A stretch of 51,104 nucleotides of DNA, taken from positions 1 through 51,104 of IMG/VR virus record IMGVR_UViG_3300025132_000055; one strand, written 5' to 3'. The notes beneath the pieces are model-generated. The model did not search any database. It was not told the origin of the DNA and worked only from the letters and a program-made list of their open reading frames with translations. This DNA is from a virus. Positions 1-51,104 of the stretch are shown here, piece by piece. Positions within the stretch are counted from its first letter, which is position 1. Each line of letters begins with the position of its first letter. The translations under genes and the position numbers were made by a program.

Positions 1-111
1 GTTATTCAAATAAACTTCAACATATAATGTTCCATCCACATCACTATTCCAGAAACCTGATACAATGCCATAGTCACCCTCACAAGTCTTTACTAAATCT
101 CCAATCTTCAT
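1..111 (-). CDS. GDLV-family small SH3-like protein (partial, runs off the window)
   Basis: Partial. The 37 visible residues begin MKIGDLVKTCEGDYGIV, the N-terminal signature of the GDLV family that fills the left end of the window. The reading frame is still open at base 1. The start ATG overlaps the TAA of the gene at 111..275 by one base (TAATG), so it is probably translated by coupling. The alternating hydrophobic pattern and the glycine turn suggest a small SH3-like beta barrel; that is inference from pattern. Function unknown. Confidence 0.8.
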   Translation of the reverse strand, partial: MKIGDLVKTCEGDYGIVSGFWNSDVDGTLYVEVYLNN

Positions 112-275
112 TATGCGCTCCATAGATGCCAATGTGGATACCACACCCCTCTCTCGTTATCGTTGTCAGGCCACTCAACCAAGACATTCTCACCTGACAC
201 CTCGATGATGATGCCTACCTGCCCAGAATATCTCGAAAATGTGCATTTGTATTTTACTAAATCGCCAACTTTCAT
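111..275 (-). CDS. GDLV-family small SH3-like protein
   Basis: 54 aa, starting MKVGDLVKYK and followed by GQVGIIIEV, NVLVEWPD and a Trp-rich end (VWYPHWHLW). This is the family pattern: GDLV, then a G-I-I-x-x-V strand, then a V-x-W-x-D strand. It is the first gene behind the promoter at 300..328, with GGAGAAC about 5 bases before the ATG. Its stop overlaps the next start. No catalytic motif is visible. A nucleic-acid- or protein-binding barrel is plausible, but the role is unknown. Confidence 0.85.
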   Translation of the reverse strand: MKVGDLVKYKCTFSRYSGQVGIIIEVSGENVLVEWPDNDNERGVWYPHWHLWSA

Positions 276-299
276 ATTGTTCTCCTTTGTGATGTATAT

Positions 300-343
300 A
301 ATATAGCATGTAGGGGAGTAGTTGTCGAGGACAAATTATGTCC
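300..343 (-). promoter_or_regulatory. sigma70-type promoter with abutting 15-bp palindrome (cassette 1)
   Basis: Read on the minus strand: palindrome GGACATAATTTGTCC (329..343), -35 TCGACA (323..328), 17-base spacer, -10 TATATT (300..305). It drives the gene starting at 275. The palindrome touches the -35 box, where a class II activator or a repressor would bind. It is one of eight such cassettes between 300 and 7492. Confidence 0.8.
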
Positions 344-345
344 TC

Positions 346-1200
346 TTACTCAAGGATGGCCCATTTCTGGATGTGATCTACGATGCGATCTTCCTTCAGT
401 CTCTTATATGTCCGCTTTTTGGCAAGGAATTCCCAAGCGTCATCATAAGACTCAACCCAATCATCTGGTAGTGGAGTTTTGGAGTGACCAATAACCTTTT
501 CAAGATAAAGCTTACTCCAATGACATGAGGATCGCTTTACAACTGCGTTGAGTTGTTCGTTCTTTTTGCAAAAAGTCGTCATGTTGATACGCCTCTCTTC
601 ACCATCAACAAGAGCCCATACCTCAAGATCCTGTCCGTAGTTTTCGTTGAGAGTCCAGCCATAATCATAAGCAGTAAAGACATTTACTTTGTCAAGATTA
701 ATCTTTGTAATTAAGCCAAAGTAAGTTTCATCTGTATCTGTAGTCCAGCCAGCCCTATGCTCAATCTGGACCGCTGCGCCAACGTCGATACCATAGGTCT
801 TCACAAAGACGTTGTAGAAGTGCTTACGATAGTTGTGATTGGCTTTTTTGCATAGCTCGATAAAAGCATCCATCTGGGGACAGTTGCGACGAGTATGATC
901 TTTGCCTCCACAGAACCCGCACTTGGGGGCAGACCGCACCACAGGAGTAGAAGCTTTTAATGCTTTGTCTCTCTGCATAATCATTGTCTTTCGACAATCT
1001 TCATACCATTCACCCCAATACTTAGGTTCGGATCGGGAGCGATACCAGTTCTGTTTTCTTTCGGGCACTTTGAAGTACTTCCAAGAATCCCAGTCTTTAG
1101 CGACATGTGGGCACTCTGTGCGGTTATGCCCAGCCTCACGGCAGTAGCCGCAGCGGTTTTTACTACGGTAATCGTTTTTGCTATCTTCATATAACTTCAT
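346..1200 (-). CDS. CCHC zinc-knuckle protein with C-terminal GDLV-like domain
   Basis: 284 aa with two CX2CX4HX4C zinc knuckles, CGYCREAGHNRTEC near residue 18 and CGFCGGKDHTRRNC near residue 94. They are joined by a basic, Trp/Tyr-rich linker. After about residue 135 the segment GIDVGAAVQI ... YFGLITKINLDKVNVF resembles the GDLV-family barrel. CCHC knuckles of this spacing usually bind single-stranded nucleic acid, as in retroviral nucleocapsid. They are uncommon in phages. A paralog with the same layout lies at 5742..6524. The start is supported by GGAGAAC 5 bases upstream, and promoter cassette 2 lies just behind it. A single-stranded RNA or DNA binding role is inferred, not shown. Confidence 0.8.
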   Translation of the reverse strand: MKLYEDSKNDYRSKNRCGYCREAGHNRTECPHVAKDWDSWKYFKVPERKQNWYRSRSEPKYWGEWYEDCRKTMIMQRDKALKASTPVVRSAPKCGFCGGKDHTRRNCPQMDAFIELCKKANHNYRKHFYNVFVKTYGIDVGAAVQIEHRAGWTTDTDETYFGLITKINLDKVNVFTAYDYGWTLNENYGQDLEVWALVDGEERRINMTTFCKKNEQLNAVVKRSSCHWSKLYLEKVIGHSKTPLPDDWVESYDDAWEFLAKKRTYKRLKEDRIVDHIQKWAILE

Positions 1201-1229
1201 GTTGTTCTCCGTTGTTGAAGTGTAATGGT

Positions 1230-1272
1230 AATATAACCTGATAGTTTAGTTTGTCGAGGACAAATTCTGTCC
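1230..1272 (-). promoter_or_regulatory. sigma70-type promoter with abutting palindrome (cassette 2)
   Basis: Minus strand: GGACAGAATTTGTCC (1258..1272), -35 TCGACA (1252..1257), 16-base spacer, -10 TATATT (1230..1235). It lies about 30 bases upstream of the zinc-knuckle gene start at 1200 and just beyond the stop of the gene at 1283..1432. Confidence 0.8.
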
Positions 1273-1282
1273 GTTTTGTATT

Positions 1283-1432
1283 TTATACTAAAGCCATGTG
1301 TGATTCGTTGCCATAGCCTGTGTCCCCATCATCGTAAAATAACTTATATAACACAGGCTTCGCATCTATGACCTTTACAATGATTGCGTGACATCCCACT
1401 TCATAATCATAAACTAAATCGCCAACTTTCAT
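1283..1432 (-). CDS. GDLV-family small SH3-like protein
   Basis: 49 aa starting MKVGDLVYDYEVGCHAIIVKV, with a later strand LYKLFYDDGDTG. An in-frame ATG exists 18 codons upstream, but AAGGTGG stands 5 bases before the internal ATG, and the family signature begins there, so the shorter form is chosen. The ATGA overlap with the upstream gene (1429..1590) indicates translational coupling. Last gene of a five-gene GDLV run. Confidence 0.8.
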   Translation of the reverse strand: MKVGDLVYDYEVGCHAIIVKVIDAKPVLYKLFYDDGDTGYGNESHMALV

Positions 1433-1590
1433 TTTACCACCTTCAAAGCTTTCTCGGAGTAACGGCATTGAGTACCATCTGCCCAAAGCACGACCTTCGC
1501 CTTATCCCATCCGGGAATACATCGAACGATTATTCCAACTGCATCGCCTTTATAGAATCCGTTTATCGTTACCAAATCACCTACTTTCAT
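1429..1590 (-). CDS. GDLV-family small SH3-like protein
   Basis: 53 aa: MKVGDLVTINGFYKGDAVGIIV, then KVVLWADGTQ and a C-terminus LKVVK. The codons for the C-terminus contain the ribosome-binding site of the next gene (AAGGTGG), and the TGA overlaps its ATG. Both features recur along the array. No enzyme motif is visible and the role is unknown. Confidence 0.85.
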   Translation of the reverse strand: MKVGDLVTINGFYKGDAVGIIVRCIPGWDKAKVVLWADGTQCRYSEKALKVVK

Positions 1591-1751
1591 ACTACCTCCA
1601 ATCTTTTCGGGAGAACATCGCTAATGTGACCATCTGCCCAAAGCACTTGATACATGGTGTAAGACGTTGTGTTGAATCTGCCTTCCCGAATCTTTGTAAT
1701 AACTCCAAAAGCACCGCAGCTTCTGTATTTTACTAAATCGCCTACTTTCAT
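1587..1751 (-). CDS. GDLV-family small SH3-like protein
   Basis: 54 aa: MKVGDLVKYRSCGAFGVITKI ... YQVLWADGHISD, ending KRLEVV. GGAGGTAGT lies directly before the ATG and is itself coding for the C-terminus of the upstream gene. An in-frame ATG 8 codons upstream lies inside that gene and is rejected. The VLWADG strand is nearly identical to that of the neighbour at 1429..1590, which suggests recent duplication. Confidence 0.85.
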   Translation of the reverse strand: MKVGDLVKYRSCGAFGVITKIREGRFNTTSYTMYQVLWADGHISDVLPKRLEVV

Positions 1752-1921
1752 ACTACCTCCAAGTCTTGTGGCCACTCTTTTGTATCGTCACCATCTGTCC
1801 ATGTAACCAAAGCCACCTTGTATCCCTCTACGGAAATAAAAATATCCAAGATGATCCCCCGCAGATTGGCCAACAGGCCACCGCCAATATTGTTTAGTTT
1901 TACTAAGTCGCCCACTTTCAT
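1748..1921 (-). CDS. GDLV-family small SH3-like protein
   Basis: 57 aa: MKVGDLVKLNNIGGGLLANLRGIILDI, then YKVALVTWTDGDDTKEW and PQDLEVV. The LEVV codons form GGAGGTAGT, the ribosome-binding site of the downstream gene, and the stop overlaps its start. The start was chosen at the family signature, with GGAAGGTAGT just upstream; a longer form adding 19 residues would read through the preceding gene. Confidence 0.85.
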   Translation of the reverse strand: MKVGDLVKLNNIGGGLLANLRGIILDIFISVEGYKVALVTWTDGDDTKEWPQDLEVV

Positions 1922-2082
1922 ACTACCTTCCTTAACCATTCCGCTGGAAACCCAGTGCGCAGATTTCCCGAGCCGCAAAAGACTATGTTATACCACTCGC
2001 AAGCACCGTAGCTACTTTCATGAAGCCCGACTATGATGCAGTGGTTTCCTCTATGTGTTATTGCTAAGTCTCCGATTTTCAT
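1918..2082 (-). CDS. GDLV-family small SH3-like protein
   Basis: 54 aa: MKIGDLAITHRGNHCIIVGL ... WYNIVFCGSG ... WLRKVV. More divergent: GDLV has become GDLA and the central D-G turn is S-G. It is the first gene behind promoter cassette 3 (2107..2150), with AAAGGAGAA upstream of the ATG. It heads a run of five overlapping family members reading down to 1283. Confidence 0.8.
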   Translation of the reverse strand: MKIGDLAITHRGNHCIIVGLHESSYGACEWYNIVFCGSGNLRTGFPAEWLRKVV

Positions 2083-2106
2083 TGTTTTCTCCTTTGTGAT
2101 GTTAGT

Positions 2107-2150
2107 AATATAGCCTATAGGGGAGTAGTTGGCAAGGACAAATTATGTCC
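2107..2150 (-). promoter_or_regulatory. sigma70-type promoter with abutting palindrome (cassette 3)
   Basis: Minus strand: GGACATAATTTGTCC (2136..2150), -35 TTGCCA (2130..2135), 17-base spacer, -10 TATATT (2107..2112), leader CATCACAAAGGAGAA. The palindrome includes the ACA-TAA end of the gene at 2143..2805, so it is read in a different frame from cassettes 4, 6 and 7. Confidence 0.8.
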
Positions 2151-2805
2151 GCTTTTTGGTTTTTGGCACTCTGTGCTTCTTTAAGTGTTTCTCCATCACC
2201 GTTATGACGTTAGTCCCGCCCACTTCCAGCAAGTCATACCTCTTGGTTCCACCAGTCTTTTCGTTGTATACATGCGAAGTATCAATAGGCTTGGCTCCAA
2301 TAGTAATAACCATCCATGAGTCAATTTGTGCTATCCTGCGGCTAACATCCGCACTGGCTCGGAGTTTTACCAAATCACCAGCTTGAAACTTAGGCTCTGC
2401 TTTGTGACTTATCCACACATTTTTTGCGTAGTCGTTCCTTAACATACCTTCCACCATAGTAAAGGACGGGGCTTTGTCCAATTTGCCTTCTAAGTATTGC
2501 AACACTTTGGTTGCCGTGCCCGTGTGATAGTGGGTTCGTTTATAATACTCTGCTACTACTCTTACCTTCTCACGATACTCTTTGTCGGTCTTTAGTTTGT
2601 TTTCGTAGCACCTCATATCCTCAAGGGCTTGCTCGCTGGTAGCTCGAAAGATGCTTTGTGCATAATTGATTTGACCTTCGGTAAGGCGGCCATTCTTTTC
2701 ATGATAGTCCATAAAGTCAGTGAGGACATCCATGTATTTCTTGTTTCCCATGTCCCATGCCCTATCACGGTGTTCTTTTAATTTTTTATAAGTAATGTCA
2801 ATCAT
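2143..2805 (-). CDS. Helical protein fused to a C-terminal GDLV domain
   Basis: 220 aa. Residues 1 to about 135 are charged and helical (KLKEHRDRAWDMGNKKYMDVLTD and onward) and carry no motif I recognise. Residues about 140-220 begin KFQAGDLVKLRASADVSRRIAQI and look like the family barrel fused to another domain. Promoter cassette 4 and GGAGAAC precede the ATG. The end, KKRT, overlaps the cassette 3 palindrome. The fusion suggests that the GDLV domain is a portable binding module. Function unknown. Confidence 0.8.
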   Translation of the reverse strand: MIDITYKKLKEHRDRAWDMGNKKYMDVLTDFMDYHEKNGRLTEGQINYAQSIFRATSEQALEDMRCYENKLKTDKEYREKVRVVAEYYKRTHYHTGTATKVLQYLEGKLDKAPSFTMVEGMLRNDYAKNVWISHKAEPKFQAGDLVKLRASADVSRRIAQIDSWMVITIGAKPIDTSHVYNEKTGGTKRYDLLEVGGTNVITVMEKHLKKHRVPKTKKRT

Positions 2806-2830
2806 GCTGTTCTCCGTTGTTGATGCTTAT

Positions 2831-2873
2831 AATATAACCTACTCATTGAATTTGTAAAGGTCATTTTTTGTCC
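2831..2873 (-). promoter_or_regulatory. sigma70-type promoter with abutting palindrome (cassette 4)
   Basis: Minus strand: GGACAAAAAATGACC (2859..2873), -35 TTTACA (2853..2858), 16-base spacer, -10 TATATT (2831..2836). The palindrome has one mismatched pair and contains the DKK-stop codons of the upstream gene (2861..3034). It drives the gene starting at 2805. Confidence 0.78.
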
Positions 2874-3034
2874 GCATATTCTTCGATGAACACTTTCGCT
2901 ATCCATTCCTCCTCACCTTCGCAGTTATCCACAGGATCAGAGCACCAGACAACACAGACACTTCCCAGTCTCTCTTCAATTATAATGCCTACGGCCCCAG
3001 TAGGGCTATGGGTTATCAAATCTCCTACTTTCAT
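2861..3034 (-). CDS. GDLV-family small SH3-like protein
   Basis: 57 aa: MKVGDLITHSPTGAVGIIIEE, then SVCVVWCSDPVDNCEG and an acidic stretch, ending YADKK. The final codons GAC AAA AAA TGA are part of the regulatory element of promoter cassette 4. The ATG follows a GGAGGTTGT-type site contributed by the C-terminal codons of the gene at 3031..3297, whose stop it overlaps. Confidence 0.85.
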   Translation of the reverse strand: MKVGDLITHSPTGAVGIIIEERLGSVCVVWCSDPVDNCEGEEEWIAKVFIEEYADKK

Positions 3035-3297
3035 GATACAACCTCCACTTGGTTACTGGTGCATTTTACCAACCTTCCATCATCCAGCAGCACCCTAATT
3101 GTCCTACCACCGTCGAATTCAACCACTACGCCCCAAAGGCGTGGTTCTGTGTACAACGATCTTACTAAATCTCCTACCTTTATGCGAATACCAACGGAAG
3201 GTTCGGTGTATGTGTCCGTTGCAGGCCAGTTTGCCCCCACCAATATGAAGCCCCAAAACAAAAGCTTGGCAATGAAAAATAGGGTTTCTACTTGCAT
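3031..3297 (-). CDS. GDLV-domain protein with N-terminal membrane segment
   Basis: 88 aa. Residues 5-23 (TLFFIAKLLFWGFILVGA) form one hydrophobic segment, a membrane anchor or uncleaved signal, followed by a short linker and a GDLV barrel (IKVGDLVRSLYTEPRLWGVVVEF ... NQVEVVS). The start was placed at the ATG with AAGGAAG 6 bases upstream; an in-frame ATG 24 codons further up lies inside the neighbouring gene. It is the only clearly membrane-anchored family member in the array, so this copy probably works at the inner membrane. Role unknown. Confidence 0.75.
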   Translation of the reverse strand: MQVETLFFIAKLLFWGFILVGANWPATDTYTEPSVGIRIKVGDLVRSLYTEPRLWGVVVEFDGGRTIRVLLDDGRLVKCTSNQVEVVS

Positions 3298-3470
3298 GGT
3301 GCTTCCTTGCAAATGCCACACTCTATCAGTCTGAGTGCTGTTCTGCCATAGTGGCCTTGCAACCTCCAAGCGTGGCCAGTGTCAATCAACTCTTGAAAGA
3401 ATTCTATGACCTCATCTGGATCCATCTCGTCATTTTCATACGCTATAATTTTGTTAATATCAACCAACAT
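3288..3470 (-). CDS. Small acidic protein of unknown function
   Basis: 60 aa: MLVDINKIIAYENDEMDPDEVIEFFQELIDTGHAW, then a Cys-containing basic end (CGICKEAPCK). No family recognised. It has a strong ribosome-binding site (GGAGG) and is the first gene after promoter cassette 5. It overlaps the downstream anchored GDLV gene by 10 bases. The predicted alpha-helical, acidic N-terminal half is typical of small phage early proteins, which often bind host proteins; this is inference only. Confidence 0.75.
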   Translation of the reverse strand: MLVDINKIIAYENDEMDPDEVIEFFQELIDTGHAWRLQGHYGRTALRLIECGICKEAPCK

Positions 3471-3501
3471 GTTTCCTCCGATGCTTCTTTGTGATGTTTA
3501 T

Positions 3502-3545
3502 AATGTAGTCTGTAGGGGAGTAGGTGTCAAGGACACTTTATGTCC
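3502..3545 (-). promoter_or_regulatory. sigma70-type promoter with abutting palindrome (cassette 5)
   Basis: Minus strand: GGACATAAAGTGTCC (3531..3545), -35 TTGACA (3525..3530), 17-base spacer, -10 TACATT (3502..3507). Perfect -35 but weaker -10. It drives the gene starting at 3470. Confidence 0.78.
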
Positions 3546-3735
3546 GCTTTAGAGCCTCTGTCGGAATCCACTCGTCTTTTCCGTTTGGCCACAGAACCCT
3601 ACAAAACTTTTCGGTGGGCATCTCGACAACAATACCGAGTTTGGATTTGTCCGAACGGTCAAGTTCAGTGTCTTCCATCCAGCTATTGATCCTTGTCCAC
3701 TTGTCAAGCTTATACACTAAATCGCCTATTTGCAT
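3538..3735 (-). CDS. GDLV-family small SH3-like protein
   Basis: 65 aa: MQIGDLVYKLDKWTRINSW, a polar insertion, then KLGIVVEMPTEKFCRVLWPNGKDEWIPTEALKRT. GGAGGTAGT before the ATG comes from the LEVV codons of the upstream gene (3726..3893). The last codons, CGG ACA TAA, lie in the cassette 5 palindrome. Last gene of a run of five GDLV copies. Confidence 0.85.
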   Translation of the reverse strand: MQIGDLVYKLDKWTRINSWMEDTELDRSDKSKLGIVVEMPTEKFCRVLWPNGKDEWIPTEALKRT

Positions 3736-3893
3736 ACTACCTCCAAAAAGTTCTCATGTACTGTGGATTCCTTGTCACTGATAAATCTAACCCAAAGGTA
3801 GCTCCAGTTTAGATAATACACCCCTGTAATAATTCCGATACCATCGTGTTCGTTCTTAACTAAGTCTCCGACCTTAAATTTACCGTTCTTCAC
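3726..3893 (-). CDS. GDLV-family small SH3-like protein (GTG start)
   Basis: 55 aa beginning at GTG: VKNGKFKVGDLVKNEHDGIGIITGV ... LWVRFISDKE ... NFLEVVCK. GGAGGTGATTA stands just before the GTG, within the end of the upstream gene (3880..4086), which it overlaps by 14 bases. There is no ATG alternative in a good position. The LEVV codons again supply the ribosome-binding site for the next gene. Confidence 0.75.
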   Translation of the reverse strand: MKNGKFKVGDLVKNEHDGIGIITGVYYLNWSYLWVRFISDKESTVHENFLEVVCK

Positions 3894-4086
3894 TAATCAC
3901 CTCCAAGTCGTCTTTGTGGTGGTGATGCCATTTGCCCGTAGTCTGGTTTATTGTTTCAAACCACTTCGGTGCGAACATTTCCATTTTGAGTGGATTAAGT
4001 GGCTTCAATATAATGACATACTGCCCGTACTGGCACTGGGTATGGGTATTTTTACTGATTACTTTACATAAATCGCCTGCTTTCAT
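3880..4086 (-). CDS. GDLV-family small SH3-like protein
   Basis: 68 aa: MKAGDLCKVISKNTHTQC, then YVIILKPLNPLKMEMF and KWHHHHKDDLEVISEER. It is a longer and more diverged copy with GDLC in place of GDLV and a run of four histidines near the C-terminus. The start was set at the ATG behind GGAGGTGATAGC; an in-frame ATG 11 codons upstream is inside the neighbour. Confidence 0.78.
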   Translation of the reverse strand: MKAGDLCKVISKNTHTQCQYGQYVIILKPLNPLKMEMFAPKWFETINQTTGKWHHHHKDDLEVISEER

Positions 4087-4247
4087 GCTATCACCTCCAG
4101 ATTCATCGCACTTATCCACCCATTGTCTTCATCATTAACCCACTCTATATAGAGCAAAGTTAGCGGCCTAATGGTATATTGCTTACTCTTTACTATGATA
4201 CCCAACTTTTCGGTGAAGCGGTATTTTACTAAGTCACCTATTTGCAT
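4083..4247 (-). CDS. GDLV-family small SH3-like protein
   Basis: 54 aa: MQIGDLVKYRFTEKLGIIVKS ... LLYIEWVNDEDNGW ... MNLEVIA. Canonical family layout. The start overlaps the end of the gene at 4238..4396 (ATGCAAATAG), with a GGTGGTATC site from that gene's C-terminal codons. Its own LEVI codons (GGAGGTGAT) serve the downstream gene. Confidence 0.85.
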   Translation of the reverse strand: MQIGDLVKYRFTEKLGIIVKSKQYTIRPLTLLYIEWVNDEDNGWISAMNLEVIA

Positions 4248-4396
4248 GATACCACCACAATTCTGTCGGTAGTATACCAGCCAGATGTTCCATCTGTCCA
4301 GACGACTTCCCAGTTGATAATGTCACGGACTATCGGCTTCTTGGTCACTATAACACCAGTTAGCTTGTAATTTGTTACTAAACTTCCAACTTTCAT
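4238..4396 (-). CDS. GDLV-family small SH3-like protein
   Basis: 52 aa: MKVGSLVTNYKLTGVIVTKK, then INWEVVWTDGTSGWY and RIVVVSCK. Here GDLV has become GSLV. It is the first gene behind promoter cassette 6, with GGGAGAAC before the ATG, and heads the five-gene run reading down to 3538. Confidence 0.82.
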   Translation of the reverse strand: MKVGSLVTNYKLTGVIVTKKPIVRDIINWEVVWTDGTSGWYTTDRIVVVSCK

Positions 4397-4427
4397 TTTG
4401 TTCTCCCTTGTCGTTGTTGATGTTTAT

Positions 4428-4470
4428 AATATAACCTACTCATTCAATTTGTAAAGGTCATTTTTTGTCC
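4428..4470 (-). promoter_or_regulatory. sigma70-type promoter with abutting palindrome (cassette 6)
   Basis: Minus strand: GGACAAAAAATGACC (4456..4470), -35 TTTACA (4450..4455), 16-base spacer, -10 TATATT (4428..4433). From the palindrome through the -10 it is nearly identical to cassette 4, which suggests that the regulatory DNA was duplicated together with the genes. Confidence 0.78.
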
Positions 4471-4628
4471 GTTTTGACTAAATGGGAGGGATGTAGCAAA
4501 TGAATCTGTCCATCAGAAAATACTACTCTGTATCTCCCGTGCTCAATTCGTATAATGATCGCTGGTAGGGGATAGGCTATCATAAATTTGTATTTACTTC
4601 TTACATATACTAAGTCACCAACATCCAT
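4458..4628 (-). CDS. GDLV-family small SH3-like protein
   Basis: 56 aa: MDVGDLVYVRSKYKFMIAYPLPAIIIRI, then YRVVFSDGQIHLLHPSHLVKTDKK. The ribosome-binding site is weak (GTGGTG), so translation probably depends on coupling to the gene ending at 4630, one base away. The DKK-stop codons form part of the cassette 6 palindrome. Confidence 0.75.
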   Translation of the reverse strand: MDVGDLVYVRSKYKFMIAYPLPAIIIRIEHGRYRVVFSDGQIHLLHPSHLVKTDKK

Positions 4629-4629
4629 A

Positions 4630-4785
4630 TCAACACCACTTGCTGCACGTTATTTTTGCCATTTGGCATGTATGGCCATCTCTCATTCTAATAAACTCGC
4701 CCCAGCCGGACCAACCGCCTTCACCAAGAAACAGGTAGATTTCGTCATCACCCTCACAAATTACCAAGTCACCAACGTTATACAC
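4630..4785 (-). CDS. GDLV-family small SH3-like protein (GTG start)
   Basis: 51 aa from GTG: VYNVGDLVICEGDDEIYLFLGEGGWSG, then MRDGHTCQMAKITCSKWC. The GTG overlaps the end of the gene at 4778..4942, with AGAAGGTGATTC upstream. The first half matches the family, but the usual VxWxDG strand is replaced by a Cys-rich end, so it is a diverged copy. Confidence 0.7.
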   Translation of the reverse strand: MYNVGDLVICEGDDEIYLFLGEGGWSGWGEFIRMRDGHTCQMAKITCSKWC

Positions 4786-4942
4786 GAATCACCTTCTCAA
4801 AATGCTTAGCCCTTCCCCACTTCCTCAAACCTTCACAGAGTGGTTCTACAAAGACCCAAGACCTATTTGATAGCCTTGATATTGAAACAACAAGATAAAA
4901 GTTATCTGTCTTTATCTCTTTAACTAAATCGCCCTTCTTCAT
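4778..4942 (-). CDS. GDLV-family small SH3-like protein
   Basis: 54 aa: MKKGDLVKEIKTDNFYLVVSI ... SWVFVEPLCEGLRKWGRAKHFEKVIRV. The start was chosen at the ATG preceded by GGAGGTAAAT; an in-frame ATG 13 codons upstream has no site. Basic C-terminus. Family member by its N-terminal signature and strand pattern. Confidence 0.8.
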   Translation of the reverse strand: MKKGDLVKEIKTDNFYLVVSISRLSNRSWVFVEPLCEGLRKWGRAKHFEKVIRV

Positions 4943-5057
4943 ATTTACCTCCACGCACACAGCGACGTATAAAACTCCCATATATTATAGTTGAATACCC
5001 GAGAACTACCAAAGCAGCATACAGATATTCACGCTTACGTCTTCTACTATTCTGCAT
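4920..5057 (-). CDS. Small single-TM protein
   Basis: 45 aa: MQNSRRRKREYLYAALVVLGYSTIIYGSFIRR and a polar end. It has a positively charged N-terminus and one transmembrane helix (about residues 11-28), hence probably N-terminus in the cytoplasm. GGGAGG stands 7 bases before the ATG. It overlaps the end of 5047..5454 by 11 bases and the start of 4778..4942 by 23 bases, more than usual here, which lowers confidence. Function unknown. Confidence 0.5.
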   Translation of the reverse strand: MQNSRRRKREYLYAALVVLGYSTIIYGSFIRRCVRGGKYEEGRFS

Positions 5058-5454
5058 TTGCGGCCTCCCCATATTGCTTTGCCTTTGCTATTCGCTCCGC
5101 TTCTCTTTCATTTTCCTTTCTGATCATCTCAGATACCCATTGGTTACCGTACTCTCTTTCGTAGTCTGCGACGTATTCGTTGTCCATCACCAGTACCATA
5201 TTACCATGTAAGAATTTTTCTTTCAGGCGATAGCCAGCTATAAGGAAATTGCTTTCGGGCAGTACCTTAGTATCATCACTTAATAAAACTTTGCAAATTG
5301 CGTATGGCATAGACTTCCATCGACGCTTCTTTTTACCAGTTTTCTTATCCAGTCTTGGCTTGGATAAGTATTTACGAAAAGCAACCTTCTCGACGATTGC
5401 GGTTATGTTTCCTTGTGCAAAGAATACAGTTTGTTGTGGTTTTAAGTAAGCCAT
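5047..5454 (-). CDS. Basic protein of unknown function
   Basis: 135 aa. The N-terminal part, MAYLKPQQTVFFAQGNITAIVEKVAF, then a Lys/Arg cluster (KPRLDKKTGKKKRRWKS), a middle with alternating hydrophobics, and a C-terminal charged helix (EMIRKENEREAERIAKAK). No family recognised. It has a good ribosome-binding site (GGAGGTAATC) and sits alone behind promoter cassette 7. The basic patch suggests nucleic-acid or ribosome contact, as inference only. Confidence 0.75.
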   Translation of the reverse strand: MAYLKPQQTVFFAQGNITAIVEKVAFRKYLSKPRLDKKTGKKKRRWKSMPYAICKVLLSDDTKVLPESNFLIAGYRLKEKFLHGNMVLVMDNEYVADYEREYGNQWVSEMIRKENEREAERIAKAKQYGEAANAE

Positions 5455-5482
5455 GATTACCTCCAGACTTTGTGATGTTTAT

Positions 5483-5525
5483 AATATAACCTTCTCGTTT
5501 AATTTGTAAAGGTCATTTTTTGTCC
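5483..5525 (-). promoter_or_regulatory. sigma70-type promoter with abutting palindrome (cassette 7)
   Basis: Minus strand: GGACAAAAAATGACC (5511..5525), -35 TTTACA (5505..5510), 16-base spacer, -10 TATATT (5483..5488). It drives the gene starting at 5454. The palindrome is identical to those of cassettes 4 and 6. Confidence 0.78.
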
Positions 5526-5740
5526 GGGTTATATAGCTTCAGTTCTCGTCGACTAAAATAGAACTCGAATATGTGCCCGCACTCGAACCATTGTACCCAT
5601 ATGGGGTAGTTAAGGGAGTCTCGCTCAACAATATCGTCCGGTATTATTCTCAATATGATACCATAGCCAGTCTTACAATTATTGTTTATTTTGCGAGCTT
5701 GGCCATACCTTGATAGTGTTACGAGATCTCCTACTTTCAT
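5513..5740 (-). CDS. GDLV-family small SH3-like protein
   Basis: 75 aa: MKVGDLVTLSRYGQARKINNN, then GYGIILRIIPDD, PIWVQWFECGHIFEF and ELKLYNPDKK. It has a longer loop between the first two strands than the 54-aa copies. The DKK-stop codons overlap the cassette 7 palindrome. It follows the second zinc-knuckle gene at a distance of one base. Confidence 0.85.
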   Translation of the reverse strand: MKVGDLVTLSRYGQARKINNNCKTGYGIILRIIPDDIVERDSLNYPIWVQWFECGHIFEFYFSRRELKLYNPDKK

Positions 5741-5741
5741 A

Positions 5742-6524
5742 TCATCTAAGCCACCTTCTTACAAGTTTATCAATATGGAACCAGATTTTTTGCTTCATTG
5801 AGATCTTGCTAAAGAACCATTCCAAAGCCTCATCGCCCTCTATGGTATAAAATTCCTCTGGTAGGTCTGTCGTGGAGGCAGCAATGCTTTTAACGGTGTA
5901 GTGATTCCATGAATACCTTGTACCTACAATGCCCTCATTGAGATCGCCAAATAAGCGATTGATCTGGCAATTTATAACTTTACCATCACATAACATCTCG
6001 ATGCTTGGCTCTGAGTAGTACTCGCCACCATTCCCCATCAATAGGCAAAACATATTTAACTTTGCGCTGTTGTATCCAACAACAATAGCGGTGGTATCCC
6101 CCTGCCCAGCCCAGTAGTCTATCATGGCAATCGGTAATGACACTAAAGAGCCTATACCATAGCCACTATCACCCATATGCTTAACAAAAGAAGTACGCCA
6201 ATTCTTATTTGCTATCGACACTCTCTTCTTAAACTTTTTTAGTTCATCACACTTATTCCGCTTGTGATGCCTACTGCCGCAAAAAGAACAGGTTGGCTTT
6301 TTCCTTACTGTGGTTCTTTGTTTCGCTCTGCGCTCTTCTCTTTTTTTTAGTTCTCTCAACGACTTGCCCTCCTTCCAATCGGGCGTGTACTCAGGGTTGG
6401 TTTCTATCTTTTTCAGAGTATTTTTAGCCACTCTATCAACTTCCGTGCAGCTTGTTATATTGTGGCCATGATTGCCACAAAACCCACATCTAACCGTACC
6501 ATTGCCCCAATTATAGCCTCTCAT
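5742..6524 (-). CDS. CCHC zinc-knuckle protein, paralog of 346..1200
   Basis: 260 aa with two CX2CX4HX4C knuckles: CGFCGNHGHNITSC near residue 13 and CSFCGSRHHKRNKC near residue 79, separated by a very basic segment (ELKKREERRAKQRT). Then GYGIGSLVSL ... AIVVGYNSAKLNMF matches the GDLV-like domain of the paralog at 346..1200. The layout and spacing of both proteins agree, so they are duplicates. Single-stranded nucleic-acid binding is inferred from the knuckles. The start overlaps the upstream stop (ATGA). Confidence 0.8.
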   Translation of the reverse strand: MRGYNWGNGTVRCGFCGNHGHNITSCTEVDRVAKNTLKKIETNPEYTPDWKEGKSLRELKKREERRAKQRTTVRKKPTCSFCGSRHHKRNKCDELKKFKKRVSIANKNWRTSFVKHMGDSGYGIGSLVSLPIAMIDYWAGQGDTTAIVVGYNSAKLNMFCLLMGNGGEYYSEPSIEMLCDGKVINCQINRLFGDLNEGIVGTRYSWNHYTVKSIAASTTDLPEEFYTIEGDEALEWFFSKISMKQKIWFHIDKLVRRWLR

Positions 6525-6769
6525 TTCATCACCCGAACCTTAACGAGGCGATTCTTAGCTATCTCACCGGAAAGACTATCGACTTCAATAGGCTCACCAG
6601 AGTTTATCGCTTTTATTATTTGCTTAATATCTGTTTTTGTTACACCGCCAAATAATGTTGCGCCAACAAATTCATGGGGCGCACCCTCCCAGTAGGAGTC
6701 ACTTTTGTCAATCCAATTGTTTTTGATGAATGTGATTGCTTCTCTTATTGCTTCAAACTTTTGTTTCAT
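6521..6769 (-). CDS. Small protein of unknown function
   Basis: 82 aa: a helical N-terminus (MKQKFEAIREAITFIKNNW), then GGVTKTDIKQIIKAINSGEPIEVDSLSGEIAKNRLVKVRV. The middle could be a short helix-turn-helix-like segment, but I cannot assign a family. Good ribosome-binding site (GGAGGTAAA). Coupled to the downstream zinc-knuckle gene by an ATGA overlap. Confidence 0.75.
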   Translation of the reverse strand: MKQKFEAIREAITFIKNNWIDKSDSYWEGAPHEFVGATLFGGVTKTDIKQIIKAINSGEPIEVDSLSGEIAKNRLVKVRVMK

Positions 6770-6788
6770 TTTACCTCCGAAAATAATA

Positions 6789-6959
6789 TTACTTAAAGTT
6801 ACTGAAATATTGAAATGCCTTGTCTGCGATTGATTTGTTTTCGTATACCATTAAGTCTTGGTCTTCCTTGACTCTCAAAGCATACAATCCAACATCATCG
6901 CTACCCAACTCTGGGTATTCTTGTAGGTGTTTCTTCTTAATCTTGAACGGCTTAATCAT
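6789..6959 (-). CDS. Small protein of unknown function
   Basis: 56 aa: MIKPFKIKKKHLQEYPELGSDDVGLYALRVKEDQDLMVYENKS and onward. Basic N-terminus, no recognised family. The start has GGAGAAAGAC upstream and overlaps the stop of 6952..7245 by 8 bases. Called on context (tight spacing, site, no competing frame) rather than homology. Confidence 0.65.
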   Translation of the reverse strand: MIKPFKIKKKHLQEYPELGSDDVGLYALRVKEDQDLMVYENKSIADKAFQYFSNFK

Positions 6960-7245
6960 TGTCTTTCTCCTTAGCTAATAAAATCCCATCAATATAACCA
7001 ATGGGAACAAAGATCCTAATTACTCTCCAGCCCTTAAATTTATAAGGTGGCTCCTTTTTCCATACAAATTTAGTTGTATCTTTAGTGTGCACAGTTTCGA
7101 CATAGATGCAAAGATGAGATCCAGTGCCATCGCTTGCATGTCTGACATAGTAGCGGTTGTCTGTGCAATCCGCTGTGTCTGCCATTAGCAATTCAATTGC
7201 TTGTTCTTTTGGGAGCTTGTCGCCCCGCCAAAATAAATTCGCCAT
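6952..7245 (-). CDS. Protein of unknown function
   Basis: 97 aa: MANLFWRGDKLPKEQAIELLM ... RHASDGTGSHLCIYVET ... GWRVIRIFVPIGYIDGILLAKEKDND. The frame is open for another 40 codons upstream, but the internal ATG has AAGGA 8 bases before it, and the longer form would lie across most of the GDLV gene at 7193..7438. Even so the two overlap by 53 bases. No family recognised. Confidence 0.65.
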   Translation of the reverse strand: MANLFWRGDKLPKEQAIELLMADTADCTDNRYYVRHASDGTGSHLCIYVETVHTKDTTKFVWKKEPPYKFKGWRVIRIFVPIGYIDGILLAKEKDND

Positions 7246-7438
7246 ATTCAATTCCTTCGTTAGTAACAATTTTGAGTTCGTGTTTATAATGAATAGATAG
7301 TAGGCTACGTCCAGCCCATAATACTGAACAGACCCTCCAATCGTCTTTCCAACTATTATCGACAACTATTCCAAATAAGTTATCATAGTCAGGGAAAGTT
7401 TCTGTATCTGAGTGGATTACCAAATCTCCTTTCTTCAT
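7193..7438 (-). CDS. GDLV-family small SH3-like protein, longer C-terminus
   Basis: 81 aa: MKKGDLVIHSDTETFPDYDNLFGIVVDN ... WRVCSVLWAGRSLLS, plus a 30-residue tail not seen in other copies. The -10 box of promoter cassette 8 ends only about 11 bases before the ATG, so the mRNA would be nearly leaderless; only a GGAA is visible as a ribosome-binding site. Confidence 0.75.
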   Translation of the reverse strand: MKKGDLVIHSDTETFPDYDNLFGIVVDNSWKDDWRVCSVLWAGRSLLSIHYKHELKIVTNEGIEYGEFILAGRQAPKRTSN

Positions 7439-7449
7439 GTTGTATTCCT

Positions 7450-7492
7450 AATCTAACCCGTTGAGAAAATTTGTAAAGGACATTTTTTGACC
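7450..7492 (-). promoter_or_regulatory. sigma70-type promoter with abutting palindrome (cassette 8)
   Basis: Minus strand: GGTCAAAAAATGTCC (7478..7492), -35 TTTACA (7472..7477), 16-base spacer, -10 TAGATT (7450..7455). The mismatch of the palindrome is on the opposite arm from cassettes 4, 6 and 7, as expected if a symmetric dimer site is what is conserved. Confidence 0.72.
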
Positions 7493-7665
7493 TAATTTAT
7501 CTTTCTCAAAAAAGTTGTGTCAATTGTGTGCACGTATCCAGTGGTAATCCACTGGACAGAACAAACCAGAGTGCCATAGCCCATTACCGTTCTGGATAAA
7601 ACTATGCCATACCCAATCTTATCATTAAGGCGGTGTGAAACCAAATCACCCTTACTCAGTTCCAT
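7492..7665 (-). CDS. GDLV-family small SH3-like protein
   Basis: 57 aa: MELSKGDLVSHRLNDKIGYGIVLSRTVMG ... CSVQWITTGYVHTIDTTFLRKIN. The signature is KGDLV after three extra residues. GGCGGGAG lies just before the ATG, within the end of the upstream gene, which it overlaps by 10 bases. Its stop lies next to the cassette 8 palindrome. Confidence 0.8.
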   Translation of the reverse strand: MELSKGDLVSHRLNDKIGYGIVLSRTVMGYGTLVCSVQWITTGYVHTIDTTFLRKIN

Positions 7666-7874
7666 CTCCCGCCCTTCTTAATAAGGTACTCTGATAGGTT
7701 CTTTACTGCCATATTAATGATTGAGTGTACTCCTTCCTGCTCTTCCTCGCTCAGGTGTTTTGTTTCTTCAAGTAACTTTGTTAAATCTGACAGGTTCAGT
7801 AGAAGCTCTGCGTTCTCTGTGAATTTTCTAATATTGTCTTCTGCTATTTCAAAAGGTGTTTTTTCGATACTCAT
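7656..7874 (-). CDS. Small acidic helical protein
   Basis: 72 aa: MSIEKTPFEIAEDNIRKFTENAELLLNLSDLTKLLEETKHLSEEEQEG and onward. Strongly helical, Leu/Glu-rich, ending KKGGRWN. A coiled-coil or protein-binding role is plausible; no family recognised. GGAGATCCT upstream of the ATG supports the start. Confidence 0.75.
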   Translation of the reverse strand: MSIEKTPFEIAEDNIRKFTENAELLLNLSDLTKLLEETKHLSEEEQEGVHSIINMAVKNLSEYLIKKGGRWN

Positions 7875-7885
7875 AGGATCTCCAT

Positions 7886-8122
7886 CTAATTTGCTTTAAT
7901 GATTATAATATCGCCTCTTAATACTAATTTGGCGAAAGTTGTTTCCGCTATTATTTGTATATCACCATCGACATACGTTATCTCGTAATTTTTTCTCCAC
8001 TTTATTGCACCGACATCGGTATTCATTGCACCGTATGGTAAAACTTTTGATATAATTCCAACCTTACCCATGTCCTCTACCAGAGTACCAGCAGGCCATT
8101 TTGTAAAACCGCTATTCTCCAC
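7886..8122 (-). CDS. Diverged GDLV-like protein (GTG start)
   Basis: 78 aa from GTG with GGAGG 9 bases upstream: MENSGFTKWPAGTLVEDMGKVGIISKVLP, then YEITYVDGDIQIIAETTFAKLV. GTLV and KVGIISKV and the YVDG strand match the GDLV family in order and spacing, so it is probably a distant member. Overlaps the end of the protease gene by 11 bases. Confidence 0.72.
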   Translation of the reverse strand: MENSGFTKWPAGTLVEDMGKVGIISKVLPYGAMNTDVGAIKWRKNYEITYVDGDIQIIAETTFAKLVLRGDIIIIKAN

Positions 8123-8795
8123 ATTTAAGCACCTCCATTATCTTTTTTGTATTCAAGTGTTGAACACTCGATATAAATACTACATCTTCTTGAATACTTG
8201 GATAAGGGGAGAATTGACTCATATGCAGACCTACAGCAGATAGCACCCCAATCACCCTACCATGTTTATCAAAAACAACGGATCCGGACGAGCCGGGTAG
8301 TGCGAAAGATTGAAGTATGATACCGTCGCCATTGTCGGCTGATACCATGCCTTTGATTAAGAGTTTGCCATAATGAGAAGGAAAGCCGGAGTGATAAACC
8401 TTGTTACCAGATAAATCTTTGGATTTATTCAGGACCCAGTGCATCGGAACTATAGTCTCCAATGGTTCCTCTGGTACTATGATCGCAATATCGTTGATAA
8501 AATCAATATAAATTACCCTCATATCTACCAGCTTTTTGCCATCGGTCAGTTTCATGGTCACTTTGCTGTTGACAACATGTGCTGCTGTTAAGATAAAGTC
8601 CCTACCAGCGTGTGCAAAATAGTTACCAGAGCCATGCCCAATCTCTTTCCCATTGCTAAACATAGCAATTTTAACAGATGAATCAATAATCTTTGATGGT
8701 GGCTTCTTGAAACCAACCTCCACCCACTCGGCTGAATATGTGCTTGGCACTTCCGGTTCCCCAGACAAAAGACAGCTAAATAAAAATAATAACAT
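8112..8795 (-). CDS. Exported trypsin-like serine protease, possible lipoprotein
   Basis: 227 aa. A hydrophobic N-terminus (MLLFLFSCLLSG) ends in a lipobox-like LFSC, so it should be exported and perhaps lipidated. The trypsin/DegP-type catalytic triad is visible: His in LTAAHVV (about residue 73), Asp in FINDIAII (about 102) and Ser in LPGSSGSVV (about 170). No PDZ domain follows, unlike DegP. The ATG with GGGGGG 7 bases upstream was chosen over one 5 codons earlier that overlaps the G-run. An exported protease is rare in phages; it could attack host envelope proteins or modify incoming proteins. Substrate unknown. Confidence 0.8.
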   Translation of the reverse strand: MLLFLFSCLLSGEPEVPSTYSAEWVEVGFKKPPSKIIDSSVKIAMFSNGKEIGHGSGNYFAHAGRDFILTAAHVVNSKVTMKLTDGKKLVDMRVIYIDFINDIAIIVPEEPLETIVPMHWVLNKSKDLSGNKVYHSGFPSHYGKLLIKGMVSADNGDGIILQSFALPGSSGSVVFDKHGRVIGVLSAVGLHMSQFSPYPSIQEDVVFISSVQHLNTKKIMEVLKCGE

Positions 8796-8832
8796 AAACA
8801 TTCCCCCCATAAGTAACTATGGGAGAAACACA

Positions 8833-9444
8833 CTAATATCTTTTCGGAACGTAATAAATATTTTTGTTACCCACCCTCGTAATCAATTCCAGATCCACAC
8901 GCTTTGATTTGGTAATGATTAATCCTTCATTCCACTCAAAGTCCTTATCAATAGAAACAACGAAATTGGACTTGTCGTCATTACTCATTGTGATTTCATT
9001 ATCTTTAATGTAAAATGAATCAATGTTGTCTATGTTATTCTTTAGGACAGACACTCTTTCCTTACTATACATAGAGAACGTCCCATCGTTACACTCCGAC
9101 AAATTGTGCAAACAAAATAAAATAAACGAAGTGACAATCGGATTGGTTTCAGTAACGGCTCTTTCTTCAAAGTGCTCAATTAGGTCCCAGTGGAAGCCCT
9201 TTAACAATTCTTTGAAGACCATTTTGGTCATGTAAACGTCGTCTTGCAGCAGTATAAAAAGGTTATAGTGCTTTGGATCATCGAGCCACAATGTAACCTT
9301 ATGCGATCTCAGGGGGGAGAAGTAGTATCCAATATTATCATTGTAAATTACGAACTTCTTGTCTGTCTGTTGTATAAGATTGGACAAGACATTATGGATT
9401 TCGTTTGTCTCGTACGATTTAATAGGGTTGAAAGATTTGAGCAT
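8833..9444 (-). CDS. Protein of unknown function
   Basis: 203 aa: MLKSFNPIKSYETNEIHNVLSNLIQQTDKKFVIYNDNIGYYF, then mixed alpha/beta with several acidic loops (DNIDSFYIKDNEITMSNDDKS). No signal peptide, membrane segment or motif recognised. Good ribosome-binding site (GGAGAATGAT). It lies between glutaredoxin and the exported protease with small gaps, so it is probably co-transcribed with them. Confidence 0.75.
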   Translation of the reverse strand: MLKSFNPIKSYETNEIHNVLSNLIQQTDKKFVIYNDNIGYYFSPLRSHKVTLWLDDPKHYNLFILLQDDVYMTKMVFKELLKGFHWDLIEHFEERAVTETNPIVTSFILFCLHNLSECNDGTFSMYSKERVSVLKNNIDNIDSFYIKDNEITMSNDDKSNFVVSIDKDFEWNEGLIITKSKRVDLELITRVGNKNIYYVPKRY

Positions 9445-9453
9445 ATCATTCTC

Positions 9454-9723
9454 CTATGTGCTAAATAACTGTAGTAAGTCTGAATATCCACCGATAAACT
9501 CTTCTTCCCATTGATAGTCCCCAGCAACAGGTGATGTGTTCCATACTCTCACTATCAACGGTACAGTGTGCCATTGGTGTTTTTCTCTTATATAAGAATG
9601 AAGCTCTGTTGATTCGTCTATGCAACAAAACATAAACTGCTTATTGTTTTTTACAAGTAAGTCCTTAGCCTTGACGCAGAATGGACAGTCAGACCATGCA
9701 ATTATTTTATAATATTCATTCAT
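9454..9723 (-). CDS. Glutaredoxin
   Basis: 89 aa. Active-site motif CPFC at residues 13-16 after the first strand (YYKIIAWSD), the cis-proline loop TVPLIV and the glutathione-binding GG of EEFIGGYSDL: the complete small-glutaredoxin layout at normal length. Glutaredoxins reduce disulfides with glutathione and serve as electron donors to ribonucleotide reductases, so it may support the phage RNR at 31794..33650. A loop insertion after TVPLIV (RVWNTSPVAGDYQW) is longer than usual. Confidence 0.88.
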   Translation of the reverse strand: MNEYYKIIAWSDCPFCVKAKDLLVKNNKQFMFCCIDESTELHSYIREKHQWHTVPLIVRVWNTSPVAGDYQWEEEFIGGYSDLLQLFST

Positions 9724-9724
9724 A

Positions 9725-10003
9725 TCAGTCTCTCAGTAATGTTTTTGTCGATTTGCCGATTTTTGACTCGATGAGTCCCATATCCCCTACCACCGTTATG
9801 GTGTCACTTATCCCATTCTTATTAATAACAATATCTGTAAATACGGCATTGTTATCCAGACCTATGTCTATGCGCCCCTCCAGTAGAGCAGTGCGATAAT
9901 TTCTATTTTCCATCAAGTATGTTACGTGTGATACATTGACGACAATCTCAGATAAATAGTATTTCCCATGATGGTAATTTATTCTATGAAGCTTTATAAA
10001 CAC
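9725..10003 (-). CDS. Small protein of unknown function (GTG start)
   Basis: 92 aa from GTG, with GGAGGAACCA directly before it. MFIKLHRINYHHGKYYLSEIVVNVSHVTYLMEN is all-beta in pattern and loosely recalls the small FlbD-like beta proteins (MIKL-R-L-NG); this resemblance is weak. It ends GKSTKTLLRD. One base separates it from the glutaredoxin gene. Confidence 0.7.
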   Translation of the reverse strand: MFIKLHRINYHHGKYYLSEIVVNVSHVTYLMENRNYRTALLEGRIDIGLDNNAVFTDIVINKNGISDTITVVGDMGLIESKIGKSTKTLLRD

Positions 10004-10205
10004 TGGTTCCTCCGTGCAACTGTAAGTCTTTTGACCTTATCTCCCACTGTGCGTTATCGAACAGCACAGTACATTTACCTTCTCTAACCTCCAAAATAAT
10101 CCCATACTGCGGTTTGCGAGTAATGCGAAGCGCACAAGTATTACCGCCCAAATTCGTAGCATAGGTATTTTGTGGTATTCTAACTAAATCACCCTTTGTC
10201 AGCAT
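9984..10205 (-). CDS. GDLV-family small SH3-like protein
   Basis: 73 aa: MLTKGDLVRIPQNTYATNLGG, then KPQYGIILEVREGKCTVLFDNAQWEIRSKDLQLHGG. Clear family member about 1.9 kb away from the main array. The ATG overlaps the end of 10189..10647 by 17 bases; the ribosome-binding site is weak, so coupling is likely. Confidence 0.8.
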   Translation of the reverse strand: MLTKGDLVRIPQNTYATNLGGNTCALRITRKPQYGIILEVREGKCTVLFDNAQWEIRSKDLQLHGGTSVYKAS

Positions 10206-10647
10206 TGCTCATCTCTGCCAGCTTCTTCATAAAATCTCTTGAAACCGGGCTCTCATCTATAACATCGGGTCCTGCTAATTCGTCATCATCGCTTACTGGT
10301 ACTGGGGCAGATTGCTCTCGCTCCCTGTTGGCCATAGCTTGTTCAAGCATTTTCTCATGCTCACGCTTTTGTGCTTCTTTTACAACATAGTCTCGAAATG
10401 CTGTTATTGCACTCGCAACCTCGCTAAGATCTTTGTCAATTTCTGACAGCAGCAGCCTTGTATTGTTAATTGATTCCATAACGCAGTCAATATTAGCAGC
10501 GTTACTCATATCTAAATTCATCACATGTGTAGTAGTAGTGTTAGATGCACATGCTTTACTTATGGTTTCAGTCACTTCACGCAACTGTTTTTGAAGCTCT
10601 GCTGGGACCTCGTTGATGTCAACAGAACGAAACATTTTTGCTTTCAT
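10189..10647 (-). CDS. Helical protein of unknown function
   Basis: 152 aa. The N-terminal half has heptad-like helices (ELQKQLREVTETISKACAS ... LLLSEIDKDLSEVASAI), followed by a charged segment (KREHEKMLEQAMANREREQ) and an acidic, proline-containing tail (VPVSDDDELAGPDVIDE). Possible coiled-coil assembly factor or structural accessory. No family recognised. Good ribosome-binding site (GGAGGTATT). Confidence 0.72.
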   Translation of the reverse strand: MKAKMFRSVDINEVPAELQKQLREVTETISKACASNTTTTHVMNLDMSNAANIDCVMESINNTRLLLSEIDKDLSEVASAITAFRDYVVKEAQKREHEKMLEQAMANREREQSAPVPVSDDDELAGPDVIDESPVSRDFMKKLAEMSNADKG

Positions 10648-10658
10648 AATACCTCCAA

Positions 10659-10931
10659 TTAAGTTTCCATTATTAATTTATATAGTGTTGTGGTCACCAG
10701 ACCAACGACCGTCATTATAATTCCCCACTGGATTTTTGATTGAGCTTCTTTCCATTGTTCTAAGGCTCTAAGTCTCGCATAGAGGCCGGAATCAGGACTA
10801 TAGATAGCTTTCTTTACTTCCTTAACATCAAGTATCATTTCGTCTTGCTTCTCGGCAATCCTTTCAATATCATTCTTAATCTCTAAAATCGCAGTCGATA
10901 TATCTTGTAGATGGTTTCTCTCATTTGACAT
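10659..10931 (-). CDS. XhlA/holin-accessory-like membrane protein
   Basis: 90 aa. Residues 5-45 form a coiled coil (ISTAILEIKNDIERIAEKQDEM) and residues about 68-86 form one transmembrane helix (WGIIMTVVGLVTTTLYKLI). This layout, a coiled coil then a C-terminal anchor with a short tail, resembles XhlA-type hemolysin/lysis accessory proteins, but it also occurs in unrelated phage proteins. The endolysin is 3 kb upstream in the same transcription direction. Assignment tentative. Confidence 0.6.
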   Translation of the reverse strand: MSNERNHLQDISTAILEIKNDIERIAEKQDEMILDVKEVKKAIYSPDSGLYARLRALEQWKEAQSKIQWGIIMTVVGLVTTTLYKLIMET

Positions 10932-10961
10932 AATAATACCCTCCAGTGGTAATTAGTTATG

Positions 10962-12527
10962 TCATGAGACAATTGCATGACTGGTGGTTATCAGTGTGCT
11001 GGCTACTGATATTGCATTTTGCAAGGCACAACGAGTAACTTTAACGGGATCAATAATACCAGTCTCAAGCATATTTACAGGCTCGTCAGTAAGGAAATTA
11101 TAGCCCCAGTTGTTATCTTGGTGTCTTACCATATCTACAACGATATCAGGTGATTTTCCAGCGTTTTTGGCCATTTGTCGCAGTGGTTCTTCTACTGCTT
11201 CAAATATTATTTTTACTCCTATGGCTTGTTCTTGTGAATCTGTCGTTATGCTCAGACCCTGTGTAGCACGCAGGAGGGCAGTACCACCTCCAGCTACGAT
11301 TCCTTCTTCTTGAGCAGATCGCACAGCTTCCAGAGCATCGTCGATTCGATGTTTCTTTTCCAACATTTCCACTTCAGTTGCAGCACCCACACGTATAACA
11401 GCAACACCAGAAGCAAGACGAGTGATGCGTTCTTGTATGCGTTCACAAGCCTTGATGTCATCGGTTTGCTGGATTTCTGCTTTAAGTGCCTCAATCTTTG
11501 TCTCAATGTTCTCTTCACTACCTCTACCTCCGACAATCGTTGTCCAGCCCTTGTTCATTGAAATAGATTTGGAATGACCAAACATGGTCATGTTCATTGC
11601 TCTGAGGTTATGGCCCTTCTCCCGTGTGATAAACGTAGCACCAGTAGAGGAGCAGATATCTTTTAATATATTTCTTCTTTCCTCTCCATATCTCGGTGGC
11701 TTGACAGCAACAACCTTCATGGTTCCACGAACAGCATTGGCAATGACAGCGGCAAGGGCTTGACCTTCCATATCTGCCACGATAACCAAAGGAGAGTTGT
11801 CACGGGATGCCAGTTCGAGGGTGGGTAGTATCTGTTCAATGGTTTCGATCTTTTCATCTGTAACCATGATGAGAGGATTTTCATACTCAACCGTTCCATT
11901 ACGCTCGTTGTTAATAAAGGTGGAGGAAAGATAACCGGAATCAAATCGGAAGCCTTCGATAAGATCGAGGGATGTATTAATCGAGCGGGCTTCTTCTACA
12001 AGTACCGAGCCATCTTTACCGGCCTGATCGACTGCTGTTGAAATTAAAGTACCAATAGCTTTGTCGTTGTTGGCTGAGATTGTGGCTACGTGTCGGATGT
12101 CTTCTTCCGAACGTATGGGGGTCGCCATCTCTTTCAACCTTTCGACAATGGTTGTGGCTGCTTTATCCATGCCACGTTTAATTTCTATGGGGGATACACC
12201 AGCAGATAGATATTTTTGTGACTGTCTTAGGATTGCTCTGGTTAATACTGTGGCGGTGGTTGTTCCATCGCCTGCTTTTGATGCGGATTGTTCCGCTGCT
12301 TGTTTGACGATTTGCGCCCCGACATTCTCGAAGTGATCTTCAAACTCCACAAACTTAGCAACCGTTACACCATCTTTGGTAATAACGGGAACGCCTTGCT
12401 TACGGTGAAACAATATAACATTACGACCCTTTGGTCCAAGAGTCGTTGCTACATTGTCTGCGAGTTTGTTGATGCCATTGAGAATCTTTGCACTAAGTTC
12501 TTGATTATCAAGATAGTGTTTTGTCAT
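10962..12527 (-). CDS. groEL: Phage GroEL-type chaperonin
   Basis: 521 aa, close to bacterial GroEL (about 545). Conserved ATP-binding motifs: TLGPKGRNVI (29-38), KDGVTVAK (51-58), GDGTTTAT (86-93) and the C-terminal IDPVKVTRCALQNA. The C-terminal GGM-rich tail of bacterial GroEL is absent. It forms a folding chamber in the cytoplasm, in phages thought to fold virion proteins. Alone behind promoter 12560..12587 with GGAGGAAAG. No co-chaperonin is adjacent; a GroES-like gene lies at 31481..31780. Compared with bacterial GroEL the middle (apical) region is more divergent, consistent with long phage residence. Confidence 0.95.
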   Translation of the reverse strand: MTKHYLDNQELSAKILNGINKLADNVATTLGPKGRNVILFHRKQGVPVITKDGVTVAKFVEFEDHFENVGAQIVKQAAEQSASKAGDGTTTATVLTRAILRQSQKYLSAGVSPIEIKRGMDKAATTIVERLKEMATPIRSEEDIRHVATISANNDKAIGTLISTAVDQAGKDGSVLVEEARSINTSLDLIEGFRFDSGYLSSTFINNERNGTVEYENPLIMVTDEKIETIEQILPTLELASRDNSPLVIVADMEGQALAAVIANAVRGTMKVVAVKPPRYGEERRNILKDICSSTGATFITREKGHNLRAMNMTMFGHSKSISMNKGWTTIVGGRGSEENIETKIEALKAEIQQTDDIKACERIQERITRLASGVAVIRVGAATEVEMLEKKHRIDDALEAVRSAQEEGIVAGGGTALLRATQGLSITTDSQEQAIGVKIIFEAVEEPLRQMAKNAGKSPDIVVDMVRHQDNNWGYNFLTDEPVNMLETGIIDPVKVTRCALQNAISVASTLITTSHAIVS

Positions 12528-12555
12528 CTTTCCTCCAGAAAAGTATGTGTGTATA

Positions 12556-14073
12556 TTATAATATAACCGCTTTTATGAGTTTGTCAAGTAATTCTTCGGT
12601 TAATTTTTCGTTTTTATGCTCTGAGATCTGGGCTTGATGCTTCTGCCCGAACATTGTGTTGAAAGCATTCTTAAGTCTGGTGTATGTTTTGCCAATTTCA
12701 GCAGCTTTATTGGCACTTGGCGTTTTATCTTTCTCTGTTGTATAGCTCAAGTTCTGTTTTGTTAGCAAGTCTACTTCTTTGCTTGATTCCATAGCAGCGG
12801 TGAGGAATGCTTTGTTGAGCTTACCAAGAGCATCGGCAATCATCTTATCAACATTGGCAACTTTTCTGGCTTCGTTTGCATCAACAAATGGGATACGCAT
12901 TTCTTGCCCTTTGGCTGCTGCTTCGATAAATTTTGTAAAATTGTTTTTAGCAGAAGATACACCTTTCTTTACCTTCATCTTACTACCAGATTCGGTTCCA
13001 TCGGGCTTAAAAAATAAAAAATGTGTGGGATTATCAGGATTATCTACGCTAATTCCTCCAAATATAATTTCAAGCTCTCTTTCCATCTTTTTGGCCGATA
13101 TATACCACACCTTCTTTCCGTTTATATATGCTTGCTGACAATGGGCAATTAAGCCTTTGCCGCCATCCTTTAGGAGTGTTCCCGTTGCTTGAGCAGTATG
13201 GTGCTTATCTGCGTATTGTTTTGCGCTGGTGTATACATCGCCATTTTTACCAGCAATATTATCAATTGCGCCACTTTCCCCACCAAATATACCACCACCA
13301 GTTATTAATGCAATGAGCGTTTCAAAAACCGTACCAGCAGAGGCGCCTTGAAATTGAATAAAGACGGAGGCCAATGCCTTAAAGGCAACAGCGGCTGCCA
13401 TTAATTCTTCTGGTTCAAGTTTTTTTAATGTATTAGTGTCATCAGCCTTAACAAGGGTCGCAAATTTAGAAAGCAGGTCAAATCTACCACCAAGGGTGTC
13501 TGCGGCCATGTTGGAGCCAAGTTTCTTTGGGTCTATGCTAAAGAAAGTCTTCAGAGCATCAACCACAGCTTGGTCGAGCTTGCCTTTGGTTTCTAATTTT
13601 TTCGCTTGAAGGTCTGATTTCAAATCTACAGCAGAATAGTCCATATCCATAGTGGGAATTGATTCCCCGGCTGACGGTTCGACTTCAGCGGCCTGTTGGT
13701 CTTGGCCTGTTCCGAGTTTCTCTCCGCCAATACCAGTCGAAGCAGGTAATTTGCCTGCTAAAGCCTGTGTGGCAATATTTCTGACCACTCTGTTCTTTCC
13801 GCCAACTTTCACGTTTAATACTGCATCATGCTCGTCGCTGCCTGTGGGCTTTGTCGCCCCTATCCGCATGTCATCAATAGTGATATCGGCAGCATTCTGG
13901 TCTAGCTTTGCGAGTGCCGCAATTCGCTTCTTTAATTCTGCGTCGGTCTCACCTGTTTTATTCTTGTTTCCACCAAATATGCCCAATTTGCTTGCATCAA
14001 ATGGAAAGTCTTCATCAAGCCTCTCCATCTCTTCCAAGATCATCTTCTCAAGTACTTCATTAGTCAGTTTCAT
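12556..14073 (-). CDS. Protein of unknown function, possibly packaged or core-associated
   Basis: 505 aa from the ATG behind GGAGGATATT. It begins with an amphipathic tag, MKLTNEVLEKMILEEMERLDED, much like MKLNKETLKRMITEV at 30580..31494. An Ala/Asp/Gly-rich low-complexity stretch follows. From about residue 235 a globular region contains AGTVFETLIALITGGG and later KKVWYISAKKMERELEIIFGG. This GTVFE...VYTSAK...ISAK layout faintly recalls restriction-endonuclease-like folds, but I cannot name catalytic residues. It lies between endolysin and groEL. The short N-terminal tag resembles in style the capsid-targeting peptides of T4 internal proteins; inference. Confidence 0.72.
   Translation of the reverse strand: MKLTNEVLEKMILEEMERLDEDFPFDASKLGIFGGNKNKTGETDAELKKRIAALAKLDQNAADITIDDMRIGATKPTGSDEHDAVLNVKVGGKNRVVRNIATQALAGKLPASTGIGGEKLGTGQDQQAAEVEPSAGESIPTMDMDYSAVDLKSDLQAKKLETKGKLDQAVVDALKTFFSIDPKKLGSNMAADTLGGRFDLLSKFATLVKADDTNTLKKLEPEELMAAAVAFKALASVFIQFQGASAGTVFETLIALITGGGIFGGESGAIDNIAGKNGDVYTSAKQYADKHHTAQATGTLLKDGGKGLIAHCQQAYINGKKVWYISAKKMERELEIIFGGISVDNPDNPTHFLFFKPDGTESGSKMKVKKGVSSAKNNFTKFIEAAAKGQEMRIPFVDANEARKVANVDKMIADALGKLNKAFLTAAMESSKEVDLLTKQNLSYTTEKDKTPSANKAAEIGKTYTRLKNAFNTMFGQKHQAQISEHKNEKLTEELLDKLIKAVIL
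12560..12587 (-). promoter_or_regulatory. sigma70-type promoter for groEL
   Basis: Minus strand: -35 TTGACA (12582..12587), 16-base spacer, -10 TATATT (12560..12565), about 32 bases before the groEL ATG and inside the 3' end of the upstream gene. It lacks the palindrome found at the left-end promoters. Confidence 0.75.
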
Positions 14074-14968
14074 TCTTAATATCCTCCAAAAGAGCCTTGA
14101 GGTCGAGGTTTGCACAGTCTATCTTCCGGTTAGTCAGATGGTAATGCGACACGAACCCTGAGAATTTGTTTCTGCTGGCTTCTTTGTCAACTGTGTAGCT
14201 TGTTTCCCCATCTTCATCCAAAGGACATTCAAGAGGAATCCACGGCATTGCCCCATGAACGGCCTTCATAAGCGCCTTGAGGGCATCCACCTGTGCAGGG
14301 TAGAAGTCCATAAATGGTTTCATACTGCGGCCGTGAACATGAGCGTCTTCAACCAAAGGGCGTTCGCCAAATCCATGCTTCTTATACCAACTTTGGTACT
14401 TTGGGTAATAGGCGTTACTTAGCTCGACTCCAACCGAAGGGCTGTTGTATTTCCCACCAGCATGGTAAGCTATGTGGTTCATGTCGAGAAACTGGAATAT
14501 GGTTCCATCATTGTCAATGGCGAAATGCACGCTTAAACCTCGTCTTTCGAGCACCCTATGGCATGACTTTGAGTTCAAACAAACGTCCCAGTGGGAAACG
14601 AAGTACTTTGGCTTACGTTGCCTTGTAACTTTCTTATAACCTTTGGTTAGCTTCAAGCCACCAGCATTGAAAGGGAGCACAACCTTATCCCATTCGATGG
14701 GATAGTACTCATTATTGTAAATGATGTGGTTGCTTGATCCCTTTCTAACTTCTTGGTGCTCATACTCCTCAAGCTGTGCCTCACGCACAGCCCAGATTCT
14801 TCTAAACGTTGCCGGGCCGCAAAGCCCATCTGCCTTAAGGCTGTGGTTTCGTTGGAAGTTCTTGATTTTCTTTACGAGATCTTCATCGAACTCGTAAGCT
14901 CCGAACCATTCAGGCGCCCAACCAAGTTTTTCAGCAGACGCTTCATTGTAAAATATCTTATCTATCAT
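14060..14968 (-). CDS. Endolysin: peptidoglycan-binding plus N-acetylmuramoyl-L-alanine amidase
   Basis: 302 aa. Residues about 30-58 (DLVKKIKNFQRNHSLKADG, then GPATFRRIW) are a peptidoglycan-binding domain 1. Residues about 120-290 are an amidase_2 domain: zinc ligand His126 in VSHWD, a conserved AYHAGG and PSVGVELSN, and the second ligand site in SHYHLTNRKID (His275 with Cys/Asp at 284-285). The enzyme would cleave the bond between muramic acid and L-alanine for host lysis. No signal peptide, so a holin or other export route is needed. The N-terminal wall-binding domain is typical of phages of Gram-negative hosts. Confidence 0.9.
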   Translation of the reverse strand: MIDKIFYNEASAEKLGWAPEWFGAYEFDEDLVKKIKNFQRNHSLKADGLCGPATFRRIWAVREAQLEEYEHQEVRKGSSNHIIYNNEYYPIEWDKVVLPFNAGGLKLTKGYKKVTRQRKPKYFVSHWDVCLNSKSCHRVLERRGLSVHFAIDNDGTIFQFLDMNHIAYHAGGKYNSPSVGVELSNAYYPKYQSWYKKHGFGERPLVEDAHVHGRSMKPFMDFYPAQVDALKALMKAVHGAMPWIPLECPLDEDGETSYTVDKEASRNKFSGFVSHYHLTNRKIDCANLDLKALLEDIKNETD

Positions 14969-14980
14969 GTATTGTACCTC

Positions 14981-15598
14981 TTAGCCAATTATTTCATCAG
15001 CGATACCGTACTCAACTGCTTCCTCGGCTGTTAGATAAACATTTACCTTTCTATCAAGAAGCTTCTGGATTGTTCGTGATGTCATATTGGTTTCTTTTGA
15101 TAATGCCTTAATATATAGTTCTTGAATATGCTTAATCGTCTTAACCTCATTCTCGATATCATGCAACTCACCAGCAGAACCAGCAGCAACAGCATGAATC
15201 ATAACTCTACAATGGCGTCCTATTTTTCTCTTACCTTTCGTACCTGACGCCAGTAGTAGGGTAGCCGCTGACATGATTTTGCCCAGACCAATAGTGTGAA
15301 TTTCACATTTAGCTTTGGTAATCGTCATCATATCGTAAATAGAGAACATTTCATCTGCGGATCCTCCATAAGAGGAAATATAGAATGTAATCGGATCATA
15401 TGGTGGCTCTGACTCTTTGAAGTCTGTGAGCATTAGTAGGCCCATTGATATATCACCAGCCTTATCCTCATCAACATCGCCAAAAAGGGCAATGGTTCTA
15501 ATTTCCTTTTGAGAGCCCATTATCATCTCTGCGAGTTCGTTTGCTCCCGTTGTCCCTTCTTCACCTTTCTTTTCTACCTTGTCTGTAATTTTAATCAT
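14981..15598 (-). CDS. clpP: ClpP-like serine protease
   Basis: 205 aa, the usual ClpP length. Substrate-strand motif SYGGSADE (76-83), nucleophile Ser110 in GKIMSAATLLLASG, His135 in RVMIHAVAAGSAGE. The third triad position, Asp in the bacterial enzyme (RDRFLSA), aligns with Asn186 in NVYLTAEEAVEYG. ClpP forms a 14-mer that degrades proteins fed by Clp ATPases; phage copies are often taken as prohead or host-protein proteases. No Clp ATPase gene was seen in the window. It lies between endolysin and the acidic core-like protein, which favours a role in head maturation. Confidence 0.87.
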   Translation of the reverse strand: MIKITDKVEKKGEEGTTGANELAEMIMGSQKEIRTIALFGDVDEDKAGDISMGLLMLTDFKESEPPYDPITFYISSYGGSADEMFSIYDMMTITKAKCEIHTIGLGKIMSAATLLLASGTKGKRKIGRHCRVMIHAVAAGSAGELHDIENEVKTIKHIQELYIKALSKETNMTSRTIQKLLDRKVNVYLTAEEAVEYGIADEIIG

Positions 15599-15975
15599 TT
15601 TGCCTCCTTGACAGTTTTGTCGATATATTCCATTGCTGTGTTCCAGTCATGGAATGTTATTAAGTAATTATATTTTGGCGGCACAGTGTTAATAAAATTC
15701 CTAATGCACGTCCTTTTCAGCGAGTCTATCTCTCTTTCATCTACCTTTCTTTGCCACTCAATGTATTTTTCATCTCTCCCCGCCAGCCTCATGGCTTCTT
15801 CCTTCAAGTATTTCATTTCATAAACATTTTGTAAGTTCTTTGCCATGAGTACCACGCAGTCTTTTATTGCAGACTTAATCATTATTACGCAGTATCCAGC
15901 ATTAATGAGATGATTTAGGGTAATGTGGAATGCGATCCCAAAACAGAAACCAGCCATCAGTGAAGTAAAATCCAT
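15595..15975 (-). CDS. Membrane-anchored protein of unknown function
   Basis: 126 aa with an N-terminal hydrophobic region (residues about 5-38, MAGFCFGIAFHITLNHLINAG and on) followed by a charged helical cytoplasmic or periplasmic part (EMKYLKEEAMRLAGRDEKYIEWQRKVDERE). No family recognised; such proteins are common next to lysis and head genes in marine phages. Its ribosome-binding site (GGAGAG) lies just after the terminator at 15985..16019, so terminator readthrough would matter for its expression. Confidence 0.72.
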   Translation of the reverse strand: MDFTSLMAGFCFGIAFHITLNHLINAGYCVIMIKSAIKDCVVLMAKNLQNVYEMKYLKEEAMRLAGRDEKYIEWQRKVDEREIDSLKRTCIRNFINTVPPKYNYLITFHDWNTAMEYIDKTVKEAK

Positions 15976-15984
15976 TATCTCTCC

Positions 15985-16019
15985 AAAATAAAAGAGGACG
16001 GATTGTTACCTCCGTCCCC
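15985..16019 (-). terminator. Rho-independent terminator after the acidic core-like gene
   Basis: On the minus strand GGACGGA, an 8-base loop and TCCGTCC form a perfect 7-bp stem (15996..16002 with 16011..16017), extendable to 9 bp with one mismatch, followed by TCTTTTATTTT. It lies between the stop at 16046 and the start at 15975. Confidence 0.8.
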
Positions 16020-16045
16020 CAGTTAAATAAGTAATGAAGCTATTA

Positions 16046-16678
16046 TTACTTAGTACGGCGTTTGCGACCAAGAGCTTCATCAAGTTGCGCTTGGGCTTTC
16101 TTGGCACGGAGAAGTCTTTTAGCAACACGCTTAGCAACTTCCTGCACTAGTTCGTCCTCATTAAGTTCGAGGTTAATTCCAGAGAGGGCTTCCATCACCT
16201 CCTCGTCCTCTTCTGGGGTATCGGCAGGTGCATCAACAGGTGCAGCATCGGCTTCATCGTCAGCAGCATCAAGTTCAGGCGCTTCTTCCCCGGCAGGCTC
16301 AGCCACTTCTTCGCCGGCAGCATCGTCTAACATATCAACTACATCAGCCGCAGCCATTGCAGCGTCTTTCAATGCTTTAAGTTTTCCAATATCTTCTGGA
16401 CTGAGTTCAACTTCTGCTTCATCGCCTACTGGCTCTGCGGCAGCGTCCATCTCGGGTTCCATACCCATTTCGGCGTCATCTACTGGGCCGTCTGCTGGTG
16501 GAAGTTCTTCGTCTGCTGCTGGTTCTTCTTCAGCATACATATTTTCTTCCATTTTCTTTTCATCATCACGTTTGTCATACATTTCCTTTAATGCATTAGA
16601 AACTAGTTTTGATTCCATTCCGGCAAGCCCCATAAAGCGACGAACGGTTGCCTCATTTAATAGTCCTTTCTTTGACAT
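16046..16678 (-). CDS. Acidic Ala/Glu/Pro-rich protein, probable virion core or scaffold type
   Basis: 210 aa. N-terminus MSKKGLLNEATVRRFMGLAGMES, then a long disordered acidic stretch rich in Glu, Asp, Ala and Pro (about residues 40-165), then a charged amphipathic C-terminal helix (ELVQEVAKRVAKRLLRAKK) and a basic end (GRKRRTK). This composition is typical of prohead-core or scaffold proteins, and I recall the NEATVRRFM start from marine phage proteins. Good ribosome-binding site (AAGGAGATTT) and its own terminator, so probably strongly expressed. The neighbouring ClpP-like protease would fit core removal. Name not certain. Confidence 0.7.
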   Translation of the reverse strand: MSKKGLLNEATVRRFMGLAGMESKLVSNALKEMYDKRDDEKKMEENMYAEEEPAADEELPPADGPVDDAEMGMEPEMDAAAEPVGDEAEVELSPEDIGKLKALKDAAMAAADVVDMLDDAAGEEVAEPAGEEAPELDAADDEADAAPVDAPADTPEEDEEVMEALSGINLELNEDELVQEVAKRVAKRLLRAKKAQAQLDEALGRKRRTK

Positions 16679-16739
16679 CTAAAATCTCCTTAAAATGTTT
16701 TCATAATAAATAGACACCAAAACCCAAAAACGCTAAAAA

Positions 16740-17066
16740 TTATATTTCTGGGTTCGATTTTGCTATAATATCAAATATATCTTCAAGTTCTTCATCTTCA
16801 ATTCCAAACTTAGCCAACAAATCTTCAGCCTGTTCATTGTCTCTTATGATATATTTAATGTTGCGTTTGCTCATTTTTATATTATTCTCCTTATATCTGT
16901 TAATAAAGTCCATAATACTCTTGTCTTTTTCCAAATAACCTGTAATAAAAGATCTGAAGAATTCTGCCTGTGATATGCCATCATACTGCAATCTAACCTT
17001 TAATTGTGCATGTCTAACGTCAGTGTCGCTAAAAACAACCTTTTTCTTGTTATCAGAATCACTCAT
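16740..17066 (-). CDS. Ribbon-helix-helix-like DNA-binding protein
   Basis: 108 aa. Residues about 9-48, VVFSDTDVRHAQLKVRLQYD then GISQAEFFRSFITGYLEKD, read as a strand followed by two helices, the ribbon-helix-helix layout of MetJ/Arc-type regulators. The C-terminus is acidic and helical (DEELEDIFDII). I recall this sequence type as widespread in marine T4-like phages. It may repress or regulate phage genes. Ribosome-binding site GGGGG upstream. The DNA target is not known; a dimeric RHH protein is one candidate for the left-end palindromes. Confidence 0.7.
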   Translation of the reverse strand: MSDSDNKKKVVFSDTDVRHAQLKVRLQYDGISQAEFFRSFITGYLEKDKSIMDFINRYKENNIKMSKRNIKYIIRDNEQAEDLLAKFGIEDEELEDIFDIIAKSNPEI

Positions 17067-17134
17067 AAGAAAGCCCCCACACAGTACAATACAACTCTAC
17101 AATACTTAGTTTTAGGTAATAGAAAAGCAAAGAG

Positions 17135-17401
17135 TTAATCTTCCAAATTCATCTCATCTATTAACTGCTTGGCCTTCCCCCAGCAAGTAGGGCAATAAAC
17201 CCTGACTATCTTTTCCTTCTCACGTACAACGACATTCCAAGACTGGACCTGTTGTTTGTCGCTTTTGTCGAACGGCTTCATGCAGACCATACACTCTTCT
17301 GGTAAGAGGTCAAAGAGTCCGAGCTTTTGTTCAAGCTCGGTCTTTTGCTTCTTTGACTTTTTTATTTTTCGATCTCTTGCTCTGCGTTCTTTGCGATTCA
17401 T
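17135..17401 (-). CDS. Small zinc-ribbon-like protein
   Basis: 88 aa: a very basic N-terminus (MNRKERRARDRKIKKSKKQK), then KLGLFDLLPEECMVCMKPFD and later VYCPTCWGKAKQLI. Two CX2C pairs (CMVC and CPTC), about 35 residues apart, should bind one zinc ion. I recall close analogues in cyanophages, without a proven function. The ATG overlaps the stop-codon region of the dUTPase gene downstream (17398..17835), so the two are coupled. Confidence 0.75.
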   Translation of the reverse strand: MNRKERRARDRKIKKSKKQKTELEQKLGLFDLLPEECMVCMKPFDKSDKQQVQSWNVVVREKEKIVRVYCPTCWGKAKQLIDEMNLED

Positions 17402-17835
17402 TGACCTGTGCTCCCAAATCCGCCTTCGCCTCGATCTGTATCGGTCAGTTCATCAACTTCTATAAATTCAACTTTAGGATGAGGAACTATCATAAGTTGA
17501 GCAACTCGATCACCAACATCATATACAGTGCTATCTGGTGTTGCCGCTTGTGAAAACCACCCAAACTTTAGAATAATCTCGCCACGATAACCAGAGTCAA
17601 TGACACCGACATGGTTCCTTAACATCTGTTTTGTCTTTGATATTGAGGATCTCGGATATATTAGGCCAACGTGCCCATCAGGGATTTGCATTGCCAAGCC
17701 AGTCTTATATACCATGTTACCGTATTTGTCTGCCTTTCCACGCTCGACGGCATGAAGATCCAAAGCGGCATCGCCACTCTTTGCGTAACTAGGAATTACA
17801 GCATCTGGATGGAGTTTTTTAATTTTTATAATCAT
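17398..17835 (-). CDS. dut: dUTP diphosphatase (dUTPase)
   Basis: 145 aa with all five motifs of the trimeric dUTPase: I DAALDL, II PRSSISKT, III GVIDSGYRGEI (catalytic Asp, substrate-binding Tyr), IV GDRVAQLMI, V RGEGGFGSTG at the C-terminus. It hydrolyses dUTP to dUMP, preventing uracil incorporation and supplying the ThyX substrate. The start is the internal ATG 9 bases after AGGA; a longer form adding 9 residues has no clear site. Confidence 0.95.
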   Translation of the reverse strand: MIIKIKKLHPDAVIPSYAKSGDAALDLHAVERGKADKYGNMVYKTGLAMQIPDGHVGLIYPRSSISKTKQMLRNHVGVIDSGYRGEIILKFGWFSQAATPDSTVYDVGDRVAQLMIVPHPKVEFIEVDELTDTDRGEGGFGSTGQ

Positions 17836-17874
17836 ATTATTTATCCTGTTCTTAGTGATCATATTTTTTCCTAA

Positions 17875-18798
17875 CTAATAGTTGATTGCTACGAAGTGAT
17901 ATGTGGAGGCGTCTTCACCAGAAAGGCGGTCCCTATATTTCACAGAATACTTAAATGGGTATTCCTTTACAATAAAGTTTTTATAAAGGCCCTCAGTAAA
18001 TTCGTCTTTGTTTAAGATAATCATTGCCTTAGACTGCTTGCTTTTGAACCATTCAAATAATTCAACGTGCTCTTTGTTGCCAAACACATTGTCTGCTGAG
18101 TATTCTTTGAACTGTCTGGTATATGGCGGATCTAGAAAAACAAAATCGTTTTTTGTAGAAGTTGATACTGTTTTTTGCCAAGTTTGGTTATGAAAAGTAG
18201 TATTATCAAATAAAACTTGCAAATCTTCAGACCATTCAAGCTTTTTAAACGTTTTGTAGTAACCATAAGGAACATTAAACTTCCCTTGACTGTTAAAGCG
18301 TAGCATACCCCCGTACGACAAACACCTAAGTATATAAAAACGCTTAGCCAAATCATATTCGGAAGTATGGTTGCCATCCCTCCAGTGATAATATAACTTG
18401 CCAGCTTCACCGAACTGTTCTCTGGCTGCTTTTCTTAAGATCTTTAATTGGCTTTCTCTCTCAGGGCTTTCCTGTTCAAGAAGCTTGGCATCAATTAGTT
18501 TCTTGTATTTGTCATCAACATTGTCTGTGATTTTCTTTTTATATGTATCTGAGAAATTATTAACATCCTTGACGAAACCATCCCCATGCTTACCTATAGT
18601 CTTATAAAACATGATAACTTCATCAAAAAAATCACCTACAACGCTTTTATTGGGCGCTAATCCTAGCCAGACTGCTCCTCCTCCTAAAAAGGGCTCATAA
18701 AAAGTGTCATATTGTTTTGGTGCTAGCTCCTCCACATGGTGGAATTCTTTTCTTTTTCCACCAGACCACTTAAAAAACGGTTTATTTTTAGCTGTCAT
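17875..18798 (-). CDS. dam: D12-class (Dam-like) DNA adenine N6-methyltransferase
   Basis: 307 aa. FFKWSGGKRKEF (residues 8-19) and EPFLGGGAVW (35-44) form the AdoMet-binding motifs X and I; DPPY at 223-226 is the catalytic motif IV. This order (X-I-target region-IV) is the alpha-type D12 class that includes Dam and M.DpnII. It probably methylates adenine in a short palindrome, possibly GATC, though the target cannot be read from the sequence. It overlaps by 11 bases the end of a PD-(D/E)xK-like gene at 18788..19498, so the two may be a restriction-modification pair. Confidence 0.9.
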   Translation of the reverse strand: MTAKNKPFFKWSGGKRKEFHHVEELAPKQYDTFYEPFLGGGAVWLGLAPNKSVVGDFFDEVIMFYKTIGKHGDGFVKDVNNFSDTYKKKITDNVDDKYKKLIDAKLLEQESPERESQLKILRKAAREQFGEAGKLYYHWRDGNHTSEYDLAKRFYILRCLSYGGMLRFNSQGKFNVPYGYYKTFKKLEWSEDLQVLFDNTTFHNQTWQKTVSTSTKNDFVFLDPPYTRQFKEYSADNVFGNKEHVELFEWFKSKQSKAMIILNKDEFTEGLYKNFIVKEYPFKYSVKYRDRLSGEDASTYHFVAINY

Positions 18799-19498
18799 TG
18801 TTACCTCCTAATAGTTGCTTTGCATGTGATAAAAATGATCTAATATTGCCTTGTTTGGCTTTTTTTCTACCTTTATCAACAAGTTTTTTGCTAATTCCAA
18901 TTGTATCACAATAATCTGCGCCTGTGCAGATGCTTTCTCTGTTGGTTGTTGTTTTAACTGAACTGTTTGCCAAATTGTCACAATTCCACAAAACAAATTT
19001 AGTCTCTATTCTATAGGTGTTTCCAAAGCGATTTCGCATGTAGTTTAGACACTTTAATAAACTCTCCATTTCTCCTTGAGATTTTTTTGTATCAAATCCA
19101 TTCCCATCTTTTAGCTCAACAATATAAATCGTGTTCCCAATCCTCGCTAAGCCATCAATAGATATCGCTTTCTTGCCTTTTAAGATAATATTATATTTTT
19201 CTAAATCCTCAATTTTGAATTTGAATCTTTTAATGTAGAAATCGCCGGGCTTGCTGAAATTAAATTCATCAGTGCTGGATTTGTCATAATAAGCGAATTT
19301 ATTAGAGTTCTCCACAACAGATGCAATTGTATCTTCCAACTGATTGCCCATTGAGATTTTAGTTGCATGAAAAGCGGTCATTAGTTTGCACACGCTCTCA
19401 CTAAGTTCAGGATCGTCTTCACACCAGAAAGCGCTGGTGTAGGAACTCTGCTTTTCCTTGTTGTGCTCCAATCTTTGGTCAAATATTGATTTTTTCAT
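18788..19498 (-). CDS. Putative type II restriction-endonuclease-like protein
   Basis: 236 aa. ISIDGLARIGNTIYIVELKD (about residues 112-131) fits a PD-(D/E)xK nuclease core: Asp115, then Glu128-Leu-Lys130. It is followed by FDTKKSQGEMESLLKCLNYM, a helix common in restriction endonucleases. An N-terminal helical region and a basic C-terminal part (KKLVDKGRKKAKQG) flank the core. The start is the ATG behind GGAGGTAGTT. Direct overlap with the adenine methylase supports a restriction-modification role; a DNA-repair or host-DNA-degrading nuclease is the alternative. Not matched to a named family. Confidence 0.65.
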   Translation of the reverse strand: MKKSIFDQRLEHNKEKQSSYTSAFWCEDDPELSESVCKLMTAFHATKISMGNQLEDTIASVVENSNKFAYYDKSSTDEFNFSKPGDFYIKRFKFKIEDLEKYNIILKGKKAISIDGLARIGNTIYIVELKDGNGFDTKKSQGEMESLLKCLNYMRNRFGNTYRIETKFVLWNCDNLANSSVKTTTNRESICTGADYCDTIGISKKLVDKGRKKAKQGNIRSFLSHAKQLLGGNNDS

Positions 19499-19521
19499 AA
19501 CTACCTCCGTGTCATGTATAT

Positions 19522-19549
19522 AATATAACATGTTTTAGATATTTGTCAA
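19522..19549 (-). promoter_or_regulatory. sigma70-type promoter for the REase-like/methylase pair
   Basis: Minus strand: -35 TTGACA (19544..19549), 16-base spacer, -10 TATATT (19522..19527), about 23 bases before the ATG at 19498. No palindrome. Confidence 0.78.
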
Positions 19550-19552
19550 GTA

Positions 19553-20092
19553 TTATTTTAATATATCAATATAGTCTTCACAGCTAACACCAGTTGGCAC
19601 GACGCCACTAAGATATGTCAGGTCTTTAGTTGAGAGTGCTTTTCTGATTAGTGTTGATGAGACACTTGGTTCGTTTGATTGTGTTGGGACCATGATAGGC
19701 TTGGCTAATGGGGAGCCCATCTCTTTGGACAGGCTCTGAATAATATTCACGAACCTTTGGCCATACACAGGTTCTTTTGCACCATAGCCAGCGGTAATCG
19801 TAGATCCGGCGGTTTCATCTATCCAAGCTAACTTGGCTGCGGCGACAAAAGTATTGCCAATCGCCTTGATCAGTTTTACTCGATTTGGCTGACCTAGTGT
19901 TGAAATAAACAACTCCCAAACCTTTCTGGTATGGCTTGAATTGAGAATAACCTTGCCATCTGTTGATAATCTGTTCTTATCGCCATAAACAATATAAACA
20001 GTCTCAACAGATGGCATCGATAGATATTCTTGTACAACAGCCAAGTGGCCTTTGTGTGGAGGCTTGAAGCCACCGAAATAAGCAACAAACAT
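19553..20092 (-). CDS. Cytidylyltransferase-fold nucleotidyltransferase (NadM/NadD-like)
   Basis: 179 aa. GGFKPPHKGHL (7-17) is the nucleotide-binding GxFxPxHxGH motif, and SVSSTLIRKAL near residue 150 is the ISSTxIR motif. These define the HIGH-type nucleotidylyltransferase superfamily, in which NMN or pantetheine-phosphate adenylyltransferases and CTP-dependent enzymes are found. Length fits the NadM type. A role in NAD synthesis or in making a nucleotide-linked sugar is possible; substrate cannot be told. It has its own promoter. Confidence 0.8.
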   Translation of the reverse strand: MFVAYFGGFKPPHKGHLAVVQEYLSMPSVETVYIVYGDKNRLSTDGKVILNSSHTRKVWELFISTLGQPNRVKLIKAIGNTFVAAAKLAWIDETAGSTITAGYGAKEPVYGQRFVNIIQSLSKEMGSPLAKPIMVPTQSNEPSVSSTLIRKALSTKDLTYLSGVVPTGVSCEDYIDILK

Positions 20093-20120
20093 ATTGCCTC
20101 CGTTGTGATGTTACTTTAGT

Positions 20121-20148
20121 AATATAACACGTTTGCAAAGTTTGTCAA
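20121..20148 (-). promoter_or_regulatory. sigma70-type promoter for the nucleotidyltransferase gene
   Basis: Minus strand: -35 TTGACA (20143..20148), 16-base spacer, -10 TATATT (20121..20126), leader CATCACAACGGAGGCAAT before the ATG at 20092. Located directly after the dnaE stop. Confidence 0.78.
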
Positions 20149-20152
20149 GCTT

Positions 20153-23100
20153 TTAGCCCAACAAAAACCAATTATTATTCAAAGCACCGTATGTACTGAA
20201 GCCCCAATCTGCACTGTACTTGGGTTTTAGCATGTATGGTCTGTTGATGTGCAGCTTATCCTTGTCAGGCTTGATAGACCAGCAGCGAATCTTGGTCAAT
20301 ACAGAGTTGGAATCAATCACCTCAACAACATAGAAGTTGCGACCATTCTTTGACTTTTTGAGGGTCACAGAGCGTGGAATACACCAACAATAGCCTAAAT
20401 CATAATCATATTCGGATATTGGAGGAGCCACCCACTCATCAATCCTTGCCTGCACGTCTTGGGTAATGACTTTGGACATGGGAAATATACCTGTTAGATC
20501 GGTCAGGAATGTGATTTTCTCTTCTTCAGTGAATGAACCTTCAGGATGGTATGCCTCGATGTTCTCAAGCAGATTTTTAAGCCGTTTTGGGCGATCTACG
20601 CACACTGCTGACCAGAAGTGCTTATCTCCTGAGAAGCGGTCATCAATAAGGTGGCGAAGGGCTCCCGCTCTGCACAGTACATCCAGAGCCTTCTTATTGA
20701 GTTTGGAATAAACAATGTTCTCATTAAAGATAAAGTCTTCAACGGTCTGGAATGGACGGTTGTTAAGAATCTGCTCGATGGCTTTCGCACCCAACCCTTT
20801 AATAGTGGTTAGAGGTGCAACAAGGGTGTTTTTATCGAGGATCTCCCAGTACATACCAGAGGTATTTACATCTACGTCTTTGATTTTGAATCCGTGTTGT
20901 TTAGCAAGGTTAATCGCCTTTTCTTTACGGGTTTCCGGCTCACGTTCAAGGAAGGCTGCTGTCCATTCTGCCGGGAAATAATTACAAAGCCAAGCGCACT
21001 GATAGCTGATAATAGAATAAGAAACGGCATGAGACTTATTAAAGCCATAGCCAGAAAAGTATTCAAAAGTTGTCCAAAGAGCGTTTGCTTGTTTCTCCGA
21101 AATCCGTTTAGCTCTACACCCTCGGACGAATTTGTCTCGTATCCGTTCTTTAACCTCACTTCCCTTACCTGTTCCCTTCTTAGTAAGTAGTTTTCTAAGT
21201 AGGTTTCCCTCGTCTAGGGTGAGATTGTCACCTAGTTTGTGGGCCAACATGGCAATCTGCTCTTGGAAAATTAAGAATCCATGAGTCTCCTCAGTAATTT
21301 CACGAACAGTTTTGTTCAGGTATTTTACAGAGCTTGGGTCTTCTTTAGCACTAACATAAGATTTATCAACGCCAGCAGAGAGAGGGCCGGGACGATAGAT
21401 AGATGTGATAGCAGAAATATCAATAATAGATCTAGGCTTTGCATTTTGCGCAAATTTCTGAGCACCTTGCTCTGCGAACTGGAATATGCCAACCCACTTA
21501 CCATCATGAAAAATATTCTTATATACATTTTGATCATGTAGGTCTAACACATCTGGGTGTAGGTGGGTATCGTAGTACTTCTTAATGTCTGCGAAGGAAG
21601 GATTGCTAACGCCATGATGTCTGCGAAGAATAGAGCCGATGCAGTCCTCAATCATGCGAAGCGTTGACAAACCAAGTAAGTCAAACTTGATGAAACCCAT
21701 AGGCTCAAGATGGCGCACGTTCTGGCCTTCTGACCATGGAGTTTGTCGAACTCCCTTACTAGCAATAAGCGGCATGTACTTATCTAAGTCTTCTCCAATA
21801 ACCACGCCACCAGCATGACGAGAGACCTGCCGGACTTGACCCACAAGGCCAACAACGTGTTCCTTGATCTTTGGATACTTAACGAAAAACTTTTGCAGTG
21901 ATTCACTGTACTCGATAACTTCCTCAAAGGTAGGAGTATACACACCAGCCTTGATGCCGTGCTTAGCTTTGGCTAAGGGTGTTGCTTCGAATAGCATCTT
22001 GTTGGTCACACCATTGACTTCCATGAAAGGAACATCATAAAATTTACTGATGTCTTTTATCAGGCTCTTCAGTTGAAGTGTGCTAAAGTTAGAGATGGGG
22101 ACAACAACATTGTCACCCCACTCTTCAATAAGCTTCTCTTTTAATGCCATAGGTTCAGATACATCGTAATCAATATCAGGATAATCAGTCGCATCCGCCC
22201 GTAAAAATCGGGAGAAAAGAAGGTTATAACGAATTGGATCCACTTGAGTAATGCCAAGAGCATAAGCAACAAGAGAGCCAGCCGCAGAGCCTCGACCGGG
22301 CCCAGAGATTTGTATTTCATTGGTCTTATCCGCAATAGATTTCATTGTGAGGAAATACTTGGAAAACCCACGATCCGCTATTACCTTGAGTTCATGGTCA
22401 AGGCGGGCTTCGTACTCCAAAATGGTTTTATTCTTACGATGTTTAGTTTTCTTATCAAAACTAGACGGGTGGTTAAGTTTTAGCAAGGAAAACAAACCTT
22501 CCGATGCTATTCGCCTAAGATAATCGTCGGCAGTATATCCAGCAGGAACCACAAAGTCAGGTAAACGAACGGTATCATCAGGATAAAATCCTTCAATGCG
22601 ATCAAAAGCAATACGGTGAGATTCTTCGATGCTTTGTAGAATGAGGTCGTCGTCATATTGTGCTCCGGCTTCTTTCGAGTATTTAAGGTAAGACTCCCAC
22701 ATTTGGTCGCCGTTCTTTGGATAAAGTTCATATTCTAATTCCTGTACTGATGTTGGTAGATTCATATCAAGCCACTCAGGCTTACCCCTACCAAGCCAGC
22801 CAAGTCTTTTATATAGTTCTCTGTCGGTCCAAGCGACAGGTGTTGGATAATGAGAATCGCATGTAGAAACTAGCTTAATACCTGTCTCTTGAGCGATTTT
22901 AATAATGTACTGATTGAGTTCGTGTTGTTCAGGGACTCCGTTCCATTGGAGTTCTCCATACCATCTGTCTCCGAGAATCTCAACCATTCTTCTTGTTGTT
23001 TCCCGCATAGCTTGTAATACAGCTTCCTCACCTTCTTCACGGTGAGCCCAGTAATTACCAGCATATACACCGCCAAGACAAGCGGAAAGGCAAATAACGC

Positions 23101-23617
23101 CGCTAGAATATTTGTTAAGTAATGCATAATCAATCCTTGGTTTGCGATAAAAGTAATCTCCGTTATACGATTCGGAAACCATCCTATAAATATTGTTAAG
23201 GCCTTCTTGATTCATTGCGAGAAGCACAAGATGTCTGGAACGGTTCAGTGCAGTGCCCTTGCTTTTGCTAGCACCTTCTGCCTCGATGTTTGTACCAGTT
23301 CTTTCATTTGATATAGTACGAGCTTTTTTCTTATCTGCTCTGTGCTCTTCATAAGTCCTGCGCCATTCTTCAATGTCTTCAATGAAGTAAGCCTCTACAC
23401 CATAAATAGGTTTGAAATCCTTACCTTCCTTCTTCATCCTCTTGGCGTGAAGAACTTGATACGATGTACCGTTCATGTTGCCATGATCTGTGAGCGCAAG
23501 AGCTTCAGAGCCATTCTTGTATGCGAATTCCATATGATCCTGCGGGAATCCAAAACCATCAAATGGTGATCCAACGCCTGAATGGGCATGAAGCCCAACA
23601 AATTTAATGTTACTCAT
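20153..23617 (-). CDS. dnaE: DNA polymerase III alpha subunit (DnaE type)
   Basis: 1154 aa, full DnaE length. N-terminal PHP domain: GLHAHSG (His10, His12), LTDHGNMNG (44-52), CLSACLGG. The polymerase active site is intact: GPGRGSAAGSLVAYALGIT (439-457), PDIDYD (480-485) with the first two catalytic Asp, and FIKFDLLGL (about 642-650) with the third. RHAGGVVIG, YRPGPL and GFNKSHAVSYSIISYQ are further family C motifs; a C-terminal OB-like region follows. No DnaQ-type exonuclease is inserted, so proofreading would need the PHP site or a host subunit. Start chosen at the ATG behind GGAGGTTACT. Probably the replicative polymerase, though a short family A enzyme is also encoded (41399..42592). Confidence 0.95.
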   Translation of the reverse strand: MSNIKFVGLHAHSGVGSPFDGFGFPQDHMEFAYKNGSEALALTDHGNMNGTSYQVLHAKRMKKEGKDFKPIYGVEAYFIEDIEEWRRTYEEHRADKKKARTISNERTGTNIEAEGASKSKGTALNRSRHLVLLAMNQEGLNNIYRMVSESYNGDYFYRKPRIDYALLNKYSSGVICLSACLGGVYAGNYWAHREEGEEAVLQAMRETTRRMVEILGDRWYGELQWNGVPEQHELNQYIIKIAQETGIKLVSTCDSHYPTPVAWTDRELYKRLGWLGRGKPEWLDMNLPTSVQELEYELYPKNGDQMWESYLKYSKEAGAQYDDDLILQSIEESHRIAFDRIEGFYPDDTVRLPDFVVPAGYTADDYLRRIASEGLFSLLKLNHPSSFDKKTKHRKNKTILEYEARLDHELKVIADRGFSKYFLTMKSIADKTNEIQISGPGRGSAAGSLVAYALGITQVDPIRYNLLFSRFLRADATDYPDIDYDVSEPMALKEKLIEEWGDNVVVPISNFSTLQLKSLIKDISKFYDVPFMEVNGVTNKMLFEATPLAKAKHGIKAGVYTPTFEEVIEYSESLQKFFVKYPKIKEHVVGLVGQVRQVSRHAGGVVIGEDLDKYMPLIASKGVRQTPWSEGQNVRHLEPMGFIKFDLLGLSTLRMIEDCIGSILRRHHGVSNPSFADIKKYYDTHLHPDVLDLHDQNVYKNIFHDGKWVGIFQFAEQGAQKFAQNAKPRSIIDISAITSIYRPGPLSAGVDKSYVSAKEDPSSVKYLNKTVREITEETHGFLIFQEQIAMLAHKLGDNLTLDEGNLLRKLLTKKGTGKGSEVKERIRDKFVRGCRAKRISEKQANALWTTFEYFSGYGFNKSHAVSYSIISYQCAWLCNYFPAEWTAAFLEREPETRKEKAINLAKQHGFKIKDVDVNTSGMYWEILDKNTLVAPLTTIKGLGAKAIEQILNNRPFQTVEDFIFNENIVYSKLNKKALDVLCRAGALRHLIDDRFSGDKHFWSAVCVDRPKRLKNLLENIEAYHPEGSFTEEEKITFLTDLTGIFPMSKVITQDVQARIDEWVAPPISEYDYDLGYCWCIPRSVTLKKSKNGRNFYVVEVIDSNSVLTKIRCWSIKPDKDKLHINRPYMLKPKYSADWGFSTYGALNNNWFLLG

Positions 23618-23650
23618 AGTAACCTCCGTGTTTTTCATTGTGATGTATAA

Positions 23651-23679
23651 TATATAACCTATTACATATCACTTGTCAA
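23651..23679 (-). promoter_or_regulatory. sigma70-type promoter for dnaE
   Basis: Minus strand: -35 TTGACA (23674..23679), 17-base spacer, -10 TATATA (23651..23656), then ATACATCACAATG in the leader. No palindrome. Confidence 0.73.
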
Positions 23680-23680
23680 A

Positions 23681-24352
23681 TTATTTTTTCCACTTTCTTA
23701 ATCTTACTTGGCCATCTTTAATTATCGCATAGGTTTGATGATCTATCCAGTCGCCAGTATTCACATATGTCTTTATATTCTCGTCTTCATCAATCCATAT
23801 TACGGCCTCTGGGATGTGCGTATGTCCCATAATAAAGACATCGGCATCCTTATTCCATTCGAGAACATTCCAGACCCTTCTCAGCTTTCTCTTCTTCAGC
23901 TTTCTATTGACAAGCCATGTCGCCAAATCCCACTTTAACCAACGCTCTAGCATATCTTGAAATATCGATACAATGCTCATAGAGAAGCGCCAAGTCACAA
24001 TACCTGTGTCGAACTGGTGTCCATGCATGACTCTATATTTCCTATTAGCGTATTCAAACTCATATTTATCAAGAAATTTAATTCCGCTAACTGTTTGGCC
24101 ATCGAACTCCGCAAGATTAATATCATGATTGCCAATCACATAAATTATAGGCTTTCCTTTCTTCTTGAGCGTTTCGATAAATTTTATTGTCTTCTTTGTA
24201 AATGTTGGTATCTTGATAAAATCAATTATATCCCCGGCCAATATTAACTCGTCAAACTCAATCTCCTCAATCATTTCACACAAAAGAGTCTCTTTGGCGT
24301 AAAAACTTCCCAAATGCAAATCTGATATGACTAATCTAATATAATCTTTCAA
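23681..24352 (-). CDS. Calcineurin-like metallophosphoesterase, LpxH-like (TTG start)
   Basis: 223 aa. Metal-binding motifs in order: ISDLHLGS (9-16), AGDIIDF, GNHDINL, MHGHQFD and GHTHIPE, followed by YVNTGDW. The pattern matches UDP-2,3-diacylglucosamine hydrolase (LpxH) and related LpxG/YbbF-type enzymes of lipid A synthesis rather than DNA-repair Mre11-type enzymes. The start is TTG with AAGGA 8 bases upstream, overlapping the upstream stop (TTGA). In a phage it could alter lipid A or hydrolyse another nucleotide; substrate not known. Confidence 0.85.
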   Translation of the reverse strand: MKDYIRLVISDLHLGSFYAKETLLCEMIEEIEFDELILAGDIIDFIKIPTFTKKTIKFIETLKKKGKPIIYVIGNHDINLAEFDGQTVSGIKFLDKYEFEYANRKYRVMHGHQFDTGIVTWRFSMSIVSIFQDMLERWLKWDLATWLVNRKLKKRKLRRVWNVLEWNKDADVFIMGHTHIPEAVIWIDEDENIKTYVNTGDWIDHQTYAIIKDGQVRLRKWKK

Positions 24353-24615
24353 AACTTTATCCTTGTGTTAGGGTCATAGTGGTCCAGCAACATGTCAGGC
24401 AAGACTTCAGTCATCCCGTCAGTATACCAATAAACACGCACGTCATATAGAATGTCTCCCTCATGATACATGAAAGTTGTAACATCGCACTTAATCTCAA
24501 AAATCTCCAGAACGACACCAATTAATCCATCATCAGCGATCCAGCCATCCACTCCATCATACCAGCTTCTATATTCAACCAAATCACCTATTTTGAATTG
24601 ACACTCGTCTGACAC
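24349..24615 (-). CDS. GDLV-family SH3-like protein (GTG start)
   Basis: 88 aa: VSDECQFKIGDLVEYRSWYDG ... GLIGVVLEIFEI ... LYDVRVYWYTDGMTEVLPDMLLDH. All three family strands are present with longer loops. Start chosen as the GTG 8 bases after AGGGGG; another GTG three codons upstream sits too close to that site. It lies alone here, 14 kb from the main array, coupled to the phosphoesterase gene. Confidence 0.75.
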   Translation of the reverse strand: MSDECQFKIGDLVEYRSWYDGVDGWIADDGLIGVVLEIFEIKCDVTTFMYHEGDILYDVRVYWYTDGMTEVLPDMLLDHYDPNTRIKF

Positions 24616-24689
24616 ATAAAACACCCCCTAAAGTATATAGAGGCAAAACTGGGCTATTCTTCGACTATATAGGATAGGGGGACATAAAA

Positions 24690-24857
24690 ATGGTGGCAGC
24701 AGCAATGATTGGCGCCGTTATCGCTATATTGGGGGCAATGGCGGCAGGTGAATATATAATGTATAAGGACTTTCCGGAGGTAAGTCACATAAATATATTA
24801 CCTATCTTTTTTCTTATTATGGTTCTTGGTTTGTTTATTGGTTTGCTCTTCATATAA
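24690..24857 (+). CDS. Small two-TM protein on the opposite strand
   Basis: 55 aa on the plus strand, against the direction of every other gene: MVAAAMIGAVIAILGAMAAG, a short charged loop (EYIMYKDFPEVSH), then INILPIFFLIMVLGLFIG. Two transmembrane helices with a central loop suit a holin, antiholin or small membrane effector. AGGGGG stands 9 bases before the ATG. The minus strand holds no convincing gene from 24616 to 24797. The last 60 bases overlap antisense with the gene at 24798..24935. No clear plus-strand promoter was found. Confidence 0.5.
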   Translation: MVAAAMIGAVIAILGAMAAGEYIMYKDFPEVSHINILPIFFLIMVLGLFIGLLFI

Positions 24858-24935
24858 GCCCCAGTCACAATCGCAAGGATCGCATCCGCAGGAATCGCAA
24901 AATTTATTCGTGTGTGTGGCACGCCGTTTTGTCAT
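24798..24935 (-). CDS. Small Cys-rich protein (CDPCDC type)
   Basis: 45 aa: MTKRRATHTNKFCDSCGCDPCDCDWGLYEE and a basic tail (KKKDR). Five cysteines in 11 residues with Asp between them suggest metal binding. I recall nearly the same CGCDPCDCDWG motif in small proteins of marine T4-like phages. TGGAG lies 7 bases before the ATG. Overlaps 24904..25047 by 32 bases and the plus-strand ORF by 60. Function unknown. Confidence 0.7.
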   Translation of the reverse strand: MTKRRATHTNKFCDSCGCDPCDCDWGLYEEQTNKQTKNHNKKKDR

Positions 24936-25047
24936 GTTGCGACTCCAGTAATCCAACTCTATACTCTAACAAATATAAGCAAGTCAAAAGTACGATGTTA
25001 AGGCCTATGCCCAAAAGAACACCATTGTTGATTAATTTCTGTTTCAT
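24904..25047 (-). CDS. Small single-TM protein
   Basis: 47 aa: MKQKLINNGVLLGIGLNIVL then LTCLYLLEYRVGLLESQHDK and a His/Cys end (CHTHE). One transmembrane helix (about residues 8-27) with a positively charged N-terminus. Ribosome-binding site AGGAG 7 bases upstream; ATGA overlap with the preceding gene. No family recognised. Confidence 0.65.
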   Translation of the reverse strand: MKQKLINNGVLLGIGLNIVLLTCLYLLEYRVGLLESQHDKTACHTHE

Positions 25048-25238
25048 TTGTATCTCCTAACTATAAAGCATTTCATTAAAGTTTTAGCAATTTTGAATTC
25101 ATGCACACCAAATTGGCCCGTGTTATTCATTATGTAAAAATATTCGCCATCTTCTCTTGTGCAGTAATATGCTTTTTTTTTCTCAAAAACAAAGAAATCT
25201 TCAACACAAATCAAGATATTGCCACAAAAGTACTTCAT
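25044..25238 (-). CDS. Small protein of unknown function
   Basis: 64 aa: MKYFCGNILICVEDFFVFEKKKAYYCTREDGEYFYIMNN, ending KCFIVRRYK. Beta-rich pattern with a compact fold, possibly a further relative of the small barrel proteins (ILICVEDFFVFEKKKAYYCT), but it lacks GDLV. No clear ribosome-binding site. It lies between two overlapping genes with correct spacing. Confidence 0.6.
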   Translation of the reverse strand: MKYFCGNILICVEDFFVFEKKKAYYCTREDGEYFYIMNNTGQFGVHEFKIAKTLMKCFIVRRYK

Positions 25239-25245
25239 ATAGTAA

Positions 25246-25455
25246 CTATGAGGTTTGCTCTATTTCTTCCGAGAAAACTAACAATTCGCAATTGTTAATA
25301 AAAATTTTGTAATCATAGCTCTTGCGATGAATATCTGCTAATACTACTTCGTTGTCGATGATAATGCCATGATCGCCTATGCAAACAGAACACCCATCCA
25401 ACAAATCAATGTTGACCCTCATCCTCACCAATGTCCCTAATGGTAGCTTTATCAT
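25246..25455 (-). CDS. Diverged GDLV-like protein
   Basis: 69 aa: MIKLPLGTLVRMRVNIDLLDG, then CIGDHGIIIDNEVVLADIHRKSYDYKIFINNCELLVF. GTLVRM and GDHGIIID match the family order of signature and G-I-I strand. The start was set at the ATG with AGGA 4 bases upstream; it overlaps the end of the amidohydrolase gene by 50 bases, more than normal here. Confidence 0.65.
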   Translation of the reverse strand: MIKLPLGTLVRMRVNIDLLDGCSVCIGDHGIIIDNEVVLADIHRKSYDYKIFINNCELLVFSEEIEQTS

Positions 25456-26431
25456 TAAATCCTGCAACTTCTAGTCCGTTATGCCTCGCAATTTTAATTA
25501 GGGTTTCTTTATTATAAAGGTGAGTGGCCTCTAGTAAAAACTTTATCTCTGTTCTCATATCGCCGGTTGAATATGGTTTATATACATCATGAATATTGTC
25601 TGACCCGATGGCAACAACCAAATCGTGCTCTAGAAGCTCATCCACTGGTGTTATTGCGTTGTGAGTAGGAGCTAACTCCTCTGTGCGGCGAGCGTCAATC
25701 CATGCAGTCGGACATGATATAAATGAGAGTCCGGCGTCTTTTGCCATTTTATAAACTTCTTTACGATACCATTTTGGGTGACAAGCCAAAGAAATTGAAT
25801 GTACCGCCGATACTCTTCCTTCCATACACATATTCATTGTTTCTCTTGCCAACATTTCGGTTTCTTTCTCTTTTGCTGAGTTTAATTGATCAACGTGTAC
25901 ATGAACACGCTTTTCAAATATGTTGCCAAGCATGAGCACGGTTTCTATGTGCTCTCTCTCCAATCCTTTGTCTGCGCCGGGAAGCGAACCAATAATATCT
26001 ACCTTATCTTGCTCTAAAGCATCCACAATAAGCCTCTGAGTCTCTGGGGTCATGATACCCTTAAGTGTTTGGCATGCCACTTTAAAACCCATACCCATCA
26101 TAGCGGCAAAATTTTTGGCTCGAACTGCGGCGTTGATTGCCTTAGTTCCAACAACTGGATCGATATCGATAAAGGATACAATATGCGACGACAACATTTC
26201 CTTTTGTGACCTTATGGCTGTTGTTATGTTATTATAAAAATCATCCTCTGTTGCTGCTTTCTTGTACTCATCAACATATTTCCATTTTTGATGAAGATGG
26301 TTATAAACAACTGATTCCATGTTTTCTTTAGTAACAGTAAATGCTCTGTCCAGATGTGAGTGTGCATTTACAAAGCCACCAGCAATCCAGATGCCCTCAA
26401 TAAGCTCTCTTTGTGGATTATAAATATTCAT
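25406..26431 (-). CDS. Cytosine-deaminase-like amidohydrolase (CodA/AtzC type)
   Basis: 341 aa. NAHSHLDRAF (His24, His26) is the first metal pair; VHVHVDQLN (His177/His179), AVHSISLACH (His211) and GSDNIHDVYKPYSTGDM (Asp278) complete the set seen in CodA-type cytosine deaminases and related chlorohydrolases. The Glu that follows H-x-D in CodA (HCDE) is Gln here (HVDQ), which may mean another substrate. The N- and C-terminal beta-sandwich domain of the family is largely missing, so it is shorter than CodA (about 425). It could convert cytosine or a pterin/triazine-like ring for nucleotide salvage. Confidence 0.82.
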   Translation of the reverse strand: MNIYNPQRELIEGIWIAGGFVNAHSHLDRAFTVTKENMESVVYNHLHQKWKYVDEYKKAATEDDFYNNITTAIRSQKEMLSSHIVSFIDIDPVVGTKAINAAVRAKNFAAMMGMGFKVACQTLKGIMTPETQRLIVDALEQDKVDIIGSLPGADKGLEREHIETVLMLGNIFEKRVHVHVDQLNSAKEKETEMLARETMNMCMEGRVSAVHSISLACHPKWYRKEVYKMAKDAGLSFISCPTAWIDARRTEELAPTHNAITPVDELLEHDLVVAIGSDNIHDVYKPYSTGDMRTEIKFLLEATHLYNKETLIKIARHNGLEVAGFNDKATIRDIGEDEGQH

Positions 26432-26642
26432 AATTCTCTTCCTTCTTTATTTTACTTAGTGCCCACTTCTTTAGCATCTGTTTCCAATCCTTAAGCGGTA
26501 TTCTGATTTTGGCTCTACTTTTCGTATTGCCATCAATGTCCCAGATCTCAAAACAGCAATCTGTTAGATCGTTAATTTCAATGTATACATTTGTGCTATC
26601 GTGACTCTCACAATATATATCACACTTCTTTTTTTTGTCCAT
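26418..26642 (-). CDS. Small protein of unknown function
   Basis: 74 aa: MDKKKKCDIYCESHDSTNVYIEINDLTDCCFEIWDI, then RIPLKDWKQMLKKWALSKIKKEE. Beta-rich N-terminal half and a basic amphipathic C-terminal helix. No family recognised. GGAGGTCAA before the ATG; overlaps the start of the amidohydrolase gene. Confidence 0.7.
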   Translation of the reverse strand: MDKKKKCDIYCESHDSTNVYIEINDLTDCCFEIWDIDGNTKSRAKIRIPLKDWKQMLKKWALSKIKKEENYEYL

Positions 26643-26650
26643 TTGACCTC

Positions 26651-27295
26651 CTAAATTACAATAATATTTCTTTCATAACCAAACAGTTGCTTGAGGAAGC
26701 TTTCAATAACCTTCTTCTTGCATCCATCGTTGTCGCATTCGAATAGGCGCCAACTAAACGCCATCTTTAATTTATCAGTTTTGCTCTTTAATTCATCAAT
26801 TTCTTTTTTCATTATTTCAGTTACTTTTTTATATGTATTAGGTAATATATCAAGTTTTTGACAAATGTCAAGAAATTCAGCCCATCTTTTTTCATTAAAT
26901 GCAGAAGTAAGTAGCCTAAAATTGTTTGCAGCATCGAGTGCTTCGTCGCTCTCACTATCTAAAAATTTATCTGGGTGGGTCATTGTTGCGGCTTTACGAT
27001 ACATTTTTTGAAGCGTCTTGTCAGGCTTTTCTTTTTGTTTTTTGGTTTTTTCTTGCTTAACAAGGCCTTGCTCATCAACTGTTGGTTTTTTTGAAGGGAA
27101 CACTTCTTTTAGCCTTTCTGAGTGTTTCTTATTCAACTCATCTATTGGGATATCATGGTCTTTGCAAAATTGCTGGTAGTATTGTTCGAATTCTATATGC
27201 GCTTCTTTGAGAACATCTTTTGTGTATTCGTATTCAGAATTAACGTATATTAATTCTGATAGCAAGCGTTTATATTTCTTTTGTACCAATGACAT
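26651..27295 (-). CDS. J-domain (DnaJ-like) protein
   Basis: 214 aa. The J-domain core is central: KTLQKMYRKAATMTHPDKFL holds the HPD tripeptide (about 107-109), followed by DEALDAANNFRLLTSAFNEK, matching helices II-III. The N-terminal 80 residues are helical; the C-terminal third is coiled-coil-like (EIMKKEIDELKSKTDKLK). There is no Gly/Phe or zinc domain. J-domain proteins stimulate Hsp70 ATPase, so it probably recruits host DnaK. The start at 27295 was chosen after the upstream stop; an upstream ATG lies inside the neighbouring gene. Confidence 0.83.
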   Translation of the reverse strand: MSLVQKKYKRLLSELIYVNSEYEYTKDVLKEAHIEFEQYYQQFCKDHDIPIDELNKKHSERLKEVFPSKKPTVDEQGLVKQEKTKKQKEKPDKTLQKMYRKAATMTHPDKFLDSESDEALDAANNFRLLTSAFNEKRWAEFLDICQKLDILPNTYKKVTEIMKKEIDELKSKTDKLKMAFSWRLFECDNDGCKKKVIESFLKQLFGYERNIIVI

Positions 27296-27302
27296 ACAAT
27301 AA

Positions 27303-28214
27303 TTAGTCCCGATCAGAAGCAATGCGATTAAATTCACGATAAGCGAATAATTCTTTTGTTGGTCTTTGCGTAGTCGAACTTAAATCAGATTGCATATAAT
27401 CCCTGTATGATTCCCAGCACTCAAGATTATAAAATGTGCTGGTTTCGAATTTGTGCCCTTCGTCGATATCAACACCAACAAAAACATCTTTGGGCTGGAA
27501 GCGTCTTGCACTCCAACGTTCTTCTATTGGTAGCTTACTTGTTGGGGCTCCCCACTTATTGAACTCATCAGAGGTATACATCCCGGTTCCCTTTCTTACA
27601 TTCCTACGGTATATGACAAACTCTTCTTTGCCGAATGTGAAACTAAGGAAGTTGTTGTCTTGTACCGTCTCTCCATCCGAGACCACATAAAAATTCTTTT
27701 TACTCTTTATTTGTCTCCGAACCTGCTTGAGTTCCCTTGGGTCCATGACGCCATATGGAAACGACACATAATACTTGTCTGGAATCAGCCACTTGGATAT
27801 CTTATCTGACACCTTCAAGGCGGTGACTGCGCCATGTAGAACCGACCAAGACAGACAGTCTCTCTTATCTCTGTCCTTTGGATGTAGGGGAACCCAAAAG
27901 ATTGGAATTCTCTTCCTTCTGCCATTTGGGCGTGCGTCGAACTTGTTATAGAAATGCACAGGATCTTGGATGTAGTCTCCAACCCTATACCGAACGATAG
28001 GCGCCAAGTCATCGTTGCAGACAATCCATATTGTGTCACAACCAGCAAAAGCTGCCTCAACAACGGCAGCCTCTATCATTGTGTAATCTGGTGCGATTGG
28101 CAGTAAGCAATCGGGATATGGCATACCGTATTCTAAAGGCTGGCCGGCAATTGGAATGATTCCTGCAAGGTGGAAATTTGCTTGTGACGAAAAAGTTTTT
28201 TCGCTAAGTTCCAT
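27303..28214 (-). CDS. Sugar-nucleotide nucleotidyltransferase-like protein
   Basis: 303 aa. The N-terminus AGIIPIAGQPLEYGMPYPDC, LLPIAPDYTMIEAAVVEAAF and AGCDTIWIVCNDD resemble the Rossmann-like fold of NTP-sugar pyrophosphorylases (GxG-x-x-PM-K/C-LLP-x, then a substrate helix). The classic GxGTRLxPLT loop is altered, so activity is uncertain. I recall homologues in marine T4-like phages near a gene like 28133..28975. The two overlap by 82 bases and may act together on a sugar or nucleotide modification. Confidence 0.68.
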   Translation of the reverse strand: MELSEKTFSSQANFHLAGIIPIAGQPLEYGMPYPDCLLPIAPDYTMIEAAVVEAAFAGCDTIWIVCNDDLAPIVRYRVGDYIQDPVHFYNKFDARPNGRRKRIPIFWVPLHPKDRDKRDCLSWSVLHGAVTALKVSDKISKWLIPDKYYVSFPYGVMDPRELKQVRRQIKSKKNFYVVSDGETVQDNNFLSFTFGKEEFVIYRRNVRKGTGMYTSDEFNKWGAPTSKLPIEERWSARRFQPKDVFVGVDIDEGHKFETSTFYNLECWESYRDYMQSDLSSTTQRPTKELFAYREFNRIASDRD

Positions 28215-28975
28215 GAACGGCCCCCTTTCTTTCTATTTTTTATGATATGGTCTAAGTTGTAGATTGGTTTATAGTCATGCATGGTCTCACGATAAGCATG
28301 CTCTATTTTGATTGGATAATGGTTTGGTGCTCCATTTGGGCGATAACCATTACTTGTGCCATTTATTCCAGCATTTTTCATCATTTTTAAGGTTTTTAGC
28401 CTTGCCATGCCCTCAGTGCTATGAACGTCTAAAAGTTGATTTTTGGGCATATATGAGGCGGCACAGACATCTCTTTTATTAGAGTTTGAACCAATGCGAT
28501 TTGGCCTGTAGAAATGTAAAGTATGCACAAACTGATGTGCGTTATCGTGCAACATGTTGTACTGGTGATTATTGCCGGAGCGAACATGAAACCAGTCATA
28601 AACATGCACATTGTTATAATCCACCTCTTCAAAAGCCACACCTTTGTCAAAAGTTATCTTGATGCGCTTGTTATGCTCGGTGACCAAAGTAACCTTATCT
28701 TTTTCTTTTCTATTGGTCACCACTATGTTTGGCATGATTATCTGTCCGGTCATTGACATAAGGAATGTAAGCCTATCCCACATCTCCGACTTATAGATCT
28801 TTCGCTTATTGTCATAGCCCAAGAACTTGACTTCTTCGCTATATTCAAATGTGTCAAGCTCAAACGGATAAAGGCGCTCAATAAGGAGCACCTGTTCGTC
28901 GTTAAGAAAGCTATGTAAAAGGCATTCGAGAGAGCCGCCAAAGTTTAACTTGTCAAAGTGATATTCCGTATTCAC
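28133..28975 (-). CDS. Protein of unknown function (GTG start)
   Basis: 280 aa from GTG with GGAGGAACAA upstream. NFGGSLECLLHSFLNDEQVL, a middle beta region and His/Tyr-rich segment (NHQYNMLHDNAHQFVHTLHF), then RPNRIGSN and a basic C-terminus (KKGGRSWNLAKKLFRHKQ). No family recognised. Its constant pairing with the nucleotidyltransferase-like gene downstream, with a long overlap, suggests a shared pathway. Confidence 0.72.
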   Translation of the reverse strand: MNTEYHFDKLNFGGSLECLLHSFLNDEQVLLIERLYPFELDTFEYSEEVKFLGYDNKRKIYKSEMWDRLTFLMSMTGQIIMPNIVVTNRKEKDKVTLVTEHNKRIKITFDKGVAFEEVDYNNVHVYDWFHVRSGNNHQYNMLHDNAHQFVHTLHFYRPNRIGSNSNKRDVCAASYMPKNQLLDVHSTEGMARLKTLKMMKNAGINGTSNGYRPNGAPNHYPIKIEHAYRETMHDYKPIYNLDHIIKNRKKGGRSWNLAKKLFRHKQISTLQESFQLPASL

Positions 28976-29646
28976 TTGTTCCTCCGTCTTTCTCTCCTTC
29001 TTCTTGCTAATTCCCTTTTTCTTTCAATCTCTCTCTGTCTGTTAAGAGCGTCCAACTCTGCTTGTCTCTTTTGGAAGGCAGATGTCTGTGAGATTGCGAC
29101 ATTCTTCTCAAAACGGCTCCTGAGTTCGGGTGGGACTTCTTGCCCTTTGGTCAGTGACCAGTTGGGCCTAATGTAATAAATATATACTTCTTCTTGGTCT
29201 GCATCCGATGGTGCTTCATGGGTTATGGGCATACCAATTTGTTCCAAAGTAAAATCGATCTTCTCAACCGCAGAGTCCGTAACCATAGGCTGGTTGTCGT
29301 ATAATGTACCCGTTATTCCGTGATGACCTTTACCAACAGTGTCAAACTTGCTTTTGCCAGAATATATATATCTCATAATATTCAAATCTCTAGCTGCTTG
29401 GATCTTATCCTCTGGCTTTATATTTTCCGCTAACCACTCGATATCACCCGTTCTTTTAGAATTAACCATGAATTGGCCAAACCAAACCTTAAATGTTGAT
29501 CTGAAGTCTTCTTGGCCCATGGCTGCTGTGATTGCTCTGTTATACTTCTGGTCTTTTGGGCTTATCTTTGATAGCTCTCTTGGAACATCACCAAAATACT
29601 TTTTAGTCGGTGCTGTCTCGTTTAGCCATTTTTTCCATTTCTTCAT
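28972..29646 (-). CDS. Protein of unknown function with basic tail
   Basis: 224 aa. It starts MKKWKKWLNETAPTKKYFGD, has a globular middle (FRSTFKVWFGQFMVNSK and onward) and ends in a strongly basic arginine-rich helix (REIERKRELARRRRERRRNK). The basic tail could bind DNA or RNA or act in capsid entry. ATGA-type overlap with the next gene. No family recognised. Confidence 0.7.
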   Translation of the reverse strand: MKKWKKWLNETAPTKKYFGDVPRELSKISPKDQKYNRAITAAMGQEDFRSTFKVWFGQFMVNSKRTGDIEWLAENIKPEDKIQAARDLNIMRYIYSGKSKFDTVGKGHHGITGTLYDNQPMVTDSAVEKIDFTLEQIGMPITHEAPSDADQEEVYIYYIRPNWSLTKGQEVPPELRSRFEKNVAISQTSAFQKRQAELDALNRQREIERKRELARRRRERRRNK

Positions 29647-29866
29647 CTTTTGTCATCCTAAATAAAAATTCTCTGGGTATTCCTTTTATTACTTCGTCAC
29701 CCACTAACAAATCGTATGCTTCATAGTAAGTAGTAGTGGGAGAAGACAGCGGTGTCATTAAATCGTATGGACCTGATAGTATAATACCAACTGAACATAG
29801 CTTGTCGCCATGTATTAGCTTACCAAAGTCACTTAGCTTGACCAACTCGCCTTTCTTAAATTCCAC
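29603..29866 (-). CDS. GDLV-family SH3-like protein (GTG start)
   Basis: 87 aa from GTG: MEFKKGELVKLSDFGKLIHG, then KLCSVGIILSGPYDLM ... YYEAYDLLVGDEVIKGIPREFLFRM. GELV replaces GDLV, and GIIL and YDLLVGDE keep the strand order. Overlaps the end of the downstream gene by 44 bases and ThyX upstream by 11. It shows that the family also occurs inside the nucleotide-metabolism region. Confidence 0.7.
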   Translation of the reverse strand: MEFKKGELVKLSDFGKLIHGDKLCSVGIILSGPYDLMTPLSSPTTTYYEAYDLLVGDEVIKGIPREFLFRMTKDEEMEKMAKRDSTD

Positions 29867-30587
29867 CTCTCTGTTTCCTATATGATTCTACAGCAACTGG
29901 CCATAGCTCTGTTGCAATGTCAAGGCATGCCAATGCTACCTTTTGTATCTCCCATTGAGCACCTTCGTGAGTACGAAGACTAATAAACTTGATCAAATTG
30001 TTTAAATTTACTGTTCCGTAATATTCTGTATATAAGTTTTGCGGAAGTACTCCTCTTGCCTGCTCTCTACAGACGCCCCTCTCTATTAGCTTCTTGAAAA
30101 GCTCCATACTCTTCATATGATGCTCTATTATCGCAGCAGATGCATGGCGCACAGAGGTTGGGTAAAGAGTGATGCCCATACTGTATGACATATCTGGATT
30201 GATGAGTTCATCCGGGTTTGAGGCTTGTCTGTTGGACTCATGTTGAGTTCTGAACATCTTGGGCTCGTAAAACCTCATGTCTTTGTCTGTGTATCTTCTT
30301 GAGATTTCGTTGTAGCTCCACGTCCGATGGCGGTGATGCTGAGAGCGAACAAAAAGAGGGACAGTAAATTTGAAAGTAACAAGATTATGCTCCAAGGTTG
30401 AGGTATGCTTATGCTTGATAAGGTAATTAATAAGTCGCTTGTCACGCCTATCCAAATCAGACTTTTGCACACCAAAGCTAACCCTAGCACTGTTAACGAT
30501 GGTAATGTCACTGCCCATATGATCAACGTAATCCACGCAACCAATGTCATCATCGTATATTTTAATTGATTTTTCATATTTAGTCAT
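29856..30587 (-). CDS. thyX: Flavin-dependent thymidylate synthase ThyX
   Basis: 243 aa. The ThyX signature RHRTWSYNEISRRY (about residues 85-98, RHRxxSxNExSxRY) binds FAD and dUMP; HTSTLEHNLVTFKF and QARGVLPQNLYTEYYGTVNL are further family motifs. It methylates dUMP to dTMP with methylene-tetrahydrofolate and NAD(P)H. Together with dUTPase (17398..17835) and the RNR it forms a dTTP supply route. Ribosome-binding site is weak; the start overlaps the stop of 30580..31494. Confidence 0.95.
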   Translation of the reverse strand: MTKYEKSIKIYDDDIGCVDYVDHMGSDITIVNSARVSFGVQKSDLDRRDKRLINYLIKHKHTSTLEHNLVTFKFTVPLFVRSQHHRHRTWSYNEISRRYTDKDMRFYEPKMFRTQHESNRQASNPDELINPDMSYSMGITLYPTSVRHASAAIIEHHMKSMELFKKLIERGVCREQARGVLPQNLYTEYYGTVNLNNLIKFISLRTHEGAQWEIQKVALACLDIATELWPVAVESYRKQRGGI

Positions 30588-31494
30588 TATTGTTCTTAAT
30601 CATCTCTACTAGTTTTTTCTTTTCGCCGAGCATCATCTTTCTGTGTCGCCATCTGGAACTGCCCATTCTATCCCCATCATTTATTTTATTGCTTCTTTCA
30701 TTGATAGTCTCAACCAGCTTCTTTGCTTCAGGAGTATTTGGCACATCAGATTCTTTGATTGAGATATATGTCTCTCTCATATATTTTGGATTTCTTGGAT
30801 TAGACATCGGTGATGTTATCTTCCCCTTATTGCCTGCTTCAAAGTCAAAGTCCATAGAGAACTTAGGGCCAGCTTTTTCACCCTTTGATGGAACAGCACT
30901 ATAAAAGTTTTGCTTTCCGGCCATTTTTGAAAAGTCATTCATGTCGGTAGTCTGCTGGCCGACGGTGTAAGATGGACTTGGTGGTACAATATACATCTCA
31001 CCATACTGCTCAATGGGATAATTGGGATCTTGTTGCGTTTCTCCAAAATCAACATAACACATTTGATGTAATATTTTATCTTGCGGAGTAGGCGCAGGAT
31101 CTTGCCTTACTGAATATACGAACGATTCCTGAGCATATTTATAACAGTAGAACACTGCTTCTTCTGCTGACATATGGGGAATAATATATGAATCTTCAGG
31201 ATCTCCATACTTCCCTTGGATAAAACGATACCCAAACCCGGCAGTATTCATATCAGCAATAAATGCAGCCTTTCTGGCTTGATTTTGCTCTGCTGGGAAG
31301 TTTTTCTTAGCGTGTGGGTTCATTGGGCTCATAATAACAACCTGATCGACTGATCCTACTTCGCCGGTAAACAAGTCCATGATGCGTCCATACTGACTCC
31401 ACTGGGTTGCCTCAGATAATAGCCATGTCTCTTTCTTTCTCTCGCCAATCACTTCTGTGATCATTCTCTTGAGTGTTTCCTTATTCAATTTCAT
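30580..31494 (-). CDS. Protein of unknown function with N-terminal MKL-x-x-LxxMI tag
   Basis: 304 aa. N-terminus MKLNKETLKRMITEVIGERK repeats the pattern MKLTNEVLEKMILEE of 12556..14073. The body has MSPMNPHAKKNFPAEQNQAR and AAFIADMNTAGFGYRFIQGK, resembling small ADP-ribose or nucleotide-handling folds, but no motif is decisive. C-terminus is basic (SSRWRHRKMMLGEKKKLVEM). GGGAGAATATC lies before the ATG. Confidence 0.7.
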   Translation of the reverse strand: MKLNKETLKRMITEVIGERKKETWLLSEATQWSQYGRIMDLFTGEVGSVDQVVIMSPMNPHAKKNFPAEQNQARKAAFIADMNTAGFGYRFIQGKYGDPEDSYIIPHMSAEEAVFYCYKYAQESFVYSVRQDPAPTPQDKILHQMCYVDFGETQQDPNYPIEQYGEMYIVPPSPSYTVGQQTTDMNDFSKMAGKQNFYSAVPSKGEKAGPKFSMDFDFEAGNKGKITSPMSNPRNPKYMRETYISIKESDVPNTPEAKKLVETINERSNKINDGDRMGSSRWRHRKMMLGEKKKLVEMIKNNND

Positions 31495-31780
31495 TAGATA
31501 TTCTCCCATAAATGTAATTTTCTAATATTAAATAGAAAGAATAATCACTAATTTCTACTTTATGCAGCATTCTTCTTTCAACAAGAACAACATCGTTTAA
31601 TGATAACTCATCACGCAATTTCGAATCTGCTGATACTTCGATAACAAGCGCCTTGACAAAGGGACTCTCTGGTTTCTTATAATCAGATGGCAAAACTACC
31701 AAACTATTTTGCTTTTCTTCTTTGTCTTCAATAATACTAACAACCAAGTGTCGGTTGTATGGTGTGAAAAATGCACTCAT
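31481..31780 (-). CDS. GroES-like co-chaperonin (gp31-like)
   Basis: 99 aa from the ATG behind GGAGGCACA. Layout matches GroES: FFTPYNRHLVVSIIEDKEEK (core strand), a loop then SLVVLPSDYKK where the mobile loop ends, VKALVIEVSADS, LNDVVLVERRMLHKVEI and FYLILENYIYGRI. Size and strand order are those of GroES or T4 gp31. It would cap GroEL; the phage GroEL is 19 kb downstream. Sequence divergence is high, so the call rests on pattern. Confidence 0.7.
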   Translation of the reverse strand: MSAFFTPYNRHLVVSIIEDKEEKQNSLVVLPSDYKKPESPFVKALVIEVSADSKLRDELSLNDVVLVERRMLHKVEISDYSFYLILENYIYGRISNEIE

Positions 31781-31793
31781 TGTGCCTCCGTTG

Positions 31794-33650
31794 TTATATG
31801 ATTTCACAGGCTCCACCAGCACAAGCTAGTTCGCCTTTTAAGTCAGTGTTGTCATCAGACTCCACTATTTCACCCAAATTAACATTAACTAGCGATTTGA
31901 GCATTTGGTCATAATCTTCTTCACTACAATCTTCAAATGGTGCTTGCTTGTAGCTGTGGTCAGAAAATGGCAGTATTGAAAGGCCATTGTAATATTTGCG
32001 GTTGTCCCACATCCAATCGCCAACAACTGACCACTCATTCTGCTTGACTGTGATTGTGGCGGAGACATTATTAGTGTTTTGGCCTTTACGGTGACCAGTC
32101 GTTACCCAATCCGTATGCACACGCTTTACACGCTCCAAGAGATCAATCGCCGATTCTGCTCTTGTGATAGCGCCTTCTGGTGCTTTTTGTGGAACAGAAA
32201 TGACTGCTGTGTCATGCGGTCTGAAGTATTCGTCTTCAACTAACTCTGGGTGGCTTGTCGACAAGTAATTGTAAATTGCCTCGTTCTTTCCGACTCTAAT
32301 TCTACGTATATAGTAGTCGTTGTGCCAAGCGTGAATTCCGCTTGAAGTGCCTAGCACAAGCGAAGTGGTGCCTGCTGGCTTTGTCGTGGTACAGCGGGAA
32401 GCTGGTCCTATTCCGATTAAGTCGGCAACTCTCTTGTTCTCTGTCTTTACTGCTTCAGAGGCTGCTGTCATGTCTAGGTCGAGAACAGCACCGGATGCAA
32501 TACCAGTCATTGATACGCCTATCAAATAATCTTTTTCAGTGTTTCTTTGCCAGACGGGACGAAGATAGTGAAAGTCTGTGTAAGAGGCTTGAAGTGTGCC
32601 AATCAGTGACGCAGCTTTTGCTCGTGCTTCGTACTCCTGCTGGGTGGTGATATCACTCACATTCACCTCTGTTAGATTACAAAATTGATAAGGTCTTAAG
32701 CTAATCTCACAGCAAGGGTTGCAACCATACTCTTTGTCGTTTGTAAAGTAAATACCGGGCTCTCCGGCGCCAGATGCCTTAATGCGTTCCCAGAGGTCCA
32801 TAAACTGTGTCTTTTTAATTCTATGTCTCATGATAACAACTGAGTTATTGGCACGGCCACGTTGTGGGTTCTTCTCCCACCAATTACCAGCTTTAGCTGC
32901 GATCATCTCGTCATCATCAATTGAAAATAAGGAAATCAAAGCAGCACGACGTATGCCGCCTGCTAATACAGCGTCAGCAACGTGACATACAATATCATGC
33001 ACTTCAATTGTGCTAAGCTTGTCGCCATTCTCTTTCGAATCTAAAATACCTTGGATCTTTATTAGGCACTCTTTTAGTGGCTGTGGTCCCGGAGCCTTAC
33101 CTCCGCTAGTCACAAGTCGCTCGCCTTTTGCCCTAATGTCAGAAAAATCAAAACGCAGCTTGGACGTTCCCTTAAAGTATGATTTAATCAATGCAGTAAC
33201 AGCATCAGACCACCCTTCAATAGAATCGCCAATCAGAAAACGTCTAGCTCTCTTCATATTTGGCTTAAGTATTGATGGTAGTTTTTCGACATGATGGTTC
33301 TGTACTGAGTATCCGACACCAGTGCCACCGAGAAGTAAAAACATAATTTCACCAAATACTCGCAAATCATCGATAGGAGCATATGCGCAGTTAAATATTC
33401 TATTTGGGCTGATCTCGATTGGCTTACCGGCAAACTGCATTGATCGCATTGAAGGCAAAATCTTTTTATCATAAACAAATCGATAAGCCTCTTCTATCTC
33501 CTTCTTGAGGTTGGGAAATTTTTTAATATGCATTTGCATATTTCTGGTTACTAATTCGTTCCAGTTTTCCCTCCTATTTTCTTCATGCAAGTATCTTGCA
33601 TATTTCATATGGACAGTTATGTCCGACAATATTTCATTTGCTACACTCAT
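31794..33650 (-). CDS. nrdJ: Class II (adenosylcobalamin-dependent) ribonucleotide reductase
   Basis: 618 aa, shorter than the about 740-aa monomeric RTPR type. FNCAYAPIDD, GGTGVGYSVQ, SGAGEPGIYFTND, NPCCEISLRPYQFCNLTEVN (active-site cysteine region), TTKPAGTTSLVLGTSSGIH and a C-terminal CAGGAC redox pair identify a coenzyme-B12-dependent reductase. It reduces ribonucleotides to deoxyribonucleotides without needing oxygen or a second subunit; needs B12 from the host. Cyanophages and other marine phages carry the same class. Confidence 0.93.
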   Translation of the reverse strand: MSVANEILSDITVHMKYARYLHEENRRENWNELVTRNMQMHIKKFPNLKKEIEEAYRFVYDKKILPSMRSMQFAGKPIEISPNRIFNCAYAPIDDLRVFGEIMFLLLGGTGVGYSVQNHHVEKLPSILKPNMKRARRFLIGDSIEGWSDAVTALIKSYFKGTSKLRFDFSDIRAKGERLVTSGGKAPGPQPLKECLIKIQGILDSKENGDKLSTIEVHDIVCHVADAVLAGGIRRAALISLFSIDDDEMIAAKAGNWWEKNPQRGRANNSVVIMRHRIKKTQFMDLWERIKASGAGEPGIYFTNDKEYGCNPCCEISLRPYQFCNLTEVNVSDITTQQEYEARAKAASLIGTLQASYTDFHYLRPVWQRNTEKDYLIGVSMTGIASGAVLDLDMTAASEAVKTENKRVADLIGIGPASRCTTTKPAGTTSLVLGTSSGIHAWHNDYYIRRIRVGKNEAIYNYLSTSHPELVEDEYFRPHDTAVISVPQKAPEGAITRAESAIDLLERVKRVHTDWVTTGHRKGQNTNNVSATITVKQNEWSVVGDWMWDNRKYYNGLSILPFSDHSYKQAPFEDCSEEDYDQMLKSLVNVNLGEIVESDDNTDLKGELACAGGACEII

Positions 33651-35009
33651 TTATTTACCTCTTGATTCTGCGTATTTGTTTCTTAAATATGATAGATTCT
33701 CTTTTGATGACATTTGTGGTTTATCATCGTCTTCATCGGCTCTATCTAAAACCTTTATCGATACATTTGAAGTATCCATAAATAACGGGAATACCAATCC
33801 GTCTGGTCCATTTCTGTTCTTAGCGACAAAAAATCTTCCTGTATTAGCTTGTTTATCCTGCGCCGTTCTCGATAGCGAGAATATAAAGTCCGCAACAAAA
33901 CACTTGTTGAACGCTTCAGAGATCGACTCCATTGTAATAACTTCTGCATTTAGCCCACCCCTATTAGTCTGAGAGCATGTCCATACGGGACATTGATAAT
34001 GTTGAGCGATTCCTCGCAACTCTTCATATATTCCTTCCAAGTCATGACGTTTCTCGCCATAGCTCTTTACTGGCTTTAGTAGATCAGCATAATCAACAAT
34101 CACCATATCCGGCTTAATACCACGCTTTTTCAAGCGCTCTAAATGACTTTTAAGAGTTAGTGCGCTTGCTGATTTCGTTGGATATTCCTTTATAATTAGG
34201 TGGCCTTTAACGTCTTTTACCTGTTCGACAATATTAATTTTATTTCTTAAATGGTCACCAAGCTTAACTCCCGTGAGACAGCAATCAAATCGTTGACCAA
34301 CAACAGTGTCAGCCAATTCAAGCGTATAATAAACAACTGTTTTTCCTTCCTTGAGAGCGGTAGCCCCAAGGTGGACCATAAGCATTGATTTACCAGCGCC
34401 TGTTGGGGCGATTGCAACACCAAGCTCTGCTTTGCCTAATCCACCATTGCATATATCATCAAAGCGACTCCATCCAGTTGTGACTGGGTCTCTCGATTTA
34501 ATTCGAAAGCGTTCATCAATATCCATATGCCAGTCGTGACCAAAATCAACATTTGTGCCAAGCTTCATGGCGTTTTCAATGACTGCCTGTATTTCTTCAA
34601 ACGAGGAACTCTTAAGCAGCTTTACGGATTCAATCATAGCCTTTTTCAGAACCTGCTTTCTACAGAAGTCGATCGCATTATCTTTGATAAATTCAGAACC
34701 TGATACTTCATCTTGCTGAATGACTTTAGAATAGAATTGTCTTAGCTGCTTTTGGCACGCTTCAGTGTAAGCGCCGAGGCCGGAGGTAATATTGGAAGCC
34801 ATTATCTCATAAGATGGATGTTGTCTATATTTTGTTCTGTAGTCTAATAGCATCTGTACGAATACTTTAAGATGCTCATATTGTAAGAATTCTACGTTCA
34901 GTACCTCTGAAATCTGGTCGCAGAATGTTCTGTCCTGTATCATTAAATGGCACAGGTTCTCTTGAAATGATTTTCCAAACTTTTGAAATGTCTCTTGTTT
35001 GTGTTCCAT
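33651..35009 (-). CDS. DnaB/gp41-type replicative helicase
   Basis: 452 aa. Helical N-terminal domain (residues 1-150), then a RecA-type ATPase: Walker A APTGAGKS (201-208), Walker B MVIVDYADLL, and WTCSQTNRGG sensor region. Matches T4 gp41/DnaB hexameric 5'-3' helicases. It unwinds DNA at the fork ahead of the phage polymerase. Start supported by GGAGGGTAAT. No separate helicase loader or primase was seen in the window. Confidence 0.9.
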   Translation of the reverse strand: MEHKQETFQKFGKSFQENLCHLMIQDRTFCDQISEVLNVEFLQYEHLKVFVQMLLDYRTKYRQHPSYEIMASNITSGLGAYTEACQKQLRQFYSKVIQQDEVSGSEFIKDNAIDFCRKQVLKKAMIESVKLLKSSSFEEIQAVIENAMKLGTNVDFGHDWHMDIDERFRIKSRDPVTTGWSRFDDICNGGLGKAELGVAIAPTGAGKSMLMVHLGATALKEGKTVVYYTLELADTVVGQRFDCCLTGVKLGDHLRNKINIVEQVKDVKGHLIIKEYPTKSASALTLKSHLERLKKRGIKPDMVIVDYADLLKPVKSYGEKRHDLEGIYEELRGIAQHYQCPVWTCSQTNRGGLNAEVITMESISEAFNKCFVADFIFSLSRTAQDKQANTGRFFVAKNRNGPDGLVFPLFMDTSNVSIKVLDRADEDDDKPQMSSKENLSYLRNKYAESRGK

Positions 35010-35030
35010 ATTACCCTCCGAGTGTAATAA

Positions 35031-36011
35031 CTATATAATATTTTTTCTAAATACCGACCACAAGTCGGTTAGCTTGAGTGACCCTTGTCCGTCCTCCATA
35101 AGCATTTGTGTTACTTTGCTCATAGAATACAATGGGTTAAAGTCCTTTATCGTGTTGTCTATTTTCTTTCTTCCCGTGAAAGAAATATTAGGTTCATACA
35201 ATTGCATGATGTCATAATTACTTATAACACGTTCTTTGAATTCTAGCAACTTTTTATGTACACTTTTTTTATCTGTGGTCATAAAGCAATGTGTAAAAAT
35301 CTCGTCACAAGAGTATTGTTGCTCTGTTTCAAGGAAAGGAAAATATTTTGCTACTGTCTTCATTCCAATTCTAGGTACGCCTATAAGATTATCAGATTTA
35401 TCACCCTCAATGGCTCGAACAAGGGCAAAGTTATTTGGGTGAATTCCAAACTTCATTTCTATCTGTTTGCCGTTAATCAGGACTTTTTGTATAGGACGCC
35501 ATATAAAAGTGTTAGGTTCGCCACACAACTGGTAGAAGTCCTTATCAGATGAGACAATAATCTTATTCCAATTTTTATATTTTTTGTTTTTGTATACATA
35601 AGCGATTACATCATCTGCCTCGACATAATCATGCATTAGCTGGACAACAGGCATCTCGTTTAGATACTCATGGACTCTGAGTTGTTGATCTCTTCTATTC
35701 TTGTAAGTGTCTTCCTCTGAAAGCTCAATCATTCTGCGGTTAAAACGCACAGGTCTCCTGCCTTGCTTATAGGCTTTGTTCTTTTGTCTTTTCTTCTCTG
35801 AACCTCCGTGACCATCCCAAACCACAACTACCTCGTGTGGCCGGAAATCACGACACAATTTTTGCAGAGATTTAATGAAACCAACGGTGCCACCATTGGG
35901 CATACCTTTCGGGTTCATGCTTGGTATAATTGTATACGATCTCAAAAACATATTAAGTGCGTCGATAATTAACACACGCTTTGAATCTGATAATTCTATT
36001 GCTTTTCTCAT
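35031..36011 (-). CDS. 5'-3' exonuclease, T4 RNase H/FEN-like
   Basis: 326 aa from the ATG behind GGAGGTAAA. RVLIIDALNMFLRSY carries the first metal Asp; VVWDGHGGSEKKRQKNKAYK, EADDVIAY, SSDKDFYQL and GDKSDNLIGVPRIGMKTVAK (helix-three-turn-helix) follow in the order of T4 RNase H and the 5'-nuclease domain of Pol I. It removes RNA primers and flaps. It is transcribed from the promoter at 36030..36058, separate from recA by a terminator. Confidence 0.9.
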   Translation of the reverse strand: MRKAIELSDSKRVLIIDALNMFLRSYTIIPSMNPKGMPNGGTVGFIKSLQKLCRDFRPHEVVVVWDGHGGSEKKRQKNKAYKQGRRPVRFNRRMIELSEEDTYKNRRDQQLRVHEYLNEMPVVQLMHDYVEADDVIAYVYKNKKYKNWNKIIVSSDKDFYQLCGEPNTFIWRPIQKVLINGKQIEMKFGIHPNNFALVRAIEGDKSDNLIGVPRIGMKTVAKYFPFLETEQQYSCDEIFTHCFMTTDKKSVHKKLLEFKERVISNYDIMQLYEPNISFTGRKKIDNTIKDFNPLYSMSKVTQMLMEDGQGSLKLTDLWSVFRKNII

Positions 36012-36029
36012 TTTACCTCCAATATATAT

Positions 36030-36058
36030 AATATAACCCGTTCTACCTACTTTGTCAA
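36030..36058 (-). promoter_or_regulatory. sigma70-type promoter for the 5'-3' nuclease gene
   Basis: Minus strand: -35 TTGACA (36053..36058), 17-base spacer, -10 TATATT (36030..36035), 19 bases before the ATG. It starts directly after the T-tract of the recA terminator. Confidence 0.8.
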
Positions 36059-36059
36059 G

Positions 36060-36093
36060 AAAAAAATGCCCCCGATCCAAAAGACCGGAGGCA
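36060..36093 (-). terminator. Rho-independent terminator after recA/uvsX
   Basis: Minus strand: TGCCTCCGGTC pairs with GATCGGGGGCA (36067..36093; 11 bp with two G-T pairs), a 5-base loop, then seven T. Placed between the uvsX stop (36120) and the next promoter, so it separates the recombinase transcript from the nuclease gene. Confidence 0.85.
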
Positions 36094-36119
36094 CCCAAAT
36101 ATCACAACAAGAAGTAATA

Positions 36120-37199
36120 TTATGTTTTATATTTATCAACCATAACTTCATTTAACAAATCAATAACAGCGTTTCTAAAATCTTCTTGTTTTAGTTTATC
36201 TTTCCACTGCTTTGATTGAAATTTCAAGGGTTTTCCCTCTTTTGGTGTAATGGTATACCAAGCACCAGCAACGCTAAAATTCGGGGATTTCGAACGCTTT
36301 AGAATCTCTAGCCAAGACTCTTCGTCTTGGATACCAATCTCAGAACCCCACATGATTTTGAATTCGCAATCACGACCTTCAGAACCAAAGCGAGATTTTT
36401 TAATCAAGCATCTAACTTGAGATCCAACCCTTACCCCATCTTCATCGATAGCGAAGGAAGCTTTCGACTTTCTCTTTGTAAGCCAGATACGGAGAGAAGA
36501 GAAATATTCGATTGCCTTGCCGCCCGGAGCCATAAATGGTTCAACAAGAGCCATCATTGGGTTTGAAGAAATATTAGTCTTCAATTGGTTGATAAGAATA
36601 AGTGTTGATTCGGTATTGGCGAGGGGGATTGTAAGTTTTGGGAATGCTTTTGAAAAGATACGAGGTTTAACAGCCATTGACGACTGAGGATTAAAATCAC
36701 CTTCTAAGTCCTTTTCTGAGGGCGTTGCGGCCACTGAGTCCCAAATAAATAGAACACGTGCTCCTGAATATTCATTCATGATGTATTCCATTGTATTTAA
36801 TACGTTTTCAACACTTATGGCTTGCTGATAGAGCATTTGGTCTTTAATGCAACCTGCTCTTTCTAAGAACAAAGGGTCAATAGCTGACTCTGAGTCGAAA
36901 TAAACAACAAACATGCCTTTCTTCTGGGCATTCGCTGCTATCTGTGCTGCCATGAAAGATTTACCTGAGCCAGACAAGCCAGCTAACTCAGTAATCTTAC
37001 CGACAGGGATTCCTGCTTCATTACCGGGATTGATAATCAAGTCTAACCATTTAGATCCGGTGGGAATCCAATCCTTTACGGATACCGGATCTGATTTCGA
37101 AAGATCATGGGCAACTTCAATACCCATCTTTTTATTGATCTTTTTTGCTAATTCTGATACGTTAATTTTACCAGTTTTCATTTTTAATACTTGCCCCAC
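36120..37199 (-). CDS. uvsX: RecA/UvsX-type recombinase (GTG start)
   Basis: 359 aa. Walker A GLSGSGKS (74-81), FDSESAID (RecA-type catalytic Glu), LFIWDSVAATP (Walker B), TLILINQLKTN and MAPGGKAIEYFSSLRIWL. It forms a filament on ssDNA for strand exchange, double-strand-break repair and recombination-dependent replication. Starts at GTG with AAGGAG 5 bases upstream. The neighbours are a GHKL ATPase and gp32-like protein, i.e. the standard T4-type recombination set with an unusual addition. UvsX versus RecA cannot be settled by eye. Confidence 0.93.
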   Translation of the reverse strand: MGQVLKMKTGKINVSELAKKINKKMGIEVAHDLSKSDPVSVKDWIPTGSKWLDLIINPGNEAGIPVGKITELAGLSGSGKSFMAAQIAANAQKKGMFVVYFDSESAIDPLFLERAGCIKDQMLYQQAISVENVLNTMEYIMNEYSGARVLFIWDSVAATPSEKDLEGDFNPQSSMAVKPRIFSKAFPKLTIPLANTESTLILINQLKTNISSNPMMALVEPFMAPGGKAIEYFSSLRIWLTKRKSKASFAIDEDGVRVGSQVRCLIKKSRFGSEGRDCEFKIMWGSEIGIQDEESWLEILKRSKSPNFSVAGAWYTITPKEGKPLKFQSKQWKDKLKQEDFRNAVIDLLNEVMVDKYKT

Positions 37200-37213
37200 G
37201 GTTACTCCTTTTT

Positions 37214-38737
37214 TTAAGATCTATCAATTTTAGATGTTGCCTTTATCAGCTTTCTATTGAAGCTGTCTCTAAAATCAACCAAATCACACCCATCGGCACT
37301 GTCTGGTTGAATAAATATTGAAAGTGCATATGGCAATAGCCATCCTGTAACAGCATTTTTTGTCTCAACTGAGGACTGTAGCCAAAACTTAGATATGTAT
37401 CTATGGTCTGTGTTCAGGCTCAATATATATCTTGATTCTTCTTTATTGGGGTTGGCATTCAATTTAAATGGTTCAGATAATTGCCCCAGAGATATTTCTT
37501 GCACGATATAGCTAGGTATTTTTAGCTCAGGCAAATTTGTGGTTGGTAGTTTTATTACTTCTCCAATTTCAATCTCCCCTTTGTCATTAGTCTCAACATC
37601 TATTTCCAATGAAGGGGTATTTTGGAGCCCTTCAGCTAATTTTGCCATCGTATCGAGGTGCTTTTCGGTGTCAACGTCGGTTGACATAATACTAGTTTTA
37701 TTGTGTATTTGTCTCGCTTTTGACATTACGATCTCTTGTATTTTATCTTGCATACTTTGAGTTATAGAAATATCTGATTTATCAAAAGTTACACCAAAAT
37801 ATTTATCGTCATCAGCATCAAAGTATACTGCCCACCTACAATATCTGTAATTTGGATGTTTTTGCCATGTCTTAGACCAGTCGTCATTATTACAAATTCT
37901 GCTTTTTATTACTCTGTCGCATCGAAAAACATAACCGCCCTGATTTTTATCAAATTGTTTTGCGGCAGCGACTGGGACATTCGTAAGATCCACCACTCTA
38001 ATTCTAGAATTGGTGCCGGGGATTATTTCATCGACCTCTTTAATAGTATTTTTGTTATACCAGCATAATGGATCAATAGAGGGGACTACATTGCCATTAA
38101 TTGTTATTTGTAACTTAGAATTAATAATCTTTTCACAATAAACTTGCGAACAATATTTCTCTATATTTCTTTCAATATTATCTCGCCTCGTACTGAAATT
38201 TTCTAGATCGAATTTAGATAACACAATTATTGTACCAGTGGACTTTGTTCCGAGAGTTTCATTAAACATGTCAGTCATCTCTGGTGTAACTTGAACTTCT
38301 GATGTACCCCATTGGTCATTTATACGCACCTGATTTATATCATATTGTCTGGCTAACAAAACGCCGGACGCATCTCTGGTCACAGTTAGCTTGTGGGCTG
38401 CAATGTTTAGACTGCCTAATGTGCCCCCTAAGCCAAACTTACCAATCTCAGTAGATTTTCTATTTCTTTCAAATCCTAGCGTATACGAGCCATACAGTTT
38501 ATCTTTATTCATCCCGCTGCCGTCATCGGCAATAATAATTGATGTTATTTCTTTGGAAGGCCCGGTAGTCATAATCTGAATTTTTGTCGCATTTGCGTCA
38601 TCAGAATTATCAATCAAGTCACCAATTGTGGTGACTAATTTATACCTGCCTCTTCGTAGAGATTCTATAAATTTATATCCAATTTTTCCTGCTTCGAAGG
38701 AAGCCTTTATCTTTTTTGCATTATTCGCAATAGCCAT
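37214..38737 (-). CDS. GHKL-family ATPase (MutL/Hsp90/MORC-like)
   Basis: 507 aa. N box GDLIDNSDDANA (Asn44; position of the catalytic Glu is Asp40), G1 box IADDGSGM (69-76), G2 box GKFGLGGTLGSLNIAA (99-114). These define the Bergerat-fold ATPase of MutL, Hsp90, MORC and histidine kinases. The extended N box with D-A-N-A-T is closest to MORC/MutL-type. The C-terminal 300 residues (with DKSDISITQSMQDKIQEIV) are unassigned; no histidine-kinase H box is seen. It lies between the recombinase and the ssDNA-binding protein, hence probably acts on DNA or on recombination complexes. E-to-D in the N box may slow ATP hydrolysis. Confidence 0.82.
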   Translation of the reverse strand: MAIANNAKKIKASFEAGKIGYKFIESLRRGRYKLVTTIGDLIDNSDDANATKIQIMTTGPSKEITSIIIADDGSGMNKDKLYGSYTLGFERNRKSTEIGKFGLGGTLGSLNIAAHKLTVTRDASGVLLARQYDINQVRINDQWGTSEVQVTPEMTDMFNETLGTKSTGTIIVLSKFDLENFSTRRDNIERNIEKYCSQVYCEKIINSKLQITINGNVVPSIDPLCWYNKNTIKEVDEIIPGTNSRIRVVDLTNVPVAAAKQFDKNQGGYVFRCDRVIKSRICNNDDWSKTWQKHPNYRYCRWAVYFDADDDKYFGVTFDKSDISITQSMQDKIQEIVMSKARQIHNKTSIMSTDVDTEKHLDTMAKLAEGLQNTPSLEIDVETNDKGEIEIGEVIKLPTTNLPELKIPSYIVQEISLGQLSEPFKLNANPNKEESRYILSLNTDHRYISKFWLQSSVETKNAVTGWLLPYALSIFIQPDSADGCDLVDFRDSFNRKLIKATSKIDRS

Positions 38738-38833
38738 ATTTAATCCTTTTAGTTAAAACTATTTAAATTCCAAATCGTTTAAGATCTGAAAAAAGAAATT
38801 TTCTTTTTTATTATTTCCAATCTTCTAAAGACC

Positions 38834-38874
38834 AAAAAAAAGGTGCCCTACTTACTTAGAAGCGCCGGGACACC
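38834..38874 (-). terminator. Rho-independent terminator after the ssDNA-binding gene, with alternative hairpin
   Basis: Minus strand: GGTGTCCC (38867..38874) pairs with GGGCACC (38842..38848), one bulge, followed by eight T. A second hairpin, AGCGCC/GGCGCT (38877..38882 with 38861..38866), encloses the 5' arm of the terminator stem and cannot form at the same time, as in an attenuator. The 156 bases between the two genes otherwise hold nothing recognisable. Confidence 0.75.
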
Positions 38875-38895
38875 AAGGCGCTCAACCCAAACCTA

Positions 38896-39654
38896 CTAGT
38901 CTTGATTCATGAAGCTCTTTAGAGCATCATCAACAGCGCCCAGCTTATTATATTTCTCTGTCTCAGACGAGGCATTTTCGGAGGTAACATCGGAGGATAA
39001 ATACTCATCCAGTAAAGCTTGTACATCGGAGGTTGTTTGGCGCTGGAAGAGTGTTCCTATGTCTGGAACAGAGTTAATTAATTCATCACAATTTTCCACA
39101 TCTTCACATAACTCAGATGGGCGGCGACGAGGCTTAAGGGATGTCTTTGGGAATGATCCCGGGGTTCCGGGAATGTTATATGTCATAACGATATCTGTAC
39201 CAGTCTCTGGGTGTGTAATATCGCCATAGTCAGGGTCAAGAACATAAGATAGTAGGGTTTCATAGGCAGTCTTACCGTATGCCCAAACTCTTACGCCTTT
39301 TGATTCCTCTCCACGAACAATAATTGGAGAGTAGTAGCGTTTGCGTGCAAATAGTTTTTTGGCTTCACGCTTAGCTGTGTCGTCGTTATTCTCAACGCCT
39401 TCACGCCATAGTTTGCTAGCAAAGTCACAGATAGGACAGTCTTCACCATGGTTGCGCTTAGGACAAAGAATACCGGGGTTCTTGCCCACGTTATAATGGA
39501 AATGGAACTCTTTGAAAGGGTCACCATCCACTGTGGGAAGGATTCTAACAGTTTGGTCGCCTTCAGATGGGCGCCACTTTGTGTTATCTTGTTTTTTTCC
39601 GCCGTTGCGGGATTGTTCGAGCTTAGCTCTCATTGCTTCTATATTAATAGCCAT
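38896..39654 (-). CDS. Single-stranded DNA-binding protein, gp32-like
   Basis: 252 aa. N-terminal MAINIEAMRAKLEQS, then WRPSEGDQTVRILPTVDGDP (OB-fold start), the zinc motif CPKRNHGEDCPICD, aromatic strands RKRYYSPIIV and GVRVWAYGKTAYETLL, and an acidic C-terminus. This is the T4 gp32 layout (about 300 aa) with a zinc-binding loop. It coats ssDNA at the fork and interacts with UvsX and helicase. Followed by a strong terminator and preceded by a stem-loop in the leader. Confidence 0.9.
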   Translation of the reverse strand: MAINIEAMRAKLEQSRNGGKKQDNTKWRPSEGDQTVRILPTVDGDPFKEFHFHYNVGKNPGILCPKRNHGEDCPICDFASKLWREGVENNDDTAKREAKKLFARKRYYSPIIVRGEESKGVRVWAYGKTAYETLLSYVLDPDYGDITHPETGTDIVMTYNIPGTPGSFPKTSLKPRRRPSELCEDVENCDELINSVPDIGTLFQRQTTSDVQALLDEYLSSDVTSENASSETEKYNKLGAVDDALKSFMNQD

Positions 39655-39696
39655 AATAATTTACCTTTTGTTAAGTTTTTTGTCTATAAAGACTAA

Positions 39697-39718
39697 GGTC
39701 AAGGGGCTAAAAGCCCCT
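39697..39718 (-). other. Stem-loop in the leader of the ssDNA-binding gene
   Basis: AGGGGC, loop TTTTA, GCCCCT: a perfect 6-bp stem (39702..39707 with 39713..39718) 45 bases before the ATG at 39654, with no T-tract after it. In T4 the gene 32 leader contains a structured autoregulatory site, so a similar operator is possible; it may also be a weak terminator of the gene at 39748..39990. Confidence 0.55.
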
Positions 39719-39747
39719 CGCCGAGATTGTTATTGAATAAGTTTAAA

Positions 39748-39990
39748 CTACTTATTAAAGTTGTAAGTCACATTTTGCGATTGCACTTCGCCGACTACAC
39801 GGCCAGTGTTAAATACACGAAAGTCATTCTTGTCAGTGTCAAAGACAACTTGGATTTCACCACTAGATTCTTTACGTTGTTTAGCAGAAAAGATATGATC
39901 AGGCAAGTCAGAAACTTTGATAAAGTTCATGGTGCGCTTAGATCCGTCAGTCTTGATAAAAGTTCCAGTGTATTGTGTATATGTACTCAT
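39748..39990 (-). CDS. WYL_2/DUF2693-like small beta-barrel protein
   Basis: 80 aa: MSTYTQYTGTFIKTDGSKRT, NFIKVSDLPDHIFSA, then IQVVFDTDKNDFRVFNTGRVVGEV. I recall this layout (GTF-x-KxDGSxRxMNyIKxxDLP and a FRxFNxxxxVGxV end) from the WYL_2/DUF2693 family, an Sm-like barrel in T4-like phages. Start at the ATG behind GGAGGTACA; a TTG 33 codons upstream is open but less likely. Paralog of 40235..40486. Role unknown. Confidence 0.72.
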   Translation of the reverse strand: MSTYTQYTGTFIKTDGSKRTMNFIKVSDLPDHIFSAKQRKESSGEIQVVFDTDKNDFRVFNTGRVVGEVQSQNVTYNFNK

Positions 39991-40121
39991 TGTACCTCCA
40001 GTAAATAATGATGAGATTTTGTTTGAGAAACTCGCAAAGTAGTCCTTAAGAGGATTGCGTTTTGTGGTTTTGTTTGATGATGACGACAATGTCTTAACCT
40101 CTCTTATTGTGCTTCATATAT

Positions 40122-40150
40122 ATTATAACATGTTTTGTTATGTTTGTCAA
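40122..40150 (-). promoter_or_regulatory. Perfect-consensus sigma70 promoter
   Basis: Minus strand: -35 TTGACA (40145..40150), 17-base spacer, -10 TATAAT (40122..40127), both perfect. It leaves a leader of about 125 bases before the ATG at 39990, unusually long for this genome. Drives the WYL_2-like gene and probably the ssDNA-binding gene. Confidence 0.85.
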
Positions 40151-40219
40151 GAAAAAAATTCATTTTTTTTCTCAGTGTTGAATGTGATTTTTTGAGAAGC
40201 TTTTCTTGCTTACATTAAT

Positions 40220-40248
40220 AATATAACCTGTTTGTTATGAGTTGTCAA
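40220..40248 (-). promoter_or_regulatory. Second upstream sigma70-type promoter
   Basis: Minus strand: -35 TTGACA (40243..40248), 17-base spacer, -10 TATATT (40220..40225). It overlaps the 3' end of the gene at 40235..40486 and stands about 98 bases upstream of the promoter at 40122..40150, so the two form a tandem pair. The 244 bases from 39991 to 40234 hold only these promoters and the leader. Confidence 0.78.
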
Positions 40249-40486
40249 GTTTTTTTGTAATATGTTTTGAAGAAATAGTTCCAACTAAGGTTCCATGGTT
40301 AAATGTTCGAATTGCATTAGCATTAACATCATATACGATTTCACGCTTGCAGTCTGAACTAAGATAATTTCTGCGTGTATTTTCCGATACCATTCCTTTT
40401 GGTAAGTCAAGGATCTTGATATAGTTCATCAGGCGCATAGAGCCGTCTTTTTTACGAAAAGTTCCAGTATATTGTGAATAGGTCAT
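40235..40486 (-). CDS. WYL_2/DUF2693-like small beta-barrel protein
   Basis: 83 aa: MTYSQYTGTFRKKDGSMRLM, NYIKILDLPKGMVSE, then REIVYDVNANAIRTFNHGTLVGTI. Paralog of the gene at 39748..39990, sharing the YTGTF-x-K-DGS, IK-x-x-DLP and F-N-x-G-x-x-VG blocks. Ribosome-binding site GGAGGTAAT. Tandem paralogs behind consensus promoters next to the ssDNA-binding gene suggest early, high expression. Function unknown. Confidence 0.7.
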   Translation of the reverse strand: MTYSQYTGTFRKKDGSMRLMNYIKILDLPKGMVSENTRRNYLSSDCKREIVYDVNANAIRTFNHGTLVGTISSKHITKKLDNS

Positions 40487-40534
40487 ATTACCTCCGGTTA
40501 TATTGTGATAAGAAACATTTTGTCTCTCATTTAT

Positions 40535-40563
40535 ATTATATCATATTTTAATGTATTTGTCAA
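40535..40563 (-). promoter_or_regulatory. Perfect-consensus sigma70 promoter
   Basis: Minus strand: -35 TTGACA (40558..40563), 17-base spacer, -10 TATAAT (40535..40540). It lies in the 103-base gap between 40486 and 40590 and drives the WYL_2-like gene at 40235..40486. Confidence 0.85.
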
Positions 40564-40589
40564 GAAAAAAGTTTATTTTTTTTAGAAGG

Positions 40590-41411
40590 TTACCTCCAAG
40601 GTTGAATATGGTGTGTATATTTAAGAGAATAGAAAAACGATTGCTTATGCTCAGAAGAAAAGATTGAGAATGAAGAAGTCATGTTATTGCTTTCATCATT
40701 GTGTATTCGTTTCTTGATTGTGTTCAACAAGTTTTTATCCTTCTCTAGTTTTTGTTTGCTTATACTATAAATATAACTTGTTTCAGTGCAGTTGTCAAGT
40801 AAAAACATTAACTTTTCTTGATCTTTATCGAAATTGCCAACTGAGATGGTGTTTATCCTTGAAATTTCTTTTGGTTTATGTGTGCCACCTAGAACTGGTG
40901 TTTGATCCTTGAACCACAGAATGGTTTCAACTGTATTTGCTATTTGTTTATTAATTGCACTATACATCATGGTAATTGATTGATCACCAACAATACTCAA
41001 GATATCCTTATTAGAAAAGATAGACATACTGTGTATAAGGCCAGATCTTGCGTATTCCTGTAGGACATTAGACACTATTTTGTGTCGCTTGACAACTTGG
41101 GGTGATGCCCATTCTAAATCCGGGTATATGTAACCAATATTTATTTTTTTACTCTTCAAGGTCTCCAGTATTCTTAATGTTGCCGATGAACATAAGGAAC
41201 CTCCACAAACAAAAAACCAACATTCATCAAACTCTAGATTCTCAAATTTGGAATTTCTGCCTCGAAAAAAATTCGGACAATTTGACTCATACGATTCTTC
41301 GTCTGTACATTTCTTTGGGAAATCACTTTGTTTGATATAAACCTTTTTATATGATGATGAAAACTCTTTTGCAATGCCGCAGCCTGCTGTACCTAACCCT
41401 ATGATAACCAT
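40590..41411 (-). CDS. Divergent FtsZ/tubulin-like protein
   Basis: 273 aa. The start, MVIIGLGTAGCGIAKEF, fits the N-terminal GxGGxGxN region of FtsZ. Residues 66-80, FFVCGGSLCSSATLR, lie where FtsZ has FITAGMGGGTGTGAAP; the G-box is degenerate (CGGSLCSSA). IYPDLEWASPQVVKRH and IFSNKDILSIVGDQSITMMYSAIN follow like FtsZ TKPFxFEG and IxNDKLLxxxG...AFxxAN. At 273 residues it is shorter than FtsZ (about 380) or PhuZ (about 315) and may lack the C-terminal domain. It could form filaments that position phage DNA, or be a non-polymerising relative. Next to the family A polymerase; contains an internal promoter. Confidence 0.65.
   Translation of the reverse strand: MVIIGLGTAGCGIAKEFSSSYKKVYIKQSDFPKKCTDEESYESNCPNFFRGRNSKFENLEFDECWFFVCGGSLCSSATLRILETLKSKKINIGYIYPDLEWASPQVVKRHKIVSNVLQEYARSGLIHSMSIFSNKDILSIVGDQSITMMYSAINKQIANTVETILWFKDQTPVLGGTHKPKEISRINTISVGNFDKDQEKLMFLLDNCTETSYIYSISKQKLEKDKNLLNTIKKRIHNDESNNMTSSFSIFSSEHKQSFFYSLKYTHHIQPWR
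40770..40798 (-). promoter_or_regulatory. sigma70-type promoter inside the FtsZ-like gene
   Basis: Minus strand: -35 TTGACA (40793..40798), 17-base spacer, -10 TATATT (40770..40775), lying within the coding sequence of 40590..41411. It would give a transcript for 40235..40486 with a leader near 280 bases, in addition to the promoter at 40535..40563. Confidence 0.7.
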
Positions 41412-42592
41412 GATACCTCCTGTAAGTCACGATAGTTTCTTCCGGCTGTTGCGGATGATTTAAACCAGCCGAGATCAGTGTCCTCGAATATCTCTTGGAC
41501 ACTTGGTAGTATATGCCTATCTTCAAAAGCCAAATCGATTGTTAATGAATCATGAACAACGGAATGCACAAAAGACTTACGGTTCTTCATAAACTTATAA
41601 ATCTTCACAGCCTGCTTCATGCAGTTGTCTGATGATGTGCTCTGGAGAAGGTAGTTAAGTGCATGAAAGTCGTTAGCTTCAATCTTGCGACCAAATGGTG
41701 TGTGAATGAAACCATCTTTATAATATTTATTTAATAATAGTCTGCGATCGTAATAATCTGATTTGATTGCATCAGAGTTTGGATTGTAGAACCAAGCCAG
41801 AAACTTCTTCTTGGCAACAGTGCGATCTGTTACATTATCGAAGATGTTTTCCATGTTCCATAAATGAATATCTGCTTTTGGGTGCGTTCCGGTTGATAAT
41901 GAGATAAAGGTTCTAATCTCCGCACCATTTAAGTCGAATTGGACAAAGATGTCATTTTTTGGCACCACACAGTTGGCGATTTCCTTCTTGAGGTTCATGA
42001 TAGGGAAGGAGCCCTTCTCAGTTGTGAGGCGACCCGTTTTTGAACCCCATATATCATAGCAGATTGGCTTATTTTTGCCGTTTAAGAAGTTGAGCAGTAC
42101 GTTTGCCTTGTTATCATGTTTGGCGTGTTTTTTGAGCACTTCTTGGTCGATAATGACAGGTATTTGCTTTATGCCATGGGCCATAACTTTTAAATCAACC
42201 ATAAAACCATGATTCTGTGGTTTGTGATAACTATCGAAAACGTATTGACAGATTTCGTTTTTAACTTCGCAATAGTGCATTAGGTGCTGCTCGGGAATAA
42301 CGTCGAACAAGCAATGTTCTTTCATATTTATCTTGGCGATGAACGCAGACTTAACAAATGATTTTATTTTTGATTCTCTTTTTTCGAGTCTTGATCGGAG
42401 ATTCTCTGGAGCGACATCAGCAAGGGTCTTGCCAGCAGAATAAATGCTAGCATAATCAACATTGCGATTAGCAAGCCTGTGGTCCCAGTTCCATGTTCCC
42501 CAAATATTGTCCGGGATTCTGTCGTATGTAAATTTTCCGTCACCGTAGATTCCAAAGCACTCATTCCTATCATCTAAAATCTGAAATATCAT
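41399..42592 (-). CDS. Short family A DNA polymerase (polymerase domain only)
   Basis: 397 aa. SKTGRLTTEKGSFPIMNLKK (TGRLSSxxPNLQ motif), motif A FVQFDLNGAEIRTFISLS with the catalytic Asp, motif B RTVAKKKFLAWFYNP (Arg, Lys and Tyr kept, Phe762 of Pol I replaced by Leu) and motif C SVVHDSLTID, where the usual HDE is HDS. There is no 3'-5' or 5'-3' exonuclease domain. Family A polymerases fill gaps or replicate phage genomes; with a full DnaE present its job is unclear, perhaps primer replacement or repair. Overlaps its upstream virion-gene neighbour by one base. Confidence 0.88.
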   Translation of the reverse strand: MIFQILDDRNECFGIYGDGKFTYDRIPDNIWGTWNWDHRLANRNVDYASIYSAGKTLADVAPENLRSRLEKRESKIKSFVKSAFIAKINMKEHCLFDVIPEQHLMHYCEVKNEICQYVFDSYHKPQNHGFMVDLKVMAHGIKQIPVIIDQEVLKKHAKHDNKANVLLNFLNGKNKPICYDIWGSKTGRLTTEKGSFPIMNLKKEIANCVVPKNDIFVQFDLNGAEIRTFISLSTGTHPKADIHLWNMENIFDNVTDRTVAKKKFLAWFYNPNSDAIKSDYYDRRLLLNKYYKDGFIHTPFGRKIEANDFHALNYLLQSTSSDNCMKQAVKIYKFMKNRKSFVHSVVHDSLTIDLAFEDRHILPSVQEIFEDTDLGWFKSSATAGRNYRDLQEVSWLS

Positions 42593-43908
42593 TAATAACC
42601 TCCGCTTGACCCTCCTCCGCTCATTCCGCCGCTTGAACCTCCTCCAAGCATTGATGTTCCGGACCCGATGGCCTGTTTTGTTTGTTTCCCTGTTGGGCCG
42701 ATGCCTTGTTTTGCTTTGACCCTTGAGTCAAAACGTCTGATCATATCTTGAAGACCAAAAGGCTTCTTGAATAGCTCAGCAGCAAAGATATTATTAATAT
42801 AACTCATTGCTTCAGTTATGTCAAGGAAAGTTTTTGATTTTTTTATCATTTGATTAACATTATATTCTGATAATGGATGTCCTTCCTCTTGATTACGCAA
42901 TCTACAATACATTGAAATATACTTTCTGGGGTTTCTATATGTCATATCAGTATCTGGTATGAACTTCCTTTTGTTTTTATGAACTCTTGTTTTATTTGTA
43001 CATAATACTTTTCTAATTATTATATCTGGATTTAATAATACAAAATCATTATAGAATTGAATTAAATTATTATATAATAATTCTATATCTAAATTATAAC
43101 ATAAATTATAATTATTATTTAATATATTAATAGCATCTGAGAATGGATCATCGTAGAATTGTCTAATCGCTGGTGAATTTAGATCTGCGATTAATATCCA
43201 TGGGGCTTGTTTGACTAAGCAGAAGCCTTTATTCATTGCTAATTTTTTATAGTATGAAAACAAAAGATTATTTACAAAATCAGTATTCTCGCCATCATCA
43301 TGATATGAATTATCCATAATAGAAATTGTTAAGCCGCTTGTGTGTAATGAATTTTCTTTAGATGTTGTCCAGCCACTGAATGTAATGGGAGTTCCTTTTT
43401 CAAAAGTAGAAAAATAATTAATAATTTCTTTGACATATGATTGAAAATGTGTTATATTCTTTTTAACACTATCATCAACAGACATATTAAAATCTCTAAA
43501 CAAATTCTTAATGTATGAATTATATGATACTCTCGGCGACACGAACGTCATTACTGGTTCCATTGTACTTATTGATTGCTGAGTCGGCAATAGCGTGCCA
43601 AGACTCATTTTTATTTGTATATTGTTTTTCATTGCGGCATGCATATTTTTGACAAAAGGTAATGTACGATGATTTTTGTCACTAATAAATTCTTTACTTT
43701 GACCTATACTGACAAGCTTTTCTTCTTTAATGTATATTGGAAGACCTCTATCATTTATTTTCCCATAATATTGGAGTTCAATATTATTAATGTCTTTGAT
43801 AGCCGGATCCAGCCTGCCGCTCTCTAGAAGCGGAAAAGTTCTTGTTTGGTATTGCGCTCTAAGAATTGCGATACTCATTGCTGAGTTCATAAAGTTATTT
43901 CCGTACAT
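42592..43908 (-). CDS. Virion-module protein with Gly/Ser-rich tail
   Basis: 438 aa, no recognised family. Mixed alpha/beta middle, an Asn/Tyr/Ile-rich stretch near residues 255-300 coded by very AT-rich DNA, and a Gly/Ser tail (GGGSSGGMSGGGSSGGY). The glycine codons of the tail contain GGAGG, the ribosome-binding site of the polymerase gene, whose ATG overlaps the stop. It follows the giant 1558-aa protein with the same kind of tail, so it is probably part of the tail or baseplate. Confidence 0.65.
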   Translation of the reverse strand: MYGNNFMNSAMSIAILRAQYQTRTFPLLESGRLDPAIKDINNIELQYYGKINDRGLPIYIKEEKLVSIGQSKEFISDKNHRTLPFVKNMHAAMKNNIQIKMSLGTLLPTQQSISTMEPVMTFVSPRVSYNSYIKNLFRDFNMSVDDSVKKNITHFQSYVKEIINYFSTFEKGTPITFSGWTTSKENSLHTSGLTISIMDNSYHDDGENTDFVNNLLFSYYKKLAMNKGFCLVKQAPWILIADLNSPAIRQFYDDPFSDAINILNNNYNLCYNLDIELLYNNLIQFYNDFVLLNPDIIIRKVLCTNKTRVHKNKRKFIPDTDMTYRNPRKYISMYCRLRNQEEGHPLSEYNVNQMIKKSKTFLDITEAMSYINNIFAAELFKKPFGLQDMIRRFDSRVKAKQGIGPTGKQTKQAIGSGTSMLGGGSSGGMSGGGSSGGY

Positions 43909-43909
43909 A

Positions 43910-46900
43910 TTATGTTCCGCCTCCTGACGATCCGCCTCCTGTTCCGGCTGGTGCAGGAACTGTTGCCGTTGCTGTATCCTCGATATCGTTGATTATTGAC
44001 AAATCAACTTGTAATAAATATCCGCTGGTTGTATTTGTTGTACAGACAAAAGCCAATTTCGCATCTTCTGTGTAGAAGGCTAGCACCTTGTATGCCGGAC
44101 CTACATCGCTTTGCCCTTTTGATACTCCCAATTTGTCCAGTTCAGCCATCGCCGGCCCAGCATGAATTGCTACCTGCACAGGATATAATTTGTATTTTGA
44201 TTTTGATTGTGCAATACCGTTGGTAGCTGGATTGATGCATCCAACAGGAACTTCGCTTGTTTCTTTTGGTGAAAAATCAACATATGTGTGAGACCGGTCA
44301 ACCGATATCTGACCACTATTGAAAGTAAAGCTCATTGGAATAGCAGTTCCTTTCTGTGGGATGGATGCTTTGGGGGCCGGCGGCTTGTTTTTCTGCTGTT
44401 GGTTCTGCTTTTGTTGCTCGGCTTTCTTTTTATCTAATTCCAGTTGTTTTTGCTGCTTCAGTGCTTGTGCTCTCTTTTTTAACCATGCCGCACCTTTTTT
44501 AATACTTTCCAGTACATTAGGTACGCCTTTCGGTAGGGTTGAATTGCATGCTTGCTTAGGCCCCTTCGGGTTTGGAATTAGGGACGATTTATAATAGTTG
44601 TGTTTTCCGTGTTTACCGGGTAATCCGTAAGAAACCCATGTTGCCTCTATTTCTGTTTTTGAATTAGCGCTGACACCGCCACCATATGAGATGTTGTGAT
44701 TGACGGAAACAATTTGATAATATCCCCCAAGACCCAATACAAATGCCATTGATTTTATATTATTACTGTCTCCGTTTACACCGGCATCAACCCATATCAA
44801 CTGTCCGGGAAAAAGAAAATAAGCAGCTTTTGATAGTGTTATTTTTACACTATATACACCAGAAATCTGCGCTAAGTTACCCATGTTAGATGCGAAGAAT
44901 TTTACCTCTCTTCTGTAGGGAGCATCTTGCTTTGAAAAATCCATCGACTCGATCAATCCGTTTGCGCCGTTATGCATAAATCCGTTTGAGGTAAATTCAG
45001 TTACTTTTTTCTTAAACTTAAATTCAGGAATACCGGCGTCATGTTGAGAATAATTGTTTGTTTTTGCTTGGAATTCATATGATGATGCATTCGCTGGATA
45101 TACAATCAAGTATGAACAATAAGAGCTTCTTTGGATTGAATTCAAACCAAGAGTGCCATCGTCTGGTACCTTTTTAAGTAATGGATATTCTTCTTTGTCG
45201 GCACTATGATAATTAAAAGACAGGCAACCATTATCAATTTTGGTTGTTGCGTTTTTTAATTCGGCATAGTACCTCTCACCTAAGCCGCTTAGATTGCCTT
45301 TTCGATTTGATGCGAACTCTTTGGGATCATTAGAAAATAAACCAATATCAGTCGTAGCTCTAAATAGTGTTTTGTGTTCGGCTCCAACATTGAAACAAAT
45401 ATCACCTAAAATTCTTGTAATAACTGTTTGTGCTAGTGCATTAATAAACCCATTAAGTGAATAATATTGTAGTTTCTTTTCAATAACTTCTTGCCTATAC
45501 CACTCAGAGAACCAATCAAATGAAATAGGGACATCTGCTAAGTTTGTTGTATATGGTTTATATTGCCCTTTCTCAGTGGGCAAATACCACTTAAATGATG
45601 TCAATATAACTTTTAATGGATCCGGATTAAAATAATATCCACCATTTTTACTTTTTCTTAACAACATTTTATCGGCTTCGGTTCTAACTCCCATTTTATC
45701 ATCATCTGATTTTTCGTGAATTCCGTCCATTATGACATCAATTAAATCACCAAAATAGAAAAATTTAATCTTAGTATATTGCAAATCAAAAAGCTTTTCT
45801 TTCTGAGTTATGTTTGCTTTTTTCTTCAATGTGCCGGCATTTTTTCCTAATAGCCAATACTTTGTATAATAATCAGTCACACTCTCCATCACTTTTGTTT
45901 TTTCCGGAAACAAAACCTTTGTAGGATAATATTTTAGATAATTTTTAAATTCTTCTTCTGATTTCGGATGGGAACCTTCAATAATTTTATGTAGTTTAAT
46001 ATAATTGTGAAACCCTTGTGCATGTATTTCCTGATCAATATCAGCTTTTTCTAGAGGATCTAATATTTTCCATGGTTTTGCAATTTTATCATTAGACAAT
46101 GCAAAGCTGCTTCTAACATCTGTGTCTTTCATGCCCACCTGATATATTCTATTAGATTCGGCTAACTTATTAACAATTCTAGAAAGTGTATCTATATTTT
46201 CAGTAGTTGAGACTTGTGCGTTTAATCTTATTTGTTCTCTTATTTCATCTATATCGCACCCTTTCGCTAATTTTTCTTGCACCACCTCTTCTCTATCAAT
46301 TCTATTCTTCATTGTACTCGGCCCTGCCAAGGCATCAATGGAAGGGTCTGTCATGGCGGAGTCAACATATCCACGATAAGACACAGTAATCTCGGCTGCG
46401 TTTGTTTTGGAATCTTTTTTAATTTCATGATCCACAACAGCTATATCCAGAACTAGAGGAGTCTGTCTGAGCATTTTATCAATAAAGGGTCCGTCCTCCG
46501 GCACTGATGTCCCTTTGGTCTCATAATATACATAGCTTTCCAATAACAGGCGGTTATAATCAGGGTGATATTGGCCCCTAAATACACTGGCAAATCCAGT
46601 TGGTTTATTGTTATTAGTATAAGTTAATAAATCTAAAAAACTGTATTTATAAGAATAGGTGTCATCTCCAATTTTAACTCGATCTTTAAAAGTATAATCC
46701 AAATGTGTAATATCGGGTAGATAGAATTTCATCTTAACTTCAACATCAGATTTGGCAGTGGCCATATTTCCACCTTTGAATTCTACCTGAATGGACTTAA
46801 TTAATACAATATTTTCTCTATAGAGAGGGCCATTTTGTATTGATTTTCTTTCGCTTTTGATATAAAGGTTCTTGCCTAATTTGGTGCCGTCTTTTGTATC

Positions 46901-48586
46901 CACTATCTCAGCAAATGAAAAGTTTAGTGGCAGCTTTACTTCATTACCATTATTAACCAATTTACCATCTAAGCCTGTAAAGTTTTTAACGACTTTTGAA
47001 ATTGATACTCTTGTACCAAGATCATTAATAATCATCCCACCAGCATTAATGTATTGGTTAATTCCTGCCTCTTCATAAAACTGCACAGGCGGGAGATTTA
47101 ATGCATTCATTGTATTTTGGTATGGATCGACATTAATTGGAATAATTCTTCCGCCGTATGGAATTGGCAAATTTTCATAATAATTCATTTTATCCATTGC
47201 TTTTCCACCAGCATCTGTGAACGGTCTTATTATTTTGTCACCTTGGGAATTTCTACCTGTTCTTAGGCCGCCTGATAACTTTTGTAACCAAGGCATAGCT
47301 GATAATAAAATACATTGATATACGCTTTTTCTAAATTCCTCCCTCGCTGTTTGAGTACCCGCTCTGGCTGCCTGTTCGTATGGTATTGCTAAACCGGCTA
47401 ATTTCTCTAGCGCTTCATGTTGCTTCTGGTCTTCTTCGATTCTCTTTTTTAATTCTCGTGGCTTATCATCAGAAAAATCCTCAACGAATTCGACAGGCCA
47501 CCAGTCCATTAGATCGTGGAATGCAAACTTAGGGCCGTTGAATCGTGGCGTTACAAATTCAAAGCCCAAATTCTTAAATTCGCTATACAGCTTTTTGTAT
47601 TCAGCATTAATGCCTCCACCCGCAAATGCTTTTACCTCCTCTTGTCCCTGCCCGCCGGAGTATTTAAATTTGTGTCCCCCGAATCTTATAAAATTGGCTA
47701 TTTTAGTAGCTGTGAGTTCATTGGCGCCCCCAAAAAATTCGGCCACCTCATAATTCGGAGATATATTGTCTGAGACGGTTATAGCGAGATACCCACAGCA
47801 AGTCATAATGATTTTGATATAAGTTTGGTATAAGGATGTATATGTATCAGCTTGAAGTGCGGGGTTCCCGGACAACTTTGCAATTAATTCCCCTTCTTTT
47901 GCGTGCTTGCCCAGATCTTTATAATCAGTGAATCTTGTAGATTTCATGATAGTGGCGATAAACGGCCTCCTATTATTCATAGCAGAGAGAGCTTGTTTTA
48001 AGAACTTTTCGTTTTGATGACTGAGCATGTTATATGGGGGGACCCGTCCAAACTGTAAGAATTCTACTATATCCTTGGGTTCCCCGCCACTAAAATAAAG
48101 AACCGAACCCATTCTATAGCCTTTGCCTTTGCCGGGTGCAAACGATGGCGGCATTAGATCACTTGCTTTGTGTTGCGATTGGTTCCTTTTAATTATACCT
48201 ATGGTGCTAGTAACAAATTCTAAAAATGGATTAACAATATTACTAATTGAGAGACCCATGGCACTTAAAACCCAATTAAATAAATCAGCGTATGTTTGTA
48301 ATTCTCCTTTAGCTTTATCACTACCCTTTAGTGCCGATAGGAAACCCATAACTTCACCAGTTGCAGAAGTGTTTATTATATCGCATATTGCATATAAATT
48401 AGCAGCACTTTGTTCTGGATCCGGTTTAATAATATACTGCCTAAGATTATCAACGCCCGTGCCAAACTGATTAATATTAACATTTTGTTTTCTATACCAC
48501 GAAACCAATACGTCAAAATCATTCAAATTGGGATCATTTGTAAGGGGATGTGAGGGCGTATTTGTTGTACCTGATCTATTTGCCAT
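43910..48586 (-). CDS. Giant virion protein (probable tail or baseplate component)
   Basis: 1558 aa, the largest product here. No known domain is recognised with confidence. A globular N-terminal half, several beta-rich segments, then near residues 1375-1420 a Lys/Gln coiled linker (KKRAQALKQQKQLELDKKKA, EQQKQNQQQKNK, PPAPKASIPQKG), a final beta domain and a Gly/Ser tail (PAGTGGGSSGGGT). The tail codons contain AGGAGG, the ribosome-binding site of the next gene. Directly downstream of the LysM gp53-like gene and the tape-measure region, so a baseplate or tail-spike role is likely. Confidence 0.72.
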   Translation of the reverse strand: MANRSGTTNTPSHPLTNDPNLNDFDVLVSWYRKQNVNINQFGTGVDNLRQYIIKPDPEQSAANLYAICDIINTSATGEVMGFLSALKGSDKAKGELQTYADLFNWVLSAMGLSISNIVNPFLEFVTSTIGIIKRNQSQHKASDLMPPSFAPGKGKGYRMGSVLYFSGGEPKDIVEFLQFGRVPPYNMLSHQNEKFLKQALSAMNNRRPFIATIMKSTRFTDYKDLGKHAKEGELIAKLSGNPALQADTYTSLYQTYIKIIMTCCGYLAITVSDNISPNYEVAEFFGGANELTATKIANFIRFGGHKFKYSGGQGQEEVKAFAGGGINAEYKKLYSEFKNLGFEFVTPRFNGPKFAFHDLMDWWPVEFVEDFSDDKPRELKKRIEEDQKQHEALEKLAGLAIPYEQAARAGTQTAREEFRKSVYQCILLSAMPWLQKLSGGLRTGRNSQGDKIIRPFTDAGGKAMDKMNYYENLPIPYGGRIIPINVDPYQNTMNALNLPPVQFYEEAGINQYINAGGMIINDLGTRVSISKVVKNFTGLDGKLVNNGNEVKLPLNFSFAEIVDTKDGTKLGKNLYIKSERKSIQNGPLYRENIVLIKSIQVEFKGGNMATAKSDVEVKMKFYLPDITHLDYTFKDRVKIGDDTYSYKYSFLDLLTYTNNNKPTGFASVFRGQYHPDYNRLLLESYVYYETKGTSVPEDGPFIDKMLRQTPLVLDIAVVDHEIKKDSKTNAAEITVSYRGYVDSAMTDPSIDALAGPSTMKNRIDREEVVQEKLAKGCDIDEIREQIRLNAQVSTTENIDTLSRIVNKLAESNRIYQVGMKDTDVRSSFALSNDKIAKPWKILDPLEKADIDQEIHAQGFHNYIKLHKIIEGSHPKSEEEFKNYLKYYPTKVLFPEKTKVMESVTDYYTKYWLLGKNAGTLKKKANITQKEKLFDLQYTKIKFFYFGDLIDVIMDGIHEKSDDDKMGVRTEADKMLLRKSKNGGYYFNPDPLKVILTSFKWYLPTEKGQYKPYTTNLADVPISFDWFSEWYRQEVIEKKLQYYSLNGFINALAQTVITRILGDICFNVGAEHKTLFRATTDIGLFSNDPKEFASNRKGNLSGLGERYYAELKNATTKIDNGCLSFNYHSADKEEYPLLKKVPDDGTLGLNSIQRSSYCSYLIVYPANASSYEFQAKTNNYSQHDAGIPEFKFKKKVTEFTSNGFMHNGANGLIESMDFSKQDAPYRREVKFFASNMGNLAQISGVYSVKITLSKAAYFLFPGQLIWVDAGVNGDSNNIKSMAFVLGLGGYYQIVSVNHNISYGGGVSANSKTEIEATWVSYGLPGKHGKHNYYKSSLIPNPKGPKQACNSTLPKGVPNVLESIKKGAAWLKKRAQALKQQKQLELDKKKAEQQKQNQQQKNKPPAPKASIPQKGTAIPMSFTFNSGQISVDRSHTYVDFSPKETSEVPVGCINPATNGIAQSKSKYKLYPVQVAIHAGPAMAELDKLGVSKGQSDVGPAYKVLAFYTEDAKLAFVCTTNTTSGYLLQVDLSIINDIEDTATATVPAPAGTGGGSSGGGT

Positions 48587-48588
48587 GT

Positions 48589-48915
48589 TTACCTCACTAT
48601 GCTCGCATAAATTTCTTCTGGTGGAAATGGAATTTCGATCGCATCACCAACTGTATAATGTGCATCTGTTGGTTTATTGTTCCATAAGGCAATAATCCAC
48701 CAATACTTTAAATCACCATAATATTGATATGCAAGCTTATATAACTTATCGCCTCTTTTCCATACATGTTGTCTAGCGGGAAAATTTGTTTCATAGTTTT
48801 CCCCAAGAACAAAAGTTAAATAGTGTTCAATGTTGGTGACACCTCGGTCTTCCAAAAAGTCACTATATTGATCTTCATCATTATTATATTTTCTTCTTCC
48901 AATATATTTAGGCAT
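48589..48915 (-). CDS. LysM-containing baseplate wedge protein (gp53-like)
   Basis: 108 aa. RQHVWKRGDKLYKLAYQYYG, DLKYWWIIALWNNKPTDAHY and TVGDAIEIPFPP make a LysM domain with the K-x-GD-L-x-x-LA-x-x-YYGD-x-x-YWW pattern seen in T4 gp53-like baseplate wedge proteins. It would bind peptidoglycan or stabilise the baseplate. Tight spacing (2 bases) to both neighbours shows an operon with the giant protein and the 529-aa protein. Confidence 0.8.
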   Translation of the reverse strand: MPKYIGRRKYNNDEDQYSDFLEDRGVTNIEHYLTFVLGENYETNFPARQHVWKRGDKLYKLAYQYYGDLKYWWIIALWNNKPTDAHYTVGDAIEIPFPPEEIYASIVR

Positions 48916-48917
48916 TA

Positions 48918-50507
48918 TTAGGCTCCAAAATCGTGGTCATTGACTTCAAGAGTCAGTGATATATCAAACTGCTTAGGTAATAGCATTCCATTTTGCTCAA
49001 AAAATCCAAAATCCAACAGCGGCTTTATTGTTAAACTATTGCAAATACATCTCACAAAGCCCTTGCCGTTAAAAAAGCTTGTCCCGCTGCCAATAAGGTT
49101 ACCAACTCTCACGAATATAAATGCAAAGGCTGTATCGCCCGGTATATAAGTAGGGTATATCATCCTCATTAATTTTTGATAGTTATATAATATTTGTCTT
49201 GAATGTGCGACATTGATAGCGGAAGTTTTGAACCCCAACGAGTATGATGGCATCTTTGTATCAAATACAATCCTGTCTTTACCAGTCAGGTGTTTAAATT
49301 CTTGCATTCCTTTGCCATCTATTTTCCTTGCAACCGATAGTTTGCTAACAAAAGGATAGAAATCTATTTTGTGTTTATATTTTTTAAACTGTATTTTGTT
49401 TCCCGACTTATTTGTATATTGCTGTTCGATAGATCTATTAAACTTGCCCTGATCTGGTCTTGAAACAATTCCAAATGGCCAATACTGTGAATCGTGTTCA
49501 TGATAGTTTGTTTCAGAATTATATCTATTTGTTGAAGTATTATCGCTCTTGTTATAGAATCCAAGAATATTCTTAATTGGCCCACCATCAGTCTTTTTTG
49601 ACAATTTTACACCGGGCTCAAATCGATTAAGCATATCCGCATCAAATGAAACCTTATATGATTTAGGAATCATATCGCCATCTACTTCAAAAAATCCCAT
49701 ATCTATATCAACATCAACATTCACGTTACTAAGAAAACATCTTAAGGCATAATTTGACAAATTCTTATCTGTTACGGTTTTTTCACTACTCAATATTTGT
49801 TTTTCATTATCGTATTTTCCGCTTTGAATTAAATTTGCAAAACTAATTCTAAACACCATATTTTCACCAGCATATGAAGTCTGTGTGCTATTTTTTGACT
49901 CTTCCGATCCGGCCGCTGGCTTATCCCCGCCTTCTTTGGGGTTCTTTTTTTTGCGTTGATTTTTTTTAAATCTTTTCGCAGAACATATCTTAGCCATTTT
50001 ATACTTATTTGGCTTGTTATTTTTTAAACTCTGGACTGCGCTTTCGTCAAAATCGTGAGCAACTCGACCATCGTCAAATTTATAACCGTTATTCTCCATC
50101 TCAGATAATAACGCAGCACAGTTATCATTCGTGGCTGTGCCTTTTCCGACTTTTACAGGTTTTCTTTTGGGATCTCTAAGCCAAGAAAGCAATTTTGAAA
50201 CCTTTTCTCTATTTGCTAATGCCTCTGATACAGAAGTCGCTGGTACTTCTAGCGCAACTTTTATTCCAATATCGCTCTCCTTAATAACTTGAGAGGGATT
50301 AGCATTAGTGACATTATCACTAATTGGTTCTGTTGTTAATTTCAATTCATACGACAACTCAGTTAAAAATGGCTTAAAAACAATAAGCTCATCCATGCTA
50401 CCTTCTCTATTAATATAAAAATAAGCATTTTTGTTTTTAATATATATTTTTGAATAATCATTTCCCCGATATTTATCAAAATTGTTTAGTCTATTCCAAA
50501 AAGCCAT
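48918..50507 (-). CDS. Virion structural protein (tail/baseplate)
   Basis: 529 aa. MAFWNRLNNFDKYRGNDYSK and beta-rich segments, a low-complexity basic stretch near residue 190 (KKNQRKKKNPKEGGDKPAAG), and repeated strands (VDVDIDMGFFEVDGDMIPKS; LLDFGFFEQNGMLLPKQFDI) that look like an internal duplication of a GFFE-x-x-G-x-x-x-PK motif. Its place between tape measure and gp53-like genes fits a tail-tube-terminating or baseplate hub protein. Not assigned to a named family. Confidence 0.7.
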   Translation of the reverse strand: MAFWNRLNNFDKYRGNDYSKIYIKNKNAYFYINREGSMDELIVFKPFLTELSYELKLTTEPISDNVTNANPSQVIKESDIGIKVALEVPATSVSEALANREKVSKLLSWLRDPKRKPVKVGKGTATNDNCAALLSEMENNGYKFDDGRVAHDFDESAVQSLKNNKPNKYKMAKICSAKRFKKNQRKKKNPKEGGDKPAAGSEESKNSTQTSYAGENMVFRISFANLIQSGKYDNEKQILSSEKTVTDKNLSNYALRCFLSNVNVDVDIDMGFFEVDGDMIPKSYKVSFDADMLNRFEPGVKLSKKTDGGPIKNILGFYNKSDNTSTNRYNSETNYHEHDSQYWPFGIVSRPDQGKFNRSIEQQYTNKSGNKIQFKKYKHKIDFYPFVSKLSVARKIDGKGMQEFKHLTGKDRIVFDTKMPSYSLGFKTSAINVAHSRQILYNYQKLMRMIYPTYIPGDTAFAFIFVRVGNLIGSGTSFFNGKGFVRCICNSLTIKPLLDFGFFEQNGMLLPKQFDISLTLEVNDHDFGA

Positions 50508-50510
50508 ATA

Positions 50511-51104
50511 TTACCTCGTACTTGCTATCTCTTCGCTTATTATATGCCTCAATTGGTCACCGTCTAGTGTTACCGAGACATTAACCACTGGAGCGGCCAT
50601 TTCAATATTGTCGTCCATATTTACATCAACTGTGATCTTTGGAGGTACAAGAGCGAACATTCCGCCTTGACCAGCAATAATAGTCGCACCCTGTGCATCA
50701 CCAGTGACTATCATCGATTTGTCTCCTAGGCTTTTGAACAATTCACCGCCCGCTGCTGCGAGACCTGATATTCCTTCTTTGAGCGCTTTCATACCCTTGC
50801 CCATTTTCTCTACACCATCGCCGATTGATAACATATCATCGAAGCTAGTCCCTGACATTGCCATGGTTGCTCTTAGCGCTACAAGTGCTAATGTTCCCGC
50901 TGCTATTCCCATGGCTGACATCATTGCCATTTTGCCCAAGAAAAAGAAAGCCCCACCAATTGCCAGTAACCCACCAGCAACAAGAAAAAGTTCCCCGACG
51001 TTATTGACCATTAATTCAAACATTTTTGTGAATGAATCCGTGAGGAGAGTAAAGGCATCAATGATTGGCGGTATCATGTAAAAGAGCGCCGCCAATGTTA
51101 GCAC
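50511..51104 (-). CDS. Tape-measure-like protein, C-terminal part (partial)
   Basis: At least 197 residues; the frame runs off the window, and the first codon shown (GTG) need not be the start. Long Ala/Gly/Met/Leu-rich helices (LFLVAGGLLAIGGAFFFLGK, MMSAMGIAAGTLALVALRAT) followed by a polar C-terminal domain (KITVDVNMDDNIEMAAPVV). This composition, hydrophobic helices before a beta-rich end, is typical of the C-terminus of tape-measure proteins that set tail length and enter the host membrane. Confidence 0.7.
   Translation of the reverse strand: MLTLAALFYMIPPIIDAFTLLTDSFTKMFELMVNNVGELFLVAGGLLAIGGAFFFLGKMAMMSAMGIAAGTLALVALRATMAMSGTSFDDMLSIGDGVEKMGKGMKALKEGISGLAAAGGELFKSLGDKSMIVTGDAQGATIIAGQGGMFALVPPKITVDVNMDDNIEMAAPVVNVSVTLDGDQLRHIISEEIASTR

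Follow-up and report, generated by a model that had tools for sequence, protein, structure and literature searches.

A phage array of small proteins with a predicted SH3-like fold, joined by dual-coding junctions and altered by turnover of whole cassettes

The viral DNA analyzed here (the window, 51,104 nt in full) carries an array of small, overlapping genes encoding diverged copies of one protein domain. The DNA at the junctions between these genes is dual-coding, specifying the last strand of one protein together with the ribosome site, the stop codon and the start of the next gene, and there is little doubt that whole cassettes have been gained, lost and reordered between related phages. 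The dual-coding junction and the whole-cassette turnover, with breakpoints at the junction, are new relative to an earlier note on this DNA. The array may be a repertoire of single-domain SH3-like binding modules, edited by cassette exchange, in large T4-type phages of one mostly marine clade, a reading to which we give about an even chance.

The earlier note had described a family of small proteins with a GDLV signature, with at least 26 copies in the window and at least 20 in 10 kb. A profile made from 1,493 sequences of relatives, with no window copy included, showed the family to be real, matching 21 window copies at E≤2.4e-5 and one more (4630..4785) marginally at E 0.012, while nothing in ten sets of shuffled window ORFs scored below E 0.01 with the same profile. 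Leave-one-out profiles recovered 18 of 21 copies at E≤1.1e-3 and two at 0.007-0.017, and missed 4630-4782 (0.42). Since these profiles and the independent one span the full domain, a chance N-terminal motif is ruled out as the basis of the family. The family ORFs are present as described, on the minus strand throughout, in an array inside which the record ends (Table 1). The count of at least 20 in 10 kb held, with 20 firm copies in positions 1-10205, or 21 with the marginal one, and one further copy is found at 24349. The total of 26 did not hold, because the relatives-only profile gave no significant match (E 0.39 to 12) for the ORFs at 7886, 25246 and 29603, for the zinc-knuckle domains or for the domain proposed within 2143-2805; judged by profile matching, the firm window count is 21-22. 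The ORF at 29603 and an ORF of the relative G001 are each other's best hit, and the G001 ORF is itself a weak family match (E 0.0067). By eye, the 2143-2805 protein looks like a longer L323 protein that matches the family at E 0.003.

Table 1. Positions of array genes, companions and other features in the window.
Feature	Position	Strand	Match or remark
Family copy, cut by contig end	1..126	-	E 6e-6
Family copy	111..275	-	E 2.6e-13; 16-nt overlap with next copy
Companion ZK1, two CCHC zinc knuckles and C-terminal five-strand beta part	349..1200	-	
Family copy	1283..1432	-	E 5.6e-7; 4-nt overlap with upstream copy
Family copy, end encodes next gene's ribosome site	1429..1590	-	E 1e-12
Family copy, modelled with AlphaFold2 (predicted SH3-like barrel, pLDDT 97.3), end LEVV = TTGGAGGTAGTATGA	1587..1751	-	profile match
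Family copy, LEVV end encodes next ribosome site	1748..1921	-	profile match
Family copy	1918..2082	-	E 3.8e-7
220-aa protein, possible C-terminal family domain	2143..2805	-	E 0.74 alone, not significant
Family copy, best conserved orthologue in G001 (about 70% identity)	2861..3034	-	profile match
Family copy (domain part)	3031..3183	-	E 1e-8
Family copy	3538..3735	-	E 8.5e-11; 10-nt overlap
Family copy, LEVVCK end overlaps next copy's MQIGD start	3726..3893	-	profile match
Family copy	3880..4086	-	E 9.3e-9; 14-nt overlap
Family copy	4083..4247	-	profile match
Family copy	4238..4396	-	E 5.5e-7
Family copy	4458..4628	-	E 1e-7
Marginal family copy	4630..4785	-	E 0.012; leave-one-out 0.42
Family copy	4778..4942	-	E 6.6e-6
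Family copy	5513..5740	-	E 6.2e-12
Companion ZK2, two CCHC zinc knuckles	5745..6524	-	
Family copy	7193..7438	-	E 3e-9
Family copy	7492..7665	-	E 2.4e-6
Claimed copy, no profile support	7886..8122	-	E 0.99
Family copy	9984..10205	-	E 2.4e-5
GroEL-type chaperonin adjoining array	10962..12527	-	near arrays in several relatives too
Solitary family copy outside array	24349..24624	-	E 6.7e-7
Claimed solitary copy, no profile support	25246..25467	-	E 0.39
Possible copy, support only via G001 orthologue	29603..29866	-	E 2.9
UvsX-like recombinase, candidate for junction recombination	36120..37199	-	phrog_97, E 2.9e-61

The structure predicted for copy 1587..1751 consists of five strands (6-9, 15-26, 29-38, 43-46 and 51-53), with a short 3-10 helical turn (48-50) before the last. 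Most of the best Foldseek matches were SH3-like folds (CarD, Mfd RID, Tudor, CAP-Gly and KOW); no match to a solved structure reached E 0.001, and matches to phage proteins had TM 0.85-0.90. The agreement of AlphaFold2 and Foldseek bears out the earlier suggestion that the 50-60 aa copies form an SH3-like barrel, and on these models the family copies are almost certainly barrels of the KOW/Tudor-like kind. Similarities of the family to KOW, MSSS, L21e, L24 and NusG were weak, and no cut-off of a known Pfam, PHROG, NCBIfam or PADLOC family was reached. For Pfam KOW (PF00467), the best of 97 scanned members gave E 0.002 and a window copy scored 13.4 bits against a cut-off of 22.3. DUF2158/YodC was absent from the Pfam matches of the 97 members, the likeness being one of fold only, to a DUF2158-named Serratia phage protein; the CarD Pfam model gave no significant family match, and at most 3 of the 97 matched any one PHROG family (1690, 9237, 7865 and others) at E≤0.01. 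Family domains fused to otherwise informative partners were few and uninformative. The T4 MotB type, a DNA-binding protein with a KOW domain followed by an OB-fold domain, was rejected, as each copy consists of one domain only, 50-75 aa long, and the T4 record has no match to the family profile.

At the junctions, the DNA for the closing strand, LEV(V/I), also encodes the GGAGG ribosome site of the next gene, and the upstream gene usually stops within the MKVGD codons of the gene that follows. Of 1,454 distinct junctions, 893 have this stop at +11, inside the next start region, 82 have it at +7 and 220 have it at +1 (ATGA). Glu59 was present in 81% of copies directly preceding another copy vs. 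54% of the rest (OR 3.7, p 1e-27), and its codon was GAG in 97% of the former and 80% of the latter, compared with 43% for the other Glu codons of the same domains. The codon for Gly4 is uninformative as a test, since a stop at +11 forces it by definition. Thus, the beginnings and ends that these genes share are partly the same DNA, and the LEVV ending, previously given as a family signature, is indeed seen but is largely a nucleotide signature for the next ribosome site. Because the stop falls at or inside the next MKVGD codons, the genes overlap and are probably translated as a coupled series. A T4-type late promoter (TATAAATA) did not occur above chance in the window.

Turnover of whole cassettes is evident from close relatives. 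L134 and L136 are 99.5% identical, and one of the two has exactly one extra 176-bp cassette, flanked at both ends by a perfect 20-bp repeat, ATGAAAGTCGGTGATTTGGT. The perfect repeat was found only in this pair, with imperfect ones in L285/L288 and L195/L274; the L103/L174 indel was rejected as a cassette event, as it comprises a tRNA-like gene and a small ORF unrelated to the cassettes. Simple indels broke at a family start in 26 of 33 cases vs. 15% expected, a count that rests on BLAST boundaries, which would land at the junction after any whole-gene exchange because no other DNA of the array is as well conserved. Recombination at the junctions is a moderately likely route, as far as can be read from these alignments. 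Between G000 and G001 the backbone is collinear (tau 0.97) and the array is not (tau 0.43), with 8 orthologues of median 43% identity in the arrays. Few copies are common to relatives, and recent duplication is not their main source, since a copy almost always has its best match in some other phage and not in its own genome.

In total, 1,510 distinct family domains were collected. The array carriers are large, uncultured, mostly marine phages; large relatives with a T4-type portal and a DnaE polymerase have 10-31 copies each, with number differing widely among them, and the expansion, which had been presented as one phage's trait, is therefore a trait of the whole clade. Searches of cultured phages by tblastn with single copies gave nothing significant, and no family copy was found in the nearest portal relatives (Flavobacterium phage immuto, Microcystis phage Mel-JY01, RM378 and S-P4).

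Diversity in the family arises by whole-cassette turnover. Loop columns among paralogues have an entropy of 4.0-4.2 bits, which is near-maximal, and the net charge of the copies is scattered around a mean of -1.3, with +3 or more in only 15%, which gives no positive hint of their partners. Orthologous copies have a median pairwise dN/dS (NG86) of 0.27 over hundreds of pairs, with loop values of 0.2-0.4 in the better-sampled bins, and pairwise dN/dS gave no sign of positive selection, overall or in the loops. Of the proposed selection for diversity through an arms race, the diversity is real, but orthologues are under purifying selection. Since paralogue loops are near-maximally diverse and orthologue loops are conserved in this way, a repertoire of separate functions is favored over an arms race of the dN/dS type.

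A cassette spans about 170-200 bp, measured between successive start codons; its LEV(V/I) strand encodes the ribosome-binding site for the cassette that follows, and it stops at or inside the MKVGD codons of that cassette. In the mechanism we propose, recombination between near-identical junctions of roughly 20-40 nt would add, remove or move cassettes while keeping frame, ribosome site and stop intact, and may be performed by the phage's own UvsX-like recombinase. Each copy would act as a small binding module, a constant barrel displaying variable loops, and phages would change the set by cassette swaps rather than by fast point mutation. That the copies bind distinct partners is a suggestion from sequence that could go either way; that the partners are mainly the host's is somewhat more doubtful, though the earlier idea of many different host targets is still a plausible one. 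SH3-like barrels are found in many roles, which counts against this reading. Candidates in the infected cell would include host enzymes, defence proteins and the transcription or translation machinery.

Two companions, ZK1 and ZK2, lie within the array. Double-CCHC proteins were found in 53 of 179 loci with at least five family copies and in none of 76 loci without the family; their relatives were gathered through junction loci, and they were absent from the array-free DNA examined. All eight ligands of the two C-X2-C-X4-H-X4-C motifs are invariant in 50 sequences, and the companion profile matched the knuckles of TUT4 (E 1.6e-6), TUT7 and Ty3 Gag in the PDB. A direct viral scan revealed no close relatives of ZK2 or of the 2143-2805 fusion protein. 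The ZK model has five strands and no significant Foldseek match, and hhalign of its beta part with the barrel family gave a weak match (probability 4%, E 0.009) in which corresponding strands were aligned. By analogy with the knuckles of LIN28 and HIV NC, for which GGAG recognition is established (PMC3759924), the companions might act as regulators of the array, with the GGAG of its many ribosome sites as their target. Their restriction to family loci and their profile matches agree with such a role, yet GGAG is only modestly enriched upstream of array genes (51% vs. 38% for other genes), the companion knuckles are about 65 residues apart whereas those of LIN28 and NC are adjacent, and sequence cannot reveal knuckle specificity; we regard this regulation as very improbable.

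Other explanations of the array itself were weighed against a repertoire of binding modules. The copies could be KOW-type binders of nucleic acid, RNA polymerase or ribosomes with essentially one role, multiplied for dose or redundancy, as the weak family similarities, the high Foldseek ranking of the CarD and Mfd RNA-polymerase-interaction domains, the RNA-binding look of the companion knuckles and the KOW domain predicted in T4 MotB (PMC7827196) would suggest. This is unlikely, given that their net charge is not basic, that the loops differ near-maximally between copies, as those of proteins with one common ligand do not, and that neither the Pfam KOW cut-off nor a profile match in T4 was obtained. 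We consider it slightly less likely again that the array is an anti-defence locus in which each cassette blocks a different host defence protein. Small genes in a plastic region, gained and lost whole and kept by purifying selection, would fit, and amplification of anti-defence loci is documented in T-even phages (PMC13096335); however, no similarity was found to the known anti-defence proteins tested, and PADLOC defence models gave nothing meaningful (one isolated match at E 0.0095). Lastly, cassettes equipped with their own ribosome site and junction homology might multiply and drift by recombination, each copy doing little, and the array would then be a by-product of a selfish or neutral kind. 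Junction homology, which eases duplication and loss, the variable copy number and the scarcity of common copies would allow this. Low orthologue dN/dS that extends to the loops, intact frames in packed overlapping genes and best matches in other phages make this quite improbable.

If the array is indeed a repertoire of binding modules, widespread large uncultured phages would keep a ready set of small binders edited by whole-cassette moves through a multi-purpose junction. This would provide a concrete mechanism for the gain and loss of accessory genes without breaking operons. It would also offer more than a thousand naturally occurring small binders built on a single scaffold, as well as a direct route to the host factors that they target. 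A broader proposal, that the array is a new kind of phage variability system, is tentative, and we would sooner doubt than accept it. In that proposal, one operon would encode binders with a constant scaffold and variable loops, any two cassettes could recombine in frame through a universal junction made of the coding DNA for last strand, ribosome site, stop and next start, cassette gain and loss would set an evolvable repertoire, and the zinc-knuckle companions would be its RNA-binding regulators.

The copies share a small five-strand barrel with an opening G-D-x-V strand with the KOW/SH3-like domains of NusG, uL24, CarD, Mfd RID and the N-terminal part of T4 MotB, but are stand-alone, number 10-30 per phage, have hypervariable loops and give no significant Pfam KOW, CarD or DUF2158 match. 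Gp30.5 of the T-even phage TuIa (65 aa) and similar small BFVD proteins have a similar fold (TM 0.90 over 56 columns), with 23% identity and no match of the family profile in T4; we know of no array reported for these proteins. The companions have C-X2-C-X4-H-X4-C knuckles like those of TUT4/7, Ty3 Gag, HIV NC and LIN28, but are phage-borne, with a long helix between the two knuckles and a beta domain after them, and by analogy may bind RNA. Bacillus phage G offers another case of a single small domain expanded within one lineage, with about 35 zinc ribbons (PMC7824862). Their fold is unlike the barrel, and overlapping cassettes are not described for phage G in the part of that source used here. 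Mobile regulatory cassettes termed PeSLs were reportedly found in T4-type phages by Arbiol in 2010 and Comeau in 2014, two papers to which PMC4503421 refers. In PeSL cassettes and lambdoid boundary sequences, short conserved intergenic sequences promote whole-gene shuffling in plastic regions. The barrel array resembles them in having whole-gene indel breakpoints in a repeat, perfect in L134/L136 and subject to the BLAST-boundary caveat for the 26 of 33. It is not a PeSL-type cassette with an early promoter and a stem-loop terminator: whereas PeSL and lambdoid repeats are promoter-terminator elements between genes, the barrel-array repeat consists of GGAGG and start-codon sequence inside overlapping genes and is coding on both sides.

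Small genes beginning with MKVGDLV were present in the window at the coordinates listed in the earlier note, and nearly all genes of the IMG/VR virus record (51,104 bases), which the window spans in full, were located on the minus strand. A family profile built independently from 1,493 domains of relatives, with no window sequence included, recovered 21 window copies at E ≤ 2.4e-5 and one more at 0.012, and no match in ten sets of shuffled window ORFs reached 0.01. Leave-one-out profiles gave an agreeing picture. The claim of at least 26 copies therefore stood for 21–22 of them; the candidates at 7886, 25246, and 29603, the domain in 2143–2805, and the zinc-knuckle domains were non-significant with the relatives-only profile, with weak support obtained for 29603 via an orthologue and for 2143–2805 via a similar-looking protein. 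The first 10.2 kb of the window contained 20–21 of the 21–22 firm copies in an array that is cut by the record end and continues past it.

The copy at 1587–1751 was modeled with AlphaFold2 using an alignment of 97 family members; the prediction has five strands, the last of them preceded by a short helical turn (mean pLDDT 97.3). Foldseek matches in the PDB were largely SH3-like (CarD, the RNA-polymerase-interaction domain of Mfd, Tudor, CAP-Gly, and the KOW domains of Spt5 and ribosomal proteins), all with E of 0.001 or higher. Among predicted viral proteins, five matches fell below this value, including Gp30.5 of a T-even phage (TM 0.90). The model and the fold matches support the SH3-like barrel proposed earlier. 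Sequence profile searches with the family produced sub-threshold matches only, the majority to SH3-like proteins; the fold is thus a commonplace one, and no named family was matched at its cut-off.

The expansion is clade-wide. The window's DnaE-type polymerase retrieved 80 relatives at 63–86% identity, and the family was present in 14 of 16 records picked from these. Three larger picked records (186, 195, and 68 kb) had 20, 19, and 15 matches with the first profile; a better profile raised the count to 25 copies in G001 (186 kb) and about 31 in G004 (195 kb), with one region holding most of them. Twenty additional records of 185–293 kb contained 10–27 copies each, a biased sample since they had been selected for the junction motif. 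G001 encodes a T4-type portal, and the family was missing from the nearest cultured portal relatives (portals at about 40% identity). A 160–180-aa protein (MKV..IKK...) with a family-like domain at its end also recurred in loci L154, L147, L268, L172, L144, L194, L187, and L287.

Reading around each start showed that the two signatures reported earlier, a GDLV start and an LEVV end, are both there but are encoded in part by shared DNA. The window's LEVV-stop reads TTGGAGGTAGTATGA, whose ATG starts the next gene, and LEVVCK-stop is encoded by GAGGTAGTATGCAAATAG, inside which ATGCAAATAGG forms the following gene's MQIG start. Relatives have CTGGAGGTAATCAATGAAAGTCGGTGA for LEVINESR-stop, and this contains ATGAAAGTCGGTGAT, the next MKVGD. 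The upstream stop fell at +11 relative to the next gene in 893 of 1,454 distinct junctions, at +1 in 220, and at +7 in 82. The closing Glu was retained in 81% of copies with another copy directly after them vs. 54% of the remaining copies, a conservative contrast because some apparently terminal copies may have a follower that escaped the profile. Its codon was GAG in 97%, compared with 43% at other Glu codons of the same domains. This retention and codon bias indicate that the LEV ending reflects in part a ribosome-binding site superimposed on the last β-strand. Translation of overlapping copies is probably coupled.

Cassettes, each a copy from start codon to start codon, are gained and lost whole. 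Loci L134 and L136 were 99.5% identical across 11 kb, save for one extra cassette of exactly 176 bp in L134 that was flanked by two perfect copies of ATGAAAGTCGGTGATTTGGT, one of which remains in L136; the difference leaves frame, ribosome site, and stop intact. Two other pairs (L285/L288 and L195/L274) showed this pattern as well, though their repeats (40 and 34 nt) were imperfect. Simple indels between related loci numbered 33 after deduplication, and some of them, at 80% identity, are possibly compound; the breakpoint repeat lay at a family start in 26 of the 33 vs. 15% expected (p = 1e-15), although the junction is the array's best conserved DNA, so that alignment ends land there after any whole-gene exchange. 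A recognizable junction was found inside the repeat itself in 3 of the 7 other indels. The backbones of the window and G001 were collinear (Kendall tau 0.97), with replication and chaperonin proteins mostly 70–85% identical, whereas only 8 of 22 copies had a reciprocal best match, at a median identity of 43% and in changed order (tau 0.43). Recombination at the junctions would account for this turnover. The window encodes a UvsX-like recombinase that may act there; the lambda Red recombinase joins diverged sequences (PMC2327257).

Over 1,510 distinct domains, strand positions G4, D5, L6, V7, G22, and V40 and the LEV end were conserved, while loop positions had entropies of 4.0–4.2 bits (maximum 4.32) and lengths varying by up to 20 residues. 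Median dN/dS between orthologues was 0.27; the remaining ORFs in the same loci, possibly including some spurious ones, gave 0.09. Loop values were 0.2–0.4 in the two better-sampled bins and β1 values 0.04–0.08; for loop 2, the closest pairs gave one noisier value, 0.65. Pairwise counting of this kind could miss short-lived positive selection. Orthologues thus keep their own loops while paralogues differ highly, which argues for copies with separate, maintained functions. The diversity noted earlier is confirmed by the near-maximally diverse paralogue loops, but not as an arms race by point mutation, against which the orthologue and loop ratios speak. Loop constraint together with paralogue diversity likewise speaks against a neutral array. 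Taken as a whole, this combination of purifying selection and maximally diverse copies fits a repertoire changed through gain and loss, whose members may bind different partners within the infected cell.

Proteins with two CCHC zinc knuckles recurred within arrays: they occurred in 53 of the 179 loci carrying five or more copies and in none of 76 loci without copies in the DNA fetched, and a median of 312 bp separated their genes from the nearest copy. All eight metal ligands were invariant across 50 sequences, and the profile matched the knuckles of TUT4, TUT7, and Ty3 Gag. In the model of ZK1, one of two such companions in the window (pLDDT 91), a helix links the two knuckles and the C-terminal part is five-stranded; kinship of ZK1 with the barrel family is only suggested. 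The companions could conceivably bind GGAG ribosome sites, for which support is weak.

Companion and neighboring features in the window and its relatives
Record	Position	Strand	Observation
Window	349–1200	-	ZK1, double CCHC protein; in phages, strictly array-associated in the DNA fetched
Window	5745–6524	-	ZK2, as ZK1
Window	8112–8810	-	Trypsin-like serine protease (PF13365, E 2e-14) within array region; hydrophobic N-terminus resembling a signal or membrane segment
Window	9454–9723	-	Glutaredoxin (PF00462, E 1.8e-9); array genes on one side, GroEL on the other
Window	25406–26431	-	Amidohydrolase-family enzyme (PF07969, E 5e-9); G001 orthologue at 61% identity
Window	37214–38737	-	507 aa, adjoining UvsX-like gene; start GHKL ATPase-like (IDNSDDA, DDGSGM), by eye only
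L103 vs. L174	16300–16750 vs. 2860–3060		Near-identical phages; one segment, bearing a small ORF plus a tRNA-like sequence, sets them apart; no relation to cassettes
G001 (L114)	10144–11790 and 16312–17490		Carbamoyltransferase and DegT/DnrJ aminotransferase, as in sugar-modification clusters

No description of such an array was found in the literature searched. The fold is common and shuffling at conserved sequences is a known principle; their combination was not found described. One of the two nearest precedents is the cassette shuffling that PeSL studies, cited in PMC4503421, reportedly document in T4-type phages. The other is the zinc-ribbon expansion in phage G (PMC7824862).

What the first reader, a model, noticed from the sequence alone, without database searches (positions are those of the whole stretch)
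37214..38737. GHKL ATPase (MutL/MORC-type) sitting between the recombinase and ssDNA-binding protein
N, G1 and G2 boxes are clear (LIDNSDDANA, DDGSGM, GKFGLGG). T4-like recombination modules do not usually include such a protein. The catalytic Glu is replaced by Asp40. MORC/MutL family members clamp DNA, and related ATPases occur in anti-phage systems, so this may be a phage DNA-clamp, repair factor or counter-defence factor.
Basis: partly seen in the sequence, partly recalled or inferred. Interest (0 to 1): 0.7.

Follow-up and report, generated by a model that had tools for sequence, protein, structure and literature searches.

The report
MORC-like ATPase in phage swap slot
A marine phage carries, between its DNA-binding and recombination genes, an ATPase of the kind bacteria use in anti-virus systems, and close relatives of the phage have swapped it for other such genes or left the spot empty, so it looks like exchangeable virus-warfare cargo rather than a recombination part.

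Summary
In detail: window 37214-38737 (-) encodes a 507-aa GHKL ATPase between a gp32-like SSB and UvsX. Sequence and predicted fold place it nearest MORC proteins and the MORC/MzaB-type ATPases of bacterial restriction and MZA-like defence operons (HATPase_c_3 5e-18; MORC3 Z 23.9). All ATP-binding motifs are kept. Asp40 is not a lesion: Asp stands there in 60 of 60 R-M-linked relatives.

It is not part of the recombination machinery. In 112 related viral loci the gp32|uvsX junction is a cargo slot: 66 hold an ORF of at least 100 aa there, while exo|DnaB (7/75) and DnaB|RNR (0/37) are tight. The nearest relative (gp32 96%, UvsX 91%) lacks the gene. Fifteen of 112 slots hold a GHKL protein, of three kinds, and 11 a GmrSD_N/DUF262 protein; the neighbouring UvsX|exo slot has no GHKL. 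FKBP, thioredoxin and fatty-acid-hydroxylase genes also occur there, so the slot is not purely defensive.

Best reading: an orphan MORC-like ATP-gated DNA clamp serving inter-virus or host-virus conflict. Identity and context are well supported; function is inferred.

The parts
37214..38737 (-). MORC-like GHKL+S5 ATPase gene, 507 aa
   Evidence: ORF; HATPase_c_3 5e-18; fold nearest MORC3/2/4
38588..38620 (-). N box, residues 40-50 (Asp40 at the general-base position, Asn44 invariant)
38510..38530 (-). G1 box, residues 70-76 (DxGxG)
   Evidence: D71, G73, G75 invariant in 86 rows
38423..38443 (-). G2 box / ATP lid, residues 99-105
   Evidence: G104 invariant, G99 in 85 of 86 rows
37907..37939 (-). 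S5 segment GGYVFRCDRVI (residues 267-277), aligned with the MORC signature GhXhhpXXRhl; 10 of 11 positions fit
   Evidence: signature from PMC2292703
37778..37780 (-). Lys320, invariant S5 basic residue (proposed ATP-contacting finger)
   Evidence: invariant in 86 rows; role inferred
37217..37522 (-). C-terminal domain (residues 406-507), three strands and three helices, shared with R-M-linked MORCs; weak resemblance to the Hsp90/HtpG C-terminal dimerisation domain
   Evidence: sequence tests negative
38738..38895 (-). gp32-side boundary of the cargo: homology to the unoccupied locus L065 (88% over 120 nt) runs through the gp32 end and a GC-rich plus T-run block, then stops
   Evidence: block not more stable than shuffles
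37200..37213 (-). uvsX-side boundary: the AAGGAG ribosome-binding site and uvsX start resume homology with relatives
38896..39654 (-). gp32-like ssDNA-binding protein (left wall of the slot)
   Evidence: Pfam gp32 1.3e-17; PHROG 1192
36120..37199 (-). UvsX/RecA-like recombinase (right wall of the slot)
   Evidence: PHROG 97 2.9e-61

Best explanation
The gene encodes a stand-alone (orphan) phage member of the MORC/paraMORC radiation of GHKL ATPases, related to the ATPase subunit of bacterial MORC-linked restriction and MZA-like defence operons. Shown: the family relation, the intact ATP-binding motifs, the predicted GHKL-S5-helix-CTD architecture, the absence of R-M partner genes in the window, and the rapid turnover of the slot. 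Inferred: it dimerises on ATP binding and closes on duplex DNA as MORC proteins do, and is expressed with the replication genes. Most likely it acts in virus conflict, by clamping or silencing incoming competitor DNA or by interfering with a host defence, rather than in the phage's own recombination.
For: Family: HATPase_c_3 5e-18; NCBIfam MzaB 3.6e-16 and PADLOC MzaB 3.5e-11 best in their libraries though below the MzaB cut-off; PDB best hits MORC2/3/4 by sequence and fold: MORC3 Z 23.9 (3.2 A, 299 aligned) above Hsp90 21.0, MutL 18.6, topo VI 18.6. Relatives in plasmids: 41 records, of which I opened 8; in 7 of 8 a cytosine methyltransferase or other R-M partner lies within the fetched flank (Priestia L007 had none of the tested partners). 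Motifs: N44, D71, G73, G75, G104, R272, K320 invariant in 86 rows. Cargo slot: 66 of 112 loci occupied at gp32|UvsX against 2/63, 7/75 and 0/37 at polA|p273, exo|DnaB and DnaB|RNR; nearest locus L065 (gp32 96%, UvsX 91%) lacks the gene. Among 11 loci with UvsX at least 85% identical, 5 carry a GHKL of three kinds, 2 a DUF262 gene and 4 neither. GHKL in 15 of 112 gp32|UvsX slots, 0 of 87 UvsX|exo slots. The roughly 600-aa kind and the second GHKL kind match the MORC profile at 95.7 and 94.5% probability, UvsX control 0.1%.
Against: No activity is shown. The slot also carries metabolic cargo (FKBP 13, thioredoxin 8, fatty acid hydroxylase 5 of 86 occupants), so position alone does not prove conflict. 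No nuclease, helicase or methyltransferase partner of the R-M type lies in the window, apart from a Dam-like methyltransferase 18 kb away, and a lone MORC has no known effector. The MORC signature is met at only 10 of 11 positions, and a relaxed form of it turns up in 47 of 5000 shuffles of the protein. DNA contact is untested; no part carries a strong positive charge except the 33-residue N terminus (net +7).
Confidence: 0.55

Rival explanations
1. It is a recombination or repair accessory: a MutL/MORC-type clamp that loads or regulates UvsX on gp32-coated DNA.
For: It lies between gp32 and uvsX on the same strand with only 14 nt before uvsX, and MORC proteins clamp DNA (PMC11879086 passages).
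Against: 97 of 112 related loci gave no GHKL there; the nearest relative with 96/91% identical gp32/UvsX lacks it; four records of 185-192 kb have no HATPase match; unrelated genes replace it; isolate Mel-JY01 has an 8-nt gap there.
Confidence: 0.12
2. Counter-defence decoy: the phage protein mixes with, or competes with, the MORC/MzaB ATPase of a host R-M or MZA system and disables it.
For: Homology over nearly the full length including the C-terminal domain to R-M-linked ATPases; orphan state; GHKL and DUF262 occupants both mirror host defence components.
Against: All ATPase motifs are intact, more than a decoy needs; 19-23% identity to the plasmid and other relatives of alignment A1 makes mixed dimers uncertain; the phage copies form their own group apart from R-M-linked ones.
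Confidence: 0.2
3. Host-takeover or lysis-timing ATPase functionally like T4 RIIA or a phage Hsp90.
For: RIIA proteins are known GHKL proteins of large phages (PMC7824862 passages; BFVD hits); the C-terminal domain weakly resembles the HtpG dimerisation domain.
Against: No RIIA-named family among the PHROGs matches; no HSP90 Pfam match; fold closer to MORC than to Hsp90 by about 3 Z units.
Confidence: 0.1
4. Neutral passenger: an R-M fragment caught in a permissive slot, without a present function for the phage.
For: The slot accepts many unrelated genes; the gene's GC (36.2%) is a little below its neighbours' 37-45%.
Against: 507-aa open frame with every motif kept, and relatives at 42% and 31% in the same lineage forming a supported group; three GHKL kinds recur in one slot.
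Confidence: 0.05

Closest known systems
Prokaryotic MORC / paraMORC ATPases of restriction-modification operons (Iyer, Abhiman and Aravind 2008, PMC2292703)
   Same: GHKL plus S5 module, near-match to the MORC S5 signature, C-terminal domain shared with helicase/HNH/EcoRII-N-linked members
   Different: Orphan in a phage replication module; no helicase, nuclease or cytosine methyltransferase partner in the window; strict signature fails at one position
MzaB, ATPase of the MZA (mzaABCDE) anti-phage system
   Same: Best named hit in NCBIfam and PADLOC, aligned over about 300 residues
   Different: 58.6 bits against a cut-off of 850; no R-M/MZA partner genes of the kinds tested in the window
Eukaryotic MORC2/3/4 ATPases
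   Same: Best solved-structure match by sequence and fold
   Different: No CW zinc finger seen; 14-19% identity
VcSduA (GHKL-type Shedu, paraMORC3; PMC12137116)
   Same: GHKL ATPase in anti-phage defence; two other sets of slot occupants (L066 kind, and L179/L202) end in D...ExK-like motifs seen by eye
   Different: The window protein has no nuclease domain that I could find
Antiviral hotspots of P2/P4 (Rousset et al. 2022, PMC9122126)
   Same: A fixed site in a virus genome with interchangeable conflict genes
   Different: There temperate phages and satellites with tested systems; here an uncultivated lineage, slot inside the SSB-recombinase module, mixed with metabolic cargo, nothing tested
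T4 RIIA
   Same: GHKL ATPase in a large tailed phage
   Different: No sequence-family match; other differences recalled, not tested

Membership tests
Prokaryotic MORC family (PMC2292703) | Four GHKL ATP-binding motifs intact | tested here: met
   N44, D71, G73, G75, G104 invariant and T169 in 85 of 86 rows; HATPase_c_3 above cut-off
Prokaryotic MORC family (PMC2292703) | S5 domain with a conserved basic residue | tested here: met
   Fold aligned to MORC3 over model residues 17-351; K320 invariant
Prokaryotic MORC family (PMC2292703) | GhXhhpXXRhl signature in S5 | tested here: not met
   Window GGYVFRCDRVI departs at position h2 (Gly); strict pattern in 53 of 60 R-M-linked, 1 of 6 slot, 2 of 14 other plasmid/viral and 1 of 5 other bacterial rows. 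Hence filed as MORC-like within the wider radiation
Prokaryotic MORC family (PMC2292703) | Linkage to SF2 helicase / nuclease / methylase operon | tested here: not met
   No dcm, vsr, SF2 helicase, Z1, PD-(D/E)XK, AIPR, HNH, EcoRII-N or type II RE homologue among window ORFs at E 1e-3
MzaB (NF041932) | Curated score cut-off 850 bits | tested here: not met
   58.6 bits
MutL | MutL equivalog cut-off (TIGR00585, 180 bits) | tested here: not met
   26.3 bits, N box region only
Histidine kinase | H box / DHp domain before the ATPase domain | tested here: not met
   Only 33 residues precede the HATPase match, with one 8-residue helix; an S5 domain follows
Hsp90 | HSP90 Pfam model (PF00183) | tested here: not met
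   No match at E up to 10 in the window record; 6 of 14 control genomes ring
RIIA | Sequence-family match to phage RIIA | tested here: inconclusive
   No RIIA-named family among PHROGs matches at E 0.1; RIIA folds appear lower in the BFVD list
DNA-clamping MORC function | ATP-gated dimerisation around duplex DNA | not testable with these tools
   Needs protein; MORC2 behaviour read in PMC11879086 passages
Antiviral hotspot | Occupants shown to block other viruses | not testable with these tools
   Occupant families only

The most novel reading that the evidence does not exclude
A phage lineage keeps a dedicated swap slot inside its SSB-recombinase module for GHKL-based immune ATPases (MORC-like, two further GHKL kinds) and DUF262 sensors, and these act alone, without restriction partners, by watching gp32/UvsX-bound DNA and clamping DNA of rival viruses: a virus-borne innate immune locus whose occupants turn over within one phage clade.
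Probability: 0.17. Interest if true: 0.85.

Novelty: new variant of a known kind. Interest (0 to 1): 0.6.

Why it matters
MORC proteins silence genomes in animals and plants and are thought to descend from bacterial restriction systems; a small partner-free viral member would be among the simplest to test for DNA clamping. The slot gives a natural series of closely related phages that differ in one conflict-type gene, which makes it possible to ask directly whether viruses carry MORC-type immune ATPases against each other or against their hosts.

Tried and rejected
A single-protein scan of viral contigs gave no relative (16 stretches matched, none confirmed), which wrongly suggested a singleton; the alignment scan then gave 52 loci. 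Search for an R-M or MZA operon in the window: none of the tested partners. RIIA identity: not supported. Histidine kinase: rejected. Hsp90 membership: Pfam HSP90 gave nothing, while the isolated C-terminal domain resembles the HtpG dimerisation domain only weakly (Foldseek probability 0.95, E 0.035; Z 5.2 over 70 residues; a profile search found no Hsp90); with Z under 8 this is a lead, not a finding. A defence-only slot was rejected: FKBP, thioredoxin and fatty acid hydroxylase are common occupants. A terminator at the left boundary: the block looks terminator-like but folds no better than shuffles (147 of 200 shuffles fold at least as well). No PADLOC match for 9 of 10 further occupants tried.

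Of 205 loci (L013-L217) 112 distinct ones held both gp32 and UvsX. Counts of loci are not independent events. Dropped before counts: duplicate loci, and for the tree the duplicate or partial proteins of L001, L014, L015, L032, L040, L043, L047, L180, L186, L200 and L201; only L218-L239 of the 34 genome loci (L218-L251) entered the tree. The profiles used were built from slot members (and, for A6, other viral rows), so their hits inside the slot are largely by construction; the informative part is the lack of hits in other junctions and the Pfam tallies.

Full report
WHAT IS THERE. The window (a 51,104-base IMG/VR virus record) holds on the minus strand, in order of transcription, a gp32-like SSB (39654-38896), the GHKL ORF (38737-37214), UvsX (37199-36120), a 5'-3' exonuclease, a DnaB-type helicase and a 618-aa protein that I call ribonucleotide reductase (RNR) by recall. 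The GHKL ORF gives Pfam HATPase_c_3 at 5e-18 and just reaches HATPase_c. The phage is only loosely T4-like: its large polymerase is DNA polymerase III alpha, and the best isolate for both flanking proteins is Microcystis phage Mel-JY01 at 33-34% identity.

WHAT FAMILY. In NCBIfam and PADLOC the best name is MzaB, the ATPase of the MZA anti-phage system, at 3.6e-16 and 3.5e-11 but far under the MzaB cut-off. Solved structures found by sequence are MORC2, MORC4 and MORC3, then MutL-type proteins (with a 32-row profile MORC2 2e-16, MutL 7e-9). The AlphaFold model (mean pLDDT 81) aligns to MORC3 at Z 23.9, ahead of Hsp90 (21.0), MutL (18.6) and topoisomerase VI (18.6). Plasmid relatives (41 records) sit in restriction and defence operons with cytosine methyltransferase, Vsr, SF2 helicase, Z1, PD-(D/E)XK, AIPR, HNH or EcoRII-N genes; I opened 8 of the 41 and scored neighbours. 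These are the operon types described for prokaryotic MORCs by Iyer and colleagues (PMC2292703, parts 1-3 of 4 of the text read). Their MORC signature GhXhhpXXRhl is met by the window at 10 of 11 positions (GGYVFRCDRVI), so the strict test fails and I file the protein as MORC-like in the wider MORC/paraMORC radiation. Its C-terminal domain (residues 406-507) is shared with the helicase/HNH/EcoRII-N-linked proteins.

ASP40. In an 86-row alignment Asp occupies this position in 60 of 60 R-M-linked rows, 11 of 14 other plasmid/viral rows, 3 of 6 slot rows, 3 of 5 other bacterial rows and the window. The change from the Glu of MORC2 (E35, needed for hydrolysis, PMC11879086 passages) is thus a trait of the family. 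ATP-binding residues are intact; whether it hydrolyses ATP is unknown.

THE SLOT. A scan with the window's UvsX gave 18 loci, 16 of them at 76-91% identity. In this set the space between gp32 and uvsX is empty or holds quite different genes. Wider scans brought the set to 112 distinct loci with both genes. At gp32|UvsX 66 of 112 loci hold an ORF of at least 100 aa; at UvsX|exo 42 of 87; at p273|gp32 22 of 77; at polA|p273 2 of 63; at exo|DnaB 7 of 75; at DnaB|RNR 0 of 37. So two or three junctions around gp32 and uvsX are permissive and the others are tight. The cargo starts after the block that follows gp32 and ends at the uvsX ribosome-binding site. Isolate Mel-JY01 has the same gene order with an 8-nt gap.

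WHAT FILLS IT. Clusters at BLAST E 1e-5 (111 loci, L041 left out) include: a MORC-like kind (L068, L122, L206, L210, with the more distant L179 and L202; L041 also holds one in a 5.3-kb gap); a second GHKL kind (L066, L117, L127, L160); a roughly 600-aa kind (L072, L078, L126, L188); and 11 GmrSD_N/DUF262-type proteins, two of which I ran against PADLOC and both gave NsnA and PD-T4-2_A matches; Pfam GmrSD_N is reached by 7 occupants at E 1e-3. The second kind and the 600-aa kind were recognised as GHKL by profile comparison with the MORC set, 94.5 and 95.7% probability, against 0.1% for the UvsX control. The 600-aa kind also finds Hsp90 at 9e-4. By eye, the second kind ends in conserved D...ExK residues like a PD-(D/E)XK nuclease; no tool test supports this. 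In all 15 of 112 loci have a GHKL in this slot and none of 87 in UvsX|exo (Fisher p 2e-4, which ignores shared descent). Among the 11 loci with UvsX at least 85% identical to the window, 5 have a GHKL of three kinds, 2 a DUF262 protein and 4 neither. Against a purely defensive slot: of 86 occupants 13 are FKBP, 8 thioredoxin and 5 fatty acid hydroxylase. The UvsX|exo slot has GIY-YIG (7 of 84) and PDDEXK_5 (7 of 84) nucleases, which may drive turnover by homing; that is inference.

TREE AND OTHER PLACES. In a quick maximum-likelihood tree of 86 rows the window joins L013 (support 96), then L122 (99), and these with L016, L068, L206 and L210 form a seven-row phage group (95); the 60 R-M-linked rows lie on one side of a branch (73). 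Several branches are long and the joins of L012 and L041 are flagged as unsafe. L013's copy lies between p273 and gp32; L016's lies beside homologues of the window's p247 and Dam-like methyltransferase p307. So the gene appears to circulate and move within the lineage. Four records of 185-192 kb show no HATPase family match and no match to the MORC profile; that is a lack of match in these records, whose completeness is not stated.

HOW IT MOST LIKELY WORKS. MORC proteins dimerise through the ATP-bound GHKL domains and can trap duplex DNA (PMC11879086 passages). The window protein has the module, a long helix (327-370) and a C-terminal domain that weakly resembles the Hsp90 dimerisation domain, so two dimer contacts and a DNA-sized gate are plausible. 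Expression with the replication genes follows from position only. Given its family, its orphan state and its swap slot, conflict with rival viruses or with host defence is the likeliest role. A GHKL ATPase of the paraMORC3 type (VcSduA) is a proven anti-phage protein whose ATPase residue is essential (PMC12137116, section 12), but that one carries a nuclease.

NOVELTY. GHKL proteins in phages (RIIA; PMC7824862 passages), MORC ATPases in R-M operons (PMC2292703) and antiviral hotspots in P2/P4 (PMC9122126, outline and abstract only) are known. A putative defence system with MORC-linked, MZA-like parts is described in PMC9523054 (section 11 read), and HATPase_c_3 proteins linked to R-M genes in PMC8011034 (passages). 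I did not find in print a MORC-like protein as cargo in a phage SSB-recombinase slot; the searches were made, in an open-access library that lacks most subscription journals and bioRxiv preprints.

Noticed in passing
L065:3535-3744; L069, L073, L074, L076, L077, L089, L094 and others, gaps beside gp32: Tiny acidic lipoprotein-like ORFs (about 28-62 aa, lipobox then DSA/DTA-rich tail) lie beside gp32: 22 of 112 gp32|UvsX gaps and 19 of 77 p273|gp32 gaps, against 1 of 87 UvsX|exo and 2 of 75 exo|DnaB gaps. Small lipoproteins are a known superinfection-exclusion type (recalled); untested here.
   Followed up: partly
window 17875-19531: A Dam/DpnM-like adenine methyltransferase (p307) with an upstream 247-aa partner of unknown kind; in L016 homologues of both lie directly beside a MORC-like gene.
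   Followed up: partly
UvsX|exo gap of related loci, e.g. L013:12831-13814: A second cargo slot with UvdE UV-endonuclease, adenylosuccinate synthetase, GIY-YIG and PDDEXK_5 nucleases, methylases and an MvaI/BcnI-type restriction enzyme.
   Followed up: partly
window 20153-23638 and 41399-42592: A PolIII-alpha-type polymerase and, elsewhere in the window, a 397-aa protein matching only part of DNA polymerase A that is conserved in the lineage: two polymerase types in one phage.
   Followed up: no
window 10962-12527: A phage GroEL (PHROG 5725, 3.5e-146).
   Followed up: no
window 43910-48586: A 1558-aa protein of unknown kind that diverges fast (22-42% in relatives whose UvsX is 76-89% identical).
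   Followed up: no
L151:6996-7892: A slot occupant that matches part of alanyl-tRNA synthetase (6.5e-21), only 298 aa long.
   Followed up: no
L039 (contig of 547,943 bases) and L020 (303,564 bases): Orphan MORC-like genes in very large viral contigs, without the R-M partners tested.
   Followed up: no
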